DNA of 64,000 bases from contig NZ_CP010311.1 of the NCBI RefSeq assembly GCF_000827125.1, positions 620,001 to 684,000 of the forward strand, given 5' to 3'. The stretch comes from Geoalkalibacter subterraneus (lineage in GTDB: Bacteria > Desulfobacterota > Desulfuromonadia > Desulfuromonadales > Geoalkalibacteraceae). The notes beneath the pieces were generated by a model. That model was given only the letters and a program-made list of their open reading frames with translations, was not told the DNA's origin and did not search any database. Below, piece after piece: positions 1 through 64,000 of this stretch. The first letter of the stretch is position 1. Every line of letters starts with the position of its first letter. The position numbers were made by a program, and so were the translations under genes.

Positions 1-1533
1 GAAAAAGCGATGGTTGCCATCAAGGCTTTCGTGAACCGCTACGGTCGTCCCCCGCCCTTCGATCACTTCGAGAATCCGTTCATCCTTGAGAACTTCCTTT
101 ATGCCCCCCATGGCGAGGTATTTCGGGGCGTAGCAGTAAACGCCACTGTTCATCAGCTTGGTGTCCCAGGTCAACGTCTGCAGCAGTATTCCTGCGAGCA
201 CCGCTGTCGCTGCCGTTCCCCAACGCACAAGGGCGGGAAAGGGACGGAAGCGAAAAATCAGATAGAGGCCGAAAGCGGTATTGAGCAGAGCGAGAGCCTG
301 GATGCTTTCCAGCAGTCCCAGCGCCGGGACCAGAAAAAAACCGGCGGCAAGGCTGCCGAGCACCGCGCCGAGAGTATTGTGCAGAACCACCAGCCCCACG
401 CCCGCGCCGGTCTGCCGCTTGCCGGGATCAAGAATCGCCACCGCTGCGGGCAGCAGCGCGCCGGAAAGGATGGTCGGCGGTCCGACAATGCCGAAGGTGA
501 TCAAAAAGGATAGAAAAGACAGCAGCCACCAGCGTTCTGCAGAAACGTCATGGGCCCATTGAAAAGCCAGCGCCAGCTGATCGTAGAATGGCGCCATGAC
601 GGTCACAGTCAGGCCCATGCATAATGTCAGCAGGCAGAACAACCGTTTTTCATTCATGTCCGGTCTGGCCAGTCGCGCGTACAGTGCACCTCCCAGTGAA
701 ATCCCCACCAGAAACGCCGAGAGCATCATGGAAAAGGCATAGACCGTGTTGCCCAGGAAAAGCAGCAGAACTCGAGTCCAGAGCACCTCGTAGGCCAGAG
801 AGAAAAGACCGATCAGTGCAATGCCGACTAGAATCGGGCGGTGATGAGCTGCACGGGGCTGCCAGGAAGGCAGGCTGGTTGTGGGGAGCACCGGCGTTGG
901 ATCAGGCTGTTTTCGCGCAAGCAGATAGGCGGCCTCGGCGATCGCCAGGTTGAGAGCAACGGCCAGGTAGCCGGTCCATGACAAGCCCAATGCAGGGATC
1001 AGCCAGAAGCCGGCGGCAAGGGTGCCAAGTGTCGCACCCAGGGTGTTCATGGCGTAGAGGCGTCCGATCTGTCCGCCACATTTGCGGCGTGCAAACAGGC
1101 GGCACATGACCGGAAAGGTGCCGCCCATCAGAATAGCGGGCGGCAGCAGCAAAATGGCGCAGAAGAACAGGTGCAGGCTTTGAGTGAGCAGGGGAAGACC
1201 CGGCAGTACCTGAGCCCAGAAAATATAGATTGTCTCCACCAGCCGCAGAGTCGGGGGAAAAAGCAGGGCGGTGACAGCGATACCGACTTCAAGGACGGCA
1301 TAGGTGCGCAGCAGATTGACTCTGGGGTGAACCGTGTAGCGACCCAGCAGAAACGAACCCAATGCCAGCCCCGCCATGAAGGTCGCAGTGACGATGCTGA
1401 CAGCCCACATGGTGTTACCGAAAGTCAGGGAGAGGTACTTGCTCCACAGCACCTCGTACACCAGTGCGCAGAAGCCTGACAGGGCGAAGAGGATATAGAT
1501 CAGCTTTTTGCGGGAAGAAGAGAGTTCCGGCAT
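1..1533 (-). CDS. Membrane-embedded spermidine-synthase-like protein, partial (C-terminus off window)
   Basis: The frame is open from an ATG at 1533 to the left edge, so about 511 residues are visible and the C-terminus is missing. GGAGG lies 6-7 bases before the ATG. The protein opens with GFCALVYEVLWSKYLSLTFG, the usual first helix of the fused MFS-like/spermidine synthase family, and a second copy of this motif (LFSLAYEVLWTRVLLLFLG) lies near residue 230, so the membrane part is an internal duplication of helix bundles. The last visible residues (LEVIEGRGTTVAVHE) look like the start of a polyamine-synthase fold domain. A full-length relative lies at 9626-12064. It is the last visible gene of the leftward series starting at 7437. 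The substrate is unknown; family members are often annotated as spermidine synthases without biochemical support. Confidence 0.85.
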   Translation of the reverse strand, partial: MPELSSSRKKLIYILFALSGFCALVYEVLWSKYLSLTFGNTMWAVSIVTATFMAGLALGSFLLGRYTVHPRVNLLRTYAVLEVGIAVTALLFPPTLRLVETIYIFWAQVLPGLPLLTQSLHLFFCAILLLPPAILMGGTFPVMCRLFARRKCGGQIGRLYAMNTLGATLGTLAAGFWLIPALGLSWTGYLAVALNLAIAEAAYLLARKQPDPTPVLPTTSLPSWQPRAAHHRPILVGIALIGLFSLAYEVLWTRVLLLFLGNTVYAFSMMLSAFLVGISLGGALYARLARPDMNEKRLFCLLTLCMGLTVTVMAPFYDQLALAFQWAHDVSAERWWLLSFLSFLITFGIVGPPTILSGALLPAAVAILDPGKRQTGAGVGLVVLHNTLGAVLGSLAAGFFLVPALGLLESIQALALLNTAFGLYLIFRFRPFPALVRWGTAATAVLAGILLQTLTWDTKLMNSGVYCYAPKYLAMGGIKEVLKDERILEVIEGRGTTVAVHESLDGNHRFF

Positions 1534-1622
1534 CGGATGCCTCCGATGAGAGTTGATGGGCCGTTGTTCGCACCTTGTGCGCTTTAGGAGAATATGTGCG
1601 AATCGCGTGATTCTAGCATTGC

Positions 1623-2960
1623 CTATTCCTGAAAGACAAATGATTTCAAATCATTTTCAGTGAGTGTCGATATTCTGGAAAGCTGCTCTTCAGTCTCGGG
1701 ATAGTAGATGTCGGACCAGGGCAGACGTGCCAAGTCTTGGGCAAGATCCCGAAGAGGAGCGATCTGTTCAAGTTCAAACAGCAGGCCGATGCGCCGCATT
1801 CTGATCAATGGGTCGTTCGGCAGGGCCTTCTCCGCCAGTTCCTGCATCTGCAGGGCTTTTTCGAGACGCCCCGCATCGCGCGCGGTTGTAGCCAGCGGCA
1901 GATATTCGAGGGCATAGACCGAATCAAGGGAGACGGACCGTTCGAGGGCTGCAAGGGCCTGGTTCCCCTGTTTCACCGCTCGAAGAGCCCGGTAGCGGGC
2001 AAAATGAAAGGCGGCCTCGTTCGGATGTTCCTCGCACAGTTTCGTTAATTTTTCGGCGACGCGTTCGGTTTCGAGGAATGTGGCCAGATAGAGGGCCTGG
2101 GCCTGTTCGCGCCAGGGGGCGGGAAGGGGAGCATCAAGTTGCGCAGGGTTGTCCAGCCAGAACCTCAGGCGTTCGACGAGGAACCGAAGGTCGAGGGGCA
2201 CGCGCCCGCTGCGGTTGCCGGCGGTGAGGGTCGTGGCGAGAGTCTCCCACGATTTGTCTCGCACCTGGACCAGCATTTCCCGACCCAGGTCGTGAATGGG
2301 CGTTTTGACTTCGTTGCGGTAGAGCTCGCCAAAAAAACTCAGATCGAAATGGGTGATGACCAGCCCCTCAAGCCCAGGCAGTTGCTCAGGGTGGACGATG
2401 CGAAAAGGCACTCCGCCGGCAGTGCCGGCAAAGCCCTCGGAAGCAGCGTGCAGGGAGTGTCCTTCGCTTTCACTCAGGATCCCGGCCTCGGTCAGCTGTT
2501 GTCGCAGGGTGGCCAGATCAAGCTGATCGGGGTCATGGGCGGAGGGAATGACCCAGATCAGTTCCCGGAAAAATCCCGCCTGCAGTGCAAGCCTGACGCT
2601 CATGGAGGGAAAGAACAGCGGATCGGGACGGCCGGGAGCGGCATGATCCGCTATGTTCTCAGGGGGGCCGCTGCGAATCAGCTCCAGAGCTTCCCGTTCC
2701 AGCTCTTCAGGGATCGGCAGTAGAAAAGGATCCTGGGAAAACAGGACCAGCGTCGGGCGTTGCGCGACATGGGTGCGCCAGATAGGCAGAGCCTCGGCCG
2801 GATGCTCCACCCGGTGAACGGAGGAATCCTGAACGATCTGTGCTTGCCGTTTCTCAGCGTCCGCAGGAACGGCTACGGGAACTGGCGCAGGGCCTTGGGC
2901 CGAATCCTGGCAGGCGCAGAGAGCGAGCAGAAAAATCACAATTGCGATAGAGCGGAACAT
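1623..2960 (-). CDS. TPR-like lipoprotein, paralogue of the 31052-32404 protein
   Basis: The 445-residue product begins with a lipoprotein signal ending in the lipobox LCAC (Cys about residue 17). The middle part carries a conserved block (LPIWRTHVAQRPTLVLFSQ followed by DPFLLPIP) and reads like an alpha/beta domain rich in carboxylates. Residues about 300-420 are helical repeats with TPR character (EAAFHFARYRALRAVKQGNQ; ALEYLPLATTARDAG). The 450-residue protein encoded at 31052-32404 has the same layout and clear similarity (IPSAHDP versus FPSKVDP; HFDLSFFGELYRNE versus HIDLSFFRGLYENE), so these are paralogues at the two ends of the accessory region. It starts 3 bases after the polyferredoxin gene. 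Function is unknown; a periplasmic or outer-membrane scaffold is plausible. Confidence 0.8.
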   Translation of the reverse strand: MFRSIAIVIFLLALCACQDSAQGPAPVPVAVPADAEKRQAQIVQDSSVHRVEHPAEALPIWRTHVAQRPTLVLFSQDPFLLPIPEELEREALELIRSGPPENIADHAAPGRPDPLFFPSMSVRLALQAGFFRELIWVIPSAHDPDQLDLATLRQQLTEAGILSESEGHSLHAASEGFAGTAGGVPFRIVHPEQLPGLEGLVITHFDLSFFGELYRNEVKTPIHDLGREMLVQVRDKSWETLATTLTAGNRSGRVPLDLRFLVERLRFWLDNPAQLDAPLPAPWREQAQALYLATFLETERVAEKLTKLCEEHPNEAAFHFARYRALRAVKQGNQALAALERSVSLDSVYALEYLPLATTARDAGRLEKALQMQELAEKALPNDPLIRMRRIGLLFELEQIAPLRDLAQDLARLPWSDIYYPETEEQLSRISTLTENDLKSFVFQE

Positions 2961-2963
2961 AGC

Positions 2964-4475
2964 CTACCTCACGAAAAGCCAGCGGATTACCGTTGAGCCG
3001 TAGAGAGCGCTGAGCATGCCGACGGTGACCGCCATGGCGGTGACAAAACCCGGTGTCGAGGTGCCTGAGGGCAGGGCGCGCATGCAGCGGCGCACCGCCG
3101 GGAGGCACAGGGCCGCGCCGCCGAGCAGCAGCGTCATGATGACCCATTTGAGGGTGTCGAGTTGCAGCAGCAGCCCCGGAGAGGGCACTGTATGCATGAC
3201 GTTCATGGCCAGGTAGCTCTTCACCCCGCCGGGGTCGCGCAGCGCATAGGGCAGAAACCCCGCCTTGGCGTTGATTTTGACCACCGCCAGAATCAGGTGA
3301 ATGGTGAGCAGTAGCGGAATCAGCGGCAACGCCAGATGCCCCATGCGAGCCCAGAAGCCGATTTCCGCTATGGGCGCTGAGGTGGGGGCAGGGTGCGGAG
3401 GCGAGTTCTCGTCTGTCAGCGTCGTTATCCGCAGGTCGCTCAAGCGCCAGATTCCCCAGGCAGGAAGGAGCAGCAGCAGGGGAAAGATCACGGCGGCCCA
3501 CAGCGCCGCAAGCAGGTAATAACCCGTGCCTGTCCACCCCAGCAGCAGCGCGGCCTGCTCGGGCGCGGCCCACACCCATTGGCGCAGGTCGGGATAGACC
3601 TTGGTGAAATTGACGGTGAGAAGCCCCAGCAGGACGAGAAAGAACAGGGTCTCGGAGGGCGCCAGCGGCGCGCGGCCAAGATCGCCGAGCCAGGGCCTGC
3701 GCCCCATGGCGATGTTGTCGTTGTCGCAGTTGTGGGCGCAGTGCAGGCACAGGGTGCAGGCCGCCGCGTCGTTCATCTGCTCTGGCACCAGGTCGACGGG
3801 GCAGGTTTTGCGTTGCCCGTGCCAGAACAGCACCGCCGGACCCAACGCCAGCTTGCGCCACAAGGGCTTGCCGGAAATGCAGTTTTTTTCGCTGCAGGCT
3901 TCACAGGTCTCAGCGTTGCGAACCCGCAGGCTCCAAGGGGCAAGGCGCGCATAGAGGCCGAAAACGGCGCCCGCGGGGCACAGCAGGCGGCAGAAGGCGT
4001 GGCCGCGAAAAACAAGTCCGGCGAGCGCGGCCAGCAGCAGAAGCAGCGCCAGCAGGCGCGCCGTGAGGTCGGGGTGGCGGTGCAGCTCCAGAAAATAGAC
4101 TGCCAGCTGCAGCGCCAGCAGCGCCAGGGTCACGGGGATAAAGTTCTGCAGCCACCGGGGCAACGGGCGGTTGAATCCGAAGCGGTTGGCCAGCCCGTTG
4201 ATCCACCCCAGCGGACAAACTGTGCACCAGCCGCGACCGAACAACAGAGCGATAAATACGATTCCCATGATCCACCACACCCAGAACAGATGGGTGGTGA
4301 GGCTGGTGTACATCAGAGGGTCAGGCACCTTGACGCCGGGGATGGCGTGATGGTGCCAGCCGGCGGCGATCATAATCAGCACCACAGCCAGGCACAGCAA
4401 ACGTGCGATGCGCCAGGTCCATGGCGACCGCATGACCGGGCCGAGGAGAGGTGTGTTGAAGATGTTTTTCAGCAT
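2964..4475 (-). CDS. Polytopic membrane 4Fe-4S ferredoxin (NapH/NosR/CcoG-like)
   Basis: The 503-residue protein has about eight or nine hydrophobic helices and a Cys-rich core. Visible motifs are WCTVCPLGW near residue 87, FCRLLCPAG near residue 165, CEACSEKNC near 195, KTCPVDL near 225 and CTLCLHCAHNCD near 240. Pairs of CX2-3CP motifs inside a membrane protein followed by ferredoxin-like clusters are characteristic of the NapH, NosR C-terminal and CcoG group, which move electrons across or at the cytoplasmic membrane. Here it sits between exported lipoproteins and near a haem-binding lipoprotein, so it may feed electrons from the quinone pool or cytoplasm to the periplasmic components of this locus (inference). 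About 230 bases of repeat DNA separate it from the upstream HEAT gene. Confidence 0.85.
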   Translation of the reverse strand: MLKNIFNTPLLGPVMRSPWTWRIARLLCLAVVLIMIAAGWHHHAIPGVKVPDPLMYTSLTTHLFWVWWIMGIVFIALLFGRGWCTVCPLGWINGLANRFGFNRPLPRWLQNFIPVTLALLALQLAVYFLELHRHPDLTARLLALLLLLAALAGLVFRGHAFCRLLCPAGAVFGLYARLAPWSLRVRNAETCEACSEKNCISGKPLWRKLALGPAVLFWHGQRKTCPVDLVPEQMNDAAACTLCLHCAHNCDNDNIAMGRRPWLGDLGRAPLAPSETLFFLVLLGLLTVNFTKVYPDLRQWVWAAPEQAALLLGWTGTGYYLLAALWAAVIFPLLLLLPAWGIWRLSDLRITTLTDENSPPHPAPTSAPIAEIGFWARMGHLALPLIPLLLTIHLILAVVKINAKAGFLPYALRDPGGVKSYLAMNVMHTVPSPGLLLQLDTLKWVIMTLLLGGAALCLPAVRRCMRALPSGTSTPGFVTAMAVTVGMLSALYGSTVIRWLFVR

Positions 4476-4505
4476 GATATTTACGTCTCGTTAAGAGGCA
4501 TTTTT

Positions 4506-4695
4506 AACACGAAGGCACGAAGAAAAGCTTTAAGAGCGACAGGATTAACAGGATCTACAGGAATTTAAAAATTTCTGAGCATGTGTATTAATCCTGTCAT
4601 TCCTGTTGATCCTGTCAAAAGTGTTTTGATTCTTTTCTTATTTTTTTCTTGGTGTTCTTAGTGACTCCTTCGTGTCTTCGTGTTGAAAAGCTTTT
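4506..4695. repeat. Nested inverted repeat (CGAAGGCACGAAG / GACAGGATTAACAGG)
   Basis: The outer arms are about 4506-4530 (AACACGAAGGCACGAAG) and 4669-4685 (CTTCGTGTCTTCGTGTT). The inner arms are about 4538-4562 (GACAGGATTAACAGGAT) and 4592-4616 (its near complement). Together they fill almost the whole gap between the HEAT and polyferredoxin genes. It is not coding. Related CACGAAG text recurs at about 9400. It could fold into a long imperfect hairpin in the transcript. Confidence 0.7.
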
Positions 4696-4709
4696 ATGTC
4701 TGTCATCTC

Positions 4710-5615
4710 TCAGTGATACACATTATCCGGCGGCACCATCTCCCCTTTGGCGTTGCGGTAGAGGGTGCGCTGACCGGTGATCATTTCCAGTGAGCGGGCC
4801 GACCACTCGCGGACCACGGTCACTTCATCTTCCAGGGTTTGCCGCAGAGGCTGTTCAGCTTTTTGGGCGCCGAGGGGGCCCAGGGCCATGGCGGCGTTCA
4901 TGCGGACCTCCCAGTCCCCGTCTGTCAGTCCGGCAATAAGCGCGTCCGTGGCCTGCGGATCGCGCAGCTTGCCGAGGGCCAGCATGGTTTCAGCCCGGTG
5001 GTTCGCATGGGGTTGTTCGAGCAGCGCCTGGAGGGCGCGGCGATCGCCGATGTCGCCCAGGGCGTGGATGATGCCGCGGGCCATCTGCGGTGAGGCATGG
5101 GGCAGCGCCTCGATCAGGGCGGGGACCGCCGGTCGATGAATGCGCACCAGGGCGCGCACCGCCTGGCGGCGCACCTCGAAATTGGCGTCGTCAAGCGCAG
5201 CGATCAGGTTCCCGGTAAATGACGGATCATTGATCTTGCCCAGCGCCCAGGCCGCGACGTAGCGGCGCTCCAGGGCGGTATCGGCCAGGATTTGCGCAAT
5301 TCTGTCGGCCGCCTGTTGCGCGCCGAGGTTGCCGAGCGCGGCAATGGCCGCCTCGCGCCGGGCGGCGTCAGGGTCTTTGATCAACTCCATGAGAAAGGGC
5401 ACGGATGTTTCGCCCTGTTCCATCAACAGGTCATAGGCGCGTTCGCTGAGAACCGGATGCCCCAGCAGCTGCGCTGTTTTACGCAGCGCAGCTGCATCGC
5501 CCTGACGGGCCTGACGTTCCAGGTCGCTGAAGTCGAGGGGGGTGCGGTCGCTTTCGCATCCCGTCACCAACCCCATCAGAATGAAGAAAAATAAAAAAAG
5601 CAGAGCTCGTTTCAT
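4710..5615 (-). CDS. HEAT-repeat lipoprotein
   Basis: The 301-residue product has a lipoprotein signal with lipobox VTGC (Cys about residue 20). From about residue 70 to 285 it consists of roughly seven HEAT/PBS-lyase-type repeats, each with an A-x-x-A-L-G-x-L/I core (AAIAALGNLGAQQAADRI; AAWALGKINDP; AAMALGPLGAQKAEQPL). Such solenoids mediate protein-protein contacts; no catalytic residues are seen. The stop of the upstream gene and this start share a base at 5615, which points to translational coupling. In this context it is probably a periplasmic-side adaptor for the neighbouring redox and beta-sandwich lipoproteins (inference). Confidence 0.85.
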   Translation of the reverse strand: MKRALLFLFFFILMGLVTGCESDRTPLDFSDLERQARQGDAAALRKTAQLLGHPVLSERAYDLLMEQGETSVPFLMELIKDPDAARREAAIAALGNLGAQQAADRIAQILADTALERRYVAAWALGKINDPSFTGNLIAALDDANFEVRRQAVRALVRIHRPAVPALIEALPHASPQMARGIIHALGDIGDRRALQALLEQPHANHRAETMLALGKLRDPQATDALIAGLTDGDWEVRMNAAMALGPLGAQKAEQPLRQTLEDEVTVVREWSARSLEMITGQRTLYRNAKGEMVPPDNVYH

Positions 5616-6370
5616 TACCAGACCCGTGTGACGTAAATGTCGACGTTTTGGCGCTGCTCGCCTTCGCGCAGCACCACCGCGGAGGGTTCAATGGTACCCT
5701 GGTCGTAGCGGCCGTAGAGGTCGCCGATCTTGGGAGGCCCGCCGAATTTATCCCGCGCGGCGAGGTAGTAGGTGCCCCCCTCCGGCAGATGAATCAGATA
5801 GCGGCCGTCGGGGCCGGTTTTTTCCGAGACGAACTTGGGCCGCTCCGACATTTGCACATGGTCGTAGACGTGCACCCGTGTGCCTTCCACCGGTCGTCCC
5901 TCACTATCCAAAATGCGTCCGCTGAGGATCGTCTGCGTTAAATCCTGTTCTGCGGCCAACTGTTTATCGTCGCCGACTTTAAGCGGCGCTTCCACCGCGA
6001 CCTGCGTCACCCCCCCGCGGACTGTGAGAGTCAGGAACTCGCTGCGATGGTCGCCGGTCACCACCGGCCCGGAAGATTCGCCGTTGGCGCGTTTGCGCAC
6101 CACTCCAATATAGTCGCCCTCGGGCAGGCTTAAACTGAAACGTCCGTCGCTGTCGCTGGCGGCGGAAACCGCAAATGCGGGGCCATACAGATCCATCCCC
6201 TCCTGGTAGACGTAGAGATAGGCGTCGGCCAGCGGCGCCGTAACCCGCCCCTCGACGACAGCAAGCCATTCGCCCGCCGTTTCGGAATCGGACGGCGCCT
6301 GATTACACGACACTATAAAACAGAGCAGAAACGCTCCAATAAAAATCCGCAGATATCTTTTCCCTATCAT
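5615..6370 (-). CDS. Two-domain carboxypeptidase-regulatory-like lipoprotein
   Basis: The 251-residue product has a signal with lipobox IVSC (Cys about residue 22). Two beta-sandwich domains follow, each of the type G-x-V/I...G..A..YVY...T...D.DGRF.L.LP.G.Y...ARD: first EGRVTAPLADAYLYVY at about residue 40, then SGRILDSEGRPVEGTRVHVY at about residue 150. They correspond to domains 2 and 3 of the three-domain proteins at 12061, 14439, 16821 and 29066, so this is a shorter family member. It overlaps the HEAT gene by one base. The fold is that of CarboxypepD_reg/transthyretin-like domains, usually structural or adhesive. Confidence 0.8.
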   Translation of the reverse strand: MIGKRYLRIFIGAFLLCFIVSCNQAPSDSETAGEWLAVVEGRVTAPLADAYLYVYQEGMDLYGPAFAVSAASDSDGRFSLSLPEGDYIGVVRKRANGESSGPVVTGDHRSEFLTLTVRGGVTQVAVEAPLKVGDDKQLAAEQDLTQTILSGRILDSEGRPVEGTRVHVYDHVQMSERPKFVSEKTGPDGRYLIHLPEGGTYYLAARDKFGGPPKIGDLYGRYDQGTIEPSAVVLREGEQRQNVDIYVTRVW

Positions 6371-6372
6371 AT

Positions 6373-6415
6373 TTCTCTCCGTCTTCGATTTTCTCTCTCC
6401 GTCTCTGCGTTAAAA
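6373..6415. repeat. Left arm of an inverted repeat flanking the EB_dh-like gene
   Basis: This stretch ends in CCGTCTCTGCGTTAAAA. Its approximate reverse complement lies at 7461-7505 (TTTTAACGCAGAGTCGCTGAG and onward), so the gene at 6418-7437 is bracketed by opposed copies of the AACGCAGAG-type repeat. This may be chance placement of a dispersed repeat or a trace of mobilisation. Confidence 0.55.
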
Positions 6416-6417
6416 TA

Positions 6418-7437
6418 TCACTCCAGCAGCACCAAAGTTTCCCGCAGAGTCGAAGCATAATGCTCGCTCAAGGTGTGATCCATGACCGCAAGACCGAAAT
6501 GGGTCGCGTTTCCCTCCCCGGGCAGAAAAGATCGATCAAGAGGATCGACGCTGATCCGATTTCGTCTCAGGGTCAGAACCCAGCGCCCGTTCTCGTGCCG
6601 ACTGTGCGCGCTGACATCGGCGCGGCTGCCGTGAGGAGGTGAAACCAGGTACCCCGGCGCCAGAGTGCCCGGCGCGTAAAATCTGCCGCCGGGCGGTCGA
6701 CCGTCGGCATCGACGAGGGGGCGGTCCTGCTCGCCGAAAGGAGCGTCCGTTGAGTTCTGAAGGCTGGCCATGCGCGAATTTCTGCTGAAGATTTCTCCGG
6801 GTAGGTCGCCGTGCATCCCTTCTTCGTCGATGCGGCGGTCATCGGCGAACCCCAGACGCGCCGTAAGATCGGCCTGCCAGGACCACAGGTCAAGCACTTT
6901 GTCGGGACTTGCAAGCTTCATGCGGTGACCGGCATGAAAGCCGCTGCCTGATACTCCGAAGTCATCGATATGACAGGAGCGCGCACAGGTAAAGTCAGAA
7001 AATTGTGCCGGATCGGCCCAGATCAGGCCGAGACCATCCTGCAAACGTGGTTCGTTGTTCCACTTCTCGCCGTCGAAGATCCAGGGGTTGAGAGCGGTGT
7101 CTGCAGTGGGGTCGCGCCAGACGAGACGCAGATAAAGGTCCGTTTCCGTATAGAAGGCTTTCATTTCCACCCGGATCGGGTCAGGCAGCTGCCCGCCGTG
7201 ATGACAGGAGGGGGTGGACGTATGAACGGTGTCCTCGTTGATATCAGGCAGAGGATTCTCCTTGTGCGGTCTCCCTCCGCGCACCGTGACCGTGCGGGGA
7301 AGCGTTCTCTGCCAGTCCGTCTCGCTCGGTGGTTTTTCGAGCTTCAGGGCATAGAGCCGGTCGGCGGGTATCTCGCGACATGAGGAGATAAGGGTTAAGG
7401 CAGAAAAAAAGGTCAGGATGACACGGTGAAGGTTCAT
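6418..7437 (-). CDS. Ethylbenzene-dehydrogenase-like haem-binding lipoprotein
   Basis: The ATG at 7437 gives 339 residues with a signal ending in lipobox LISSC; a longer frame to 7512 would only add repeat-derived sequence. The body has the EB_dh (cytochrome b-like, gamma-subunit) pattern: YTETDLYLRLVWRDPTADTA, then FDGEKWNNEPRLQDGLGLIW, then DLWSWQADLTARLGFADDRR, and a C-terminal GRWVLTLRRN strand with FGLAVMDH. Two Cys/His sites stand out: STPSCHHGG near residue 65, and FTCARSCHID near residue 135, which has CX3CH spacing and could bind haem c covalently. It heads the leftward series and probably passes electrons between periplasmic partners (inference). Confidence 0.75.
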   Translation of the reverse strand: MNLHRVILTFFSALTLISSCREIPADRLYALKLEKPPSETDWQRTLPRTVTVRGGRPHKENPLPDINEDTVHTSTPSCHHGGQLPDPIRVEMKAFYTETDLYLRLVWRDPTADTALNPWIFDGEKWNNEPRLQDGLGLIWADPAQFSDFTCARSCHIDDFGVSGSGFHAGHRMKLASPDKVLDLWSWQADLTARLGFADDRRIDEEGMHGDLPGEIFSRNSRMASLQNSTDAPFGEQDRPLVDADGRPPGGRFYAPGTLAPGYLVSPPHGSRADVSAHSRHENGRWVLTLRRNRISVDPLDRSFLPGEGNATHFGLAVMDHTLSEHYASTLRETLVLLE

Positions 7438-7460
7438 TTTGTCCTTTAGTGAAAGCGCTT

Positions 7461-7505
7461 TTTTAACGCAGAGTCGCTGAGAAAAAGACAGAGTACGGAG
7501 AGAGA
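7461..7505. repeat. Right arm of an inverted repeat flanking the EB_dh-like gene
   Basis: This is the AACGCAGAGTCGCTGAG-type sequence, approximately complementary to 6373-6415. The same motif family recurs at 41550-41676 next to dapB. Confidence 0.55.
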
Positions 7506-7717
7506 CCCTCATTTTGGTTGGTCCTTCAACTGTCGAATGTCTATTTTATTGGCAACACAGATCAATATGATAACATTAATCAAACAGCAAAGAGCATACC
7601 AGCCGAAAAAATATATAGGTCAGGGTGCGTTGTAGAGGGTATCGATAAAAAACTGTGTGCAAGGCAGATTTGATGTCGGAATTTTGTCTCGGATAACTGA
7701 AAATCAGAAGTGAAAAG

Positions 7718-7733
7718 CGGCTTGTATTTTGCA
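7718..7733 (+). promoter_or_regulatory. Sigma-54-type (-24/-12) promoter candidate
   Basis: The sequence CGGCTTGTATTTTGCA matches the TGGCACG-N4-TTGCW consensus in spacing and in the invariant GG and GC doublets. Transcription would start near 7745, leaving about 170 bases of leader before the FG-GAP gene. The promoter at 19024-19039 is nearly identical (GGCTTG-TAAG-TTGCA), which strengthens both calls. No enhancer-binding regulator is encoded nearby. Confidence 0.6.
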
Positions 7734-7802
7734 TTTTCTTGCAGAAGATTCATGGTTTTTTATTCACTCTTTACCGTGAAGGATTCCAACGGGAGAGGAT
7801 AA

Positions 7803-7859
7803 ATGGTAAATGCTCGCTTCGACGGTGCTTTTCTGAGAAGATACTCGGCGGAAGATTGA
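7803..7859 (+). CDS. Possible 18-residue leader peptide
   Basis: An ATG at 7803 preceded by GGGAGAGGATAA opens an 18-codon frame (MVNARFDGAFLRRYSAED) ending in TGA at 7857-7859. It lies downstream of the -24/-12 promoter and about 60 bases before the FG-GAP gene. The ribosome-binding sequence is good, but the frame is too short for codon statistics, so it may be fortuitous. Confidence 0.2.
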   Translation: MVNARFDGAFLRRYSAED

Positions 7860-7919
7860 TCTGACCAATCTTTCATCCGGTGATTTAGCGAGCTTGATCG
7901 GTTAAAAGGAGATATGGCC

Positions 7920-9386
7920 ATGCTCAAAGGATGTGTCGGCTTTTTGGTTTTTTCAATGGTACTGCTTGCGGGAACGATTGCGCCTGCTGCCGTGGATTTC
8001 AGCGATATATCCGAAGCCGCCGGGGTGGCCGACGACGGCCTGGGCAAAGGGGTGGCTTTTGCCGATGTCGACAATGACGGTCTGGTTGATCTTTATGTCT
8101 CCAACAAAGGGGGCGCCAACCGATTGTATCTCAATCAGGGCAACGGGGTGATGATGGACGCTACGGCGCTGGCCGGCGCAGGGGTGGACCATCCCGGCCT
8201 GACCATGGGCAGCGTTTTCGGGGACATCGACAATGACGGCTGCGTTGATCTGTATCTGGCGACCGGCGGCACCTATGAAATCGAAGCCAACCGTCTTTTC
8301 AAAGGGAACTGTGACGGTACTTTCACCGACATCACCGAGCAGGCCGGGGTGGGGCTCAAGGCTTTTACCTACGGAGCTTCCATGGTCGACTTTGATAACG
8401 ACGGCTACCTCGACATTTACTGCGCCAATTACGGTGTCGGCGCAAAGAACGTGCTGTACCGTAATAACGGCGACGGCACGTTCTCCGATGTGACCGAGCA
8501 GGCCGGCGTGGGTGACCCGTCCTGGAGCTGGATGGGGATCTGGAGTGACGTGAACAATGATGGGTATTCCGATCTTTATGTGGTCAACGGCCGTTATCCG
8601 GCCGGCGAGCGCAATCGGCTCTACATGAACAACGGCGACGGCACCTTCACAGAAAATGCCCGTGCCGCCGGAGTCGATGACCCCAACTGGGGGCTGGGCG
8701 CGGCCTTTGCCGATGTGGACAACGATGGCGACTTCGACCTGTTTGTGTCTAACTATGTCGGGGGCAATCAGCTGTATCTAAACAGCGGCAATGGTACCTT
8801 TACCAAGGCTTCTGCCCATATCCGGGGCGGTCACGACGGCTGGGGAAAGGGGCCGACTTTCGGCGACATCGACCATGATGGAGATCTCGACCTCTACGAA
8901 GGGGACTGCAAACTGGCCAACCAGCTTTATCTCAATGACGGCCGGGGACTTTTTGATGACGTGGCCGGTGATCAGCCGGAGCTCAAGTGCGAAATGGTGC
9001 GTACCAAAGGGACGGCCTTTGCCGATATCGACAACGACGGTGACCTCGACCTCTATGTGATCAACTGGGGCGCGCCCAACAAGCTTTACGAAAACCACCG
9101 CAATGACAGCCGCTGGCTACAGGTCGCATTGAAAGGAACCGTATCCAACCGGCAGGCCATCGGCGCCCGTGTCAAAATTCTGGATCCGGAAACCGGTGAC
9201 TTGATCGCCGTGCGCGAACTGCGCTCCGCCACCGGTTTCTGCGCGCAGCAGCCGGCGACTGTCCATTTCGGCCTGGCGGACAGGCCTGTGGTCGACCTGG
9301 TCGTCGTTTTTCCCAGCGGCATTGAAGTCCGCCAGGAGGGGGTTGCTTCCGGCCAGCGCCTGGAGATTGACGAGCCTCGGAGATAA
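7920..9386 (+). CDS. Exported FG-GAP/VCBS-repeat protein with ASPIC/UnbV C-terminus (CRTAC1-like)
   Basis: AAGGAG stands 8 bases before the ATG at 7920; an in-frame ATG at 7914 is only 2 bases from it, so 7920 is preferred. A signal peptide ends near APAAVDF. Seven calcium-loop repeats follow, each with a D.DNDG..DLYV core (DVDNDGLVDLYV, DIDNDGCVDLYL, DFDNDGYLDIYC, DVNNDGYSDLYV, DVDNDGDFDLFV, DIDHDGDLDLYE, DIDNDGDLDLYV), interleaved with F.DITEQAGVG segments. These predict an integrin-like beta-propeller. The last 90 residues (IGARVKI, VHFGLADR, VVFPSGIEV) form an ASPIC/UnbV domain. Such proteins are extracellular or cell-surface binding proteins. It is the first gene after the 7718 promoter. 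Confidence 0.9.
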   Translation: MLKGCVGFLVFSMVLLAGTIAPAAVDFSDISEAAGVADDGLGKGVAFADVDNDGLVDLYVSNKGGANRLYLNQGNGVMMDATALAGAGVDHPGLTMGSVFGDIDNDGCVDLYLATGGTYEIEANRLFKGNCDGTFTDITEQAGVGLKAFTYGASMVDFDNDGYLDIYCANYGVGAKNVLYRNNGDGTFSDVTEQAGVGDPSWSWMGIWSDVNNDGYSDLYVVNGRYPAGERNRLYMNNGDGTFTENARAAGVDDPNWGLGAAFADVDNDGDFDLFVSNYVGGNQLYLNSGNGTFTKASAHIRGGHDGWGKGPTFGDIDHDGDLDLYEGDCKLANQLYLNDGRGLFDDVAGDQPELKCEMVRTKGTAFADIDNDGDLDLYVINWGAPNKLYENHRNDSRWLQVALKGTVSNRQAIGARVKILDPETGDLIAVRELRSATGFCAQQPATVHFGLADRPVVDLVVVFPSGIEVRQEGVASGQRLEIDEPRR

Positions 9387-9463
9387 GGCAGCCACTAAGG
9401 CACGAAGATCACTAAGGGACTGCTGTAAAATGCCTGTGCTTAATTTGCCGGACAGGCCCGTTG

Positions 9464-9500
9464 CATATCTATTAATACAAAGCATCTCTATTAATACAAA
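9464..9500. repeat. Pair of 18-bp direct repeats upstream of the 9626 gene
   Basis: CATATCTATTAATACAAA at 9464-9481 and CATCTCTATTAATACAAA at 9483-9500 differ at two positions and are 19 bases apart, roughly two helical turns. They lie between the FG-GAP gene and the second spermidine-synthase-like gene and could be a regulator binding site. No regulator is identified. Confidence 0.45.
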
Positions 9501-9561
9501 ATTTTTGGGTATCTATTCACCTCGCGGGGTCGTCACTCCCATGCTGAACAGTTACATTTTA

Positions 9562-9592
9562 AGGAAGCCGCCCTTTTGGAGCGGCTTCTTTG
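9562..9592 (+). terminator. Hairpin with short T-run (terminator or attenuator)
   Basis: GAAGCCGC (9564-9571) pairs with GCGGCTTC (9581-9588) across a 9-base loop, followed by TTTG. The stem is strong but the T-run is short. It ends only 34 bases before the ATG at 9626, which leaves no room for a promoter after it, so it may act as an attenuator or a partial terminator of the FG-GAP transcript. Confidence 0.55.
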
Positions 9593-9625
9593 TTACCGGC
9601 ACATTTCTGGCACTGCCTGGATTCC

Positions 9626-12064
9626 ATGGATAGTTCTGCAAACCTCGATCGCCGCACCTGCTGGGGGATGTTTCTGCTGTGCATGGCCGTGCTGATGTAC
9701 GAGCTGCTGCTGACGCGCATCTTCAGCGTGCTGATGTGGTACCATTTTGCGTCCATGGCCATCTCCCTTGCCCTGTTCGGGCTTGGGGCGGCGGCCTTGA
9801 CCGTGGCCCTTGCGCCGGGGTGGTTTCCTCCCGGCCGCACGGCGTCGCTGGCCGCCCGCTGCGCTGCATTGTTCTCGCTGGCGATAACGCTTTTTTTCGG
9901 GATCTTCGTTGCCTTTCGCCTTTGGCCGCGTTTCGGCTACACCGTTCTCTCCTTTTTCCATCAACCCTATTATCAGCCCTTTCAACAGGGACACACGGCT
10001 GGTATTGACGGCACGATGCTGCTGGCTCTTGCGGGGCTCTACCTGCTGACAGCGCTGCCTTTCTACTTTGCCGGCCTGTCGGTGACCCTGCTGCTGTCAC
10101 GCCATCTCAAAGGGATCAATCGCCTTTACTGCTGGGATCTGCTGGGAGCCGGCGCCGGCTGCCTGGTCATCATTATCCTGCTCAAGGCCGTTGGGGCGAT
10201 CACGGCGTTGCCCGTTCTGGCAATCGTGGGGGCGGTGGCGGCGCTGCTGTGGCTGCCCCATGGCGAGGCGCGAGCTGTGCGGTGGGGCGTTGCGTTTCTG
10301 CTGCTGGTGCCGGCGCTGCTGGGAGTGGGCAATTACGTGTTCGATTTTGCCGGCATCCGGTTCGCCCGCGGCCGCTATGAGCCCAACATGCAGTGGCACG
10401 CCTGGAATTCCTTCTCCCGCGTGGCGGTCTATCCTTCGCAGGGTCAGGAGATGGAGCGCGCCTGGGGACTGTCGCGCACCTACCGGGGGCCGATCCCGGA
10501 GCAGCTCGGCATGGTGGTTGACGACACCGGCTACACCAGCATGTTTCGCCGCGACGATGGGCGGTTCCGGGAGTTTTTCCGCTCCAATGTCATTGGTCTG
10601 GCCTATGCGCTGCGGCCTGAGGCCGAGGCTCTGGTGATCGGTCCCGGCGGCGGCAAGGACGTGCTGGTGGCCCTGGCGCGGGATGCCAACCGGGTCACGG
10701 CGGTGGAGGTCAATCCGCTGATTGTCGAAGCCGTCAATGAGCGTTTCGGCTCGTTTACCGGCGCGCTCTATCGCGACCCCCGGGTGCAGATGGTGGTCGA
10801 CGAGGGGCGCAGCTTTATCCGCCGCACCAGCCATCGCTACGATGTGATTCAGGCCAGCGCCGTTTTCGGGCGCATGGCCCCGGCGGCCGGGGCGTTCACC
10901 CTTTCGGAGAACAACCTTTATACCGTGGAGGCGTTCCGTGATTACTGGCAGCGCCTGACGGATGAAGGGATTCTGACCATCTCGCGCTTCATCTTCGAGC
11001 GTGAAACCCTGCGGCTGGCCTCCCTCGGGCTGGAGCTTCTCTCGCGGCAAGCCGTGGCCGATCCCGCTGCGCACATGGTGGTCATCAAGGAGCGGGGCTT
11101 GGCCAACTTCATGCTAAAGCGCACCCCCTTCACGGAGCAGGAACTCGCGCGTCTGCGCCAGTTGTCGCGGCAGTTGGAGTTCGACATCGTCTATATGCCG
11201 GATCGCCGCGACGGCGACAGCGTTTTTCACGCCCTCATCGCCAGCGGCGGCAGTGATGCCTTCCACGCTGAATTTCCTTTCGACATCCGCCCGGTGGACG
11301 ATGATCGGCCCTTCTTCTATTACATGCTCAAGCCCGCTGATTTCCTGGATCTGTTTTCTTTCGCGCCCGACAGCCCCTTTGAGGATCGGGCCATATTGAC
11401 ACTGCGCAATCTGCTGATCGTCGTGACGGTCGCGGTCGGCGTGGTGCTGATCGCGCCTCTTCTGGTCTGGCGCCGCAGCGAGCTGTCAAAGGCCGGCACC
11501 CTGAGGCGGCTGCTCTATTTTGCCTGCCTGGGGTTGGGATTCATGCTGATTGAGATCGGCCTGCTGCGACGATTTACCGTCTTTCTCGGCCACCCGATTC
11601 ATGCACTGGCGGTGGTGCTTTTTTCTCTGCTGATTTCCGCGGGGTTTGGCTCGCTGGCTGCTGCCCGCTTCCCGACCCAGCGGCTGCAGCGCCATCTGGC
11701 CGGTCTTCTCTCGGCACTGGTTTTGCTTTTTATCCTCTATATTGTGGCTCTGCCACCGATTATGACCCACACCCTGGCTCTCGCTCTGCCGCTGCGCATC
11801 CTCATCGTTGTGGTGCTGTTGGCGCCACTGGGTTTCGTGATGGGGATGCCGCTGCCGCTGGGAATGCGGCTGTTTCATCGAGACAGCGAGACGGTGGCCT
11901 GGAGCTGGGGGATCAACAGCGCCACCAGTGTCTTCGGCGCTATTTTCGCGGCCGTGCTGGCAATGAATGTCGGCTTCACCTGGACGCTGCTGGCCGGTGT
12001 AGCCATCTATCTGACGGCGTTGGGCGCGGTAGCTCTCCGCGGGACCAAGGAGAATCACCCTTGA
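9626..12064 (+). CDS. Membrane-embedded spermidine-synthase-like protein, full length
   Basis: The ATG at 9626 gives 812 residues. An N-terminal bundle of about seven helices begins with CMAVLMYELLLTRIFSVLMW; a soluble Rossmann domain spans about residues 260-540, and a C-terminal bundle of about six helices follows (FACLGLGFMLIEIGLLRRFT; MGMPLPLGMRLF). The soluble part has the S-adenosyl-type nucleotide motif LVIGPGGGKDVLVAL and the acidic loop VTAVEVNP, then VDEGRSFI. Where true spermidine synthases carry the catalytic aspartates after YDVI, this protein reads YDVIQASAVFGR, so the canonical aminopropyl-transfer residues are missing. It may be a methyltransferase-like or binding protein. Its stop overlaps the next start. 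Confidence 0.85.
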   Translation: MDSSANLDRRTCWGMFLLCMAVLMYELLLTRIFSVLMWYHFASMAISLALFGLGAAALTVALAPGWFPPGRTASLAARCAALFSLAITLFFGIFVAFRLWPRFGYTVLSFFHQPYYQPFQQGHTAGIDGTMLLALAGLYLLTALPFYFAGLSVTLLLSRHLKGINRLYCWDLLGAGAGCLVIIILLKAVGAITALPVLAIVGAVAALLWLPHGEARAVRWGVAFLLLVPALLGVGNYVFDFAGIRFARGRYEPNMQWHAWNSFSRVAVYPSQGQEMERAWGLSRTYRGPIPEQLGMVVDDTGYTSMFRRDDGRFREFFRSNVIGLAYALRPEAEALVIGPGGGKDVLVALARDANRVTAVEVNPLIVEAVNERFGSFTGALYRDPRVQMVVDEGRSFIRRTSHRYDVIQASAVFGRMAPAAGAFTLSENNLYTVEAFRDYWQRLTDEGILTISRFIFERETLRLASLGLELLSRQAVADPAAHMVVIKERGLANFMLKRTPFTEQELARLRQLSRQLEFDIVYMPDRRDGDSVFHALIASGGSDAFHAEFPFDIRPVDDDRPFFYYMLKPADFLDLFSFAPDSPFEDRAILTLRNLLIVVTVAVGVVLIAPLLVWRRSELSKAGTLRRLLYFACLGLGFMLIEIGLLRRFTVFLGHPIHALAVVLFSLLISAGFGSLAAARFPTQRLQRHLAGLLSALVLLFILYIVALPPIMTHTLALALPLRILIVVVLLAPLGFVMGMPLPLGMRLFHRDSETVAWSWGINSATSVFGAIFAAVLAMNVGFTWTLLAGVAIYLTALGAVALRGTKENHP

Positions 12065-13128
12065 AGAGATGGTTTTTTCTGAGTCTGCTGCTGTTCTGCC
12101 TGCCGGGGTGCACGCCCTCGGGAGAGACAGGTGTGGCAGGACGGCTTTTGATCGAGGACCAGCCGGCTGCGGGAGCGACCCTCGAGGTCTACCTCAAGGA
12201 TGAACAGGATCGCAGCACCGCACCCTTCGCCGTGGCGACTGCGGACGACGGCGGACGCTACCGTCTTGATCTGCCGCCGGGGCGCTATTTTCTGATCGGC
12301 CGCAAACGCACCCATGAGGGTTCGGGTCCCGCCCGCATGTATATGGCCTCCTATCCCGGCAACCCGGTCAAGGTCCGGGACGGCCGCCTGCAGGTGCCGG
12401 CTTTCTCCCTGGTTGAAATGGGGCGCGGCCGGGCCCTGGTGCCCGATCCCGCGACCGGTGTCGAAGGGCGGGTGGTTGCAAATGGAGAACCCGTCAGCGA
12501 AGTTTATGTCTACATCTACACCGAAGATGCCACGGACCTGATGGGGCCTTCCTACAGTGAAGCGGTCCGAACTGATGAGAAGGGCTTTTATCGAGTGGAC
12601 CTTCCTGCGGGGCGTTATTTTGTCGCCGCGCGCAAGCGGCTCGATGGCGGCCGCCTGGGAGAGCCAGCGCCCGGCGACCTCAACGGAATTTTCCCCAATA
12701 ACCCGGTGGAGGTGATCCAGGGGCGCTACGCTTCTCTTGCGGACCTGCCTCTGGCGCCGGTCGATCTTGGCACCCGCAGCGACCGTCGATCCACAGGCAA
12801 ATTCAAGCCGACCGGAACCGCCCTGAGGGGGCGGATCGTGGATGAAGCGGGCCGCCCCGCGGCCGGTATCTACCTGTTCGCCTACAGCGACAGCCGCATG
12901 ACAGGCAAGCCGTCGCACATTTCGGAGGCGACCGGGGATGACGGGCGTTTCGTGCTGCACCTCTCCGACGGAGGCGCCTGGTTTGTGGGGGCGCGCAGCG
13001 CCTTCGGCGGGCCGCTGGAGCCGGGCGAGCGGGTCGGCACCTATGGCGGGCGCTCTGACCATGGAGTCAACGTGAAACGGGGCGAACGTCTCGACCTGGG
13101 AGAGATCCAGGTCAAGGAGGTCTGGTGA
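12061..13128 (+). CDS. Three-domain carboxypeptidase-regulatory-like lipoprotein (module 1, gene a)
   Basis: The start is TTG at 12061, overlapping the preceding TGA by one TTGA quartet and preceded by AAGGAG. The 355 residues carry a lipobox LPGC (about residue 17) and three beta-sandwich domains of about 105 residues: GVAGRLLIEDQPAAGATLEVY, GVEGRVVANGEPVSEVYVYIY and ALRGRIVDEAGRPAAGIYLF (first 20 residues of each shown or fewer). Each has a D.GRY.LDLPPGRYF..ARK signature and a later N-P-V-x-V strand. Homologues with the same three domains lie at 14439, 16821 and 29066. It forms a pair with the beta-helix gene that follows. Confidence 0.85.
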   Translation: MKRWFFLSLLLFCLPGCTPSGETGVAGRLLIEDQPAAGATLEVYLKDEQDRSTAPFAVATADDGGRYRLDLPPGRYFLIGRKRTHEGSGPARMYMASYPGNPVKVRDGRLQVPAFSLVEMGRGRALVPDPATGVEGRVVANGEPVSEVYVYIYTEDATDLMGPSYSEAVRTDEKGFYRVDLPAGRYFVAARKRLDGGRLGEPAPGDLNGIFPNNPVEVIQGRYASLADLPLAPVDLGTRSDRRSTGKFKPTGTALRGRIVDEAGRPAAGIYLFAYSDSRMTGKPSHISEATGDDGRFVLHLSDGGAWFVGARSAFGGPLEPGERVGTYGGRSDHGVNVKRGERLDLGEIQVKEVW

Positions 13129-14309
13129 GATTCTACCGAGGTATTCCTGCCCTTCTGATGCTGCTGTTTGTCATTATCCGGCCGGTGGCAGCGCAGACCA
13201 TTTCTGAGGATACCCACTGGCAGGGACAGCTCTCTTTTGCAGAAACGGTGCGGGTGCAGGCCGGGGTGACGTTGACCGTTGAACCGGGTGCCGAAGTCAG
13301 TTTTGAGGCGGGCGCGCTCGATGTGGCGGGAACCCTGCAGGCGCGCGACGCCCGTTTTTACGGGGAAGGATGGCAGGGGATCATCCTGCGCGGCGGAGCG
13401 GACCTTCTGGAGCGGTGCGTCATCAGCGGCGCCGCGACCGGCGTGCAGGTAATGGGCGGCGCTCCGCGCCTGATCGATGTGAAGGTCGAGGGCGGCACCA
13501 CCGGCATCGAACTGCGCCGGCGCAGCCAGGCACAACTGAGCGGCTGCACGGTACGCAACCAGGCCGAAGTGGGGTTGTTCGCAAAAGATGAGTCCGCCCC
13601 GCGCGTAGAACGCTGCCTCTTCGAGAAAAACGGGCGCTTCGGAGTCTACCTGCACCGCAGCGCCCCTGAATTGTTTAGCGACAACCGCCTGGTTGACAAT
13701 CCCGTCGGGCTGATGGTGGCCTGGTACGGCACCGACCCGGAGATCCGCAAAAACGAGTTTGAACAAAACGGCATTGCCATCAAGGTGGACCGTGCCGCGC
13801 GCCCCCTGGTGACGGGCAACCGCATCCATGGCAACGAAACCGGCCTGCTGCTGTCCCGCCGCGCCGATGCACGGGTGCGCCGCAACCTCGTTCGCGACAA
13901 TCGCATCGGCATCCAGGTGGAATATTCCTCCTACCCGGTCATCCGGGAGAACGATCTGGCCGGCAACGGCATGGCGCTGGTTCTCCATCACCAGTCCTCG
14001 GCCTGGGAGAAAGCCAACGGCGAAGCCATGCGCAATACGCAGAGTTCTGCCCGCGGCCCCTTCAACCGCAACGCTTCCGGCGGAAAAGAAGCCGCCCCGC
14101 CACCGGCGGTTCTGACCGGCACAGTGGATGCGCGTCGCAACTGGTGGGGTGAAGATGCAACCGCGCAACTGCAGGTCAACCAGGGGCGGGGCAACCAGGT
14201 TTTTATTCACGACAGCCGTGACGAGCCGTTTTTCGAGGACGGCGGGGTCAATTATCCGCTGGATCGGGTGGAGTTTGCGCCCTGGCTTGAGGAGCCGGTT
14301 TTTCCTTGA
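13125..14309 (+). CDS. Exported right-handed beta-helix protein (module 1, gene b)
   Basis: The GTG start at 13125 overlaps the preceding stop (GTGA). A signal peptide ends at PVAAQTI. The entry strand VTLTVEPGAEVSFE is the usual cap of parallel beta-helix proteins, followed by about a dozen rungs of the NosD/PbH1 kind (GIELRRRSQAQLSGCTVRNQ; NRLVDNPVGLMVAWYGTDPE; RNLVRDNRIGIQVEYSSYP). It closes with the motif RRNWWG and EFAPWLEEP, shared with the beta-helix proteins at 15448 and 17911. Such folds bind polysaccharides or act as surface scaffolds; no lyase catalytic residues are obvious. Confidence 0.85.
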   Translation: MRFYRGIPALLMLLFVIIRPVAAQTISEDTHWQGQLSFAETVRVQAGVTLTVEPGAEVSFEAGALDVAGTLQARDARFYGEGWQGIILRGGADLLERCVISGAATGVQVMGGAPRLIDVKVEGGTTGIELRRRSQAQLSGCTVRNQAEVGLFAKDESAPRVERCLFEKNGRFGVYLHRSAPELFSDNRLVDNPVGLMVAWYGTDPEIRKNEFEQNGIAIKVDRAARPLVTGNRIHGNETGLLLSRRADARVRRNLVRDNRIGIQVEYSSYPVIRENDLAGNGMALVLHHQSSAWEKANGEAMRNTQSSARGPFNRNASGGKEAAPPPAVLTGTVDARRNWWGEDATAQLQVNQGRGNQVFIHDSRDEPFFEDGGVNYPLDRVEFAPWLEEPVFP

Positions 14310-14320
14310 AAATAATAATT

Positions 14321-14427
14321 TTGAACCACAGAGGGCACAGAGGACACAGAGAAAAATCCGAGAAATAATCTTTTTTGGTTTTAGATCCCTTCCTCTATGG
14401 TTTCCTCTGTGTTCTCTGTGGTGAAAG
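14321..14427. repeat. Inverted repeat of the ACCACAGAGGGCACAGAG family
   Basis: The left arm TTGAACCACAGAGGGCACAG starts at about 14321; the right arm CCTCTGTGTTCTCTGTGGTG ends at about 14423. It fills the gap between modules 1 and 2 and supplies the ribosome-binding site region of the next gene. A second copy lies at 51997-52125. Confidence 0.75.
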
Positions 14428-14438
14428 GATTTGGCTTT

Positions 14439-15467
14439 GTGAACAAAATTCTTATCTTTCTGTTGTTGTCTGTTGCGCCGGTGTTCGCTTTTGCCGCCTC
14501 AGGCATCGAGGGTCGGGTCGCCTGGCGGGGGCAGTTGGTGGAGGGGGTGCGGGTGCATGCCTACCGGTCGATTGCCGATATTGCCACCGGGGGTGAGGTG
14601 GCCGTTTCACCGCCGGTGGATGTGGATGGCACCTACCGCCTGGAACTGCCGCCGGGAAATTATTATCTGGTGGCGCGTGATTTTGAAGGGGAACCGCGGG
14701 AAGGCGGCTATTTCTGCTATTACAGCGGTGCGCCGGTGCGGGTGGAAAACGAGTCTTTCAGCCAGGTCGGCTTCAACCTGGTTCGTATTCCGGAACAGGT
14801 TGACGTGGAGCCGGGCGGCAGCAGCGGCATCGAGGGGGAGATTACCTTTCAGGATGAGTTGCTCGAGCGTTGTTATCTCTATGTCTACACCGACCCCGAA
14901 CGCGGTTTCAAGGGCCCGGGCTACGTCATTGCGCCGGTGGAGAAGGGGCGCTTCCGGCTGCGGCTGCCGCCCGGCGAATACTGGATCCTGGCCCGCAAGC
15001 GCGCGGCTGGAGGGCGGTTCGGCCCCATCGAGATCGGCGACTATTTCAACTTCTACTATGGCAACCCGGTGCGGGTCGGCGAGGGGGAGATGCACCCCGT
15101 TCATATCGAAACAGTGACGCGGCTCGATATGCTGGAGAAAGGAGACTCTCCCTTTCGCGGGGTGTCGGGGCGGATTCTCGACAGTGAAGGGCGTCCCGTT
15201 TCCGGAGTGCGCGTGTTTGCCTACCAGGATCCGGCCATGACGGGGACTCCGGCGGCCATGTCGTCGCCCAGCGGCGAAGACGGCCTCTATCGGCTTCCGC
15301 TTTCCGCACAAGGTCCCTGGTATTTTCTGGCCCGTGAAAGCCTTGGCGGTCCGGCGGGCCCTGACGAGCTGCAGGGCCGCTATCAGGGCGGCGCCGGTTC
15401 CGGTTTAAATCTTTCTTCGGAGAATCCCTCTCTCGAGGTTGACATTCATGTCCGAAGCTCTATGTAG
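14439..15467 (+). CDS. Three-domain carboxypeptidase-regulatory-like exported protein (module 2, gene a)
   Basis: The GTG at 14439, preceded by AAAGGA, places a clean signal peptide (VNKILIFLLLSVAPVFAFAA) at the N-terminus; the longer frame from 14397 only translates repeat DNA. Three beta-sandwich domains follow: GIEGRVAWRGQLVEGVRVHA, GIEGEITFQDELLERCYLYV and GVSGRILDSEGRPVSGVRVF. The diagnostic LPPGNYYLVARD, LPPGEYWILARKRA and WYFLARESLGG segments match the sister proteins. There is no lipobox, unlike the module 1 copy. It overlaps the next gene by 20 bases. The role is probably structural at the cell surface (inference). Confidence 0.85.
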   Translation: MNKILIFLLLSVAPVFAFAASGIEGRVAWRGQLVEGVRVHAYRSIADIATGGEVAVSPPVDVDGTYRLELPPGNYYLVARDFEGEPREGGYFCYYSGAPVRVENESFSQVGFNLVRIPEQVDVEPGGSSGIEGEITFQDELLERCYLYVYTDPERGFKGPGYVIAPVEKGRFRLRLPPGEYWILARKRAAGGRFGPIEIGDYFNFYYGNPVRVGEGEMHPVHIETVTRLDMLEKGDSPFRGVSGRILDSEGRPVSGVRVFAYQDPAMTGTPAAMSSPSGEDGLYRLPLSAQGPWYFLARESLGGPAGPDELQGRYQGGAGSGLNLSSENPSLEVDIHVRSSM

Positions 15468-16824
15468 GCCGCTTTTCTGGGTGGCGGCAATTTTTCTGCT
15501 GTGGGGCTCTCCTGCCCTGGCACAGGAGTTCGGCGGCCGGCTTGAAAACGGGAGCCGCTGGCAGGGAACGGTTCGCCTGACCGGCAGTGTCGAGATTCCG
15601 CCGGGGGTGACTCTTGAGATTGCTCCCGGCACTGAAGTGCAGGTGGAGCGCCCGGATTACCGAATTCTGGTGCGCGGCCGGCTGCGGGTCAAAGGGACTA
15701 CCGAGGAACCTGTTATTTTTTCAACGCCTGCGCAATGGCAGGGCATTGAATTCATGGAGCCGGAGGGACACAGTCACATTGATTTCGCCCGCTTCGAGGG
15801 CGGAGCGGTGTTTGTGAGCGGTTTTGCCGCACGCCTGACTATGCGGGGCACTGAGTTCCGGGGGGCGGGGACCGCCGTCAACCTGGTGCGCGAGTGTGTG
15901 CTGCGGGTGGAGGAGAGCTTTTTCTCCGGCAGCGAGGTCGGCATTGGGATGCAGATGAAATCCCGCGCCGAAATCATCGACAGTCGCTTTGAAAAGCATG
16001 GCGTCAGCGCCATTGTTTCTTCCCACGGCAGCCGTGGCAGCGTCACCGGCAACGTATTCAGCAGCAACGAACAGGCGATCGGCATTCAGGGGAAATTCCC
16101 AGGCGACATCAGAGATAACCATTTTCGCGACAACCGGGTCGGGATTTTCTGCAATCAGAGCCAGAACACGCCGGAGATTTCCGCCAACCGGTTCGAGGAC
16201 CATGAAAATGCCCTGGTCAACCTTTCTTTCTCTTATCCGGTTGTACAGCGTAATACCTTCATCGCCAACCAGACCGCCATGCGCAACGATCAGTTCGGGT
16301 CGGCCGGCGTGTTTCACAATCTCTTTGCCGGCAACGGCACGGCGGTTCACAATAATCGCAAGTCCAATCCCGAGCTGGAGAAAAATATTTTCCGCGAAAA
16401 CAAGCTGGCTTTGTTCTGCGATTACTCGTCCTATCCTCGGGTGAAAAACAACAACTTTATCGGCAATGAGATGGCGGTGAAGCTGGGCACCTATCAGAGC
16501 GCTGATTTCGAAGGGCGCGAAGGTTCGCGGGGGCTTGTCATGCAGCAGGCGCAGCAGCGTCGCAGCCGTAATCCGCTGTTGGATCAGGCGCCGGATTCAT
16601 TCAGCGACAGAGTGGATGTGAGCGGCAACTGGTGGGGCGACAGGACATCAATCCTGGAAGATGCGGGTGAGGACGGCAACCTGGAGTTCTTCCATGACCG
16701 GCATGACCAGCCGAAGGTGCGCTACGAAGGGTGGGGGGAGGAGGAGTTTACTCTCGACCGGGTCGTTTTCGCGCCCTGGCTTGAAGCCCCGGTGGCCGAC
16801 GCGGGGCCGGAGGTGAAGCAATGA
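15448..16824 (+). CDS. Exported right-handed beta-helix protein (module 2, gene b)
   Basis: The ATG at 15448 has GAGG about 7 bases upstream and lies inside the end of the previous gene. A signal peptide ends at SPALAQEF. The N-terminal cap VTLEIAPGTEVQVE and an early RGRLRVKGTTEEPVIFST strand precede about twelve parallel beta-helix rungs (SRFEKHGVSAIVSSHGSRGS; NHFRDNRVGIFCNQSQNTPE; NIFRENKLALFCDYSSYPRV). The C-terminus has SGNWWGDR and FAPWLEAP, the same closing motifs as in module 1. At about 458 residues it is the longest of the three. Confidence 0.85.
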   Translation: MSEALCRPLFWVAAIFLLWGSPALAQEFGGRLENGSRWQGTVRLTGSVEIPPGVTLEIAPGTEVQVERPDYRILVRGRLRVKGTTEEPVIFSTPAQWQGIEFMEPEGHSHIDFARFEGGAVFVSGFAARLTMRGTEFRGAGTAVNLVRECVLRVEESFFSGSEVGIGMQMKSRAEIIDSRFEKHGVSAIVSSHGSRGSVTGNVFSSNEQAIGIQGKFPGDIRDNHFRDNRVGIFCNQSQNTPEISANRFEDHENALVNLSFSYPVVQRNTFIANQTAMRNDQFGSAGVFHNLFAGNGTAVHNNRKSNPELEKNIFRENKLALFCDYSSYPRVKNNNFIGNEMAVKLGTYQSADFEGREGSRGLVMQQAQQRRSRNPLLDQAPDSFSDRVDVSGNWWGDRTSILEDAGEDGNLEFFHDRHDQPKVRYEGWGEEEFTLDRVVFAPWLEAPVADAGPEVKQ

Positions 16825-17891
16825 TTGACCATCAGCGGATGACGGATCGGAAAAAGGGAATCGGTTTTTTCCTGTTTCTGTTGTTTTTGTTTGTCAGCCC
16901 TGAGGGCGAGGCCGGTGTATTTGAAGGTCGGGTGGTGCATGGGATCGACCCTGTGTCGGGAATCAAGGTCTCGGCCTACAAAAGCCTTGATTTTGCCGGC
17001 GAACCCTTCGGAACAGCGGCGACTGATGCTGAGGGTCTCTACCGACTTGAACTCCCGGCCGGACTTTATGCCCTTTTTGCCCGTGACGACGGTCGCGGCC
17101 TGTTCGCCTTCTGCGGTCGCAACCCGGTGGCGGTGGCTGAGGGCAGAAGCTGGGCCGGGCTGCAGGCGGTGAGGATGACTCCCCCCCAAATCGCCCCCTA
17201 TGATGATGAATACAGCGGCGCCATCGAAGGCCAAGTTCTCTTCGAGGGTGAACCGGTCGCAGGGGCGCGCGTCTATCTCTACCTCGATGCCGACACCGAT
17301 CTCAAGGGACAGGGCTACCGCTTGTCCCCTCCCACCGGCGCGCAGGGCCGTTTTTCCTTCGAAGGGCTGCCCGAAAGCAGCTACTTTCTCGTGGCCCGTA
17401 AGCGCTCCGGCGGTGGTCGCGTCGGCCCGGTGCGCGAGGGGGATCTGCAGGGGGTCTTTCACGCCAACCCCCTCTATGTCAAGGCCGGTCATTTGCAGCA
17501 GATCAGCATCCCCATGGTGACCAAAATGCAGCAGGAATCGGGCAGCGAAACCTTTGTGCGAGCGACCGGCATGGCCGTCAAAGGGTGTGCGGTAGATACA
17601 GATGGCGAGCCGGTGGCAGGGGTGCACGCCTTCGCCTACACCGACCGCGTGATCGGTCACCAGCGCCCCGCCGCCCTGTCTCCCCCCACCGGCGAGGACG
17701 GCCGCTTCACCCTGTTTTTTACCGAACCGGGGATCTATTATATCGGCGCCCGCGAGGAATATGGCGATTCGCCCATGCCGGGGGAACTGTTCGGCATGTA
17801 TGACGAAACGGCCGATCATGGACTGGAGGTCGTGGAGGGGGAGACCCTGCGCGATGTGCGGATCATGGTGGAGCCGGTCCGGTTGGAATAG
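16821..17891 (+). CDS. Three-domain carboxypeptidase-regulatory-like exported protein (module 3, gene a)
   Basis: The ATG at 16821 overlaps the previous TGA (ATGA) and has GGAGG 7 bases upstream. The 356 residues begin with a charged segment and a hydrophobic signal (GIGFFLFLLFLFVSP). Three beta-sandwich domains follow, marked by VFEGRVVHGIDPVSGIKVSA, AIEGQVLFEGEPVAGARVYL and VKGCAVDTDGEPVAGVHAF, each with the LPAGLYALFARD or LPESSYFLVARKRS type loop. It resembles the 29066 protein most in its first domain (ARDDGRGLFAFCGRNPVAV versus AEGAGLYAFYGRNPLNV). It is followed closely by the third beta-helix gene. Confidence 0.85.
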   Translation: MIDHQRMTDRKKGIGFFLFLLFLFVSPEGEAGVFEGRVVHGIDPVSGIKVSAYKSLDFAGEPFGTAATDAEGLYRLELPAGLYALFARDDGRGLFAFCGRNPVAVAEGRSWAGLQAVRMTPPQIAPYDDEYSGAIEGQVLFEGEPVAGARVYLYLDADTDLKGQGYRLSPPTGAQGRFSFEGLPESSYFLVARKRSGGGRVGPVREGDLQGVFHANPLYVKAGHLQQISIPMVTKMQQESGSETFVRATGMAVKGCAVDTDGEPVAGVHAFAYTDRVIGHQRPAALSPPTGEDGRFTLFFTEPGIYYIGAREEYGDSPMPGELFGMYDETADHGLEVVEGETLRDVRIMVEPVRLE

Positions 17892-17910
17892 GTGATAGGT
17901 GGTGAAGCCT

Positions 17911-18825
17911 GTGAATAAAGGGATGTATGGGACTCATGGGACATATTGGACCTATGGGACTTATGGAAAAATCGCTTTTTTTGTTCTGGGTGCTGCTCTT
18001 CTGTTGGCTTCGGCTTGTGTTCGAGTGCCTTCAGCACCTCAGGTTCTGCACCTCACCGATGCCGTGATCGAAGGTGAAGCGGTGTGGAGTGGTGAGGTGC
18101 GCATTACCGGGGTGGTGGTGGTGAAAAAGAGCGGGCATCTGACCCTTCTGCCCGGCACGCGCGTTCTGTTCGAGAAGATCGATCGCGACGGCGACGGCAT
18201 CGGTGATTCGGAATTGCTGGTGGAAGGCGGCATCGTCGCGCGCGGGACGGCCGAGGCGCCGATCCTGTTCACCAGCGCGGCGGCCGAACCGCAGAAGGCC
18301 GACTGGAAATTTCTCTATCTCGATTTCGCCCGCGAAGGGGTGATCGAACATATCATCAGCGAGTATGCCTTCAGCGGCATCCAGGTTCATTTCTGCAAGG
18401 CATCGATCCGCAATTCGGTGTTTCGCCACAACATCGACGGCGTGCGTTTTTCGACCGTCAATCTCGAGGTGGAGAACAATCTCATCCATGAAAATACCCA
18501 CGGCCTGCGTTACGAAGAACGACGCGGGCGCGCCCATGTCCATCACAACGAGATCCGCGACAACGACATCGGCATCTTCGTCGTGACCCGCTCCGACGAC
18601 AACAGCCTCATCACCCGCAACAACATCACCCGCAGCCGCCTCTATCAGGTCAAGCTCGGTCTCGAGCAGCACGGCGACGTGACCTTTCCCGCCAACTGGT
18701 GGGGCACAGCCGATCCCTCCGTGATGGAGGAATCTTTTCTCGACCATTCTTTTGATCCGGCCCTGGGGGAGGTTTTCGCTCCCCAGCCTCTTACCGAACC
18801 TGTGGTTTTCATCCCGAATAGATAA
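17911..18825 (+). CDS. Beta-helix lipoprotein (module 3, gene b)
   Basis: The start is uncertain: GTG at 17911 has AGGTGG 8 bases upstream, with GTG 17899 and ATG 17923 as alternatives. The N-terminus is odd, because a 9-bp tandem repeat encodes MYGTHGTYWTYGTYG just before the signal helix FFVLGAALLLASAC, which ends in a lipobox. The mature part has the cap HLTLLPGTRVLFEK, a calcium-like DRDGDGIGD loop, and shorter parallel beta-helix rungs (HNEIRDNDIGIFVVTRSDDN). The end has PANWWG and FAPQPLTEP, matching the module 1 and 2 helices. At about 305 residues it is the smallest of the three. Confidence 0.8.
   Translation: MNKGMYGTHGTYWTYGTYGKIAFFVLGAALLLASACVRVPSAPQVLHLTDAVIEGEAVWSGEVRITGVVVVKKSGHLTLLPGTRVLFEKIDRDGDGIGDSELLVEGGIVARGTAEAPILFTSAAAEPQKADWKFLYLDFAREGVIEHIISEYAFSGIQVHFCKASIRNSVFRHNIDGVRFSTVNLEVENNLIHENTHGLRYEERRGRAHVHHNEIRDNDIGIFVVTRSDDNSLITRNNITRSRLYQVKLGLEQHGDVTFPANWWGTADPSVMEESFLDHSFDPALGEVFAPQPLTEPVVFIPNR
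17926..17966 (+). repeat. Five-copy 9-bp tandem repeat (TATGGGACT) in coding sequence
   Basis: The units are TATGGGACT, CATGGGACA, TATTGGACC, TATGGGACT and a partial TATGG. Because the unit is a multiple of three, copy-number change keeps the frame and only lengthens the peptide before the signal helix. The tract resembles an intergenic dispersed repeat that has been captured by the start of the lipoprotein gene. Confidence 0.75.
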
Positions 18826-19241
18826 GCTGCGCGCCCACCCGCCCACCGTTTTTGTTTTTCTGGCCTGCCTTTTTCTCGCCATTTTTTATTAATAAGAAAT
18901 ATCAAATATCTCATTGCCTTTAAGAATCTTTGCGGATTTTTTATACACGATAGAGTTTATCGGTATATAAAATCGCCATATTCTAAGTCCCCGGAATGAT
19001 ATGAAAAATAAGGGTGTTGTAAATGGCTTGTAAGTTGCATAAAAAGTTTCATATTTTTATTGTTCAAGAGTTTAATACTAGGAAAAGCCTGAAAATAAAG
19101 AAAATATTATTAAGCTGGCTCTTTTTTTATTTTATTCCTGGCTCGTGATTTGACGAAGTGTTGGCGATATGACGGATGGGGTGAGCTGTTTTGGATTGTG
19201 ACGGAAATCCAGGGTCCGCATGCAATAAACAGAGGCAGAGC
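18826..19241. other. Intergenic control region before the cytochrome series
   Basis: These 416 bases are A/T-rich and hold a -24/-12 promoter candidate at 19024-19039. A weak AGCC...GGCT pairing before a T-run lies at about 19086-19133. No riboswitch, tRNA or convincing small gene was seen. An upstream TTG-started extension of the cytochrome frame (from 19191) lacks signal-like sequence and is not used. Confidence 0.6.
19024..19039 (+). promoter_or_regulatory. Sigma-54-type (-24/-12) promoter candidate
   Basis: TGGCTTGTAAGTTGCA has the TGGC and TTGCA blocks with exact consensus spacing (7+4+5). Transcription would start near 19051, about 190 bases before the cytochrome ATG. It shares GGCTTGTA and TTGCAT with the 7718 promoter. 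RpoN control of outer-surface cytochromes is known in Geobacter. Confidence 0.7.
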
Positions 19242-22200
19242 ATGATTGGTTTTCGAAGTCAAATGATTGGATGGACAATTTTTGTGCTTGTGCTGGCATT
19301 GCTTCCGGCCGAAACGGTGCGGGCCATCGAGGTGCACAATTTTGATTGCAAAAATTGTCATAAACTCGGTGTTTCCTACAACGAGTTGGGCAACTCCACC
19401 ACCAATGTCTGCCTTGAGTGCCACAAGGACAATCCCCCTTCGGTCACTATGCTCGACGGCTTCAGTGCAACTCCGACAGGTGTGTTCGCGCCAACAGATG
19501 CCAGCAACGTCATGGGATCCTACCCGACGGGGTTGGCGGAAGGCAGCGGGTCGCGCTCTCAGTCCTCCCACATCTGGGCAGCGCGCGACGTCAATGAGGC
19601 CGCGGGGGCCAAGGCGCCGAGCAATCGTTATTTCTACGGGCGCTACGGCATCTCTACCGGCAAAGTGACCTGCCAGCGCTGCCATGACCCGCACAGCCGC
19701 GATGCCACCAATACCAAAATTCTGCGGCTCGGCACCGGCAGCCGTGAGCAGATGTGCATCGACTGTCACGCGCCCTGGAATATCGACAATACGGATCACG
19801 GCCTGTTGAGTCATCCCATGGTCGCTGATTATGCTGCTGTGCAGGGAGCGGTAGCCAACGAGGGCAAATACCGCGCCCCTGCAGATGTCGCGACACAGGG
19901 CGGCGAGGTTGTTCTTGTGGATGGCAAGGTCTCCTGTTCTTCATGTCACGGAGTGCATTTCACCGATTCGGACGGCACGACACTTGATGGTCCAGGGCAG
20001 ACTCTGAGTGCCGGCGACGGCAAATTGCTCAAAGCCGATGGTCCGGCTGGGAATGATAAGTCGATGCTGTGCCAGGCCTGCCATACCTATAAAGCTCATG
20101 GCAGCACGAACGAAACGGTGGGCTGCCTGGTGTGTCACAGCGGGCATGCCTACAACGGCGGTAACCCCAATTACTATGTCCTGCGCGGGCAGACCGAGAC
20201 AACTACCTACGGGGCGGTCAATTCCCTGGCTTACACCGATTTGACGGCCGATCTCGGGGGCACCTCGACCACCGCCCAACTGTGGGCGGGCAGCGCCGGC
20301 AGCGCCGATGGTTACTGCGAGCGCTGTCATGGGGATCTGACGTCCATGCCCGGCAGCAGCAGGACTCATGTGGAAGGCGAGGATTGCCTGGAGTGCCATG
20401 CCCACAATGGCGATGGGATGACCTACGCCTTCGAGGCCAACTGTACCGATTGCCACGGCTGGCCGCCGAGCGCCGACTCCGGTGGAGGGCCAGAAGGGTA
20501 CGCTTTTGTCGACGCGCCCGAACCGGAAGGCCGTAATTATTCCCAGGATGCCGATTACAAACCCGAAAGCACCACAGCCCATACGACGCACACCGGTTCG
20601 ACAAGTGACTACGGGCTTTCCTGCGGCAGTTGCCATGATGACGACTTTGGCGCCACACACAACGACGGCAACAATCAGAATGTTTTCACCGGCAGCTCTC
20701 CCCATGTTGTATCCGGAGCGGGCGGCGTCCTGCGCCCGGTTTACGATAAGACGGGCGCGGGAACCTGCTCCAGCGTCTACTGCCACAGCAACGGCGGAAA
20801 GCGAAACGCCTCCGGCACAAAACAAGCTGCTGATTTTAACACTGTTGCAGTGACCTGGACTGGCGAGAGCATCACCTCCTGCGCGGCCTGCCACGGTAAC
20901 GACAGTGTCGCCATGGGTACAAGCAACAACTCGCCCCGTCACATCCCGCACCTCGATCGGGGCTATTCCTGCAATATCTGCCATCAGGCCACCGCCGCCA
21001 GCGCCACCGCTCTGGCCGCCGGCGCGGCAGGCGGGAGCCATGTCGACGGCGAGGTCGATATCGTTTTCGACTCGTCCTACAGTCTTGGAGCAGGCCTTAT
21101 GGGCAGCGGTAGCTATGACGCGGTTGCCGGCACCTGCGCGGTTTATTGCCATTCGGACGGCAAGGGGAACTATGCTTCTGCCGATTGGGATCTCGCTTCG
21201 GGTGGAGCCTGTGACTTCTGTCACGGGCATGACGCCGGGTCCGCCAACCCGCTGACTTCCGGCAGCCACGCTACGCATATCGACGACAGCGACAACGAGA
21301 TCGGCCGCAGTCTGGGCTGTGTCGAGTGTCACAGCAATACGGTCAGCGACAACAACACTATCGGCACTGCGGCCAATCACATCGACGGCGCCTTCACCCT
21401 CGGCATCCGGATGGATGGGAACAAGTCCGACTGCACCAATATCTACTGTCACAGCAACGGCAACGCCGGCAACCTGGTATACCGCGACCGGGCCTGGGGA
21501 AGCGCCCCCATCTTCTGCGACGGCTGTCATGGCGACGGAAACGGCAAAGCCTATCCCGCGTATGCCAATGGCGGCATCGGCCATGTCGATGCCAACAGCC
21601 ACGAAGCTCATGCGGGTAACGCCGGTTTCAACTGCGCAGAGTGCCATAGCACTACCGCGACGGGCAATGGTCTCAAGACCGGCGGGACGCTGACGCATCT
21701 CAATGAAACCATCGATGTCTCCGGCCCCCAGTTCGCCTGGGACCCGGCGACTGGAACCTGCAGCAACATCGCCTGCCATTTTGACAATGGTGCGAAGTGG
21801 GGTGACACTCTGACCTGCACCTCCTGCCACAACAACGGCACCGATGACGGAAACCTGGTCAATGCGGTTCCGGCAGCAAGTAGCGCCATCCACGCAATCC
21901 ATTACAATGCGGCGGCCACTTACGTGGGCGGTTGCGACGGCTGCCACGGCGGCGGCGCATCAACCGGCAGCCATGCGGGTCATGCCGACCTCAGCAGAAC
22001 CCTGGTCAACCTGACCTACTCCGATGTCGACAAAAACTGCACCAATGCCTGTCACCTGGCCGCTCCGGTCAATCTGTGGAGCGCCGGCCAGAGCCTGGCC
22101 TGCAGTGACTGCCACGGCTCGGGTAAATCCCTTGACTCTGGGGACAACCCGCCGAGCAGCGGTTCCCATGCCGCCCATGTCGTCAGCGCTGCGGGCGCCT

Positions 22201-23177
22201 ATGGCTCGACGGCGAACTCATCGACGGCCGACACGTACGACTTCGGCTGCGGTAAATGTCACGGCAGCGATGACATCAACCATATCGACGGCACCCTGAC
22301 GGTGGTCGACGTCGGCTGGACGGGGACTGTCTGCAACCAGAGCTACTGCCACTCCAACGGCGCCTACGACAACGGCGACCCCGCCACCACCCGGCGCGAG
22401 TATGTCGCTTCGCCCCAGTGGCTGGGCGGCACCTTCAGCGGCGACCGGTGCGCGGCCTGTCACCTGAATTCGCCGGATACCGGTGCCCATCATGAGCATG
22501 AAGTCGGCTTCCACTACGACGCGGTTTACAGCGGTCTTGCCGGGTTTCTGCCGGTGCTCGACACGGACCCCGTGCCGGCCGGGCTCACTTATACCGTTCT
22601 CAGTGAAGTCCGCGGCCACGGCGGTCGCCTGGATGACGGTATCACCTCCACCTCCACTGTTCTGAGCTGCCAGGTCTGCCACAATGCCACGGTCACGGTC
22701 TGGTACAACGATAACAACACCACCTGCGCCGCATGCCATGTGGGTGGTGCCGCGCCGCCCAAGGGCCAGATGACCATCGCCGATAAGAGCAGGCACGTCA
22801 ACGGTGTCCGCGATGTGCAGTTCTTCAATCAGAAGGTGCGCTCCAAAGCGCAGCTGAGCGATATGGTGCCCGATTTGCCCGGGCCCAATGTCGATTGGAC
22901 GGAGATCCTCGAACTTCAGCAGAGCTGGGTGCGCATCAACGGCTACAAGGCCGCCGACGGATCGAGCTATGACGAGTCGCCCGACACCCTTCTCAGCACC
23001 GGTCTTTTCGATAACGGGACCGGCGAGATCGGCGGAGACGTTGCCAACCCGACCTGTCTGGTTTCATGCCACCTGACCAACAAGTTCATCTCCGACAACA
23101 ACCTCGACAAGGAACCTGTCGGGTGGTTTGACGGCGGGCGGATGTGCATCGACTGTCATACGCGCCTGCCGCGATAG
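19242..23177 (+). CDS. Giant multihaem c-type cytochrome, about 32 haem motifs
   Basis: The ATG at 19242 gives 1311 residues with a signal peptide ending at ETVRAIE. By eye there are 25 CXXCH, four CX4CH (CSSVYCH, CTNIYCH, CSNIACH, CNQSYCH) and three CX3CH sites (CAVYCH, CTNACH, CLVSCH). The repeating block of CX4CH followed by CXXCH about 30-45 residues later is the Geobacter CxxxxCH/CXXCH domain, here tandemly repeated with S-H-A-x-H-V spacer His residues that can act as distal ligands. No membrane helix is seen after the signal, so it is periplasmic or extracellular. It is first in the series under the 19024 promoter and probably stores or conducts electrons. Confidence 0.92.
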   Translation: MIGFRSQMIGWTIFVLVLALLPAETVRAIEVHNFDCKNCHKLGVSYNELGNSTTNVCLECHKDNPPSVTMLDGFSATPTGVFAPTDASNVMGSYPTGLAEGSGSRSQSSHIWAARDVNEAAGAKAPSNRYFYGRYGISTGKVTCQRCHDPHSRDATNTKILRLGTGSREQMCIDCHAPWNIDNTDHGLLSHPMVADYAAVQGAVANEGKYRAPADVATQGGEVVLVDGKVSCSSCHGVHFTDSDGTTLDGPGQTLSAGDGKLLKADGPAGNDKSMLCQACHTYKAHGSTNETVGCLVCHSGHAYNGGNPNYYVLRGQTETTTYGAVNSLAYTDLTADLGGTSTTAQLWAGSAGSADGYCERCHGDLTSMPGSSRTHVEGEDCLECHAHNGDGMTYAFEANCTDCHGWPPSADSGGGPEGYAFVDAPEPEGRNYSQDADYKPESTTAHTTHTGSTSDYGLSCGSCHDDDFGATHNDGNNQNVFTGSSPHVVSGAGGVLRPVYDKTGAGTCSSVYCHSNGGKRNASGTKQAADFNTVAVTWTGESITSCAACHGNDSVAMGTSNNSPRHIPHLDRGYSCNICHQATAASATALAAGAAGGSHVDGEVDIVFDSSYSLGAGLMGSGSYDAVAGTCAVYCHSDGKGNYASADWDLASGGACDFCHGHDAGSANPLTSGSHATHIDDSDNEIGRSLGCVECHSNTVSDNNTIGTAANHIDGAFTLGIRMDGNKSDCTNIYCHSNGNAGNLVYRDRAWGSAPIFCDGCHGDGNGKAYPAYANGGIGHVDANSHEAHAGNAGFNCAECHSTTATGNGLKTGGTLTHLNETIDVSGPQFAWDPATGTCSNIACHFDNGAKWGDTLTCTSCHNNGTDDGNLVNAVPAASSAIHAIHYNAAATYVGGCDGCHGGGASTGSHAGHADLSRTLVNLTYSDVDKNCTNACHLAAPVNLWSAGQSLACSDCHGSGKSLDSGDNPPSSGSHAAHVVSAAGAYGSTANSSTADTYDFGCGKCHGSDDINHIDGTLTVVDVGWTGTVCNQSYCHSNGAYDNGDPATTRREYVASPQWLGGTFSGDRCAACHLNSPDTGAHHEHEVGFHYDAVYSGLAGFLPVLDTDPVPAGLTYTVLSEVRGHGGRLDDGITSTSTVLSCQVCHNATVTVWYNDNNTTCAACHVGGAAPPKGQMTIADKSRHVNGVRDVQFFNQKVRSKAQLSDMVPDLPGPNVDWTEILELQQSWVRINGYKAADGSSYDESPDTLLSTGLFDNGTGEIGGDVANPTCLVSCHLTNKFISDNNLDKEPVGWFDGGRMCIDCHTRLPR

Positions 23178-23186
23178 GAGGCGTTG

Positions 23187-26100
23187 ATGATCCGGCAACC
23201 TGAAGACGCTGAAAAAAAGGAAATCGTGAAAGGCCCAAGAGAGTTTTCCGGGAGACAAAAGATGAGTTTTGCACATACGGACGTTCAATCGAAAGCCTGC
23301 TGCTCCGGCCGGAACCGGAGGAAAGGGTTTCTGGGCGCCTTGACTTTGATACTGTTGTTGAGTCTGACATCCTTTTCGCAGGCCGCGATCCCTGATGTGC
23401 CTGCCAGCGGCGCCTATATCGAGGCCGAAGACTACGTCGGCATGGGGGCGCCCAACCCCTGGGCCTGGGAATTTCAAAGCAGCGTTACCGGTTTTCAGGG
23501 CACGGGCTATCTTTACACCACCAACGGCGGGACCGGCACCACGCCCAACGGCTCACGCGTTGATTTCCCGGTGAACTTTCTCGAAGCCGGCACCTATCAG
23601 ATTTGGCTGCGGGGTCGGGATCAGGATGGCGCCGGCGGCGGCGATTCGACTTTCTGGGGGATGGACGGCACTGTGCTGGGGGCATTGACCCAAGCCGGCG
23701 ACAACCGGTGGGAGTGGACCACCCGCCTGCAGAACGGCACCAACCAGGTGACCATCAACGCGCCCGGGGGCCACACCCTCAATCTGTGGCCGCGCGAGAC
23801 GGGGCAGCACACCGACAGTATCTTCATCATCCGCACCGATAAGCCGCTGCCGGATAACCTTTCCGAAGGCAGCGCCGCCGGAGTGCCCACCGGCCACACC
23901 GCCTTGGATTTCTCGCAGACCGGGCCCGGCGCAGGCTATATCACCATCGCCGACGGCCAGAAGGTCAACGGCGACACGATCGATCTGGTCACCGGCAAAA
24001 TCGACGGCAATGATCTGGTCTACGACACCGATCTCTCCGGGCTCACCTACCGCCCCCTGCTCCCGCCCAGCGATGGGTTCAACGGCTATGCCGTCGGGTC
24101 CAAGTGGACCAAGGTCGACGTGGGCGGTGACACCACCCCCGATCCCGTCATCGACAACAGCGGTGTTCTGCATCTGACCGGCAGCGGGCAGAACATCTGG
24201 AACCGCAGCGATTATTTCACCTACCTTTACCAGAACGGCATCAGGGGCGATTTCAGCATCGACGTCCATGTGAAAAACCTTCAGAATACCAACGGCTATG
24301 CCAAGGCGGGGATCATGGTGCGCCAGAGCCTTGCGGGCAACAGCCAGCACGCCATGGCGCTGATGACCTACAGCAACGGGGCCGGCTTTTACCGCCGCAC
24401 CACTGCCGGCGCCAATTCACAGAATACGCTTGCCGCGGGCCAGACCACACCCAAATGGGTGCGCATCACCCGCGAGGGAAATACCTTCACCGGTTACTAT
24501 TCGGCGGACGGGGTGAGCTGGAACCTGATCGGCAGTGATACCGTGGTCATGAGCGATCCGGTGATTATCGGCCTCGGTGTCACCTCCGCCGACGCCAACC
24601 AGGACAACACCGCCCAGTTCGACAACTTCCTGTTCACTGACACGGTGATGGGCGCCACCAGCGGCTGGACCGACGTCACCACCCCCTTCGGCGCCGTGGC
24701 CGCGGGCTGGGGAACCGACCCCGGCGTGCCTGAAGAAAGAGCCATGGCGCTCAAATCCGGCGGGACGCTGGCCGTCAACACCTTCACCTACAGCTCCTGC
24801 GTGGACACCACCCCGTCGAGCATCACCATCCCGGCGGGTCAGATCGTCTCCGGCGGTTCGGTCAGTCTGCCCAGTCTCTTTGACACAGAGGGCAACGTCG
24901 CTGGGTTCACCTATCAGATCAACGGCGTCGGCGCCAACAACCCCTGGAACAGCAACGCCTTCGGCACCGATACCCCAGAGGACGTGACCTTGACGGTGCG
25001 CGGCAGCGACCCCGACTGCGGCGGTTCGCTTCATTCAGCCAGCGCAACCATCACCGTCGACAACACCTGTCAGGATTCAACACCCTCAACCCTCACCATC
25101 GCCACCGGGCAAAGCACCGGCGGCCGGTCCGTGGATCTGACCACCCTCTTCACTAAAACCGGTGACGTGGGCTCATTCACCTACGAGATCAACGGGGTTC
25201 CTGTTACCAGCCCCTGGAACAGCACCGCCCTGGTGCCGGTCAACAGTGACGGCTCCGTCACCCTGACCGTGAGCGGCATCGACCCCAATGACGATTGCCC
25301 GGAAAAACCCGATATTCTCATTGAAGCCTCCAACACGATTTATGTCGACAATCGCTGCACCGGCGTCGATCCCACGGTACTATTCGACGACAGCCCCAAA
25401 TACGTGGCCTCCGGCAAGCAGGTCGCCTATACGGTGACGGTTTTCAACAACGACGGGCTGATCTGCGATCCGATGGATGTCACCCTGAGCCTGGTGGGCG
25501 ACAGCAATCTCAGCGATTTCGACGCCTCTATTCTCATGGGCGGTACCCAGAGCGTTTTGCCGCGCGACTCCAGAACCTGGGAGATGATCGTCGGCGCGAG
25601 AGAGGACGTGCCGGAATGGCAGGAGAACACCACCACGGTGCGGGCTACCATCGACAGCGATCCTAACGGACATGTCCACACTGCCGTGGATGCGAGCACC
25701 AAAACCGTCGTCTTTCTGGTCTCGCCCATCACCCACAACAGCATCACTACCAAATCGAGCAAATGGGGGGGCAACTGGGGCACCAGCGACGCGGGTAGCA
25801 AGTACGGAAACTTCACCTGCCTGACCTGCCACGAGAAGAACTCCCCCAATGTCAAATGGATGCGCGAAACCATCGCCACCCCCGACGGCAGCAACTGGGA
25901 GAGCACCGGCACGAATTCGGTCACCGTCGTTTTCAACGATGCCCGTGACGGATCCTCCGACTGGGGCAATGACGACCCCTACGGGCTCGACGGAGCCGAT
26001 TTCGACAACAACGGCGGACCCGGTCGCACCTCCTCCAACCGCAGCTGCGAGGTCTGTCATTCGCAGACCCTCTATCATCGCTACGACACCAGCGGGCAGG

Positions 26101-29048
26101 CGGAGCTGGCCCATTTCAACGACCGCGCCTGCATCGACTGCCATCGCCATGACGAGGGTTTTACCGCCGACTGCACCAACTGTCACGGCAACCCGCCCAT
26201 CGACGATAGCCACGGCGGCCCCTGGGGGCTGGCCGATGTGCCGGGTGTGACCGGCTCGGTCACGGCCGGCACCCATTACAAGCACGTGGTGGTGCTCAAC
26301 TACCCCTGCACCTATTGCCACGCCAACTACCGGGGCGTTGATCAGATGCCCCATCAGAACGCAGAGTCCGGTCTTTACGACATCAATCACACCTTCAATG
26401 TTTTTGATTCGCCGGAGTCCGGGGCCACCGCCGGCCACTACACCGGCCAGGACGGCGTGTCCTATGAAGGCGTCATCGTCGCGCCGGGACAGGGCACCCT
26501 GTCCTGCGAAAGCATCTACTGCCACGGCGGCACCGACAACATGGGCGGCTCCAACCCCCAGTGGAACGGCAACATCGCCTGCGATTCCTGCCACGGTACC
26601 AGCGCCACCAACACCCCGCCGGGCTACAGCCACACCACCCACGTCGGCAAGATGGGCATCGCCTGCACGGTGTGTCACGGCATGGAGGTGGGCAACACCA
26701 CTCAGGACAACCCGGGGCTGGTTGGACATGAAGGCGCCAACGTCAAGGGGCATGTCAACGGTAGCGTGCATATCGACCTGAGTCTGCTGCAGGATCCCCC
26801 CTACAACAACAGCAACCCCACTTATCGCGGGCAGACCCTGTGGAACTCTGGCACCCTGGCGCCCAGCGCCGAATACGGGACCTGCAGCAACATCGCCTGC
26901 CATTACAACACCGAGACCCCGGTGTGGAACGACGGGCCCGCCACCTGCGTCACCTGTCACAACAACACCGGTGAAAGCGGCGGGCCGGCGCAGACAAGCT
27001 GGCGGGTCGGGACCATCGGCATCAACAACGCCGCGCCCAACACCGGCAACCACGACGAGCACTGCGATCCCGCCGATGGGATCGACACCGCCATGATCGG
27101 CGCCTTCGTCAACAAGTGCGACAGCTGCCACGGTGCCGGCGCCAACAGCGGCGAACATGTGGGGCATATCGATTTCACGACGGATTTTGCCGGCGGTTTC
27201 ACGTATGATGATGTTGACGGCAGCTGCGCCAACTCCTGTCACTACACCGATGCCACCTACAATTGGGGGTCGGTCGGCGCTCTGCCCTGCCATTACTGCC
27301 ACATGCCGCGCACCGACGGCAGCGGCGGGGCTTACATCGGGCCCACCGTCGTCAATCCGGACGGAACCGGCTTCGACGGGCGCGATGGAGACGGCAACGG
27401 CACCTATTGGACCGGTTACGGCTCGCACCTGAAGAAAACCAGGGGCGAGACTCTCGGCGCCGGCACCAATTGGGACGCCCAGTGCCAGATCTGTCATCCC
27501 TACCACGAGGGGGGTGTGGAAGTGCCGCTGCCGCCCTCCAACTGGACGGCCGCTTCCGGAACCTCCAGCCCGCAGATGGGCAGCAACATGCAGGAAAAAC
27601 TCGGCCTGCAGTTCCCGGTCACCGGGGGTATTCATCTCAAGCCTTATAGCGGGGCGGCCAGCGAGGCGGAAGTGTGCTGGAATTGCCACGGAACGGACGA
27701 CACCATCAATGAATGGGGATTCAATACCGACACGGCGCCCGGTTTCCCCAACAGCCAGAACATCTGGAGCGGGCCGTCCCACAATTACGGCCATCTCTAC
27801 AGCGATGCGGGCTGGACCACCCAGACCCCCTACTGGGTCGACACCAACGGCAAGGGCATGTACCGTAAGGACTATTACCAGCACTCCACCCAGACCACGC
27901 CGAGTTACGTTCTGAGCCAGCGCATCAGCTCGGTGCATTCCGTCAATTTCGAGCTGGGTGAAAACGAGGCTTCGAGCGTGAAGCTCAACATCAATGCCGA
28001 TGGCACGGTGAAGCGCGACAACACCCAGACCCTCGAAGCGCGTGACAAAATCCGCTGCACCTATTGCCATGACGTGCATGACATGAACCGGGCGCTGGTC
28101 AATGACCTGACTCAGGAAAACTCTTCCGGCCCCCCCTACCTGCGCGGCACCTGGATGGGCAATCCCTATGGGCCGGATATGCCGCCGATTTCCGGGTATA
28201 CCTATCCCACCGACGGAGGCTACCACAACCGCGGCAACCGCTTCGCCTCCTTCAGCAGCGATAACAACAATCGCGGCAACATGGTCTTCAGCGCGGCGGT
28301 GCCGCGCCTCTTCGTCGACACCCAGCAGAACAAGGGCGGCTATTTCATCGACCAGAACAGCGGCTGGCCGACTGACGGACGTACCCTGGAGGACACGGCG
28401 GGGATCTGCGTCATGTGCCACGGCGGCAACGTCGACAACCTAGATTATTATACAAATGCCAGCATGTGGCGCACCGGTACGGTCAACGGCCACAGCAACG
28501 CCGTCCTCGGCGGGACGGGCGCCAACAAACGCGACATCTTCGATGCGCGCCGCGGCGGAACCGGGCGCATGTGGATGGCGGCCCAGGAAGGCGTGAATAT
28601 AAGACAATACGGGAAAAACCCGCCGGGAGGCGGCTATCAGCCGCGATCGATCGGCCCCTTCCGCGGCGTTTTCTACACTAGTGGCAATAAGCCGGCCAAG
28701 GATCGCGCCGCGGGTGCTCCGCCGCGAAACACCGGCTGGTACGGCGGCACCGTCGGCAGCACGACGCGCGGCGGCCAATACAACGCCTGGTACAGCGCAT
28801 CGGGCATCGGGACGCACGGCGGTCCCAGCGGCAGGGCGCACGATTTTACCTGCTCCAAGTGCCACACGCCCCATGCTTCCGGCCTGCCGGCGCTGCTGAT
28901 CACCAACTGCCTCGATGCCAATGTGTCCAACTGGAGCAGCGGCAATGCGGGACCCAATCAAACCGGCCAGGCACCCAACACCGCCAACACCTGTCACCGC
29001 AAGAGCAGCACCACCACGGGCTGGAACAAGCTGGCGCCGGGGCAGTAA
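23187..29048 (+). CDS. Chimeric giant cytochrome: carbohydrate-binding-like and DUF1349-like domains plus about 18 haem motifs
   Basis: AGGAGG lies 6 bases before the ATG at 23187 and overlaps the previous stop; ATG 23262 is an alternative. The 1953 residues start with a 25-residue charged leader and a signal helix ending at SFSQAAIP. Residues about 60-215 resemble a CBM6-like sandwich (AEDYVGMGAP; LRGRDQDGAG), about 285-480 a DUF1349-like lectin fold (YAKAGIMVRQSLAGNSQHAM), then two tandem units (SSITIPAGQIVSGGSVSLPS and STLTIATGQSTGGRSVDLTT) and an Ig-like domain. From about residue 870 there are 15 CXXCH, two CX4CH (CESIYCH, CSNIACH) and one CX3CH (CANSCH). A final TCHRKSS has its nearest Cys 28 residues upstream. 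It is likely surface-exposed. Confidence 0.9.
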   Translation: MIRQPEDAEKKEIVKGPREFSGRQKMSFAHTDVQSKACCSGRNRRKGFLGALTLILLLSLTSFSQAAIPDVPASGAYIEAEDYVGMGAPNPWAWEFQSSVTGFQGTGYLYTTNGGTGTTPNGSRVDFPVNFLEAGTYQIWLRGRDQDGAGGGDSTFWGMDGTVLGALTQAGDNRWEWTTRLQNGTNQVTINAPGGHTLNLWPRETGQHTDSIFIIRTDKPLPDNLSEGSAAGVPTGHTALDFSQTGPGAGYITIADGQKVNGDTIDLVTGKIDGNDLVYDTDLSGLTYRPLLPPSDGFNGYAVGSKWTKVDVGGDTTPDPVIDNSGVLHLTGSGQNIWNRSDYFTYLYQNGIRGDFSIDVHVKNLQNTNGYAKAGIMVRQSLAGNSQHAMALMTYSNGAGFYRRTTAGANSQNTLAAGQTTPKWVRITREGNTFTGYYSADGVSWNLIGSDTVVMSDPVIIGLGVTSADANQDNTAQFDNFLFTDTVMGATSGWTDVTTPFGAVAAGWGTDPGVPEERAMALKSGGTLAVNTFTYSSCVDTTPSSITIPAGQIVSGGSVSLPSLFDTEGNVAGFTYQINGVGANNPWNSNAFGTDTPEDVTLTVRGSDPDCGGSLHSASATITVDNTCQDSTPSTLTIATGQSTGGRSVDLTTLFTKTGDVGSFTYEINGVPVTSPWNSTALVPVNSDGSVTLTVSGIDPNDDCPEKPDILIEASNTIYVDNRCTGVDPTVLFDDSPKYVASGKQVAYTVTVFNNDGLICDPMDVTLSLVGDSNLSDFDASILMGGTQSVLPRDSRTWEMIVGAREDVPEWQENTTTVRATIDSDPNGHVHTAVDASTKTVVFLVSPITHNSITTKSSKWGGNWGTSDAGSKYGNFTCLTCHEKNSPNVKWMRETIATPDGSNWESTGTNSVTVVFNDARDGSSDWGNDDPYGLDGADFDNNGGPGRTSSNRSCEVCHSQTLYHRYDTSGQAELAHFNDRACIDCHRHDEGFTADCTNCHGNPPIDDSHGGPWGLADVPGVTGSVTAGTHYKHVVVLNYPCTYCHANYRGVDQMPHQNAESGLYDINHTFNVFDSPESGATAGHYTGQDGVSYEGVIVAPGQGTLSCESIYCHGGTDNMGGSNPQWNGNIACDSCHGTSATNTPPGYSHTTHVGKMGIACTVCHGMEVGNTTQDNPGLVGHEGANVKGHVNGSVHIDLSLLQDPPYNNSNPTYRGQTLWNSGTLAPSAEYGTCSNIACHYNTETPVWNDGPATCVTCHNNTGESGGPAQTSWRVGTIGINNAAPNTGNHDEHCDPADGIDTAMIGAFVNKCDSCHGAGANSGEHVGHIDFTTDFAGGFTYDDVDGSCANSCHYTDATYNWGSVGALPCHYCHMPRTDGSGGAYIGPTVVNPDGTGFDGRDGDGNGTYWTGYGSHLKKTRGETLGAGTNWDAQCQICHPYHEGGVEVPLPPSNWTAASGTSSPQMGSNMQEKLGLQFPVTGGIHLKPYSGAASEAEVCWNCHGTDDTINEWGFNTDTAPGFPNSQNIWSGPSHNYGHLYSDAGWTTQTPYWVDTNGKGMYRKDYYQHSTQTTPSYVLSQRISSVHSVNFELGENEASSVKLNINADGTVKRDNTQTLEARDKIRCTYCHDVHDMNRALVNDLTQENSSGPPYLRGTWMGNPYGPDMPPISGYTYPTDGGYHNRGNRFASFSSDNNNRGNMVFSAAVPRLFVDTQQNKGGYFIDQNSGWPTDGRTLEDTAGICVMCHGGNVDNLDYYTNASMWRTGTVNGHSNAVLGGTGANKRDIFDARRGGTGRMWMAAQEGVNIRQYGKNPPGGGYQPRSIGPFRGVFYTSGNKPAKDRAAGAPPRNTGWYGGTVGSTTRGGQYNAWYSASGIGTHGGPSGRAHDFTCSKCHTPHASGLPALLITNCLDANVSNWSSGNAGPNQTGQAPNTANTCHRKSSTTTGWNKLAPGQ

Positions 29049-29065
29049 ACACAACAGGTGGGTGA

Positions 29066-30193
29066 ATGAAAGATACCTTGGCCGCGCAGGGTCGAAAAGG
29101 ATGTCGAAGTGTGACTTTGGATTGCATCGGCGATAAACCCGGCAGGGTTCAGCGACTGCTGCTGGTGATGATGTTCTTTTTCGGCGGTCTTTTGTTCAGC
29201 GGCCCCGGGCACTGTGAACGACCGACGGCAATCACCGGCAAGCTGACCACGGGCGCGGGAAAAACGCCCGTGGTCGGCGCCGTGGTCAAAGCCTGGCCTG
29301 TAGGAGAGGCTTTGACCGGCGAGGCGCCCCATGTTGCCGCCGAAACGGCGCAAGACGGGCATTTTCGGCTGTCTCTTCCCCCCGGCGACTATTTTGTTCT
29401 CGCCGAGGGCGCGGGCCTCTACGCGTTTTACGGACGCAACCCGCTGAACGTGCCCGATGGGGGCGTGGCCGGCCTGAATCTGAGCATGATTTCGCGCGAA
29501 GTCCCGCCGGCTCACATCGATGCCCGCGTCGAAACCGGGTTTCTGGGTCGTCTGACTCATGACGGCAAGCCCCTCGAAGGCGCAATCGTCACGGTCTATG
29601 CCGATGCCCGCGGCGCATTTCGCGGGATGGGCCTGGGGTGGGCGGCGCCGACGGATGCGGCGGGCTTTTTCGAAGCGCCGCTACCGCCGGGTTCCTACTA
29701 CCTGGTGGCGCGCAAGCGCAATGGCGAGCATCTGAGGGGGCCGCTGCAGGCGGGGGATTTCTTCGGATATTTCCCTGATAATCCGGTCCGGATACGGGAA
29801 GGGAAGGTGGTCGACGTGTCTTTTGCTCTTGTGGAGATCCCCGAAAAAATCAGGCTGCAGGGTGAAGAGATGTTCGGTGACACCAGCATCCGCGGGCAGG
29901 TGCTCGACGGCACGGGACAGACGGTGGCAGGTGTCAAGGTGATGCTCTACGGTGACCCGATGATGATGCAGCGCCCGCTGTACGTGTCGCATCCGACCAA
30001 TAAAAAAGGCGAGTTTGTTCTCTCTTTCCCCCGCGGGGGGCGCTACTGGCTGGTGGCGCGGGACGATCTGGGCGGGCACCCGCGGCCCGGTCAGTTTTAT
30101 GGCCGGTATTCGGACTCTCTGGATGGTTCGATCTACATCCGCACCGGACAGAAGTTCGAAGGCGTTCGCATCAGAGGAGAGATTCTCAACTAG
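29066..30193 (+). CDS. Three-domain carboxypeptidase-regulatory-like exported protein (fifth family member)
   Basis: The ATG at 29066 gives 375 residues, with a 30-residue basic leader before the hydrophobic segment LLLVMMFFFGGLLFSGPGHC. Three beta-sandwich domains follow (AITGKLTTGAGKTPVVGAVV; GFLGRLTHDGKPLEGAIVTV; SIRGQVLDGTGQTVAGVKVM), each with the LPPGDYFVLAEG or LPPGSYYLVARKRN type loop. It is the last gene of the cytochrome series, 17 bases after the chimeric cytochrome, which ties this protein family physically to the cytochromes. No beta-helix partner follows, unlike the three modules upstream. Confidence 0.85.
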   Translation: MKDTLAAQGRKGCRSVTLDCIGDKPGRVQRLLLVMMFFFGGLLFSGPGHCERPTAITGKLTTGAGKTPVVGAVVKAWPVGEALTGEAPHVAAETAQDGHFRLSLPPGDYFVLAEGAGLYAFYGRNPLNVPDGGVAGLNLSMISREVPPAHIDARVETGFLGRLTHDGKPLEGAIVTVYADARGAFRGMGLGWAAPTDAAGFFEAPLPPGSYYLVARKRNGEHLRGPLQAGDFFGYFPDNPVRIREGKVVDVSFALVEIPEKIRLQGEEMFGDTSIRGQVLDGTGQTVAGVKVMLYGDPMMMQRPLYVSHPTNKKGEFVLSFPRGGRYWLVARDDLGGHPRPGQFYGRYSDSLDGSIYIRTGQKFEGVRIRGEILN

Positions 30194-30273
30194 TGCCCTG
30201 TTAGCTCCGCAGGGGTGTCAACCGCACAGACTGCCGGCCGGCATGACTCCCTGTGGGGGGAGCACCTCCCCTG

Positions 30274-31071
30274 TTACAAGGCGGGATCGGGTTGCTCCCG
30301 ATGTCGCGGTGGGTTCTGTTGCGCTCCCGGCTTCCTGCGTTCCATCGCTTTTGATTGTGACTGCAACTCTGCCGATTCGCGCTCGATGCGGATGTCGTCC
30401 ACCAGCACCGGTTGCCGGTCCGGTGTTCCTTCCCGGAACAGGGTCAGGTGAATCATCCTGGTACGGGGCGAGGTGGTAAAGACAAAGGACTGGTGCTCCC
30501 AGTCGCTTTTTCCCGTCAGCGTCACCCCTTGGTGAAGTCCGGTGCGATGACGTTTATCGAGAGTGCGGGTATATTGCTCCCCGACCCAGAGAAACTGATC
30601 ATATTCGACAACTCCGACCCCGGCCCGCCCGCCTTCGGGGAGATCCGTTCTGATCCTGAAAGAAACACGGTAGCTCGTCGCGGGTTCCACCGCCAGCGGC
30701 GAGAAGAATCCCACCGAGTCAATCCCCCGGATACTGCGAAACGAGTAGGCCCGATCTCCCGTCTCCTGCCGCCGTACCACCCCCGACGTCTTGACCAGAT
30801 GTTCCTGGTAGGTCCGCCAGAAGGGCAGAGCGATCTCATCTCCCTCTTCGGGCCTGTAATCTCCCAGTCGCGCAAACAAGGAGAGCTGCGGCGCTGCATC
30901 GAAGGTTTCCAGCACCGGCGGTGCAGGGGGAACGGGTTGTGACTCCTCCACCGGTGCCGGGCTCTGTGCCTGCTCTGGGAGGTCCCGGGGTTCATCGCTG
31001 CCGGTGCATCCCCACAGCGGGGCGAAGATAAGCCCGAGTGCGCATGCGGTTCTAATTGTCGGCTTCATCAT
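30274..31071 (-). CDS. Lipoprotein with C-terminal jelly-roll-like domain
   Basis: In-frame ATGs at 31080, 31071 and 31068 are all possible; all lie within the end of the upstream gene, so translation is probably coupled. The signal ends in lipobox LWGC, followed by a Pro/Glu-rich linker of about 35 residues. The remaining 190 residues contain LPFWRTYQEHLV, which echoes LPIWRTHVAQRP and LPYWRTLREKKP of the two TPR-like lipoproteins, and a carbohydrate-binding-like sandwich (TSYRVSFRIRTDLPEGGRAG; WEHQSFVFTTSP; VLVDDIRIERE). Function is unknown. It converges on the rightward cytochrome series across an 80-base gap with short G/C hairpins. Confidence 0.7.
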   Translation of the reverse strand: MMKPTIRTACALGLIFAPLWGCTGSDEPRDLPEQAQSPAPVEESQPVPPAPPVLETFDAAPQLSLFARLGDYRPEEGDEIALPFWRTYQEHLVKTSGVVRRQETGDRAYSFRSIRGIDSVGFFSPLAVEPATSYRVSFRIRTDLPEGGRAGVGVVEYDQFLWVGEQYTRTLDKRHRTGLHQGVTLTGKSDWEHQSFVFTTSPRTRMIHLTLFREGTPDRQPVLVDDIRIERESAELQSQSKAMERRKPGAQQNPPRHREQPDPAL

Positions 31072-32404
31072 CGGGCTCATTCGCAGCGGCGTCGAAATTC
31101 AGTGCGGCGTGCCGCATCTCTACAAGGAAATCAGGGATGTCGGGATGATACGTAGGCGACCATTGTTTCTCCAAAAGCGGATTCAGCAGCGCAAGCGCCT
31201 CGCCGGGGCGCCCAGCCGCCAGAAGCAGATCGGCGCGCTGTATATCGAGGAAGGGGTTGGCTGGGAAAACCTGCGCCCCTTTTTCGAGAAGTCTCAGGGC
31301 CATCTCCAGGTTGCCGTCGTTTAAGGCCATCTCCGCCAGGCTCAGGTAGGCGGCGCCGTAGCCTGGGTCCCGGGCGACCGCCTGGCCGAGGGCAGTGAGG
31401 GCCTTGTCGGTTTCGCGGGCCAGCAGGTGGCTCTGGAAGAGGTCGTAGATGACGGCTGGGTCCTCGGGGGCCAGATGTGCAGCCTCTCGGTAGAGTTCAA
31501 GGGACTTTGACTCGGTGTACATATCGGCGGCGTACAGCGCCTCGGCGCGCAGGCGCCAGGGCTCGGGCATGTCGCCGGTGAGCAGCGAGGAGTCGCGCAG
31601 AACCTGCGCCAGGTTGGAGAGGACAAAACGAGTATCCAGGGAGATGGCGCCGTGCAGGGTGGAGTAGGAGAGGGTCAGCGCCAGGGGCTGCCACCCGCTA
31701 TCGAGGACCCGCGTGGCGTTCTGATGGATCAGGTCGTAAAGCGGGGTTTTGATCTCGTTTTCGTACAGACCGCGGAAAAAGCTCAGGTCAATATGCAGAA
31801 CCATCGGGCCTTCAAAATACGGAAACTGATCGGGGTGAACAGCCTCAAAGGGGGTGCCTCGCAGGCGGCCGACGTAACGGCCGTTTTCCAGAAAAAATCG
31901 CTCTGCTTCCTGTTCGGTCATGAAATCTGCATCAACCATCTGTTTGCGGAACGTGCCGACATTTAGTTCAGACGGGTCAACTTTTGAGGGAAAAATCCAG
32001 TAGACCCTGGAGAACAGCTCGGCTTCCAGCGCGGCACTTAACGCCTGGGTCGGCATAATGACCGGATCGGGTCGGGGATAGCTGCCATGAAGGTCGATGT
32101 CATCATTGCTGCCGGTCAGGACCAGTTCTTTTGCACGGCTCCGCAACTGGCCAGGAATCGGCTGAAGAAAGGGGTCAAAACTCATGAGCACCAGCACCGG
32201 TTTTTTCTCGCGGAGGGTGCGCCAGTACGGCAGGGCGTGGGTGGAAAGCTCGACCAACTGAGGATCCAGCGGTTGATACTGAGAAGCTTGTTCCGAAGAA
32301 GGTGCAGGGTCTTCAGCGACATGCTCAGGCTGTTTTCGATCGCACGAATAGACCATGAGAATTAAAATTCCCAAGAAAAAGACTCGAAAAAAAAGGCGAC
32401 CCAT
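31052..32404 (-). CDS. TPR-like lipoprotein, paralogue of the 1623-2960 protein
   Basis: The 450 residues start with a signal and lipobox VYSC (Cys about residue 21). The conserved block LPYWRTLREKKPVLVLMSFD, DPFLQPIPGQL, and HIDLSFFRGLYENEIKTPLY matches the left-end paralogue across the whole length. Residues about 300-430 are TPR-type helices (AVIYDLFQSHLLARETDKAL; AAYLSLAEMALNDGNLEMAL; NPFLDIQRADLLLAAGRPGE). GGGAG lies 6 bases before the ATG. It leads a two-gene operon with the jelly-roll lipoprotein. The presence of one paralogue at each edge suggests that the intervening DNA is a functional unit built by duplication. Confidence 0.85.
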   Translation of the reverse strand: MGRLFFRVFFLGILILMVYSCDRKQPEHVAEDPAPSSEQASQYQPLDPQLVELSTHALPYWRTLREKKPVLVLMSFDPFLQPIPGQLRSRAKELVLTGSNDDIDLHGSYPRPDPVIMPTQALSAALEAELFSRVYWIFPSKVDPSELNVGTFRKQMVDADFMTEQEAERFFLENGRYVGRLRGTPFEAVHPDQFPYFEGPMVLHIDLSFFRGLYENEIKTPLYDLIHQNATRVLDSGWQPLALTLSYSTLHGAISLDTRFVLSNLAQVLRDSSLLTGDMPEPWRLRAEALYAADMYTESKSLELYREAAHLAPEDPAVIYDLFQSHLLARETDKALTALGQAVARDPGYGAAYLSLAEMALNDGNLEMALRLLEKGAQVFPANPFLDIQRADLLLAAGRPGEALALLNPLLEKQWSPTYHPDIPDFLVEMRHAALNFDAAANEPDDEADN

Positions 32405-32436
32405 TGCTTTCTCCCTATTTACGTAATTAAAAAAAT

Positions 32437-32442
32437 ATTATA
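32437..32442 (-). promoter_or_regulatory. Possible -10 element (TATAAT) for the 32404 operon
   Basis: On the minus strand an exact TATAAT lies about 33 bases before the ATG of the TPR-like lipoprotein gene, in very A/T-rich DNA. The -35 is unclear (TGGTCA at 19 bases is the best match), so this is a weak call. Confidence 0.3.
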
Positions 32443-32524
32443 AATTAAGTATCAGGTTTTTGACCAGTGAAAAAATTGAACAAATGGGGGACAGATCTAT
32501 TTTTGTGTTTTTTTTTACCCCCGG

Positions 32525-32596
32525 CATGGACTTGCGCTGAGCACATTCGACGAGCACTTCCGGCATATTGACGGACTGCTCCTCACCGGCAGTTGA
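32525..32596 (+). pseudogene. C-terminal remnant of a PIN-domain (VapC-like) toxin
   Basis: In the frame starting HGLALSTFDEHFRHIDGLLL and ending in TGA at 32594-32596, the peptide resembles the last strand-helix-strand of PIN toxins (LxTxDxHFxxIxGL). No start codon or N-terminal catalytic residues are present; upstream DNA is a T-run and repeat-like sequence. It ends 13 bases before the antitoxin ATG. Confidence 0.4.
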
Positions 32597-32609
32597 AAAG
32601 GAGTTCACT

Positions 32610-32864
32610 ATGGGTACGATGACTTTGCGGGGAATCGATGAGAAAACGGCCGAGGCGCTGAAGGATAAAGCAAAGAGGGAAGGAAGCAGCGTCAATGCCG
32701 TGACATTGCGGCTTCTGCGGGAATCCCTGGGCCTGGAAAAAAGAAAACGGAACGTTCGTTATAGCGACCTCGACCATCTCGCTGGAACCTGGAGTGCAGA
32801 GGAAGAGGCCGAATTCGAGCGTAACACTTCTGCATTTGAGAAAGTTGACGAGGAGCTCTGGTAA
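32610..32864 (+). CDS. FitA/VapB-type ribbon-helix-helix antitoxin, no intact toxin partner
   Basis: AAGGAG lies 7 bases before the ATG at 32610, giving 84 residues. The N-terminus TMTLRGIDEKTAEALKDKAK with GSSVNAVTLRLLRESLG fits a ribbon-helix-helix DNA-binding domain, and the acidic tail (SAEEEAEFERNTSAFEKVDE) resembles a toxin-wrapping segment. VapB genes normally precede vapC, but only 66 bases separate this stop from the next gene and no PIN toxin lies there; a toxin-like remnant lies upstream instead. It is probably a decayed or orphan antitoxin. Confidence 0.7.
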   Translation: MGTMTLRGIDEKTAEALKDKAKREGSSVNAVTLRLLRESLGLEKRKRNVRYSDLDHLAGTWSAEEEAEFERNTSAFEKVDEELW

Positions 32865-32930
32865 AAAGGCCAGACAATCCACCGGATCGTCCCTAAAAAG
32901 AAGAGCGATCTATTCCTGTCAGGAGGCCTG

Positions 32931-34169
32931 TTGGTATTGCGCCCTACGATTTCAAGTAAAATCGCCTCATTCTGTACCTCCCCGAAGGTGACCCTGTTCC
33001 TGCTGCTGGCGTTGGCGGCGGTGTCTGTCTTCGGCACGCTGGAGGGGGCTGCGGAGCAGGGGCGCTACGACCTTTATTACCAGAGCCTCTGGTATCGGCT
33101 GCTGCTGGCCGCGTTGGCCGTCAATCTGGCGTCCTGTACCCTTAAGACCATTCGTCGCAACATTCGGGATCGCAGCCGCTTCATGGCGGCCATGGATGAA
33201 GGGCGTGAGGTCGAGGCCGATACGGTGATTGAGCGCGGGCGTCAGGCGCTGTTTCCCCAGTTGGAAGCTCAAGGTTACCGTTTGTCCGTATCGGGGGATC
33301 GCTGCCTGGCCGAGCGCGGCCGTCCGGGGCGCTGGGGGTCGACGGTGGTGCATTGCTCCTGCCTGCTGATCATGGCCGGCGCGCTGGCCTCGGAGCTGGG
33401 TTTTGTCGGCACCCGTTTTATTTACGTGGGGCAGGAGGATAGCCGGATTCTGGACTGGAAGACACAATCCGAGCGGGAGTTGGGATTTACCGTCCGGCTC
33501 GATGATTTCAGGGCGCAGTACTACCCCATTGACCTGCAAATTACCGCCTATCCGCCGGATTCGCGCGACCCCCTTCACACGTGGACTACACGGGAAGGTG
33601 AGCGTTTTGATCTTGCCGGATCAAAGTTGAGTGCAGAGGTCGTTTCCTTCGACCCCTTCACCCAGGAACTGCACCTGAAAATCCTGCGCGATGAAGAGGT
33701 GCTGGGGGATTACCGGGCCGGGGTGGGGGAACACACCTACCACGAGGGGGTCGATGCCGGGGTGGTGCTCTACCCGACGGCTTTCAGGGATCCCATCCTC
33801 AAGCAGACTTACAGCCATGTGACAATCGTGGAAGACGGCCGTGCCGTTCATCAGGGTGAGATCTCCATCAATCACCCCCTGGTGCACCGCGGAGTATCGA
33901 TCTATCAGACGGCTTTCGAGCGGGACAAGTTCGGTTTCTGGTATGTCGGATTTCAGTTCTCCCGGGATCCCGGTAAACCCTTGGTCTGGGTCGGCTGCGT
34001 GACCCTGGCCCTGGGACTGCTGCTGGCGTTTGCTGTCCCTTACCGGGTTTTTGCCATTGTCAGTACGCGAGAAAACTGCCGGCTGCGTGCCATAAAAGGG
34101 TTCAACGGGGAGGCGGGACGGCTGGCTTTTGAGCAATTGACGGCCAGGCTGAAGGGGCAGGCGCCATAA
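32931..34169 (+). CDS. resB: ResB-like cytochrome c biogenesis protein
   Basis: The start is TTG at 32931 (AGGAGG 4 bases upstream) or TTG 32937 (10 bases). The protein of about 410 residues has the ResB layout: helix 1 (VTLFLLLALAAVSVFGTLEG), helix 2 (LLLAALAVNLASCTLKTIRR), helix 3 (VVHCSCLLIMAGALASELG), a large periplasmic domain with HPLVHRGVSIYQTAFERD, and a C-terminal helix (LVWVGCVTLALGLLLAFAV). ResB works with CcsA/ResC in system II haem attachment at CXXCH motifs. No ccsA is adjacent. Its closeness to two cytochromes carrying about 50 haem motifs fits a maturation role. Confidence 0.85.
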   Translation: MVLRPTISSKIASFCTSPKVTLFLLLALAAVSVFGTLEGAAEQGRYDLYYQSLWYRLLLAALAVNLASCTLKTIRRNIRDRSRFMAAMDEGREVEADTVIERGRQALFPQLEAQGYRLSVSGDRCLAERGRPGRWGSTVVHCSCLLIMAGALASELGFVGTRFIYVGQEDSRILDWKTQSERELGFTVRLDDFRAQYYPIDLQITAYPPDSRDPLHTWTTREGERFDLAGSKLSAEVVSFDPFTQELHLKILRDEEVLGDYRAGVGEHTYHEGVDAGVVLYPTAFRDPILKQTYSHVTIVEDGRAVHQGEISINHPLVHRGVSIYQTAFERDKFGFWYVGFQFSRDPGKPLVWVGCVTLALGLLLAFAVPYRVFAIVSTRENCRLRAIKGFNGEAGRLAFEQLTARLKGQAP

Positions 34170-34259
34170 GTTCCGCCGATTTTTGAATCGTTGATGAAGA
34201 GACCAGCGACGGTAAACGGCGCTGAATTGAATTAGCGCGGCCAACCCCTCCGGCTAAAA

Positions 34260-35394
34260 CTATTCTTGATTTTGCAGAATGCGCGCCACCGTCTTGTTGA
34301 ACTCACCGAACTCAAGCGGTTTGGCCAGATAGCCATCCATCCCGGCTTCCAGAAAACGCTCGCGATCCCCCTGCAGGGCATGAGCGGTCAGGGCGATGAT
34401 GGGAATGTCTGCATAGGGGCGCTGCGAGGCGCGGATGCGGCGCGTGGTTTCCAGGCCGTCGAGGTGAGGCATGGCGCCGTCCATGAGGATCAGGTCGAAA
34501 CGGATCTGCTCCAGTGCGGTCAGTGCTTCTTCCCCGTCACCCGCCGAGACGACCTTGTGCCCTGCATTGCTCAGCAGGCGCCGTGTTGCCAGTTGATTCA
34601 CCTTGTCATCCTCCACCAGCAGGATCTGCAGGGGCGAGATTTTCTCTTGGCAGGATTCTTTGCCTGCCAGTGGGGCACCTCGTCTGAAGGGTAGAGCCAC
34701 CCTTGCTTCGCTTCCACTCGTGCCCACGACCTTGAGCACGATTTCCCCTCCCATCAACTCGATCAGGCGTTGCGCGATGGGCAGACCCAGGCCGGTTTCC
34801 TGAAACGCACGACTTGTAGGGGCGCATGGGGTCGGTGAAAACGCCGCCGATTCTTTGACGGATTCAGGGGAGGAAACGGAAACCAGAAGGTGGAGCTGCA
34901 TTGTTTCCTCGCCGGTTGGGCTTTGTGATAGCCCGACCTGAATTTTGCCGGTTTCCGTGTGGCGCAGGGCATGTCCGAAAAGGTTGAAAAAAATCTGGCG
35001 CAGGCGGGCGGCGTCTCCCAGACAGAGATGGGAGGCCGTTTGCGCATCGATACGCAAATCGATCTCCTTGTCTTCGGCGACGGGGAGATATAGGCAGGAA
35101 ACCGAGCGCAGAATCTCGGCCGCGTCGAAAGGCTCCTCGTTAAGAGTGATTTCACCCATCTCGATACGTGCCAGATCCATAATATCGTTGACGATTTCCA
35201 GCAGGCAGCGACCTGAGTCAAGGGCAATATGCACGGCTTCATGCTGCTCCGGAGCCATCTCTCCCTGCTCGAGCAGCTGCAGCATGCTGAGCAGGCTGTT
35301 GAGCGGGGTGCGGATTTCGTGACTCATGCCGGCCAGAAAAGCGCCGCGACGGGTGGCCTCCCATCCGTTCTGAAGGGCGTTCTTGTCATCGATT
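34260..35394 (-). pseudogene. Hybrid histidine kinase/response regulator, main 3' part, interrupted by IS1380-type element
   Basis: Reading leftward from the insertion, the frame encodes DDKNALQNGWEATRRGAFLA, the phospho-acceptor box MSHEIRTPLNS, a GHKL-like region and a receiver domain with LILMDGAMPHLDG and YLAKPL. Joining 37097-37212 to this part restores a 416-residue frame without any change. The ATPase region is itself unusual: the N-box reads LFGHALRHT (His where Asn is expected) and no DxGxG loop is seen, though the later TGLGLPIAQRL loop is kept. The apparent extension of the frame rightward to 35870 is antisense to the transposase and not real. The receiver could still be made if an internal start were used. 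Confidence 0.85.
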
Positions 35395-35410
35395 CCTGAT
35401 TCCGTGAGAT
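35395..35410 (+). repeat. Left terminal inverted repeat of the IS1380-type element
   Basis: CCTGATTCCGTGAGAT, identical to the inverted complement at 37076-37091. Confidence 0.93.
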
Positions 35411-35513
35411 TACAATCGTAAAACTTTTCCACGAATGCATGTAAGTTGCTGAAACATTTCGTTATTTGTGCTATCTTATAGCCCACAAAAATTTCACTCC
35501 GTGGGTGAGTTCT

Positions 35514-36860
35514 ATGAAACGCTTTATCATCGAGAAATCCGAGGAGGAGTTCTACAGCTCCCACTCCGGGCTGGCCCTGGTGGGGCTGTGCCTCAACCGC
35601 TTCACCAGCCTGACCAAGCGCCTGGGACAGCTCGGCCCACTGAAAAAGGGAGCCATCTCGCACGCCGATGTGCTTCGCAGCTATATCGGCCTGCTTTGTC
35701 TCGGCAAGAGCGATTTCGAGGCCATCAGCGGATTTCGCCAGGACCGTTTTTTCAAAGAATCTTTCGGGCTTAAGGGCGTTCCTTCCGAACCGACTCTGCG
35801 CCAGCGCCTGGAGGCGCAAGCCGAAACCTTTCAAACGATCGCCAACTTTTGCGTCACCGAGTTCCTTCAAAAATCAGGGGCGTTATTCTCGGCCGTGTCC
35901 ACCGGCCACGTTCCTGTGGATATAGACGTCTTCACCCAGGATAATTCCGGGACCAAGAAACAAGGCGTCTCGCGCACCTACCATGGGTATGACGGGTTTG
36001 CCCCAATTGCCGCCTATCTGGCCCTGGAGGGCTGGCTTCTGGAGATCGAGCAGCGCGAGGGCTCCCAGCACAGCCAGAAAAACTTCATTCCGTTTCTTGG
36101 CCGGGTGCTGCACAAGGCGCTCTCGTTGACCGCCGCCCCTTTGCTGGTGCGCCTCGATTCCGGCCACGATGCCTGGGAGACCCGCATGGAATTGGCCTCC
36201 CATGAGCGGGTGGACTACATCCTGAAATGGAACCCCCGCGGGCACAGCAAAACCCTCTGGCACCGGCGGGCCTTCGCCGAAGGAAAGCTCAGCCAGCCGC
36301 GCCCGGGAAAGCGCATTGCCATTTTCAGTGTCCGCGACACTCATAGCTGGAAAGACGAAACCGGGCAGAAACATGAGTTGAGCTGCCGCCGGGTCATCCG
36401 CGTTACCGAGCGCACCATCGATAAGAAGGGCCAGCTTTTGCTCGAGCCCGACATCACGCTGGAGGGCTGGTGGACCTCGCTGAATCTGTCCGCCGAGAAG
36501 ATTATCGCTCTTTACCAGGATCACGGCACCAGTGAGCAGTTTCACAGCGAGCTCAAAACCGACATGGATCTTGAGCGACTGCCCTCGGGCAAATTTGAGG
36601 TCAACAGCTTGGTGATGACCTGTGCCGCACTGGCCTACAACATCCTGCGCTTCATCGGGCAGATCGGCTTGCTCGGCGAGAAAACGCCAGTGCGACACCC
36701 GGCCAAGCGCCGGCGCATCAAGACGGTCATCCAGGAACTGATGTGTCTGGCGGCACGCATGATCGAGACCGGCCGACGGTTGTATTTACGCTTCAGTCGC
36801 CATAGCGGCGCGTCTTTCCAAGCGTTCGCCGGCCTTTATCAACGATTGGCCTACGGATAG
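35514..36860 (+). CDS. IS1380-family DDE transposase
   Basis: The ATG at 35514 (MKRFIIEKSEEEFYSSHSG) gives 448 residues. The family features are visible: an N-terminal GLALVGLCLNRF segment, SYIGLLCLGKSDFEAISGFR, and candidate acidic residues in VPVDIDVF, LVRLDSGHDAWE and TSEQFHSELKTDMDLERLPS, the last being the typical E region of this DDE group. The frame is intact, so the element may be active. It lies head-on to the kinase gene it interrupts. Confidence 0.93.
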   Translation: MKRFIIEKSEEEFYSSHSGLALVGLCLNRFTSLTKRLGQLGPLKKGAISHADVLRSYIGLLCLGKSDFEAISGFRQDRFFKESFGLKGVPSEPTLRQRLEAQAETFQTIANFCVTEFLQKSGALFSAVSTGHVPVDIDVFTQDNSGTKKQGVSRTYHGYDGFAPIAAYLALEGWLLEIEQREGSQHSQKNFIPFLGRVLHKALSLTAAPLLVRLDSGHDAWETRMELASHERVDYILKWNPRGHSKTLWHRRAFAEGKLSQPRPGKRIAIFSVRDTHSWKDETGQKHELSCRRVIRVTERTIDKKGQLLLEPDITLEGWWTSLNLSAEKIIALYQDHGTSEQFHSELKTDMDLERLPSGKFEVNSLVMTCAALAYNILRFIGQIGLLGEKTPVRHPAKRRRIKTVIQELMCLAARMIETGRRLYLRFSRHSGASFQAFAGLYQRLAYG

Positions 36861-37075
36861 GCCAGAGGCCGGCCAAAAAGAAGATGACAAAACCCGGGCA
36901 CTTGCGGTGTTCACGATCGAACTCGTCCTGAAATCGCCTTGATTGGCACTTTGCGGGCAATCTGTCAAAGATCGAAGCTTGCTGAGGCCCTTCAGAGAGC
37001 CGGATTTTCAACTGAGCGACATTCTCGCCCCCCATTTTCGCCACTTGGGACGAGAAAACCGGAAAGCGGGAAGAC

Positions 37076-37091
37076 ATCTCACGGAATCAGG
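37076..37091 (-). repeat. Right terminal inverted repeat of the IS1380-type element
   Basis: ATCTCACGGAATCAGG, followed by the target duplication CGATT at 37092-37096. Confidence 0.93.
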
Positions 37092-37096
37092 CGATT

Positions 37097-37212
37097 GGCT
37101 TGCTCAAAGGTTGATCTCCATTCAAGACACTGACCCTCTGTAAAAAGATATCGTGAGACTCCCAATAGCTCATCGGCTGTCGCCGGAAAGTCTGCTTCCA
37201 CTCTCTTCTCAT
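37097..37212 (-). pseudogene. 5' fragment of the interrupted histidine kinase gene
   Basis: An ATG at 37212 opens MRREWKQTFRRQPMSYWESH followed by DIFLQRVSVLNGDQPLSKP. This frame runs exactly into the insertion and continues as IDDKN in 34260-35394 once the element and one target copy are removed (116 + 1135 = 1251 bases, 417 codons with the stop). The fragment is too short for a domain call. It is transcribed divergently from the bacteriohemerythrin gene. Confidence 0.8.
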
Positions 37213-37285
37213 GAAAACATCATCTTCACGAAAATATTACTTTTTGCGCAAACGCTCAATATTTTTTTTATTTGTCGAGCTTCAC

Positions 37286-37314
37286 TTTACACGTAACAAA
37301 AGAGATTGTATCAT
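37286..37314 (+). promoter_or_regulatory. Sigma-70-type promoter for the bacteriohemerythrin gene
   Basis: TTTACA (37286-37291) and TATCAT (37309-37314) are separated by exactly 17 bases. Transcription would start near 37321, about 60 bases before the ATG at 37380. Confidence 0.5.
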
Positions 37315-37379
37315 TTTAATGCCGTTTTCAAGATGTCAGACGCCATTTTGTTCATTGAAGAAAACTCAGGGGATTCAGT

Positions 37380-37787
37380 ATGCCGTTAATTGAGTGGGAT
37401 GAGAATTTCAGTGTCAATATTGACCGCATCGACCGCGAGCATCGCAAGCTGATCGGGTTGATCAACCAGCTTCATGAGGCGATGCTTGAGCAGAAGGCGC
37501 AAAAGGCCATGACCGCCATTGTGACGGAAATGGTCGACTACGCCCAGACCCATTTTGCGACGGAAGAACTCTACATGGAAGAATTCCGTTATCCCGATCT
37601 GGATTTGCACCGGGTTGAACATCAGAAATTTATCGAAAAAACCGATGAACTGCGCAAGCGCGTCAGCCAGGGGGAGTTCGTGTTGTCCCTGGAGGTGATG
37701 CGTTTTCTGCGCGACTGGCTCAAAGGCCATATTCTCGGGACCGATAAAAAATATGCGCCTTTCCTGAATGAGAACGGGATTACCTGA
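37380..37787 (+). CDS. Bacteriohemerythrin
   Basis: The 135-residue protein has all the marks of the single-domain oxygen-binding hemerythrin family. The di-iron ligands are visible: His in REHRKL near residue 22, HFATEE near residue 58 (His and Glu), DLHRVEHQKF near residues 77-81, and HILGTDKKY near residue 117 with Asp five residues later. The N-terminal W-D-E-N-F-S-V-N-I-D-R-I-D is typical. It is soluble and cytoplasmic, and probably buffers or senses oxygen in an anaerobe. The gene stands alone, divergent from the broken kinase; whether the kinase regulated it is not known. Confidence 0.93.
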   Translation: MPLIEWDENFSVNIDRIDREHRKLIGLINQLHEAMLEQKAQKAMTAIVTEMVDYAQTHFATEELYMEEFRYPDLDLHRVEHQKFIEKTDELRKRVSQGEFVLSLEVMRFLRDWLKGHILGTDKKYAPFLNENGIT

Positions 37788-37915
37788 TGGCGTCGCAAAA
37801 ACTCACCAACTGCTGCGTTACTGCAATTGCTCTCACTGCTTCGACGTACGGCAGTACGCCTCATTGATCGGCAATTGCGCGCCTTGCATTTGGCGCTTTT
37901 TGCTTAGCCATCAAC
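37785..37915. repeat. Palindromic REP-like element downstream of bacteriohemerythrin
   Basis: TGATGGCGTCGCAAAAA at 37785-37801 opposes TTTTTGCTTAGCCATCA ending near 37912, and inside GCAATTGC occurs in both halves (37823-37830 and about 37871-37878) around CGTACGGCAGTACG. The first arm includes the stop codon of the preceding gene. It can fold into a long hairpin and may end both convergent transcripts. Confidence 0.65.
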
Positions 37916-37968
37916 ATCATCATTGCCTGGTGGTCGTGACGTAATAGATGGCGCAGTGCGGGGGTAAC

Positions 37969-38952
37969 TCAGATGAGCTGCAGGGGCGGTTCGCGAAGAG
38001 CTGCGATCTGTTCGCGCAGTTCAAGAATATGCTCGTCCCAGAAGCGCGGCGTGTTGAACCAGGGAAAGGCCGTGGGGAAGGCGGGGTCTTTCCAGCGATG
38101 GGCCAGCCACGCACTGTGATGGATAATGCGCAGGGAGCGCAGCGCCTCGATCAGGCGCAGTTCAGTCGGGTTGAATGAGTGAAATTCGTTGTAGCCTTCA
38201 ATGATCTCGCTCAACTGGGCCAGCTGGCGGGGGCGGTCGCCTGAGAGCATCATCCAGATATCCTGCACGGCAGGCGCCATGCGCGCGTCATCAAGGTCGA
38301 CCAGGTGCGGCGCCTCGTCGCGCCACAGCACGTTGCCGGCATGACAGTCGCCGTGGGTGCGAATGAGACGGGGGGCGCCCTCCGCCATGAGTTGGTCGAT
38401 CCCCTGCAGCAGGTCGCGGGTCAGGGCGCGATAATTGTCGCGATATTCGTCGGGAATGAAGTGCTTGGCAATCCAGTTCGCCGCGGCATGTCCAAAATCC
38501 GCTGAGGTGAGTTGAGGGCGGTGTTCAAAGGGACGCAGGGCGCCGATGCGGTGCATGCGTCCCAGCAGGCGTCCCATGATCAGCAGGTTGTCGAGATTGT
38601 CGAACTCCGGTGCATGTCCGCCCTTTCGCGGATAGAGGGTGAAACGAAAGCCGTCGAAGTGCGACAGGGTGTTGTCCTTCGCGTCAGCCAGCGGCGCCAC
38701 CACCGGCAGATCATGCTCGGCCAACTCCCTGGAAAATTCGTGCTCCTCGATGATCTGCGCATCGCTCCAGCGGCCCGGACGATAGAATTTGGCGATCAGC
38801 GGCTGCCCCTCCTCGATCCCTACCTGGTAGACCCGGTTCTCATAGCTGTTCAGGGCCAGCGTGCGGCAGTCGCAGCGGTAGCCGCGGCTTTCAACGGCAT
38901 CCATGACGAAGGCGGGTGTCAGGCGATGAAACGGATGGTCCGAGGCAGACAT
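37969..38952 (-). CDS. srkA: SrkA/RdoA-like stress response kinase
   Basis: The ATG at 38952 is preceded by AAGGA; a longer frame to 39033 would overlap the next gene and is rejected. The 327 residues follow the YihE/RdoA pattern of aminoglycoside-phosphotransferase-fold kinases: HRLTPAFVMDAVESRGYRCD, SYENRVYQVG, LIAKFYRPGRWS (nucleotide-binding Lys), the catalytic loop RTHGDCHAGNVLW and the metal site VDLDDARM. SrkA protects cells against envelope and oxidative stress in enterobacteria. The length matches the family (about 328). Confidence 0.88.
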   Translation of the reverse strand: MSASDHPFHRLTPAFVMDAVESRGYRCDCRTLALNSYENRVYQVGIEEGQPLIAKFYRPGRWSDAQIIEEHEFSRELAEHDLPVVAPLADAKDNTLSHFDGFRFTLYPRKGGHAPEFDNLDNLLIMGRLLGRMHRIGALRPFEHRPQLTSADFGHAAANWIAKHFIPDEYRDNYRALTRDLLQGIDQLMAEGAPRLIRTHGDCHAGNVLWRDEAPHLVDLDDARMAPAVQDIWMMLSGDRPRQLAQLSEIIEGYNEFHSFNPTELRLIEALRSLRIIHHSAWLAHRWKDPAFPTAFPWFNTPRFWDEHILELREQIAALREPPLQLI

Positions 38953-39029
38953 GGTTATCCTTCTTGGGTTTTCTGAATGACTTGGTTTCGTGAGAGCAGA
39001 AAAGTGCCGTGTGAAACGCTCGAGTGTAA

Positions 39030-39722
39030 TCATACCTCCTGAGCAAATGGCGGGTCGATACCAATTAATTCACATGTGGCGTTAATGCTTTTCCAGGTGT
39101 TTCTGCTAAATTTTTGCTGATTTAGAAGTTCTTGAATTTCGGTTCGAGAGCAGTATAAAGAAAGGACTTTGCACTGATCTAAGTCTTTTCCCTTTTTCGA
39201 CTCCTTGGTTCTCCTGTGGGCAATGATCATCTTATGCAGGAGCATTGAGCGTGGAGACGGCACCCGAACAATGCCATCAAGAGAGGTTATTTTCAGTGTT
39301 AATGGTTCAGAGAAGAGAATATTTAAAAAGGGAAGCGGCTGTGCGGTGATATTGAAAGGCCGGATCAGAACGGTTTTGTTTCGATTGCCTTTCCGTTGGG
39401 TCAGAAACTCGACTTCCATATCTGCTGTATGAAATTTTTGCAGATGGGTCTCGTAGTCAATCGTGGGAATAAACCCCTCCTCCTCTAATTCGGCTTCCAG
39501 ATCCCTGATAATCTTTTTTCGGTGCTGCAGAGCGTCATCGACTATGAAATCAAGGTCCAGGGTCCTAAAATTGTATTTGACTCCGATGACGGCGTCATAG
39601 AAAGGAAAACACCAGCTTCCACCAATCAAGCCATATTCAAAGAAACCGCATCCCGCCAGGCGGGCAATGGCTGTTTCTACGGAGGGAGGAAGAGAGACAG
39701 CCTCGCACTCAAAAATAGTCAT
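39030..39722 (-). CDS. Nucleotidyltransferase-fold protein (GSU2403/NTP_transf_8 type)
   Basis: The 230-residue protein has GLIGGSWCFPFYDAV followed by TLDLDFIVDDALQHRKK, a G-[GS]-x-x...DxD pattern of minimal nucleotidyltransferases, and a downstream ADMEVEFLTQRKG strand with the third acidic residue. The helical C-terminus (RSMLLHKMIIAHRRTKESKK) is as in AbiEii/GSU2403-type proteins. Its ATG overlaps the upstream stop by four bases, so the two are translated as a pair. Toxin-like nucleotidyltransferases are commonly arranged this way, but the actual substrate is unknown. Confidence 0.75.
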   Translation of the reverse strand: MTIFECEAVSLPPSVETAIARLAGCGFFEYGLIGGSWCFPFYDAVIGVKYNFRTLDLDFIVDDALQHRKKIIRDLEAELEEEGFIPTIDYETHLQKFHTADMEVEFLTQRKGNRNKTVLIRPFNITAQPLPFLNILFSEPLTLKITSLDGIVRVPSPRSMLLHKMIIAHRRTKESKKGKDLDQCKVLSLYCSRTEIQELLNQQKFSRNTWKSINATCELIGIDPPFAQEV

Positions 39723-40078
39723 CTCCCGTCCTTCCGGGGCCTGCCGCGTTTTTCTTCCGCCAAAAGGCGATCAAGATAGCGAAGCCTTTCTTTTGCCTTC
39801 TTGACCTCCTCTTCAATTTTTTTTCTTTTTCGAATCTGGTCCTGAATGATTTCCAGATCCTCTTGGGGGATGTGTTTAAAAACACTCCTGCCCTCTTCCC
39901 TGTATTTCAGGAATGGATAAGAATATTGCTTTTTCTGCGATTTGACGATGCGAAAATGAATGGAGCCTTTGGGATACTCAGAAGCCTTCCGCGCCAATGC
40001 TTCAATTGCATTTGCGCAGCGTTCCCGCTCATCTTCAAGCATTCCGCTGATTATCGGGTCTTTTTGCACCACAGACAT
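39719..40078 (-). CDS. Small basic coiled-coil protein, partner of the nucleotidyltransferase
   Basis: The 119 residues have no enzyme motif. The first half includes ALARKASEYPKGSIHFRIVK and SYPFLKYREEGRSVFKHIPQ, resembling a small uncharacterised family in which a beta-hairpin domain is followed by a charged helix; the second half is a strong coiled coil (QIRKRKKIEEEVKKAKERLR) ending RGRPRK, an AT-hook-like tail. It overlaps the nucleotidyltransferase gene by four bases and has its own strong promoter overlapped by an inverted repeat, which suggests autoregulation. It could be the antitoxin-like half of a module (inference). Met13 (40042) is an alternative start. Confidence 0.65.
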   Translation of the reverse strand: MSVVQKDPIISGMLEDERERCANAIEALARKASEYPKGSIHFRIVKSQKKQYSYPFLKYREEGRSVFKHIPQEDLEIIQDQIRKRKKIEEEVKKAKERLRYLDRLLAEEKRGRPRKDGR

Positions 40079-40106
40079 GGAAATATTTTATTTATTGTGG
40101 TGCAAA
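40063..40106. promoter_or_regulatory. Operator candidate: perfect 11-bp inverted repeat spanning promoter and start codon
   Basis: TTTGCACCACA (40063-40073) and TGTGGTGCAAA (40096-40106) are perfect complements, with centres 33 bases apart (about three helical turns). One arm lies in codons 2-6 of the 119-residue gene and the other in the promoter spacer. This geometry suits an autoregulatory operator. Confidence 0.65.
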
Positions 40107-40113
40107 CTGTCAA
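40085..40113 (-). promoter_or_regulatory. Sigma-70 promoter of the nucleotidyltransferase module
   Basis: On the minus strand, consensus TTGACA (40113-40108) is followed after exactly 17 bases by TAAAAT (40090-40085). The predicted start point falls at about 40077-40079, at the ATG (40078) itself, which implies a leaderless message or use of a downstream start. Confidence 0.7.
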
Positions 40114-40220
40114 CCTCATTTTCCGCTGCAAGATCGGATCGTGTCATCTGCACTGGGTTAGCCTGGTGGGAAAAGCCGCTTGCAGAGAGTAACCCAGGTT
40201 ACAAAGGGTAGACGTTGAAG

Positions 40221-40254
40221 AAAAAAACGGGCGACCGCAAGGCCGCCCGTTTTT
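40221..40254. terminator. Bidirectional rho-independent terminator after dapL
   Basis: ACGGGCG (40227-40233) pairs with CGCCCGT (40244-40250) around a CCGCAAGG tip, with seven A on the left and five T on the right. It can end the leftward lysA-dapA-dapB-dapL transcript and any rightward one. Confidence 0.85.
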
Positions 40255-40290
40255 CATGGGTACAAGGGGTCGGCAGAAAGCTTCTCTGCC

Positions 40291-41526
40291 TTATTTGCCC
40301 CACTTTTCCTTGATGCGGCTCACGGCGGTTTCGATATTTTCGCGGTCGCCGAAGGCGGAGAGGCGGAAATAGCCTTCGCCGCTGGGGCCGAAGCCGCTGC
40401 CGGGGGTGCCGACCACATGGCATTCCTTCAGCAGCTTATCGAAGAAATCCCAGCTGCTCATCCCCTCGGGGGTCTTGAGCCAGATGTAGGGGCTGTTGAC
40501 GCCTCCGTAGCAGGTGATGCCGGCCGCGCTCAGACCCTCGCGGATGATGCGGGCGTTTTCCATGTAGTAGTCGATAATCTCCCGGGTCTGCTTCCATCCC
40601 TCGTCGGAGTAGACTGCCTGGGCGGCACGCTGCACCGGGTAGGAGACGCCGTTGAACTTGGTGCACTGGCGGCGGTTCCACAGCTTGTTGAGCGCCACTT
40701 TTTCGCCCTTGGCGGTGGTCGCGGTGACCGCTTCGGGCACCACGGTCAGGGCGCAGCGCACGCCGGTGAAGCCGGCGGTTTTGGAGAAGCTGCGGAATTC
40801 GATGGCGCATTCCTTGGCGCCCTCGATTTCGTAAATTGAGTGGGGGATGTCGTCTTCGGTAATGAAGGCCTCATAGGCCGCATCGTAGAAGATGACCGCG
40901 TCGTTGGCGCGGGCGTAGTCGACCCACTTCTTGAGTTCCTCGCGGCTGGCGACAGTGCCGGTGGGGTTGTTGGGGTAGCACAGGTAGATGATGTCGACCT
41001 TCTCCGAGGGCAGATCGGGGGTGAAGTTGTTCTCCTCGGTGCAGGGCAGGTAGACGATCCCTTCATAATAGCCCTTGTCATCGGCTTCGCCGGTGCGGCC
41101 GACCATGACGTTGGTGTCATTGTAGACCGGGTAGACCGGGTCGCAGATGGCGACCTTGTTGGAGAGGTCGAAGATGTCGAGGATATTGGCGCAGTCGCAC
41201 TTGGAGCCGTCGGAGATGAAAACTTCCGATTTCTGCAGATCAACGCCAAGGGGCTTGTAGGACTTGTCGATGATGGTGTCGATCAGCCACTCGTAGCCCT
41301 GCTCGGGGCCGTAGCCGTGAAAGGTGTCGCCGCGGCCGAGATCGTCGACGCCGTCATGCAGCGCCTTGAGCACCGCAGGGGCCAGCGGGCGGGTGACGTC
41401 GCCGATGCCGAGGCGGATGACCTGCGCATCGGGGTTGGCGTTGGTAAATTCCTTGACACGGCGGCCGATCTCGGGAAAGAGATAGCCGGCCTTGAGCTTG
41501 AGATAATTATCGTTGATACGAGCCAT
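40291..41526 (-). CDS. dapL: LL-diaminopimelate aminotransferase
   Basis: The 411-residue enzyme converts tetrahydrodipicolinate directly to LL-diaminopimelate with glutamate as amino donor, bypassing the succinylase and acetylase branches. It starts [20 protein letters not shown], as usual for DapL. The PLP lysine is in [15 protein letters not shown] and other fold-type I residues are present ([15 protein letters not shown]). AGGAGG precedes the ATG. It is last of the lysine cluster and followed by the 40221 terminator. Confidence 0.96.
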
Positions 41527-41549
41527 AAAGTTGTTCCTCCTTTGAGTGA

Positions 41550-41676
41550 GAACGCAGAGGTGCCCATGACTCTTTCAAGAGCCAAAGCACACAAATGCCC
41601 GGTGATGACCTGAAAAACTCAATGAGGTCAGGCCTCTCTCCGCGCCCTTCGCTTCTCTCAGCGTCTCTGCGTTGAA
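41550..41676. repeat. Inverted repeat of the AACGCAGAG family between dapB and dapL
   Basis: GAACGCAGAGGTGCC at 41550 opposes CAGCGTCTCTGCGTTGAAAG ending near 41676. It fills the dapB-dapL gap and shares its arm sequence with 6373-6415 and 7461-7505. Confidence 0.65.
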
Positions 41677-41681
41677 AGGTT

Positions 41682-42485
41682 TTATTTCAACCCCAGCACA
41701 TCCTGCATGTCGTAAAGGCCGGGGCTCTTGTCGTCGAGCCACTGGGCGGCACGGGCCGATCCCCGTGCAAACATGTCGCGGCTCATAGCGCGGTGGGTGA
41801 TTTCGATGCGTTCGCCCATGCCGATGAAATAGACGGTGTGTTCGCCGACGATGTCGCCGCCGCGTACGGTCTGCATGCCGATCTCATCATGGGTGCGCTC
41901 GCCGGTCATTCCCTCGCGGTGAAAGACAGCGCATTCGTTGTAGTCGCGGCCAAGGGATTCGGCGACCACCTCGCCCATGCGCACCGCGGTGCCGCTGGGG
42001 GCGTCTTTTTTCTTGTTGTGGTGCAGTTCGACGATTTCCACGTCAAAACCGTCGCCGAGAATGGAGGCGGCTTCCTTGAGCAGCTTGAAGCAGGCGTTGA
42101 CGCCGACGCTCATGTTGGGGGCCAGCACCACCGGAATCTTCGCGGCGTGCTGCTCCACCTGCTTGCGTTGCTCGGGAGTAAACCCGGTGGAGCCGATGAC
42201 CATCTTCTTGCCGAGCCGAGCGCAGACTTCCAGGTTTTTGAGGGTCACATCGGGGAAGGTGAAGTCGATCAGCACATCGGCCTCAGCCAGGGCTTTCTCC
42301 AGATCGTCGGTAATGGCGACGCCGAGTTGCCCGCAGCCTGCGACCAGACCGGCGTCCTGCCCGACCATGTCATGACCTGAGCGCTCGGCTGCGCCGGCCA
42401 GCTCAAGCTGATCGGCTTCCTGCACTGCCGTAATAATGCGCCCGCCCATACGGCCGGCGGCGCCGGTGACAGCAATTTTAATCAT
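41682..42485 (-). CDS. dapB: 4-hydroxy-tetrahydrodipicolinate reductase
   Basis: The ATG at 42485 (MIKIAVTGAAGRMGGRII) is chosen over a frame extension to 42527. The 267 residues contain the NAD(P) loop GAAGRMG and the catalytic and substrate region ELHHNKKKDAPSGTA, with GSTGFTPEQ upstream. It reduces the product of DapA in lysine and diaminopimelate synthesis. The order dapA-dapB-dapL suggests one transcript despite the repeat-filled gaps. Confidence 0.96.
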   Translation of the reverse strand: MIKIAVTGAAGRMGGRIITAVQEADQLELAGAAERSGHDMVGQDAGLVAGCGQLGVAITDDLEKALAEADVLIDFTFPDVTLKNLEVCARLGKKMVIGSTGFTPEQRKQVEQHAAKIPVVLAPNMSVGVNACFKLLKEAASILGDGFDVEIVELHHNKKKDAPSGTAVRMGEVVAESLGRDYNECAVFHREGMTGERTHDEIGMQTVRGGDIVGEHTVYFIGMGERIEITHRAMSRDMFARGSARAAQWLDDKSPGLYDMQDVLGLK

Positions 42486-42532
42486 AGAGACCTCGTAAAT
42501 TAATTCCCCCGTGGGGAAAAGACGCACCGAAC

Positions 42533-42640
42533 TCCCTCCCCAGCGGGGGAGGGTTGGGGTGGGGGAGGGTTGGGGTGGGGGAGGGCCTGAGCTGCTGCCC
42601 GGACACCCCCCTCCCAGCCTCCCCCCGCTGGGGGGAGGAG
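42533..42640. repeat. G/C-rich palindromic element, copy 1 (core CCTGAGCTGCTGCCCGGAC)
   Basis: CCCTCCCCAGCGGGGGAGGG at 42535 opposes CCTCCCCCCGCTGGGGGGAG near 42617-42637; between them are two direct copies of a GGTTGGGGTGGGGGAGG unit and the 19-base core at 42586-42604. The same core occurs in the same orientation at 54372-54390, so this is a dispersed element. Confidence 0.75.
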
Positions 42641-42654
42641 ATTGGTGGGAAGGC

Positions 42655-43530
42655 TTAAATAAGCTTGTACTTCTTCAGCACGCCCTTGAGCGTTTCGAGC
42701 TTGTCGGCGCTCATTTCGCACAAGGGCAGGCGCAGGGTAGCGCCGCTTTTGCCCATCAGCGACAGGGTCGTTTTCACCGGCACCGGGTTGGCGTCGATGA
42801 ACATGGTGCTGTGCAGCTCAAGCAGGTCGAGATGCATCTTGCGGGCATCCTCCCAGCGGTTCTCCTGAACCGCCACGACCATGTCCTTGACGGCCTTGGG
42901 AGCGACGTTGGCGGTGACCGAGATCACCCCTTTGGCGCCGCAGGCCATCATGGGGAAGGTCAGGAAGTCGTCGCCGGAGAGCACCTCGATCTTGTCGCCG
43001 GCGCGGGCCAGGATTTCGCTGACTTGGGTCAGGTTGCCGGAAGCTTCCTTGATCGCAACGATGTTGGAAATTTCAGCCAGTCGCACCGTTGTGTCGGCAG
43101 CGATGTTGATGCCTGTGCGTCCCGGTACGTTGTAGAGGACCTGGGGCAGGGAGACCACTTCGGCCAGTGTCTTGTAGTGGCGGTAAATCCCCTCCTGGGA
43201 GGGCTTGTTGTAGTAAGGGCAGACCAGCAGCAGGCCGTCGGCGCCAAGCTTCTCGGCGCTGCGCGACAGCTCAATCGCTTCGCTGGTGGAGTTGGCCCCG
43301 GTGCCGGCAATGACCGGCACGCGCTTGGCGACCTGGTCGATGCACACCTCGATAACGCGGGCGTGCTCTTGAAAATCGATGGTAGCTGATTCGCCGGTCG
43401 TGCCGCAGGGCACGATGGCGTCTGTGCCGTTTTCGATCTGAAAGTCGATCAGGCTGCGATATGTCTCTTCGTCAAAACTGCCGTCGTCCTTGAAAGGGGT
43501 GACGATGGCAACCATGGATCCTTTGATCAT
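42655..43530 (-). CDS. dapA: 4-hydroxy-tetrahydrodipicolinate synthase
   Basis: The 291-residue aldolase condenses pyruvate with aspartate semialdehyde. The family residues are clear: VPCGTTGESATID near residue 40, LYNVPGRTGINIA with the catalytic Tyr near 130, and NIVAIKEASGNLTQ with the Schiff-base Lys near 160. Its start MIKGSMVAIVTPFKDDGSFD is typical. AGGAGG lies just upstream. Confidence 0.97.
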   Translation of the reverse strand: MIKGSMVAIVTPFKDDGSFDEETYRSLIDFQIENGTDAIVPCGTTGESATIDFQEHARVIEVCIDQVAKRVPVIAGTGANSTSEAIELSRSAEKLGADGLLLVCPYYNKPSQEGIYRHYKTLAEVVSLPQVLYNVPGRTGINIAADTTVRLAEISNIVAIKEASGNLTQVSEILARAGDKIEVLSGDDFLTFPMMACGAKGVISVTANVAPKAVKDMVVAVQENRWEDARKMHLDLLELHSTMFIDANPVPVKTTLSLMGKSGATLRLPLCEMSADKLETLKGVLKKYKLI

Positions 43531-43631
43531 AGTGTCCTCCTATCGTGAAAAAGCATCAATAGAACGTCCTGCCCGCCCTTTGTCGCAGTGCTGTTTCATG
43601 GGCGTGGGGGCAAGGTAGACGGACAGGTGGT

Positions 43632-44885
43632 TCACATCCAGTCGGGTACCGATTCGCCCCGGATCAGGTCCTCGACGGTTTCGCGCTCGCGAATCACCGC
43701 GAAGCGGTTGCCGTTGACCAGAACCTCGGCCGCACGGGGGCGGCTGTTGTAATTGCTGCTCATGGTGAAGCCGTAGGCTCCCGCTGACATGAACGCCATC
43801 AGGTCGCCCTGTTTGAACATGGGCACCTGGCGCTCCTTGACCAGGAAATCGCCGGTTTCACAGATGGGACCGACGATGTCCGCGGCCACCATGCCGTCCT
43901 GGTCCTTAACCACCGGCTGTACGCCGTGGAAAGAGCCGTAAAGGGCGGGGCGGGCCAGGTCGTTCATGCCGGCGTCGATGATGATGAAATGCTTGTCGTC
44001 GCGCTCTTTGGTGAAAAGGCACTTGGCGGCCAGGATGCCGGCGTTGCCGGCGATGTTGCGGCCCGGCTCGAAGATCAGGTGCAGGCCCAGGTCCTTGGTT
44101 TCGGACTGGATGGCGGCACCGTAGTCTGCAGGCAGCGGCGGATCTTCAGCGTCGTACTGAATGCCGAGGCCGCCGCCGAGGTCCAGATATTTCAGCTCGA
44201 TCCCCAACTCGCCAAGCTGCGAGATGAGTTCCTTGAGCTTTTTAATAGAATCGACAAAAGGCTCGACGTTGGTCAATTGGCTGCCGATATGGCAGTCGAT
44301 GCCGAGAATTTCAAGATTGGACATCTGCGCGGCGCGCTTGTATTCGGCAACTGCATCTTCCATGGTGATGCCGAACTTGGCCTTTTTCAGGCCGGTGGTG
44401 ATATAGGGGTGGGTCTGGGGATCAACGTTGGGATTGACCCGTAGCGCGATGCCGGCCTTTTTGCCCACCTGTCCGGCGATTTCGTTGATGCGGTCGATCT
44501 CCTGCTCCGACTCGACGTTGAACATCAGAATGTCGCTGCGCAGGGCATATTCGATTTCATCGTCGCGCTTGCCGACGCCGGAATAGACGATTTTCTTAGG
44601 ATCGACGCCAGCTTCCAGGGCGCGAAAAAGCTCGCCGCCGGAGACGATGTCGACACCGCCGCCGAGGCCGGCAATCAGTTTGAGGATTGCCAGGTTGGAG
44701 TTGGCCTTGACCGAATAGCAGATAGTATGCGGCGCTTGACCGAAGGCTTCGTCGAACGCTTTGTAGTGACGCTCGAAAGTGGCCTGCGAATAAATGAAAA
44801 CCGGACTGCCGACAGCCGCGACGATGTCGGCGATCGGAATGTCTTCGGCATAAAGTTCATTGCCCTTGTACTGAAAGTAGTGCAT
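43632..44885 (-). CDS. lysA: Diaminopimelate decarboxylase
   Basis: The 417-residue PLP enzyme carries out the last step of lysine synthesis. Motifs: YSVKANSNLAILK (PLP Lys near residue 60), IDCHIGSQL, LDLGGGLGI, FEPGRNIAGNAG, and GPICETGDFL with the active-site Cys near residue 345. It begins MHYFQYKGNELYAEDIPI. It lies about 190 bases from the LptM-like gene, with a hairpin in between. Confidence 0.97.
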   Translation of the reverse strand: MHYFQYKGNELYAEDIPIADIVAAVGSPVFIYSQATFERHYKAFDEAFGQAPHTICYSVKANSNLAILKLIAGLGGGVDIVSGGELFRALEAGVDPKKIVYSGVGKRDDEIEYALRSDILMFNVESEQEIDRINEIAGQVGKKAGIALRVNPNVDPQTHPYITTGLKKAKFGITMEDAVAEYKRAAQMSNLEILGIDCHIGSQLTNVEPFVDSIKKLKELISQLGELGIELKYLDLGGGLGIQYDAEDPPLPADYGAAIQSETKDLGLHLIFEPGRNIAGNAGILAAKCLFTKERDDKHFIIIDAGMNDLARPALYGSFHGVQPVVKDQDGMVAADIVGPICETGDFLVKERQVPMFKQGDLMAFMSAGAYGFTMSSNYNSRPRAAEVLVNGNRFAVIRERETVEDLIRGESVPDWM

Positions 44886-45028
44886 GGGGTCTCAATTCCT
44901 CCTGTATGGGTCTGGTGAGAGAACTTTCTGGAAAATAAGCGTAAATTATTAACATACACCGGGGGATAAGTCAAAAAACTGTCCATTTGGCGGGATTCTC
45001 CGCCGCCATGGATCGGCTCTTCGGTGCC

Positions 45029-45075
45029 GTGAAACAAGCAGGCTGAGGCAGCAGCGGGCAGCCTGCCTGTTTCAC
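45029..45075. terminator. Long hairpin after the LptM-like gene
   Basis: GTGAAACAAGCAGGCTG (45029-45045) pairs with CAGCCTGCCTGTTTCAC (45059-45075), 16 of 17 positions complementary. ATTTT follows on the plus strand; the leftward transcript, which is the relevant one, lacks a T-run after the stem, so it may be a processing site or a weak terminator. Confidence 0.55.
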
Positions 45076-45078
45076 ATT

Positions 45079-45825
45079 TTAAGGTATGCGAACTTCGGAA
45101 GAGCGTGCAGATTGAACCCGTCGACCCTCTTCTTCAAGCACGGTGCGAACGGTGTACTCGTAGGCCTGGTTCACGTCAGCCGTCGTGTCATTGAATCGGG
45201 GCTCGGCAAGCGGTTCCGCTGTCAACGGAAAGGGAGAAAAAGGTGCGTCTCCGCTGCGGCGGTAAAGAAAATACCGGGGAGTGCCGGAAGCCTGATCTGC
45301 AGCATCCCAACGAAGGCTGACGGCGCCATTGCTGCGCCGCGCCTGCAGCCCGGTGGGGGCAGGTGGGGGGATAACCGTGTTGATGGTGACTGAAGTGGAT
45401 GAGCTGTCAATACCGGTTCGTTCAAAGGCAAAGATCCGGTAGCGGTAGGCGGTGCCGGGAATCGCTGTCGTGTCGAACCAGGCCAGTTGATTTTTATTGC
45501 GGAACAGCGTCCGTGAGTAATCGAGGTCGATCTGCACCAGGGTCCGCCATTGGTCGTCGCAGTTCAGGCAATCGCTGTCGGAATAGTTCGTCATGCGTTC
45601 AATGCGGAATCCCTGGGTTTCGGCACCGCCTGCAGATTCATCGCCGATCTGCCAGAAAAGCACCACGCTCTCACCCATCTGTTCGGCCTCAACCGCAGCC
45701 GGGCTGGGCGGCTCGGGGGACTCAAGCGGGCGCACCGGGCCCTTTTTGCCGCATCCGGATACAGTGAAGGCCAGCATCGCCATAAGGGCGAAAAGCAGGC
45801 AGCGCGTCAGTCGATCAGGGATCAT
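45079..45825 (-). CDS. LptM-like lipoprotein with two FN3-like domains
   Basis: The ATG at 45825 gives a 248-residue lipoprotein with lipobox VSGC followed by the signature CGKKGPVRPLESPEPP, the LptM/YifL-type motif near the mature N-terminus. Small lipoproteins with this motif sit just upstream of lysA or dapF in many proteobacteria, as here. Unlike the usual 50-70 residue form, this one continues with two fibronectin III-like domains (ESVVLFWQIGDES to RYRIFAFERT, then APTGLQARRSNGAVSLRWDA to YEYTVRTVLEEEGR). LptM helps mature the LPS translocon; whether that holds for this extended form is unknown. ATG 45861, overlapping the argH stop, is an alternative. Confidence 0.8.
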   Translation of the reverse strand: MIPDRLTRCLLFALMAMLAFTVSGCGKKGPVRPLESPEPPSPAAVEAEQMGESVVLFWQIGDESAGGAETQGFRIERMTNYSDSDCLNCDDQWRTLVQIDLDYSRTLFRNKNQLAWFDTTAIPGTAYRYRIFAFERTGIDSSSTSVTINTVIPPPAPTGLQARRSNGAVSLRWDAADQASGTPRYFLYRRSGDAPFSPFPLTAEPLAEPRFNDTTADVNQAYEYTVRTVLEEEGRRVQSARSSEVRIP

Positions 45826-45850
45826 GGAGGCAATCCTGTCTGTCGGTTTT

Positions 45851-47233
45851 TTACTGCTCATTGCGTGCCTTGCGAGCTCGCTGGATTTCACGTTCAACCG
45901 CTTCGCGCGCGGTGCCACCGGTGGCCCGGCGGGCATTGACCGAAGCATCCAGCGTGACGTAATCGTAAATATCCTCTCCGATCAGGTCGGAGAAAATGCG
46001 GAATTCCTCCAGCGTCAGCTCCTCAATTTCCTTTTTATGTTCGATGCAGTAGCGCACCGTCTTGCCGACCACCTCATGGGCCTGGCGGAAAGGCAGCCCT
46101 TTGCGCACGACGTAATCGGCGACGTCGGTGGCGGTGGAAAAGCCGCGTGCGGCGGCGATGCGCATCGGCTCGGCCTTGACCCCCATCTGCGCGATCATGT
46201 CGGCAAAGATCTTGAGGCTGCCCTTGACGGTGTCGATGGTATCGAACAGCGGCTCCTTGTCCTCCTGCATGTCCTTGTTGTAGGCCAGGGGCAGCGACTT
46301 CATCAGGGTCAGCAGTGACATCAGGTTGCCGTACACCCGGCCGCTTTTGCCGCGCACCAGTTCAGGCACATCCGGGTTTTTCTTCTGCGGCATGATCGAG
46401 CTTCCGGTGCAGAAGGCGTCGGTCAGTTCGATGAAGTTGAAATCCGCCGAAGACCACAGGATCAATTCCTCCGACAGGCGCGAGAGGTGCATCATCAGGA
46501 TCGAGCCGGCAGCGCAGAACTCCAGGGCGAAGTCCCGGTCGGAGACGGAATCGAGGCTGTTGCGCGTCACACCGTCGAAACCAAGCTGTTCGGCGACATA
46601 TTCCCGGTCGATGGGGAACGTGGTGCCGGCCAGCGCGCCAGCCCCCAGCGGCATGATGTTGACCCGACGAGCCAGATCATCCAGACGTCCGGCGTCGCGG
46701 CAGAACATCTCGTAATAGGCCATCATGTGGTGGGAAAACAGTACCGGCTGGGCGGTCTGCAGATGGGTGTATCCCGGCATGATGACGCCAAGGTTTTTCT
46801 CCGCCTGGCCGAGCAGGGCTTCCTGCAGGCAGTCGAGGTACTGACGAATCTGACGCAGTTCGTCGCGCAGGTAGAGGCGGATGTCGAGGGCAACCTGGTC
46901 GTTGCGCGAGCGGGCAGTATGCAGCTTGCCCCCAACCGGGCCGACGCGCTCGATGAGCCGTGCCTCGATGTTCATGTGGATGTCTTCGAGGCTGACCTTG
47001 AATTCAAACTCTCCCGCCTCGATATCCTTGAGAATGGCTTCCAGCCCGGCAATGATCGTGGTGGCATCCTCTTCGGTGATAATCTGCTGCTTCGCCAGCA
47101 TGCGCGCGTGGGCGATGGAGCCCTGAATGTCGTAGCGGTACAGCCGTTTATCGAAATCGATGGAGGCGGTGAATTCTTCAACAAATTGGTCGGTCGGCTG
47201 GGTGAAGCGCCCCGCCCAGGGTTTTTCGCTCAT
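45851..47233 (-). CDS. argH: Argininosuccinate lyase
   Basis: The 460-residue enzyme makes arginine and fumarate. Its start [20 protein letters not shown] and signature [20 protein letters not shown] near residue 280 are diagnostic; [13 protein letters not shown] and [11 protein letters not shown] are also present. The length matches the family. It lies 39 bases downstream of the nitrilase-like gene. Confidence 0.97.
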
Positions 47234-47272
47234 AGGTTGTGGCTCCGTTCTTTGATCAGAATATTTAGATCC

Positions 47273-48478
47273 TCATTTCTTCGTTCCCGATTCGGCAGTA
47301 CTGCCGAGGGAGCATTTCTTTTCCGGCGAATTCTCATCCTCCTGCATGACGTCCTGATCAGCCATGCGCTCCCATCTCCCATCCGGGTCGGGGCGGTAGA
47401 TCCCGTGGATTTTGAGGGGGAAGCGCGTCGTGCGCGGATCGAGTTCGTGAAACAGCGGCAGATTGAAATAATACAGCCGTGTTTCCGTGCCGAAGCGCAG
47501 GCGGCACACCGGCAGGCCGTCGAAGTCGTCGCTGGCGAACTCGGGGTAGTCCACCGGTCCGATCTTGTGGCTTTTGTGAATGATGATGGATGAGTAGCCG
47601 AAAGGGGCTTCCCCTTTGGTTTTGATTCCCGTGGTCTCGTCGGACACATTGTTGAAAATTGTCACCGTGTCGCGCACGCCGGGAGTGTAGGCCAGGTATT
47701 CGCCGTAAAATCCGTTGACTACATCCTGAAAAGCGCGATGTTCCGGCTTGGGATTGCATTCAAGAATGGTGAGCAGATCCAGGCGCTGCCGGGTGGTGAA
47801 GAACAGGTCGTTGGCTTTTTCGATGACGGTGCTGATGTTGGACTGATAGAGGTCGCGATAGACGTAGTCCAGGCAGATCAGCACCATGAAGTTAAAAGCG
47901 ATAGGTGTACAGCGAAACAGGGGGAAGACCTTGCCGCGGTAGAGATCATGGAAGGGGTCGATGGTTTCCTCGCCGACGAAGGGATGACTTTTGGCCTGCA
48001 GAAAAACCCGCAGGCGTCCATCGGTTTCCTTGACCGCGGTGATTGCCCAGTTGGTCGGAACCTGCTCGATATCTCCGGCGTCGAGATCCTTCAGGACCGA
48101 GGCGAGGGCCTCTTCGTTGTCCTCGCGGTACCGCTCCAGTATGGCGCGGTATTCGTGGAGTTGAATATGTTCGACGCCGAACATGGTGACGGTGTTGGCG
48201 CGAAAATGGTTGCGAATGAAATCAAGCGCATCTTCCACGTGAGCGGCGGGCATGGCAGATTCGGGCAGAACGAGAAAGTGCAGTTTCTTGAGGTTGCCGG
48301 GACCTTCGGCCACCATCTCAAAAATCGAACGGATCTGCTGCCATTTGTCCTGGGGGTCGGTCAGCTTGCAGGCAGACTCTCCAAACCCCACATGATTGGG
48401 GATCTGGCACACCATGCAATGCTGGTGATGTCCCAGGGTGAATTCGACATTGATCTGCTTTTCGACAATCTTGAACAT
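47273..48478 (-). CDS. Nitrilase-superfamily-like protein
   Basis: The ATG at 48478 lies 5 bases after the Nudix gene; longer frames overlap that gene. The 401 residues suggest a carbon-nitrogen hydrolase core: LHFLVLPESAMPAAHVED with the candidate catalytic Glu near residue 75, GKVFPLFRC with a possible Lys, and FMVLICLDYVYRDLY with the candidate nucleophile Cys near residue 195. The C-terminal half (GFYGEYLAYTPGVRDTV; LYYFNLPLFHELDPRTTRFP) does not match a family I know. No amidase substrate can be assigned. Placement between argG and argH is probably an operon insertion, not proof of a role in arginine synthesis. Confidence 0.6.
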   Translation of the reverse strand: MFKIVEKQINVEFTLGHHQHCMVCQIPNHVGFGESACKLTDPQDKWQQIRSIFEMVAEGPGNLKKLHFLVLPESAMPAAHVEDALDFIRNHFRANTVTMFGVEHIQLHEYRAILERYREDNEEALASVLKDLDAGDIEQVPTNWAITAVKETDGRLRVFLQAKSHPFVGEETIDPFHDLYRGKVFPLFRCTPIAFNFMVLICLDYVYRDLYQSNISTVIEKANDLFFTTRQRLDLLTILECNPKPEHRAFQDVVNGFYGEYLAYTPGVRDTVTIFNNVSDETTGIKTKGEAPFGYSSIIIHKSHKIGPVDYPEFASDDFDGLPVCRLRFGTETRLYYFNLPLFHELDPRTTRFPLKIHGIYRPDPDGRWERMADQDVMQEDENSPEKKCSLGSTAESGTKK

Positions 48479-48483
48479 GGGGA

Positions 48484-48984
48484 TCAGTGACCGGCCGCCT
48501 TGATATTTCCGCCCGGAAGTTCTTCTTCGAGAGAAACATCCTGCGGACGCTCGGGGTGCCAGGGCAGATCGGGAAACACCCGGCTCAGGATATGACGCCC
48601 GCCGGGAGGCATCGGTATCTGCGGCAACGAATTCTTTTCCACCCACACGGCTTCGGTGCACTCGTCACCGTTGGGAGCCAACTCGCGGGACAGGGGGGCG
48701 GCGCGGTAATAAAGGATGACGAAATGGTCATTGCGCTCGCCGACACCGATGTGTTCGAAGACATCGATCAACCCTTCGACCTGGACGTCGATGCCGACCT
48801 CCTCGCGGACTTCGCGATGAAGCGCCTGCAGGATAGGCTCGCCATGATCGATTTTGCCGCCGGGCATGACCCACAGGCTGCAGAAGGGCTCGATGCAGCG
48901 CCGCGTGAGCAGTACTCGCTCCTGCTCGTCGATGACGCAGGCGACGACGGATGTCTTGATGGCCTGGCTTTTTTTGAATTCCAT
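48484..48984 (-). CDS. Nudix hydrolase
   Basis: The ATG at 48984 (MEFKKSQAIKTSVVACVIDE) gives 166 residues; a longer frame upstream translates repeat DNA. The Nudix box is perfect: GGKIDHGEPILQALHREVRE followed by EVGI, matching GX5EX7REUXEEXGU. Such enzymes cleave nucleoside diphosphates linked to another moiety; the exact substrate cannot be told from the sequence. It lies 86 bases downstream of argG and 5 bases before the nitrilase-like gene. Confidence 0.88.
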   Translation of the reverse strand: MEFKKSQAIKTSVVACVIDEQERVLLTRRCIEPFCSLWVMPGGKIDHGEPILQALHREVREEVGIDVQVEGLIDVFEHIGVGERNDHFVILYYRAAPLSRELAPNGDECTEAVWVEKNSLPQIPMPPGGRHILSRVFPDLPWHPERPQDVSLEEELPGGNIKAAGH

Positions 48985-48989
48985 AATGA

Positions 48990-49070
48990 CCCCGTGAGGG
49001 GTGAGGCGTGAGAGGTGAGGGGGAAAGGCCATCATAATCGCCTCACCCCTCACTCTTCACACCTCACGCC

Positions 49071-49073
<3 letters not shown>
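48990..49073. repeat. Inverted repeat (GTGAGGGGTGAGGCGTGAG) between argG and the Nudix gene
   Basis: CGTGAGGGGTGAGGCGTGAG at about 48993 opposes CCTCACCCCTCACTCTTCAC and CACCTCACGCC at about 49041-49070. It makes up nearly the whole gap and reaches the argG stop. Confidence 0.7.
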
Positions 49074-50291
<1,218 letters not shown>

Positions 50292-50356
50292 GGATGATTT
50301 CTCCTTAAAAATGCGCTGTGAATTCCTCTCCCCCCTGGAAGGGAGGGGATCGTTAT

Positions 50357-51028
50357 CTATAATTTAACCACATAAGTGGCGGCCATGCGATCATGGAGCC
50401 CCTGTTTTTCCGGGTCGATGGCGACGAGCAGAAAACCCAGGCCGAAAAAGAGCGCTGCGAGGAATTTGCCGACCACTTCGCGCCAGAAAGCCCGCAAAAA
50501 GCCGATGTCGGCAAAATCCGTTTTCACCACTTTGATGCGGAGTGCCATTTTGCCCGGTGTCTGGCCGCAATAGCCAGTGAAAAATACCTTGTATGTCTGC
50601 CATAGCGCGAAATTGAACATTCCGAAAATAAACATGTTCAGGACGCGATCAGGCGAGTCGACGATCAGGGCATGGACAGACAGGTCGAGAAGCCCTCCCA
50701 GGATCCCCTGGGTGAGACTGATCAGAAAGGTGTCGATCAGTGCGGCAAGGGTCCGCAGCCAGAAGCCGGCCTTCTGAATCGACGCCTGGTGATGGGCATA
50801 ATCGACCCCCTTGCGGATTTCCTGGGATGACGGCGGCTCTGCTGAATTCTGCACGCCTCTTTCCGTGTTCGTACCCGGCCAGGTAAAATTCTCGTGGCAG
50901 CGGGGGCAGGTCGCGCGCGCCGCGCCCTGGGGCAGTCGTTCGGTGGGCACACGGCGGGTGAAGCCGCACTGGGGGCAAGTGATGGTGGTGATTGGAGTCG
51001 ACACGGAATCTCGCTTATTCTTGCGCAT
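50357..51028 (-). CDS. RDD-family membrane protein with N-terminal zinc ribbon
   Basis: The ATG at 51028 is preferred; a GTG at 51004 also fits. An N-terminal zinc ribbon ([18 protein letters not shown] with CPRCHENF) is followed by a linker and an RDD domain of three helices: [20 protein letters not shown] (with the Arg and Asp of the RDD signature), a second helix pair around [19 protein letters not shown], and [17 protein letters not shown] followed by a last helix. Zinc-ribbon/RDD fusions are common in deltaproteobacteria; function is unknown, with transport or stress roles suggested. It lies between argF and argG. Confidence 0.82.
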
Positions 51029-51063
51029 CCGGGGATGCAGAGGTCCTGCAGATCGAAAGAGGA

Positions 51064-51972
51064 TCAACCCATCAGGGTTGCCATGATCGCTTTCTGCACG
51101 TGAAGGCGGTTTTCCGCTTCATCGAAGATGATCGAATGCGGTCCTTCCATCACCTCATCAGTGATCTCCTCGTCGCGGTGAGCCGGCAGGCAGTGCAGGA
51201 CCAGGGAGTCAGGTGCCGCGTAGTCGAGCAGCGCCTGGTTGATCTGGAAGTCACGGAAAGCTTCGGCACGCTCGCGCTGCTCGCTCTCCTGGCCCATGCT
51301 GGCCCACACATCGGTGTTGAGGATATGGGCACCCTCAGCTGCCTCGACCGGCCGCTGGGTGAGAGTGATGCGGGCCCCCATTTCACGGGCGCGTTCTATG
51401 ATCTGTGCGTCAGGTGCATAGCCATGCGGCGTTGCGATGCGCAGTTCGAATCCGAAGACCGCTGCAGCATTGATCCACGAATGCGCCATGTTGTTGCCGT
51501 CGCCGATCCAGCAGTAAGTCAGGTCGCGCCAGTTGTCGCGGTGTTCGCTGACGGTAAACAGGTCCGCCATCACCTGGCAGGGGTGATAGGAATCGGTCAG
51601 GCCGTTGATAATGGGGATCTCGGAGCAGCGGGCCAGTTCCTCCACCGCCGCCTGGGAAAAGGTGCGGATCATGATGCCGTCGACATAGCGCGACATGACG
51701 CGCCCGGTATCCTTGATCGGCTCGCCCCGCCCCATCTGGGTGTTGCTGGAGGACAGAAAAAGCGCATGTCCGCCAAGCTGGAACATGCCGACTTCGAAAG
51801 AGACGCGGGTGCGGGTGGAACTCTTCTCGAAGATCATGGCCAGGGTCTTGCCCTTGAGCAGATGATGCGCTTCGCCGCGCTTCTGCTTGTCCTTGAGTTC
51901 ACGGGTCAGATTGAAGATCTGTTCCAGTTCATCCCGGCTCCAGTCGGTGAGGCAGAGAAAGTCTTTGTTCAC
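51064..51972 (-). CDS. argF: Ornithine carbamoyltransferase
   Basis: The 302-residue enzyme makes citrulline. The carbamoyl phosphate site FEKSSTRTRVSFE is at about residue 48, the HPCQVMADLFTV motif near 127, and the ornithine site LVLHCLPAHRDEEI near 263. Both signature motifs and the length match anabolic ArgF. Confidence 0.97.
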   Translation of the reverse strand: MNKDFLCLTDWSRDELEQIFNLTRELKDKQKRGEAHHLLKGKTLAMIFEKSSTRTRVSFEVGMFQLGGHALFLSSSNTQMGRGEPIKDTGRVMSRYVDGIMIRTFSQAAVEELARCSEIPIINGLTDSYHPCQVMADLFTVSEHRDNWRDLTYCWIGDGNNMAHSWINAAAVFGFELRIATPHGYAPDAQIIERAREMGARITLTQRPVEAAEGAHILNTDVWASMGQESEQRERAEAFRDFQINQALLDYAAPDSLVLHCLPAHRDEEITDEVMEGPHSIIFDEAENRLHVQKAIMATLMG

Positions 51973-51996
51973 GATAAATCTCCCGAAAAGACATTT

Positions 51997-52125
51997 TGAA
52001 CCACAGAGGGCACGGAGGGCACAGAGGAAAATCGGAGAAAATCAAAAACGTTAGAAAACTCTGTGTTCCCTGTGCTTTATCTCAGAACCTTCTCTGTGTG
52101 CTCCGTGATCTCTGTGGTGAATGCT
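51997..52125. repeat. Inverted repeat of the ACCACAGAGGGCAC family between argD and argF
   Basis: TTGAACCACAGAGGGCACGG at 51996 opposes CTCCGTGATCTCTGTGGTGA ending near 52120; a second inner pair (ACAGAGG / CTCTGTG) lies inside. It belongs to the same family as 14321-14427. Confidence 0.75.
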
Positions 52126-52129
52126 TTTA

Positions 52130-53326
52130 TTATTTGTATTCCTGAAGAACGCTGTCAAGGATGCCCATGGCCTCGTCGATTTCATCCTTCGTCACGATGA
52201 GCGGTGGCAGAAAGCGCAGCACTTTGCCGACAGTGCAGTTGATCAGCAGCCCCTTGGCAAGGCACTTTTTGACGATCTCGGCTCCCTCGATGGACAACTC
52301 CATCCCCAGGATCAGGCCGCGTCCGCGTACCTCGGTCACGAAGGAGTAGCGCTCGCGCAGCTCTTCCAGTCTTTTTCTGACATAGTCGCCCATGGCGCGG
52401 CAGTTTTCGAGAACGCCGTCTTCCAGGAGGGTTTTCAGAGCGGCCACGCCGGCAGCGCTGATCAGCGGATTGCCGCCGAAGGTTGATCCATGGCTGCCGG
52501 GACCGAGTATCTCGGCGTGCTTTTCCCGGAAGATGGCGGCACCGATCGGGGGACCACCAGCCAGCGCCTTGGCCAGGGTCATGATATCCGGCTCAACGCC
52601 ATCGTGCTGGTAAGCGAACAGGGTGCCGGTGCGACCGCAGCCGACCTGCACTTCGTCGAATACCAGCAGCATGTCGTGTTCGTCGCACAGGGCGCGCACA
52701 TCGCGCAGATAGCCTTCGGGGGGCAGGTTGACACCGCCCTCTCCCTGCACCGGTTCCAGCATGACGGCGCAGGTGTGCTCATTCAGAGCCGCGCGCATGG
52801 CGCCGATGTCGCCAAAGGGGACATAGCGGAAGCCGGGGACAACCGGCTCGAAGCCGACGCGCACCTTGTCCTGCCCGGTGGCGCTGATGGTGCCGAGGGT
52901 GCGGCCGTGAAAGGAGGCCAGGGCGGTAATGACCTCGAAGCGCTCTTTGCCGTGTACCTGCTGGCTGTATTTACGCACCAGCTTCATGGCCGCTTCGTTG
53001 GCCTCGGCGCCCGAATTGCAGAAAAACACGCGATCGCCGAAGCTGTTGCTGCACAGCAGTTCGGCCAGCTCGATCTGCTGCGGAATATGATAAAAGTTGG
53101 AGACATGCAGCAGCTCGGCGGCCTGCTTCTGCAGGGCGGAGACGACGCGCGGATGGCAGTGCCCAAGATTGTTGACCGCGACCCCGGCGAGAAAATCCAG
53201 ATAGCTTTTGCCGTCCACGTCCCACAGCCGGCACCCTTCGCCGCGCTGTGCCACCAGGGGGAAGCGGGCGTAGGTTGCGGCGATGTGGATTTCGCCACGT
53301 GCAATCCATTCGGAAGAAACACTCAT
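52130..53326 (-). CDS. argD: Acetylornithine aminotransferase
   Basis: The 398-residue class III PLP aminotransferase has LLVFDEVQVGCGRTGTLFAY with the ring-stacking Asp, and the PLP Lys in IMTLAKALAGGPPIGA near residue 250. FFCNSGAEANEAAMKLVRKY is the substrate and PLP phosphate loop. The arg operon context selects ArgD over other class III enzymes. It can also supply succinyldiaminopimelate aminotransferase activity in some bacteria, but dapL makes that unnecessary here. Confidence 0.95.
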   Translation of the reverse strand: MSVSSEWIARGEIHIAATYARFPLVAQRGEGCRLWDVDGKSYLDFLAGVAVNNLGHCHPRVVSALQKQAAELLHVSNFYHIPQQIELAELLCSNSFGDRVFFCNSGAEANEAAMKLVRKYSQQVHGKERFEVITALASFHGRTLGTISATGQDKVRVGFEPVVPGFRYVPFGDIGAMRAALNEHTCAVMLEPVQGEGGVNLPPEGYLRDVRALCDEHDMLLVFDEVQVGCGRTGTLFAYQHDGVEPDIMTLAKALAGGPPIGAAIFREKHAEILGPGSHGSTFGGNPLISAAGVAALKTLLEDGVLENCRAMGDYVRKRLEELRERYSFVTEVRGRGLILGMELSIEGAEIVKKCLAKGLLINCTVGKVLRFLPPLIVTKDEIDEAMGILDSVLQEYK

Positions 53327-53382
53327 GCTGAAAATCCTGTCAACGAGAGGTGTTGAAAATCTGAGTGACGTCAGGTTGTATC

Positions 53383-54473
<1,091 letters not shown>

Positions 54474-54477
54474 CCCC

Positions 54478-55818
54478 CTAAAGAATATACCGCGAAAGGT
54501 CTTCGTCCTTGACGATATCGGCCAGTTTTTCTTTCACGTAATCGGCATTGATCTCGATACGCTTTTCGCTCAACTCCGGTGCACGGAAGCTCAGGTCGTC
54601 GAGCATTTTTTCAACGATGGTGTGCAGGCGTCGGGCGCCGATGTTCTCGGTGCGTTCGTTCACGACCTGGGCTGTGCGGGCGATTTCATGGATAGAGTCG
54701 GTCTGGAACACCAGTTCGATCCCCTCCGTTGCCAGCAGGGCGGAATACTGCCGCGTCAGGGCGTTTTTCGGCTCGGTGAGAATGCGCACGAATTCCGCTT
54801 CTCCGAGGCTGTCGAGTTCCACCCGGATCGGAAAGCGCCCCTGCAACTCAGGAATCAGGTCTGAGGGCTTACTCATGTGAAAAGCACCGGCGGCAACGAA
54901 CAGGATGTGGTCGGTCTTGACCGGCCCGTACTTGGTGTTGACCGTACTGCCTTCGACGATGGGCAGGATGTCGCGCTGCACGCCTTCGCGCGAGACGTCG
55001 GGGCCGCGCCCGTGCTCGGAGCTGGCCACCTTGTCGATCTCGTCGATGAAAATGATGCCGCTCTGCTCGACCCGCTCCTTGGCGAGGGTCTTGACCTTGT
55101 CCATGTCGACCAGGCGCTCGGCTTCGCTCTCTATAAGAATTTCACGCGCTTCGCGCACCTTGACCCGTCGCCGCTTGGTCTTCTTGGGGAACAGGTTGCC
55201 AAACATCTCCTTGAAGCTGGAGCCCATTTCCTCCATCCCCTGCGGCGTGAACACCTCCATGGACGGGGCCTTGGAAACTTCGGCCTCGACTTCGACCATG
55301 CGGTCGTCAAGTTCGCCCATGCGCAGCAGGCGGCGCATTTTGTCGCGGGTACTCTGTTTGCTTTCATCGCCTCCTTCGTCGGCGGCGCGCACCGAGCTGC
55401 CTTCTCCGGGGAGAAGCAGGTCAAGGAGCTTGTCTTCAGCCAGGTCCTCGGCCTTGAGGCGCACGCTTTCGGCTTCTTCCTCGCGCACCATGATGACGGC
55501 CAGTTCCACCAGGTCGCGCACCATGCTCTCCACGTCGCGTCCCACATAGCCGACTTCGGTAAATTTGCTGGCCTCCACCTTGATGAAGGGGGCCTGAGCA
55601 AGCTTGGCCAGGCGGCGGGCGATTTCGGTTTTGCCGACACCGGTGGGGCCGATCATGATGATGTTTTTCGGCGCGATCTCGTCGCGCAGATCGGGGTCGA
55701 CCTGCTGGCGGCGCCAGCGATTGCGCAGTGCGATCGCAACGGCGCGTTTGGCAGCCTGCTGGCCGACGATGTAGCGGTCGAGTTCGGAAACGATCTCTCT
55801 CGGGGTAAAATTATTCAC
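54478..55818 (-). CDS. hslU: HslU ATPase subunit of the HslUV protease
   Basis: The 446-residue AAA+ unfoldase has the N-terminal [20 protein letters not shown], Walker [19 protein letters not shown], the pore motif [19 protein letters not shown] and Walker [13 protein letters not shown]. It ends with DLSRYIL, the C-terminal tail that activates HslV. It overlaps hslV by four bases. Confidence 0.97.
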
Positions 55819-56345
55819 GACAGGGTCTCCAGCTTGATCTGGTCGTTGGTGTAAATGCAGATGTCAGCCGCGATCTTCATGGCCTTCTCGGCAATGTCGG
55901 CGGCATCCATGTCAGTGTTGTGCACCAGTGCCCGGGCTGCTGCAAGAGCATAGGATCCGCCCGAACCGATGGCTGCAATACCGTCGTCGGGCTCGATCAC
56001 GTCGCCGGTGCCGGAGAGCACCAGTATACTCTCCTTGTCGGCGACCAGCAGCAGGGCTTCCAGGCGACGCAGTACCCGGTCGGTGCGCCAGTCCTTGGCC
56101 AGGGCCACAGCAGCGCGGGTCAGGTTGCCGCCCGCTTCCTGCAGCTTGCCTTCGAATTTTTCAAACAGGGTAAAAGCATCCGCGGCGCTGCCGGCAAAGC
56201 CGGCCAGGATTTTGCCGTCATTCATCGTACGGACTTTGCAGGCGGAATGCTTCATGACGGTATTACCCAGACTGACCTGACCGTCGCCGGCCATGGCCAC
56301 TGAATTGTTTTTACGAACGCAGAGGATGGTGGTTGCGTGAAACAT
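55815..56345 (-). CDS. hslV: HslV peptidase subunit of the HslUV protease
   Basis: The 176-residue proteasome-like threonine peptidase starts [14 protein letters not shown]; processing before the first Thr would expose the nucleophile. [15 protein letters not shown] and [17 protein letters not shown] are family hallmarks, and [20 protein letters not shown] follows. The stop overlaps the hslU start. Confidence 0.96.
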
Positions 56346-56455
56346 AGGAAGCTCCCATCAAAAAATGCGGCCAAGCCGCAGAAAAATACCGTGAATATAA
56401 CACAGCGCCCCGATAAGACAAAGAAAAATGCCGGGTTGCGAAGTGAAGCGAGTAC

Positions 56456-57558
56456 TCAGATCGGTAGGGTGATCGAGGCGGTGGTTCCCCGTCCGGGTTC
56501 GCTTTCCAGGGAGAGGTTGCCGCCCAGTCGGTGCACGAAGCGGCGCGCGTAATAAAGCCCCAGGCCGAAACCGCGAACCTGCCGGTCCGCTGCGGATCGA
56601 CCTGGTAGAACTTCTCGAACACTTTGGGGATCTCTTCTCGTGCCATGCCGATGCCGTCGTCCTGGACCTGGATGCGCAGTTGGTGCTGGCCCTGCTCCGC
56701 ACGAATGCTGACATGTCCCTCTTCGCGGGAAAATTTGATGGCATTGTCGATCAGGGCGTGCAGGGCGAAGCGCATGTGCTCGCGATCGGCGCGCACGGTG
56801 GGAAAACCTGCCGGGAAATCGGTCTCGATGCTGATGCTGCGCTCCCGGGCGCGCGGCATCAACTCCGTCACCAGCACACGCGTCAATTCATCGAGGGCAA
56901 TATCACCGGCTTGGGGGGCGTTTTCTTTCAAGATAATGTTGGAGAAAGAGAGCAGATCCTGGATGAGACCCTCCAGGTAGGCCGACTCCTCAAGGATCAT
57001 TTTCAGGGTTTTCTGAAAGGCCGGGTCATTGGTTTCTCCAATGCCGTGGGCCAGATTCTGAATGAAGAGGGAAATGGCGGTCGTGGGAGTTTTGAGCTTG
57101 TGGGAGATGAGACCGAGAAATTCTGTCTTGAGCCGATCCATGCGCTTGAGGTCGACCAGCTCTTCCTTCATCGCCTTGCGCTCGATGACCTTCTCTACGG
57201 TGGTGCGCAGCTGCAGCAGGTTGATCGGTTTGGTGATGAAGTCGTCGGCGTCGGCCTTGAGAGCCTTCAGGATGACGTCTTTGTCAGCATAGCCGGTCAT
57301 GACAACCACCGGTTGGGTGGGCTGACGCTCCTTGATCCGGTGAAGCAGTTCAAGCCCACTCATGCGCGGCATCATGACATCGGTCAGCACGACCTCAACC
57401 GGGGTGGAATCAAGAATGTTGAGCGCCTGCTCCCCGGAGCCGGCCTCTACGATACGGTACCCCTTGAGAACCTTGGCGCAGAGGTCGCGTATGATCGGCT
57501 CGTCATCGACCAACAGGAGAGTGTGCTGTGCTGTGTTCAGGCCCGATTCGAGATCCAT
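56456..57558 (-). pseudogene. Response-regulator/histidine kinase protein with a probable 1-base frameshift near its C-terminus
   Basis: The protein starts with a receiver domain (LLLVDDEPIIRDLCAKVL; VVLTDVMMPRMSGLELL; DDFITKPINLLQL), then a HisKA box FLGLISHKLKTPTTAIS near residue 150 and a GHKL domain with ALIDNAIKF and VQDDGIGMAREEIPKVFEKF. After VDPQRTG the frame goes wrong; shifting by one base near 56578-56586 gives QVRGFGLGLYYARRFVHRLG and then SEPGRGTTASITLPI with a TGA at 56456, the expected G2 loop and end. Without the shift the frame runs on as nonsense to 56311, over the hslV start. It may be a real mutation or an assembly error at a G/C run. Confidence 0.8.
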
Positions 57559-57582
57559 CGCTACGCTGTGTCTCCCACTTAT

Positions 57583-57927
57583 TTATTTCAAGGGCGGCGT
57601 GAACATGGCCATAAGAACAACCGGCTCCTGTCCCTCGTTTTTCAGGCCATGAGGGATCCCCGGCGGTGCGGTGCCGCAGGTGCCGGACCCGTACTCGATT
57701 TTTTCCTCTCCCATGGTGCAGACCGCCTGTCCGGAGAGAATGTGGAAGGTTTCGGTCTGGGAGTCATGAGTGTGGACGAAGATTTCGCCGCCCGGTTCAA
57801 GTCTGCCAAGGTGGACGGAGAGAGCCGGATTGACTGCAGCGGTGACGAGATCACGCAGATGATAGTCCTTGTGCTTCGGATGTGTGTATTCCGCCTGCTC
57901 GGCAGCTTTGACCGTGGTTCCCTGCAT
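57583..57927 (-). CDS. Small cupin-domain protein
   Basis: The ATG at 57927 has AGGAAA about 8 bases upstream; longer frames overlap alaS. The 114 residues form one double-stranded beta-helix with the metal motifs GEIFVHTHDSQTETFHILSG (His, His, Glu and a further His) and IPHGLKNEG. No enzymatic partner is evident. It sits 19 bases after alaS and 24 before the kinase gene, within one probable transcript. Confidence 0.85.
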   Translation of the reverse strand: MQGTTVKAAEQAEYTHPKHKDYHLRDLVTAAVNPALSVHLGRLEPGGEIFVHTHDSQTETFHILSGQAVCTMGEEKIEYGSGTCGTAPPGIPHGLKNEGQEPVVLMAMFTPPLK

Positions 57928-57946
57928 GCAATGTTTCCTTTCATTC

Positions 57947-60592
57947 TCAGGAAAGTTGTTGGGCAATGATCCCTTCAGCAGCCGCGAGGGCATCATCGAG
58001 CTTTTCAGGTCGGCTGCCGCCGGCCTGGGCCAGGTCGGGGCGTCCGCCTCCACCACCGCCGACAATAGCCGCCAGCTCCTTGATCAGGCGTCCGGCCTGC
58101 AGACGGTCGGTCAGATCCTTGCTGACCGCCACCAGCAGGTTGGCCTTGCCGCCGCTCTCGCAGGCGAGAATCGCAACGCCGGAACCGAGCTTGTCCCGCA
58201 CCTGGTCGGAAAATTCGCGCAGCCCCTTGCCGTCGACCCCCTCAACGCGGGTGGCGAGATAGCGCACGCCGGAAACCTCGCGCACATTGGACAGAAGTTC
58301 GCCGGAGCGTTCGGCGTTGAGCTTGTCGCGCAGCGATTCGAGTTCGCGCTCCATTTCCTTCTGGCGTTCGATCATCTTCTGCAGGCGGCTCTCCATCTGG
58401 CGTGGGTCGCTTTTGATCAATGCCGCCACGCGCTCGATCGCCTCCTGCTGCTGCTGCACGATCTCTACCGCTTTTTCGCCGGTGACGGCCTCGATGCGCC
58501 GCACCCCGGCGGCGATGCCGGTCTCCTGCAGGATCTTGAACAGGCCGATGTCGCCGGCGGCCCGGGTGTGAGTGCCACCGCACAGCTCCATGCTGAAGTC
58601 TCCAACGGACACGACCCGGACCCGTTCGCCGTACTTTTCGCCGAACAGGGCCGTGGCGCCGGCCCTGATGGCCTGCTCCGCTTCCATCTCCTCGCTGGCG
58701 ACCGCTTCGTTTTCGCGGATGCGGCGGTTGACTTCCTGCTCCACGCGGGAAATCTCTTCTTCACTCATAGCGGAAAAATGCGTGAAGTCAAACCGTAGCC
58801 GCTCAGGTGTGACAAGCGAGCCCGCCTGCTTGACATGATCGCCGAGAATATCGATCAGCACCGCCTGCAGGATATGGGTTGCGGTGTGATTGCGGGCCGT
58901 GGCGGAACGCGCAGCGCCGTCCACCTTCATTTCAACCGTGTCGCCTTCGCGCAGCAGTCCCTCGGTGATTTCGCCCTGGTGTACGATGAGATCCGGCAGC
59001 GGTTTTTGTGTTCCCTTGATGCGCACGCGGGTCTCGCCCGCCGCCATTTCCCCCCTGTCACCGGCCTGACCGCCCGATTCACCGTAGAAGGGCGTTTGCG
59101 AGCAGACGATCTGCACCTGTTCTCCGGCCCGGGCTTCATTGACCCTTTCACCGTCTTTGATGATGGCCTGGACCTTGCCGAATCCCTCCAGGCTGCCGTA
59201 GCCGCAGAACTCACTGCGAATGCCGCTTTCCACCAATTCGCGCCACACCGCTTCCACGGTTTGCTCGCCCGAGCCTTTCCAGTGCTCGCGGGCCTTGCGA
59301 CGCTGTTCCTCCATGCAGGACTCGAATCCGGCTTCATCCAAGGTAAATCCTTCGGCCTCGACAATGTCGGCGGTGAGGTCGACCGGGAAGCCGAACGTAT
59401 CGTACAGGCGGAACACCACTTTGCCGGGGATCTGCTTTTCCCCCTGCCTGCGCAGCCGTTCAACTTCCTCCTGCAGGATGCGCAGGCCGTTGCCCAGGGT
59501 CTGAATGAAACGCTCTTCTTCATTGCGGGTGACTTTGGCGATGTAGTCGGCACGCTCTTCAAGCTCCGGATATGCCTCGCGCATCATTTCGATGACACGT
59601 CCCCCGGCTTTGTAGAGCATCGGTTCCTCGAAACCGAGCATCTTGGCGTGGCGCGCGGCGCGGCGCATGATGCGACGCAGGACATAGCCGCGCCCTTCGT
59701 TGGAAGGAAGCACCCCGTCGCCGATGAGAAAGACGGTGGCGCGGGCGTGGTCGGCAATGACGCGCATGGAGACGTCGCTGTCCTTGTCGTCGCCGTAGCG
59801 CTTGCCGGCCAGTTCGGCTACAAAATCGATGATGCCGCGCAGCAGGTCGGTGTCGTAGTTGGATTTGACCCCCTGCAGCACGGTGGCAATACGTTCGAGT
59901 CCCATGCCGGTGTCCACCGAAGGTTTGGGCAGCGGAGTCAGGGTACCGCCGGCGTCGCGGTCGAACTGCATGAAGACGTTGTTCCAGATCTCCATATAGC
60001 GGTCGCAGTCGCAACCCACCGCGCAATCGGGGCTGCCGCAGCCGACTTCCGGGCCGTTGTCCCAGAAGATTTCGCTGCAGGGCCCGCAGGGGCCGGTATC
60101 GCCCATGGACCAGAAGTTGTCCTTCTCCCCGAAACGGAAGATCCGCTCGCGCGGCACCCCTTCCTGCTGGTGCCAGATGTCGGCGGCTTCATCGTCTTCG
60201 GTGTAGACCGTGACGTAGAGTTTGTCCTTGTCGAGGTTGAGGTCTTTGGTGAGAAACTCCCAGGCGAAGGCGATAGCTTCCTTCTTGAAATAATCGCCGA
60301 AGGAGAAATTACCGAGCATCTCGAAGAAGGTGTGATGGCGGGCGGTGCGGCCGACGTTCTCCAGGTCGTTGTGCTTGCCGCCGGCGCGTACGCACTTCTG
60401 GCTGGATGCAGCCCGAACATAGGGACGCTTTTCGCGGCCCAGAAAGCAGTCCTTGAACTGGTTCATCCCCGCATTGGTAAACAGCAGGGTGGGATCGTTG
60501 TGCGGAACCAGCGAGGAGGAGGGCACCACCGTATGGCCGCGGTCCTCGAAGAATTTCAGAAAACGTGCGCGAATGTCGTTGCCGGTCATCAT
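57947..60592 (-). CDS. alaS: Alanine--tRNA ligase
   Basis: The 881-residue enzyme has the class II catalytic core ([38 protein letters not shown]), the editing-site HXXXH in [12 protein letters not shown] and [11 protein letters not shown], and the C-terminal Gly-rich dimer and C-Ala segment ([20 protein letters not shown]). An ATG pair at 60592/60589 leaves the start ambiguous by one codon. The length is standard. Confidence 0.97.
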
Positions 60593-60664
60593 GTCGGTCC
60601 GTGTGTGCCTTTCTTGTGATTTGTCGAATCGTAACTGGGCATGCTGAACAGCTACGTCGAATCT

Positions 60665-61153
60665 TTATGGCGATGTTGTCTCGGTTTCTCTGAGAATAGC
60701 GAGAATCAGATCCAATGAAAAGCCGCGCCGCTGGAAAAAGGCCATGACGCGACGTTTTTCGCGGTCGTCTGCCTGGTGATACTTAAACCTGGGGAAGCGG
60801 CGTGCCAGCAGATTGCGGGCGACCTGTTCGGGCGGCTGTTCGTGCTGTGCCTTGTCAATGGCGTCACGCGCTCTTTCCGCCCCGATTCCCCGGCGCTGCA
60901 GATCAAGCTCGATCCGGCGTCCGACCCCGCGGCCGTCGCGCAGCATGGCGCGGGCGCGCTCCTCGGCAAAGCGGCGGTCGTTGAGATAGCCCAGTTCGCG
61001 GCAGCGCTCAATGACGGCGGCAGTCCGCTCTTCATCGTAGCCGCGATTGTGCAGATCGCGCGTCAACTCCGCCGTAGAGCGGTCGCGCCTTCCCAGCAGC
61101 CGCAGGGCTGCCGCCATGGGATCAGAATCTTTCGATTTGCGGGTCTTCTCCAT
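60665..61153 (-). CDS. recX: RecX regulatory protein
   Basis: The 162-residue helical protein has three-helix RecX repeats: ALRLLGRRDRSTAELTRDLH, then RCRELGYLNDRRFAEERARA, then RFPRFKYHQADDREKRRVMA with FFQRRGFSLDLI. RecX modulates RecA filaments. Its start lies 32 bases inside the end of the pilT-like gene, just downstream of recA, which is the common arrangement. Confidence 0.92.
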   Translation of the reverse strand: MEKTRKSKDSDPMAAALRLLGRRDRSTAELTRDLHNRGYDEERTAAVIERCRELGYLNDRRFAEERARAMLRDGRGVGRRIELDLQRRGIGAERARDAIDKAQHEQPPEQVARNLLARRFPRFKYHQADDREKRRVMAFFQRRGFSLDLILAILRETETTSP

Positions 61154-62294
61154 TTTCTCCGGAGGCGTCGCTTTCGTCGCTGTCGTCCTCTTTTTCGAAA
61201 TCGTCCCAGCTCAGATCCGAAGTGGAGGATATCCCCGACATCTTGAGTTTGAAATCATCCGGGTTGGAGGACTGGCGCAGCGCTTCGTCAAAGGTGATGA
61301 GCTTTTTCTTGAGCAGCGCCATCAGCGATTGATCAAAGGTCTGCATGCCGTAGGAGACAAAGCCCTGCTGGATGGCATCACGCAGCAGGCGCGTCTTGTC
61401 CTTGTCCTCCATCAGTTCGCGGGTGCGCGCCGTGCTGACCAGGACTTCGACCGCCGGCACGCGCCCCTTGCCGTCGGCGCGCGGCACCAGCCGCTGCGAG
61501 ACAACCCCCTTGAGAACGCTGGCCAGCTGGATGCGGATCTGGCGCTGTTGATACGGGGGAAACACCGACACGATGCGGTTGATGGTCTCCGGCGCATCGA
61601 TGGTATGCAGGGTGGAGAGCACCAGGTGTCCCGTTTCCGCAGCGGTCAGGGCGGTTTCGATCGTTTCGTAGTCGCGCATCTCCCCGACCAGGATGACATC
61701 GGGATCCTGGCGCAGCGCGCTTTTCAGGGCCACATCGAAACCTTCGGTGTCGAAGCCCACTTCACGCTGATTGACGATGCTGCGCTTGTCGCGATGCAGG
61801 TATTCGATCGGATCCTCGATGGTGACGATATGGCTGGTGCGGGAGCTGTTGATATAATCGATCATCGCTGCCAGCGTGGTCGATTTCCCCGAACCGGTGG
61901 CACCGGTCACCAGCACCAGGCCGCGCTGCTCCTCGCCGATTTTCTTGAGCACGCCGGGCAGCTGCAGCTCATCGAGGTTCTGCACCTTGAAGGGGATGAC
62001 GCGGAAAACCATGGAAACGGAGCCGCGCTGCCGGAATACGTTGACGCGGAAGCGGCCCAGTCCCGGCACTCCGTAGGCCAGGTCGACCTCATGCACCTCT
62101 TCGAAATGTGCCTTCTGAGATGCGTTCATCACGCCGTCGGCCATCTTGGCGATCTGCTCGGAGATCATGCGCGGCGCGTTGGGCAGCGGCTTGAGCGCAC
62201 CGTCGATGCGGTAGACGGGGGGCAGCCCCGCCTTGATGTGAATGTCCGAGGCGCGCGCCCGCAATCCCAGTTTCAGGACTTCGTTGAGGTCCAT
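61122..62294 (-). CDS. pilT: PilT-type type IV pilus retraction ATPase with acidic tail
   Basis: The 390 residues carry the secretion ATPase motifs: SDIHIKAGLPPVYRIDG, Walker A GATGSGKSTTLAAMID, the Asp box TIEDPIEYLH, Walker B PDVILVGEMRDYETI and the His box HLVLSTLHTIDAPETINR. AIQQGFVSYGMQTFDQSL is PilT-like. After about residue 350 comes a non-conserved, highly acidic tail (SWDDFEKEDDSDESDASGEN) which includes the overlap with recX. It starts 5 bases after recA. PilU is an alternative subfamily; PilT is favoured but not proven. Confidence 0.9.
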   Translation of the reverse strand: MDLNEVLKLGLRARASDIHIKAGLPPVYRIDGALKPLPNAPRMISEQIAKMADGVMNASQKAHFEEVHEVDLAYGVPGLGRFRVNVFRQRGSVSMVFRVIPFKVQNLDELQLPGVLKKIGEEQRGLVLVTGATGSGKSTTLAAMIDYINSSRTSHIVTIEDPIEYLHRDKRSIVNQREVGFDTEGFDVALKSALRQDPDVILVGEMRDYETIETALTAAETGHLVLSTLHTIDAPETINRIVSVFPPYQQRQIRIQLASVLKGVVSQRLVPRADGKGRVPAVEVLVSTARTRELMEDKDKTRLLRDAIQQGFVSYGMQTFDQSLMALLKKKLITFDEALRQSSNPDDFKLKMSGISSTSDLSWDDFEKEDDSDESDASGENGEDPQIERF

Positions 62295-62299
62295 GGTGA

Positions 62300-63319
62300 T
62301 TATTCCTCAGTTTTTTCCGCGGGAGGATTCAGCCCGTAGTGCTCACGCAGACGATCTTCAATGGCCTGGGCCACATCCGGGTGCTCACGCAGGAATGTCT
62401 TGGCGTTTTCGCGGCCCTGCCCGATACGCTCGCCGGCGAAGGAATACCAGGAGCCGCTTTTTTCGACGATATCGACATTGGCGCCCAGGTCAACGAGATC
62501 CCCCTCGCGGCTGATGCCGGTACCGTACATGATATCGAATTCGGCTTCCTTGAAAGGCGGGGCCACCTTGTTTTTCACCACTTTGACGCGGGTACGGTTG
62601 CCGATGGATTCCTGCCCCTGCTTCAGGGCCGCAATGCGGCGGATGTCGAGGCGCACCGAGGAGTAGAACTTGAGCGCATTGCCGCCGGTAGTCGTTTCGG
62701 GGTTGCCGAACATGACGCCGATCTTCATGCGGATCTGGTTGATGAAGATGACGCAGGTCTTCGATTTGCTGATCGTGCCGGTGAGTTTGCGCAGGGCCTG
62801 CGACATGAGGCGCGCCTGCAGGCCGACGTGGGAATCTCCCATCTCCCCCTCGATTTCGGCGCGCGGAGTCAGCGCCGCGACCGAGTCGACCACCAGGATA
62901 TCGATAGCGCCGCTGCGCACCATCACTTCGGCGATCTCCAGCGCCTGCTCGCCGGTATCGGGCTGGGACACGAGAATATCGTCGGTCTTGACGCCGAGTT
63001 TTTTCGCGTACTGAATGTCGAGAGCGTGCTCGGCATCGACGAAGGCGGCGATGCCCCCTTTTTTCTGGGCCTCGGCGACAATGTGCAGCGCCAGGGTGGT
63101 TTTGCCCGATGATTCAGGGCCGTAGATTTCGATAATCCGTCCGCGCGGCACGCCGCCCACCCCCAGGGCGATATCGAGAGAGAGCGCTCCGGTGGGGATC
63201 GCTTCGACGCCGGGCAGAGCGACATCTTCGCCAAGGCGCATGATGCTGCCTTTGCCGAATTGTTTTTCGATCTGACCAATGGCCAGGTCAATGGCACGGT
63301 TGCGGTTGTCGTCGGCCAT
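62300..63319 (-). CDS. recA: RecA recombinase
   Basis: The 339-residue protein has [12 protein letters not shown], Walker [41 protein letters not shown], and the L2 loop region [18 protein letters not shown]. It is essential for homologous recombination and the SOS response. I saw no clear LexA-type site in the short gap upstream. The gene order thpR-recA-pilT-recX-alaS fits Geobacter relatives. Confidence 0.98.
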
Positions 63320-63351
63320 ATTGGAAAACCTCCAGGTTCATAGCTGTATGT

Positions 63352-63942
63352 TTATGTGTGATGTTCTTTTTGCGATGAAGTGCCGTTCAGGCCGACCCGG
63401 TACAGGGGGGTATGAACGGCCCCTTGCGGGTTCAGGCGGCTATGGTAGAGAATTATTTCGTTGACGTCCAGCGAGCCGCCGCACCAGCTGCGCCCCCAGG
63501 CCGGCGGTTTGATTTCTTCCCCGCCCCGCCGTCGGGCGCGAGCGAGAGTGACATGGGGGGTAAACGGCCGCTCTTCCGGCGCGAAACCCTCCCGTCGAAG
63601 AGCGCCCTCCAGCCTGCGATGAAGTGCAACGAGAGGTGCCGACGGCTCGAGCCCCAGCCAGAGTACGCGAGGTCGATTCAGTCGCGGAAAGCCGCCCAGC
63701 CCCCGAATCTTCACGCTGAACGGGGCATTTAAATCTCCTACCGATAGCATGGATTCGTGAATCCGATCAAGGTCTTCTTCCGGCAGCGCGGCGAAAAAGC
63801 GCAGGGTCAGATGGATCTGGTCGTCGGTGCGTACCCAGCGCATTTGCGGGTAGCGGGGTTCGATCCTGCGGCGCAGGTCGCGGATGGCCGCCAGGTTTTT
63901 CTCAGAAAGGGGAACCGCGATAAAGGCACGGATCTCAGCCAT
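63352..63942 (-). CDS. thpR: RNA 2',3'-cyclic phosphodiesterase (LigT-like)
   Basis: The 196-residue 2H phosphoesterase has the two catalytic tetrapeptides HLTL (DDQIHLTLRFFAALPEED, near residue 45) and HVTL (FTPHVTLARARR, near residue 130). It opens MAEIRAFIAVPLSEKNLAAI, typical of ThpR. It is the first complete gene of the recA cluster, 32 bases before recA. Confidence 0.93.
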   Translation of the reverse strand: MAEIRAFIAVPLSEKNLAAIRDLRRRIEPRYPQMRWVRTDDQIHLTLRFFAALPEEDLDRIHESMLSVGDLNAPFSVKIRGLGGFPRLNRPRVLWLGLEPSAPLVALHRRLEGALRREGFAPEERPFTPHVTLARARRRGGEEIKPPAWGRSWCGGSLDVNEIILYHSRLNPQGAVHTPLYRVGLNGTSSQKEHHT

Positions 63943-64000
63943 AGGCTGCGCCCATCACAGAATCAAGACTGACAGGCAGCAGGAGGTGAAATGCGCTGCC
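63935..64000 (-). CDS. Possible 3' end of the gene upstream of thpR
   Basis: One frame is open from the right edge to a TGA at 63937-63935 that overlaps the thpR start. Only about 21 codons are visible (ending SVMGAAYG), with no recognisable motif. In related genomes cinA often precedes thpR, but this fragment is too short to identify. Confidence 0.25.
   Translation of the reverse strand, partial: GSAFHLLLPVSLDSVMGAAYG

Follow-up and report, generated by a model that had tools for sequence, protein, structure and literature searches.

Gene content and extent of the locus

The window is a 64,000-nucleotide stretch of the genome of Geoalkalibacter subterraneus, a metal-respiring bacterium for which metal and electrode respiration have been described (PMC4357744), and it contains most of a locus of approximately 50,000 bases made up of exported gene sets (Table 1). 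An earlier note on the same DNA had described a 32-kb locus; the genes are present as it named them, but the true extent is larger and passes both ends of the stretch that it delimited. The left edge lies 15.9 kb outside the window (19 kb with the regulator genes), and the window start cuts gene E. The right edge lies near 34,169, and the extension beyond 32404 consists of the ResB gene, which we assigned to the locus because of synteny in relatives; from its family, a role in cytochrome c maturation is predicted. Intergenic gaps from window position 1 to 34169 do not exceed 526 bases. A sigma-54-like promoter pattern was not enriched.

Table 1. Genes of the locus in window coordinates
Feature	Position	Strand	Evidence
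Histidine kinase and sigma-54-type regulator genes	left of window		
A, 1,006 aa	left of window		weak NHL/propeller matches
B	left of window		4 CxxCH
C	left of window		weak CarboxypepD_reg match
D, 3,272 aa	left of window		51 CxxCH, 56 Cx2-5CH; fibronectin-III domains
E, membrane spermidine-synthase-like, 836 aa	-977..1533	-	Spermine_synth match
F, W homologue, lipoprotein-like (by eye)	1623..2960	-	no Pfam match; 33% to W
G, NapH-like membrane polyferredoxin, 503 aa	2964..4475	-	Fer4_5
H, HEAT-repeat lipoprotein	4710..5615	-	HEAT_2 3.1e-38; lipobox match
I, carboxypeptidase-regulatory-like lipoprotein	5615..6370	-	PF13620; lipobox match
J, EB_dh-type lipoprotein with CxxxCH motif	6418..7512	-	PF09459 8.5e-21
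K, FG-GAP/ASPIC exported protein	7914..9386	+	PF13517, PF07593 (UnbV_ASPIC)
L, membrane protein, central aminopropyltransferase-like domain, 824 aa	9590..12064	+	Spermine_synth
M, carboxypeptidase-regulatory-like, lipoprotein by eye	12061..13128	+	PF13620; fixed place after L
N, right-handed beta-helix (NosD-like), exported	13125..14309	+	Pfam; cassette position
O, carboxypeptidase-regulatory-like, exported	14397..15467	+	Pfam; cassette position
P, right-handed beta-helix, exported	15439..16824	+	Pfam; cassette position
Q, carboxypeptidase-regulatory-like, exported	16821..17891	+	Pfam; cassette position
R, beta-helix lipoprotein	17899..18825	+	Pfam; lipobox match; cassette position
S, multihaem cytochrome, 1,328 aa	19191..23177	+	25 CxxCH (32 Cx2-5CH)
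T, multihaem cytochrome, 1,954 aa, DUF1349/ConA-like region	23184..29048	+	15 CxxCH (18 Cx2-5CH)
U, carboxypeptidase-regulatory-like, exported	29066..30193	+	Pfam; adjoins T/V/W in G051, G056
V, lipoprotein by eye	30274..31080	-	weak CBM-like match; synteny
W, TPR protein, lipoprotein by eye	31052..32404	-	Pfam; adjoins giant cytochromes in relatives
X, ResB-family protein	32931..34169	+	PF05140 8.7e-37; homologue beside V in G001, G003, G051

Most of what the earlier note had said of the individual products was borne out. Export signals are near-universal: every product from A to W except M and V had a hydrophobic N terminus, a lipobox or membrane helices in a crude scan that used hydrophobicity and a single lipobox pattern rather than a trained predictor, and the lipobox-like cysteines of F, M, V and W were assigned by eye. 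The named Pfam domains were recovered in the window products, including CarboxypepD_reg in five (I, M, O, Q and U), Beta_helix/NosD in three (N, P and R) and Spermine_synth in both of the membrane proteins described as spermidine-synthase-like. The paralogues proposed for the two edges are F and W, which are homologous over query residues 5-427 although only W, a TPR protein, has a Pfam match. Likewise, no porin-like gene is visible, with zero porin matches in the Pfam scan of the products; a divergent barrel for which Pfam has no model is still conceivable.

Giant cytochromes

The numbers of haem motifs previously given for the two giant cytochromes of the window, about 32 and 18, are exact under the Cx2-5CH pattern, and strict CxxCH gives 25 and 15. 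S is 62% identical to the N-terminal part of D over 785 columns, and T is 83, 60 and 56% identical to its homologues in G005, G056 and G024, respectively. D, S and T each have a hydrophobic N-terminal segment with no lipobox match in our crude scan, and none of their Pfam matches is an S-layer domain. In seven related genomes (G009, G018, G024, G026, G027, G034 and G051), a cytochrome of the D or S type comes after A and B. In G018, the D homologue, which has A, B and W as neighbours, comprises 2,794 aa with 58 CxxCH and 77 Cx2-5CH motifs. From the portions of the publication available to us, this protein is probably the 69-haem cytochrome DSOUD_0664 of Desulfuromonas soudanensis WTL (PMC4914508), an identification made without a check of the locus tag.

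Redox proteins G and J

In an alignment of 14 rows, two of which are the window protein, 12 cysteines of G are invariant. NapH-type quinol dehydrogenases have two membrane cysteine pairs and two 4Fe-4S motifs. G has both, the assignment of its cysteines to clusters being our own, and it scored 28.3 bits against the NapH family model, short of the cut-off of 213. Sequence search found no solved structure related to G. J exceeded the cut-off of the EB_dh model (75.5 versus 33.3 bits) and fell below that of the narrower DMSO_red_II_gam model (19 versus 170 bits). Residues C45, C176, C180 and H181 of J are invariant, and Foldseek matched a low-confidence model of J to two haem-carrying subunits, NxrC (7b04) and chain C of ethylbenzene dehydrogenase (2ivf).

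The locus consists of separable modules that are inherited together

Comparison with relatives divides the locus into three modules, namely the giant-cytochrome cluster (A-B-C-D plus S-T-U-V-W-ResB), G-H-I-J, and K with the fixed cassette L-R, beside which E-F is listed as a further group. The two parts of the first module look like halves of one cluster because the matching genes of G051 lie side by side. The order L-M-N-O-P-Q-R was exact, beyond what chance would give, at 31 of 36 loci with an L orthologue and sequence reaching 7.5 kb or more downstream of it, from 44 loci examined, several of which represent one genome twice. In a distant MAG (L108), too, G-H-I-J lies beside K, L and O-, Q- and R-like genes (identities of 41-47% for L and 36-41% for G, from different alignments). 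The modules occupy separate loci in many relatives, for example in G018 (0.74-0.80, 1.70 and 3.27 Mb), and L and G lie on different contigs or more than 100 kb apart in 17 of the 27 genomes having both.

Co-occurrence was scored over 78 genomes, using presence sets compiled by hand from homology searches. L and G were found together in 27 genomes, each alone in one and neither in 49, so that they agree in 76 of 78; the sole genome with L only (G055) carries a piece of G at a contig end. The corresponding counts (both, L alone, the other alone, neither) were 27/1/2/48 for J, 25/3/3/47 for K, 27/1/6/44 for T and 25/3/6/44 for F. K was present in 28 genomes (E<1e-200) and the F/W family in 31 (E<1e-40), six of which have no L. 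E was confined to 15 (E<1e-180), our own included, and to half of the L-positive genomes (14/28). Inside the five families in which L is variable (n=33), agreement with L was 33 for G, 32 for J, 30 for K, 29 for T and 28 for F, compared with within-family shuffle means of 18.5-19.9. A flagellin control agreed with L in 13 (shuffle, 15.4), with no positive association. A polyferredoxin from outside the core, c6, agreed with L in 27, as did E, and therefore the lower agreement values are weak, that of E above all. Agreement between L and G was looser in further genomes of the class (8 with both, 4 and 5 with one alone). Co-occurrence may also partly mirror a respiratory as opposed to a fermentative life.

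The earlier note had held that its proposal of one surface electron-transfer system would fail if the families were scattered and not co-inherited. The core families are co-inherited even when unlinked, the cofactor residues are conserved and no porin gene was found; what does not stand is an invariant unit, since some genomes have the cytochromes but lack L, and the distribution of E is patchy.

Could the locus instead represent two independent neighbouring systems that both belong to a respiratory lifestyle, one being the giant-cytochrome cluster for electron transfer and the other (G-J, K and L-R) serving the periplasmic uptake or respiration of a soluble compound, perhaps related to sulphur, selenium or arsenic? 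A point against a joint system is that distant L-R or G-J loci showed no giant cytochrome within the 5-22 kb covered. The neighbours of cytochrome-free G-J and L-R include a sigma-54 regulator as well as binding proteins and permeases, which leave room for another role. Specifically, the G-J operon of G034 includes a PhnD-like binding protein and a YeeE-type sulphur transporter, with like-sized genes at matching positions in G021 and G051, and the L-R operon of L091 includes FmdE, ArsP permease, OpuAC and DUF362 genes; the G. subterraneus genome itself holds an operon of that kind without L-R at 2.526 Mb. Furthermore, six genomes have T-type cytochromes and no L (G002, G005, G019, G024, G049 and G056). 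Against this, T-type cytochromes are present in 27 of the 28 L-positive genomes, with the agreement in variable families given above, and K, U and V lie within approximately 7 to 18 kb of giant cytochromes in G034, G035 and G072 despite L being on another contig. We consider two independent systems the strongest of the alternatives, at perhaps one chance in four.

Proposed working and remaining alternatives

Our preferred interpretation, to which we give about even odds, is that the island encodes a composite envelope electron-transfer system of Desulfuromonadales whose separable modules are assembled together. Surface electron transfer is the best reading; the part played by a scaffold and the route across the outer membrane are proposals. 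In such a system, menaquinol would be oxidised by G, whose cysteines are patterned like those of NapH-type quinol oxidases; in the periplasm, the electrons could be relayed by J, which is lipid-anchored, of the EB_dh/NxrC type and equipped with a CxxxCH haem motif, and by small cytochromes like B; and D, S and T might build an outer wire or mat. ResB would support haem attachment, and the TTR-like and beta-helix proteins (M-R, U and I), with F, H, V and W, would hold or assemble the trans-envelope path. As no porin gene is present here, the crossing would be made by a porin-cytochrome complex encoded elsewhere or by the scaffold. A more specific and rather doubtful version is a porin-free conduit, in which L, E and the TTR-like and beta-helix products of the L-R cassette would form a structure spanning both the periplasm and the outer membrane; the giant cytochromes would depend on it for export, anchoring and charging, and would be fed by the NapH-type polyferredoxin and the EB_dh haem protein.

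The composite system has two further, unlikely competitors of similar standing. The NosD-like proteins and the polyferredoxin could belong to a nos-like maturation machine that provides the cytochromes, or a periplasmic metalloprotein, with electrons and with sulphur or a metal, as might be suggested by the match of N to the NosD model (3.1e-15), the weak match of G to NapH, the ResB gene adjoining the cytochrome cluster and, in the portions of Chadwick et al. available to us (PMC9012536), a CcmF paralogue beside a giant archaeal cytochrome. However, N scored 55.6 bits where the NosD model requires 300, so that both family cut-offs were missed, and the scanned products include neither a NosF/NosY-type ABC transporter nor a NosZ-type target. 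Alternatively, electrons could flow inwards through the same hardware, from iron or from a partner: the island-bearing G. ferrihydriticus (G003) is reported to corrode iron, although the accessible part of that report ascribes uptake to Mto-like complexes (PMC12016550). The sequence itself sets no direction of flow. Finally, a polyamine locus in which E and L are true spermidine synthases is highly improbable even though aminopropyltransferases are matched at the level of Pfam, sequence and fold (Foldseek match of the L model to 1uir, 1.5e-08), given that the DSTDP segment of the genome's own SpeE, which we take to be the site of the catalytic aspartates, is replaced by SAVFG in L and SEPSNP in E, that L scores 38 bits against the spermidine synthase equivalog cut-off of 260, and that an ordinary SpeE is encoded at 746.6 kb. 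L and E thus appear to be membrane proteins other than polyamine makers.

Knowledge of bacterial electron export comes mostly from Geobacter and Shewanella. The gene set described here looks lineage-specific, and would have been missed by those models, because, of 277 genomes in the class, the G family (E <= 1e-30) was found in 42, all from the window's own order; outside that order only distant relatives, 36-41% identical, were found. For cytochromes bearing some 50 to 77 haem motifs, approximately 20 envelope families are thereby named as partners open to testing, and complete genomes exist for two cultured hosts, G. subterraneus Red1 and D. soudanensis WTL.

Comparison with known systems

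The island shares with NapH/NapGH and NosR-NosD a membrane polyferredoxin (G) and NosD-like beta-helices, but these fall below the family cut-offs and no NapA-, NosZ-, NosF- or NosY-type product was found among those scanned. As in the Pcc, Ext and Mtr conduits, multihaem cytochromes are clustered with envelope proteins in a metal reducer; here, in contrast, the cytochromes are far larger and show no lipobox match, approximately 20 non-cytochrome genes accompany them, and neither a porin gene nor an outer-surface lipoprotein multihaem cytochrome was found. For D. soudanensis, two porin-cytochrome conduits are reported in the text available to us.

The large-cytochrome operon of SEEP-SRB1 and Desulfuromonadales (Skennerton et al. 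2017, PMC5539420) also places a beta-propeller beside large exported cytochromes, its core being, in the accessible portions, a six-bladed propeller, 16- and 26-haem cytochromes and a peptidyl-prolyl isomerase. The present locus differs in haem numbers, in the weakness of the NHL/propeller matches of A and in having no such isomerase among the scanned products. In the parts of the literature that we found, some of these giant cytochromes are mentioned and the cassettes are not; for DSOUD_0664, the available text names the cytochrome and makes no mention of the modules (PMC4914508). The giant cytochromes of ANME, as described in the available sections of Chadwick et al. (2022, PMC9012536), are archaeal and many carry S-layer domains, unlike D, S and T, yet they share with the proteins of the island a haem count in the dozens (at most 86) and an adjoining maturation paralogue.

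Co-inheritance of the core families

The presence of the synthase-like membrane protein L agreed with that of the NapH-like polyferredoxin G in 76 of the 78 genomes compared (G000 to G077). Presence sets for these genomes were taken by hand from search tables. L was scored as present at 60% identity or more, counting a partial copy in G055 and one split between contigs in G042, and G at E<1e-150, with G025 (two frames) and G055 (partial) scored as absent. The cut-offs were E<1e-80 for the EB_dh-type haem lipoprotein J, E<1e-200 for the FG-GAP/ASPIC protein K, E<1e-20 for the multihaem cytochrome T, E<1e-40 for F, and E<1e-180 for E, the gene cut by the window start (a partial match in G048 and one at 44% in G064 were counted). 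The T query is haem-rich, and weaker T matches denote a large related cytochrome and not a strict orthologue. For the c6 polyferredoxin, strong matches and a partial one in G046 were counted, and weak ones in G011, G031, G050, G057 and others were not; flagellin was called above a curated cut-off.

As kinship inflates raw Fisher values, presence was shuffled within the five families in which L varies (33 genomes). Agreement with L was seen for G in 33, J in 32, K in 30, T in 29, F in 28 and E in 27, with within-family shuffle means of 18.5 to 19.9; values near 27 call for caution, since the c6 polyferredoxin, a neighbouring family outside the core, also agreed with L in 27. The flagellin control agreed in 13, with a shuffle mean of 15.4. 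Flagellin genes were rarer in genomes with L (11/28) than in those without it (36/50). We considered the c6 polyferredoxin operon as a core part and rejected it: it occurs in 39 of the 78 genomes and lies elsewhere in the G. subterraneus genome itself.

Extension to the class beyond G077 was noisier, with L and G together in 8 genomes, L only in 4 (G083, G089, G090 and G109) and G only in 5 (G079, G084, G087, G088 and G108). These nine are drafts of 180 to 640 contigs, 59 to 97% complete. In G025 (C84), G110 (C36) and G113 (C77 and C151), G or L is in pieces or different frames, which may reflect decay or assembly error.

Organization of the locus

The G. subterraneus genome of 3,717,645 bases comprises the 3,475,523-base chromosome, which carries the window at 620,001-684,000, and a 242,122-base megaplasmid; both replicon lengths are in print for Red1 (PMC4357744). 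Reading 20 kb further left revealed that the locus starts outside the window, in the order histidine kinase, sigma-54-type response regulator, A, B, C, D and E. The window truncates E and then holds F to W, followed by ResB; within the L-R cassette several gene ends overlap. A sigma-54-like pattern was not enriched, with 15 matches in the window versus 21.5 expected and 5 versus 7.7 in the left-hand locus L004; one match, with one mismatch, lies directly upstream of A.

Features at and around the locus, with their positions
Feature	Position	Length (aa)	Description
A	left of window	1,006	FG-GAP, PEGA, fn3 and weak NHL matches
B	left of window	266	4 CxxCH
C	left of window	293	
D	L004:9114-18932	3,272	51 CxxCH
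S	window 19191-23177		multihaem cytochrome
Hemerythrin-like protein	window 37380-37787	135	resemblance seen by eye in the first residues
Second operon (L152)	own genome 2,515,001-2,535,000		ArsP permease, CarboxypepD_reg-like, beta-helix/PQQ, beta-helix, OpuAC, DUF362 and polyferredoxin homologues

Recurring modules in relatives

Genes around the homologues of L, G and the cytochromes fall into recurring blocks. Of the 36 loci whose sequence extends 7.5 kb or more downstream, 31 show the exact order L-M-N-O-P-Q-R. The five exceptions were G003 and G009 (without M), G010 and L117 (without R) and L092, in which overlapping ORFs swap M and N; the M missing from the G003 count was seen in a separate look at that neighbourhood. 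In many loci a beta-helix/PQQ protein, often with K, lies upstream of this cassette, and OpuAC, DUF362 and polyferredoxin genes lie downstream. The second operon, L152, resembles such a host operon but is without L-R.

The block G-H-I-J (polyferredoxin, HEAT, carboxypeptidase-regulatory-like and haem lipoprotein genes) lies close to L or K in G000, G001, G003, G004, G009, G010, G029, G040 and others, and also in the distant MAG L108. It is separate from L in G018, G021, G034 and G051. In G034 (L161) it is accompanied by a sigma-54 regulator, two beta-helix proteins, a PhnD-like binding protein and a YeeE-type sulphur transporter, and judged by gene size and order G021 and G051 (L160, L162) are similar. 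The L161 operon also holds a GAF-GGDEF protein.

A third block, variable between genomes, combines A-B-D with T, W, V, U and ResB. In G051, A-B-D-T-W-W-U-V-ResB is contiguous and preceded by two genes, one with a response-regulator match; insertion of E to R into a cluster of this kind would yield the G. subterraneus order. E lies near F or W in G000, G001, G003, G004, G010, G062 and G064, and G009 carries most of the locus in a single island without E.

Ten products of conserved neighbouring genes in G034 and G072 were inspected by eye for porins. None looked barrel-like; the resemblance was to AMP-binding proteins, methyltransferases, metallo-hydrolases and polytopic membrane proteins.

Cofactor residues and functional reading

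Across an alignment of 14 rows, of which two are the window protein and one is the distant L108, 12 cysteines of G are conserved, as are the lipobox cysteine and CxxxCH of J, for which a second alignment of 6 rows agrees. The J model has a mean pLDDT of 51.8, so its fold matches serve as support only. The L model is of good quality (mean pLDDT 85.4) and places an aminopropyltransferase-like domain, its catalytic segment altered, between two sets of about seven long helices.

Synteny, co-inheritance and conserved cofactor residues are established. We favour a role in extracellular electron transfer, given the parts, the physiology of the host and the tie of the modules to large cytochromes; the order of electron flow, its direction and a scaffold role are inferred. 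The chief doubt is that, away from the cytochromes, L-R and G-J accompany uptake genes. A search of open-licence PMC literature found no description of the cassettes.

Giant cytochromes and published counterparts

The N-terminal parts of D and S are related (62% over 785 columns; DNA 72% over 1,515 bases), and the two genes appear to owe this shared part to a duplication. S and T lie in one frame, separated by a single stop. Read-through from S into T was rejected, because T begins with a signal-peptide-like segment of its own and G005 encodes an equally long homologue that stands alone. The split cytochromes of G003 were likewise set aside; both upstream pieces contain X letters, making assembly gaps likelier than a biological split.

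D-family cytochromes reach 4,059 aa with 62 CxxCH (72 Cx2-5CH) in G026 (C123; L146-L147) and 2,794 aa with 58 CxxCH (77 Cx2-5CH) in G018. Size alone sets no record, since two published reports give 69 motifs for a Desulfuromonas soudanensis cytochrome (PMC4914508) and up to 86 for ANME archaea (PMC9012536). In Geoalkalibacter ferrihydriticus, according to PMC12016550, a 1,208-aa, 24-haem cytochrome adjoins a 38-haem one; this pair probably belongs to the island described here, as the sizes and haem counts given there fit.
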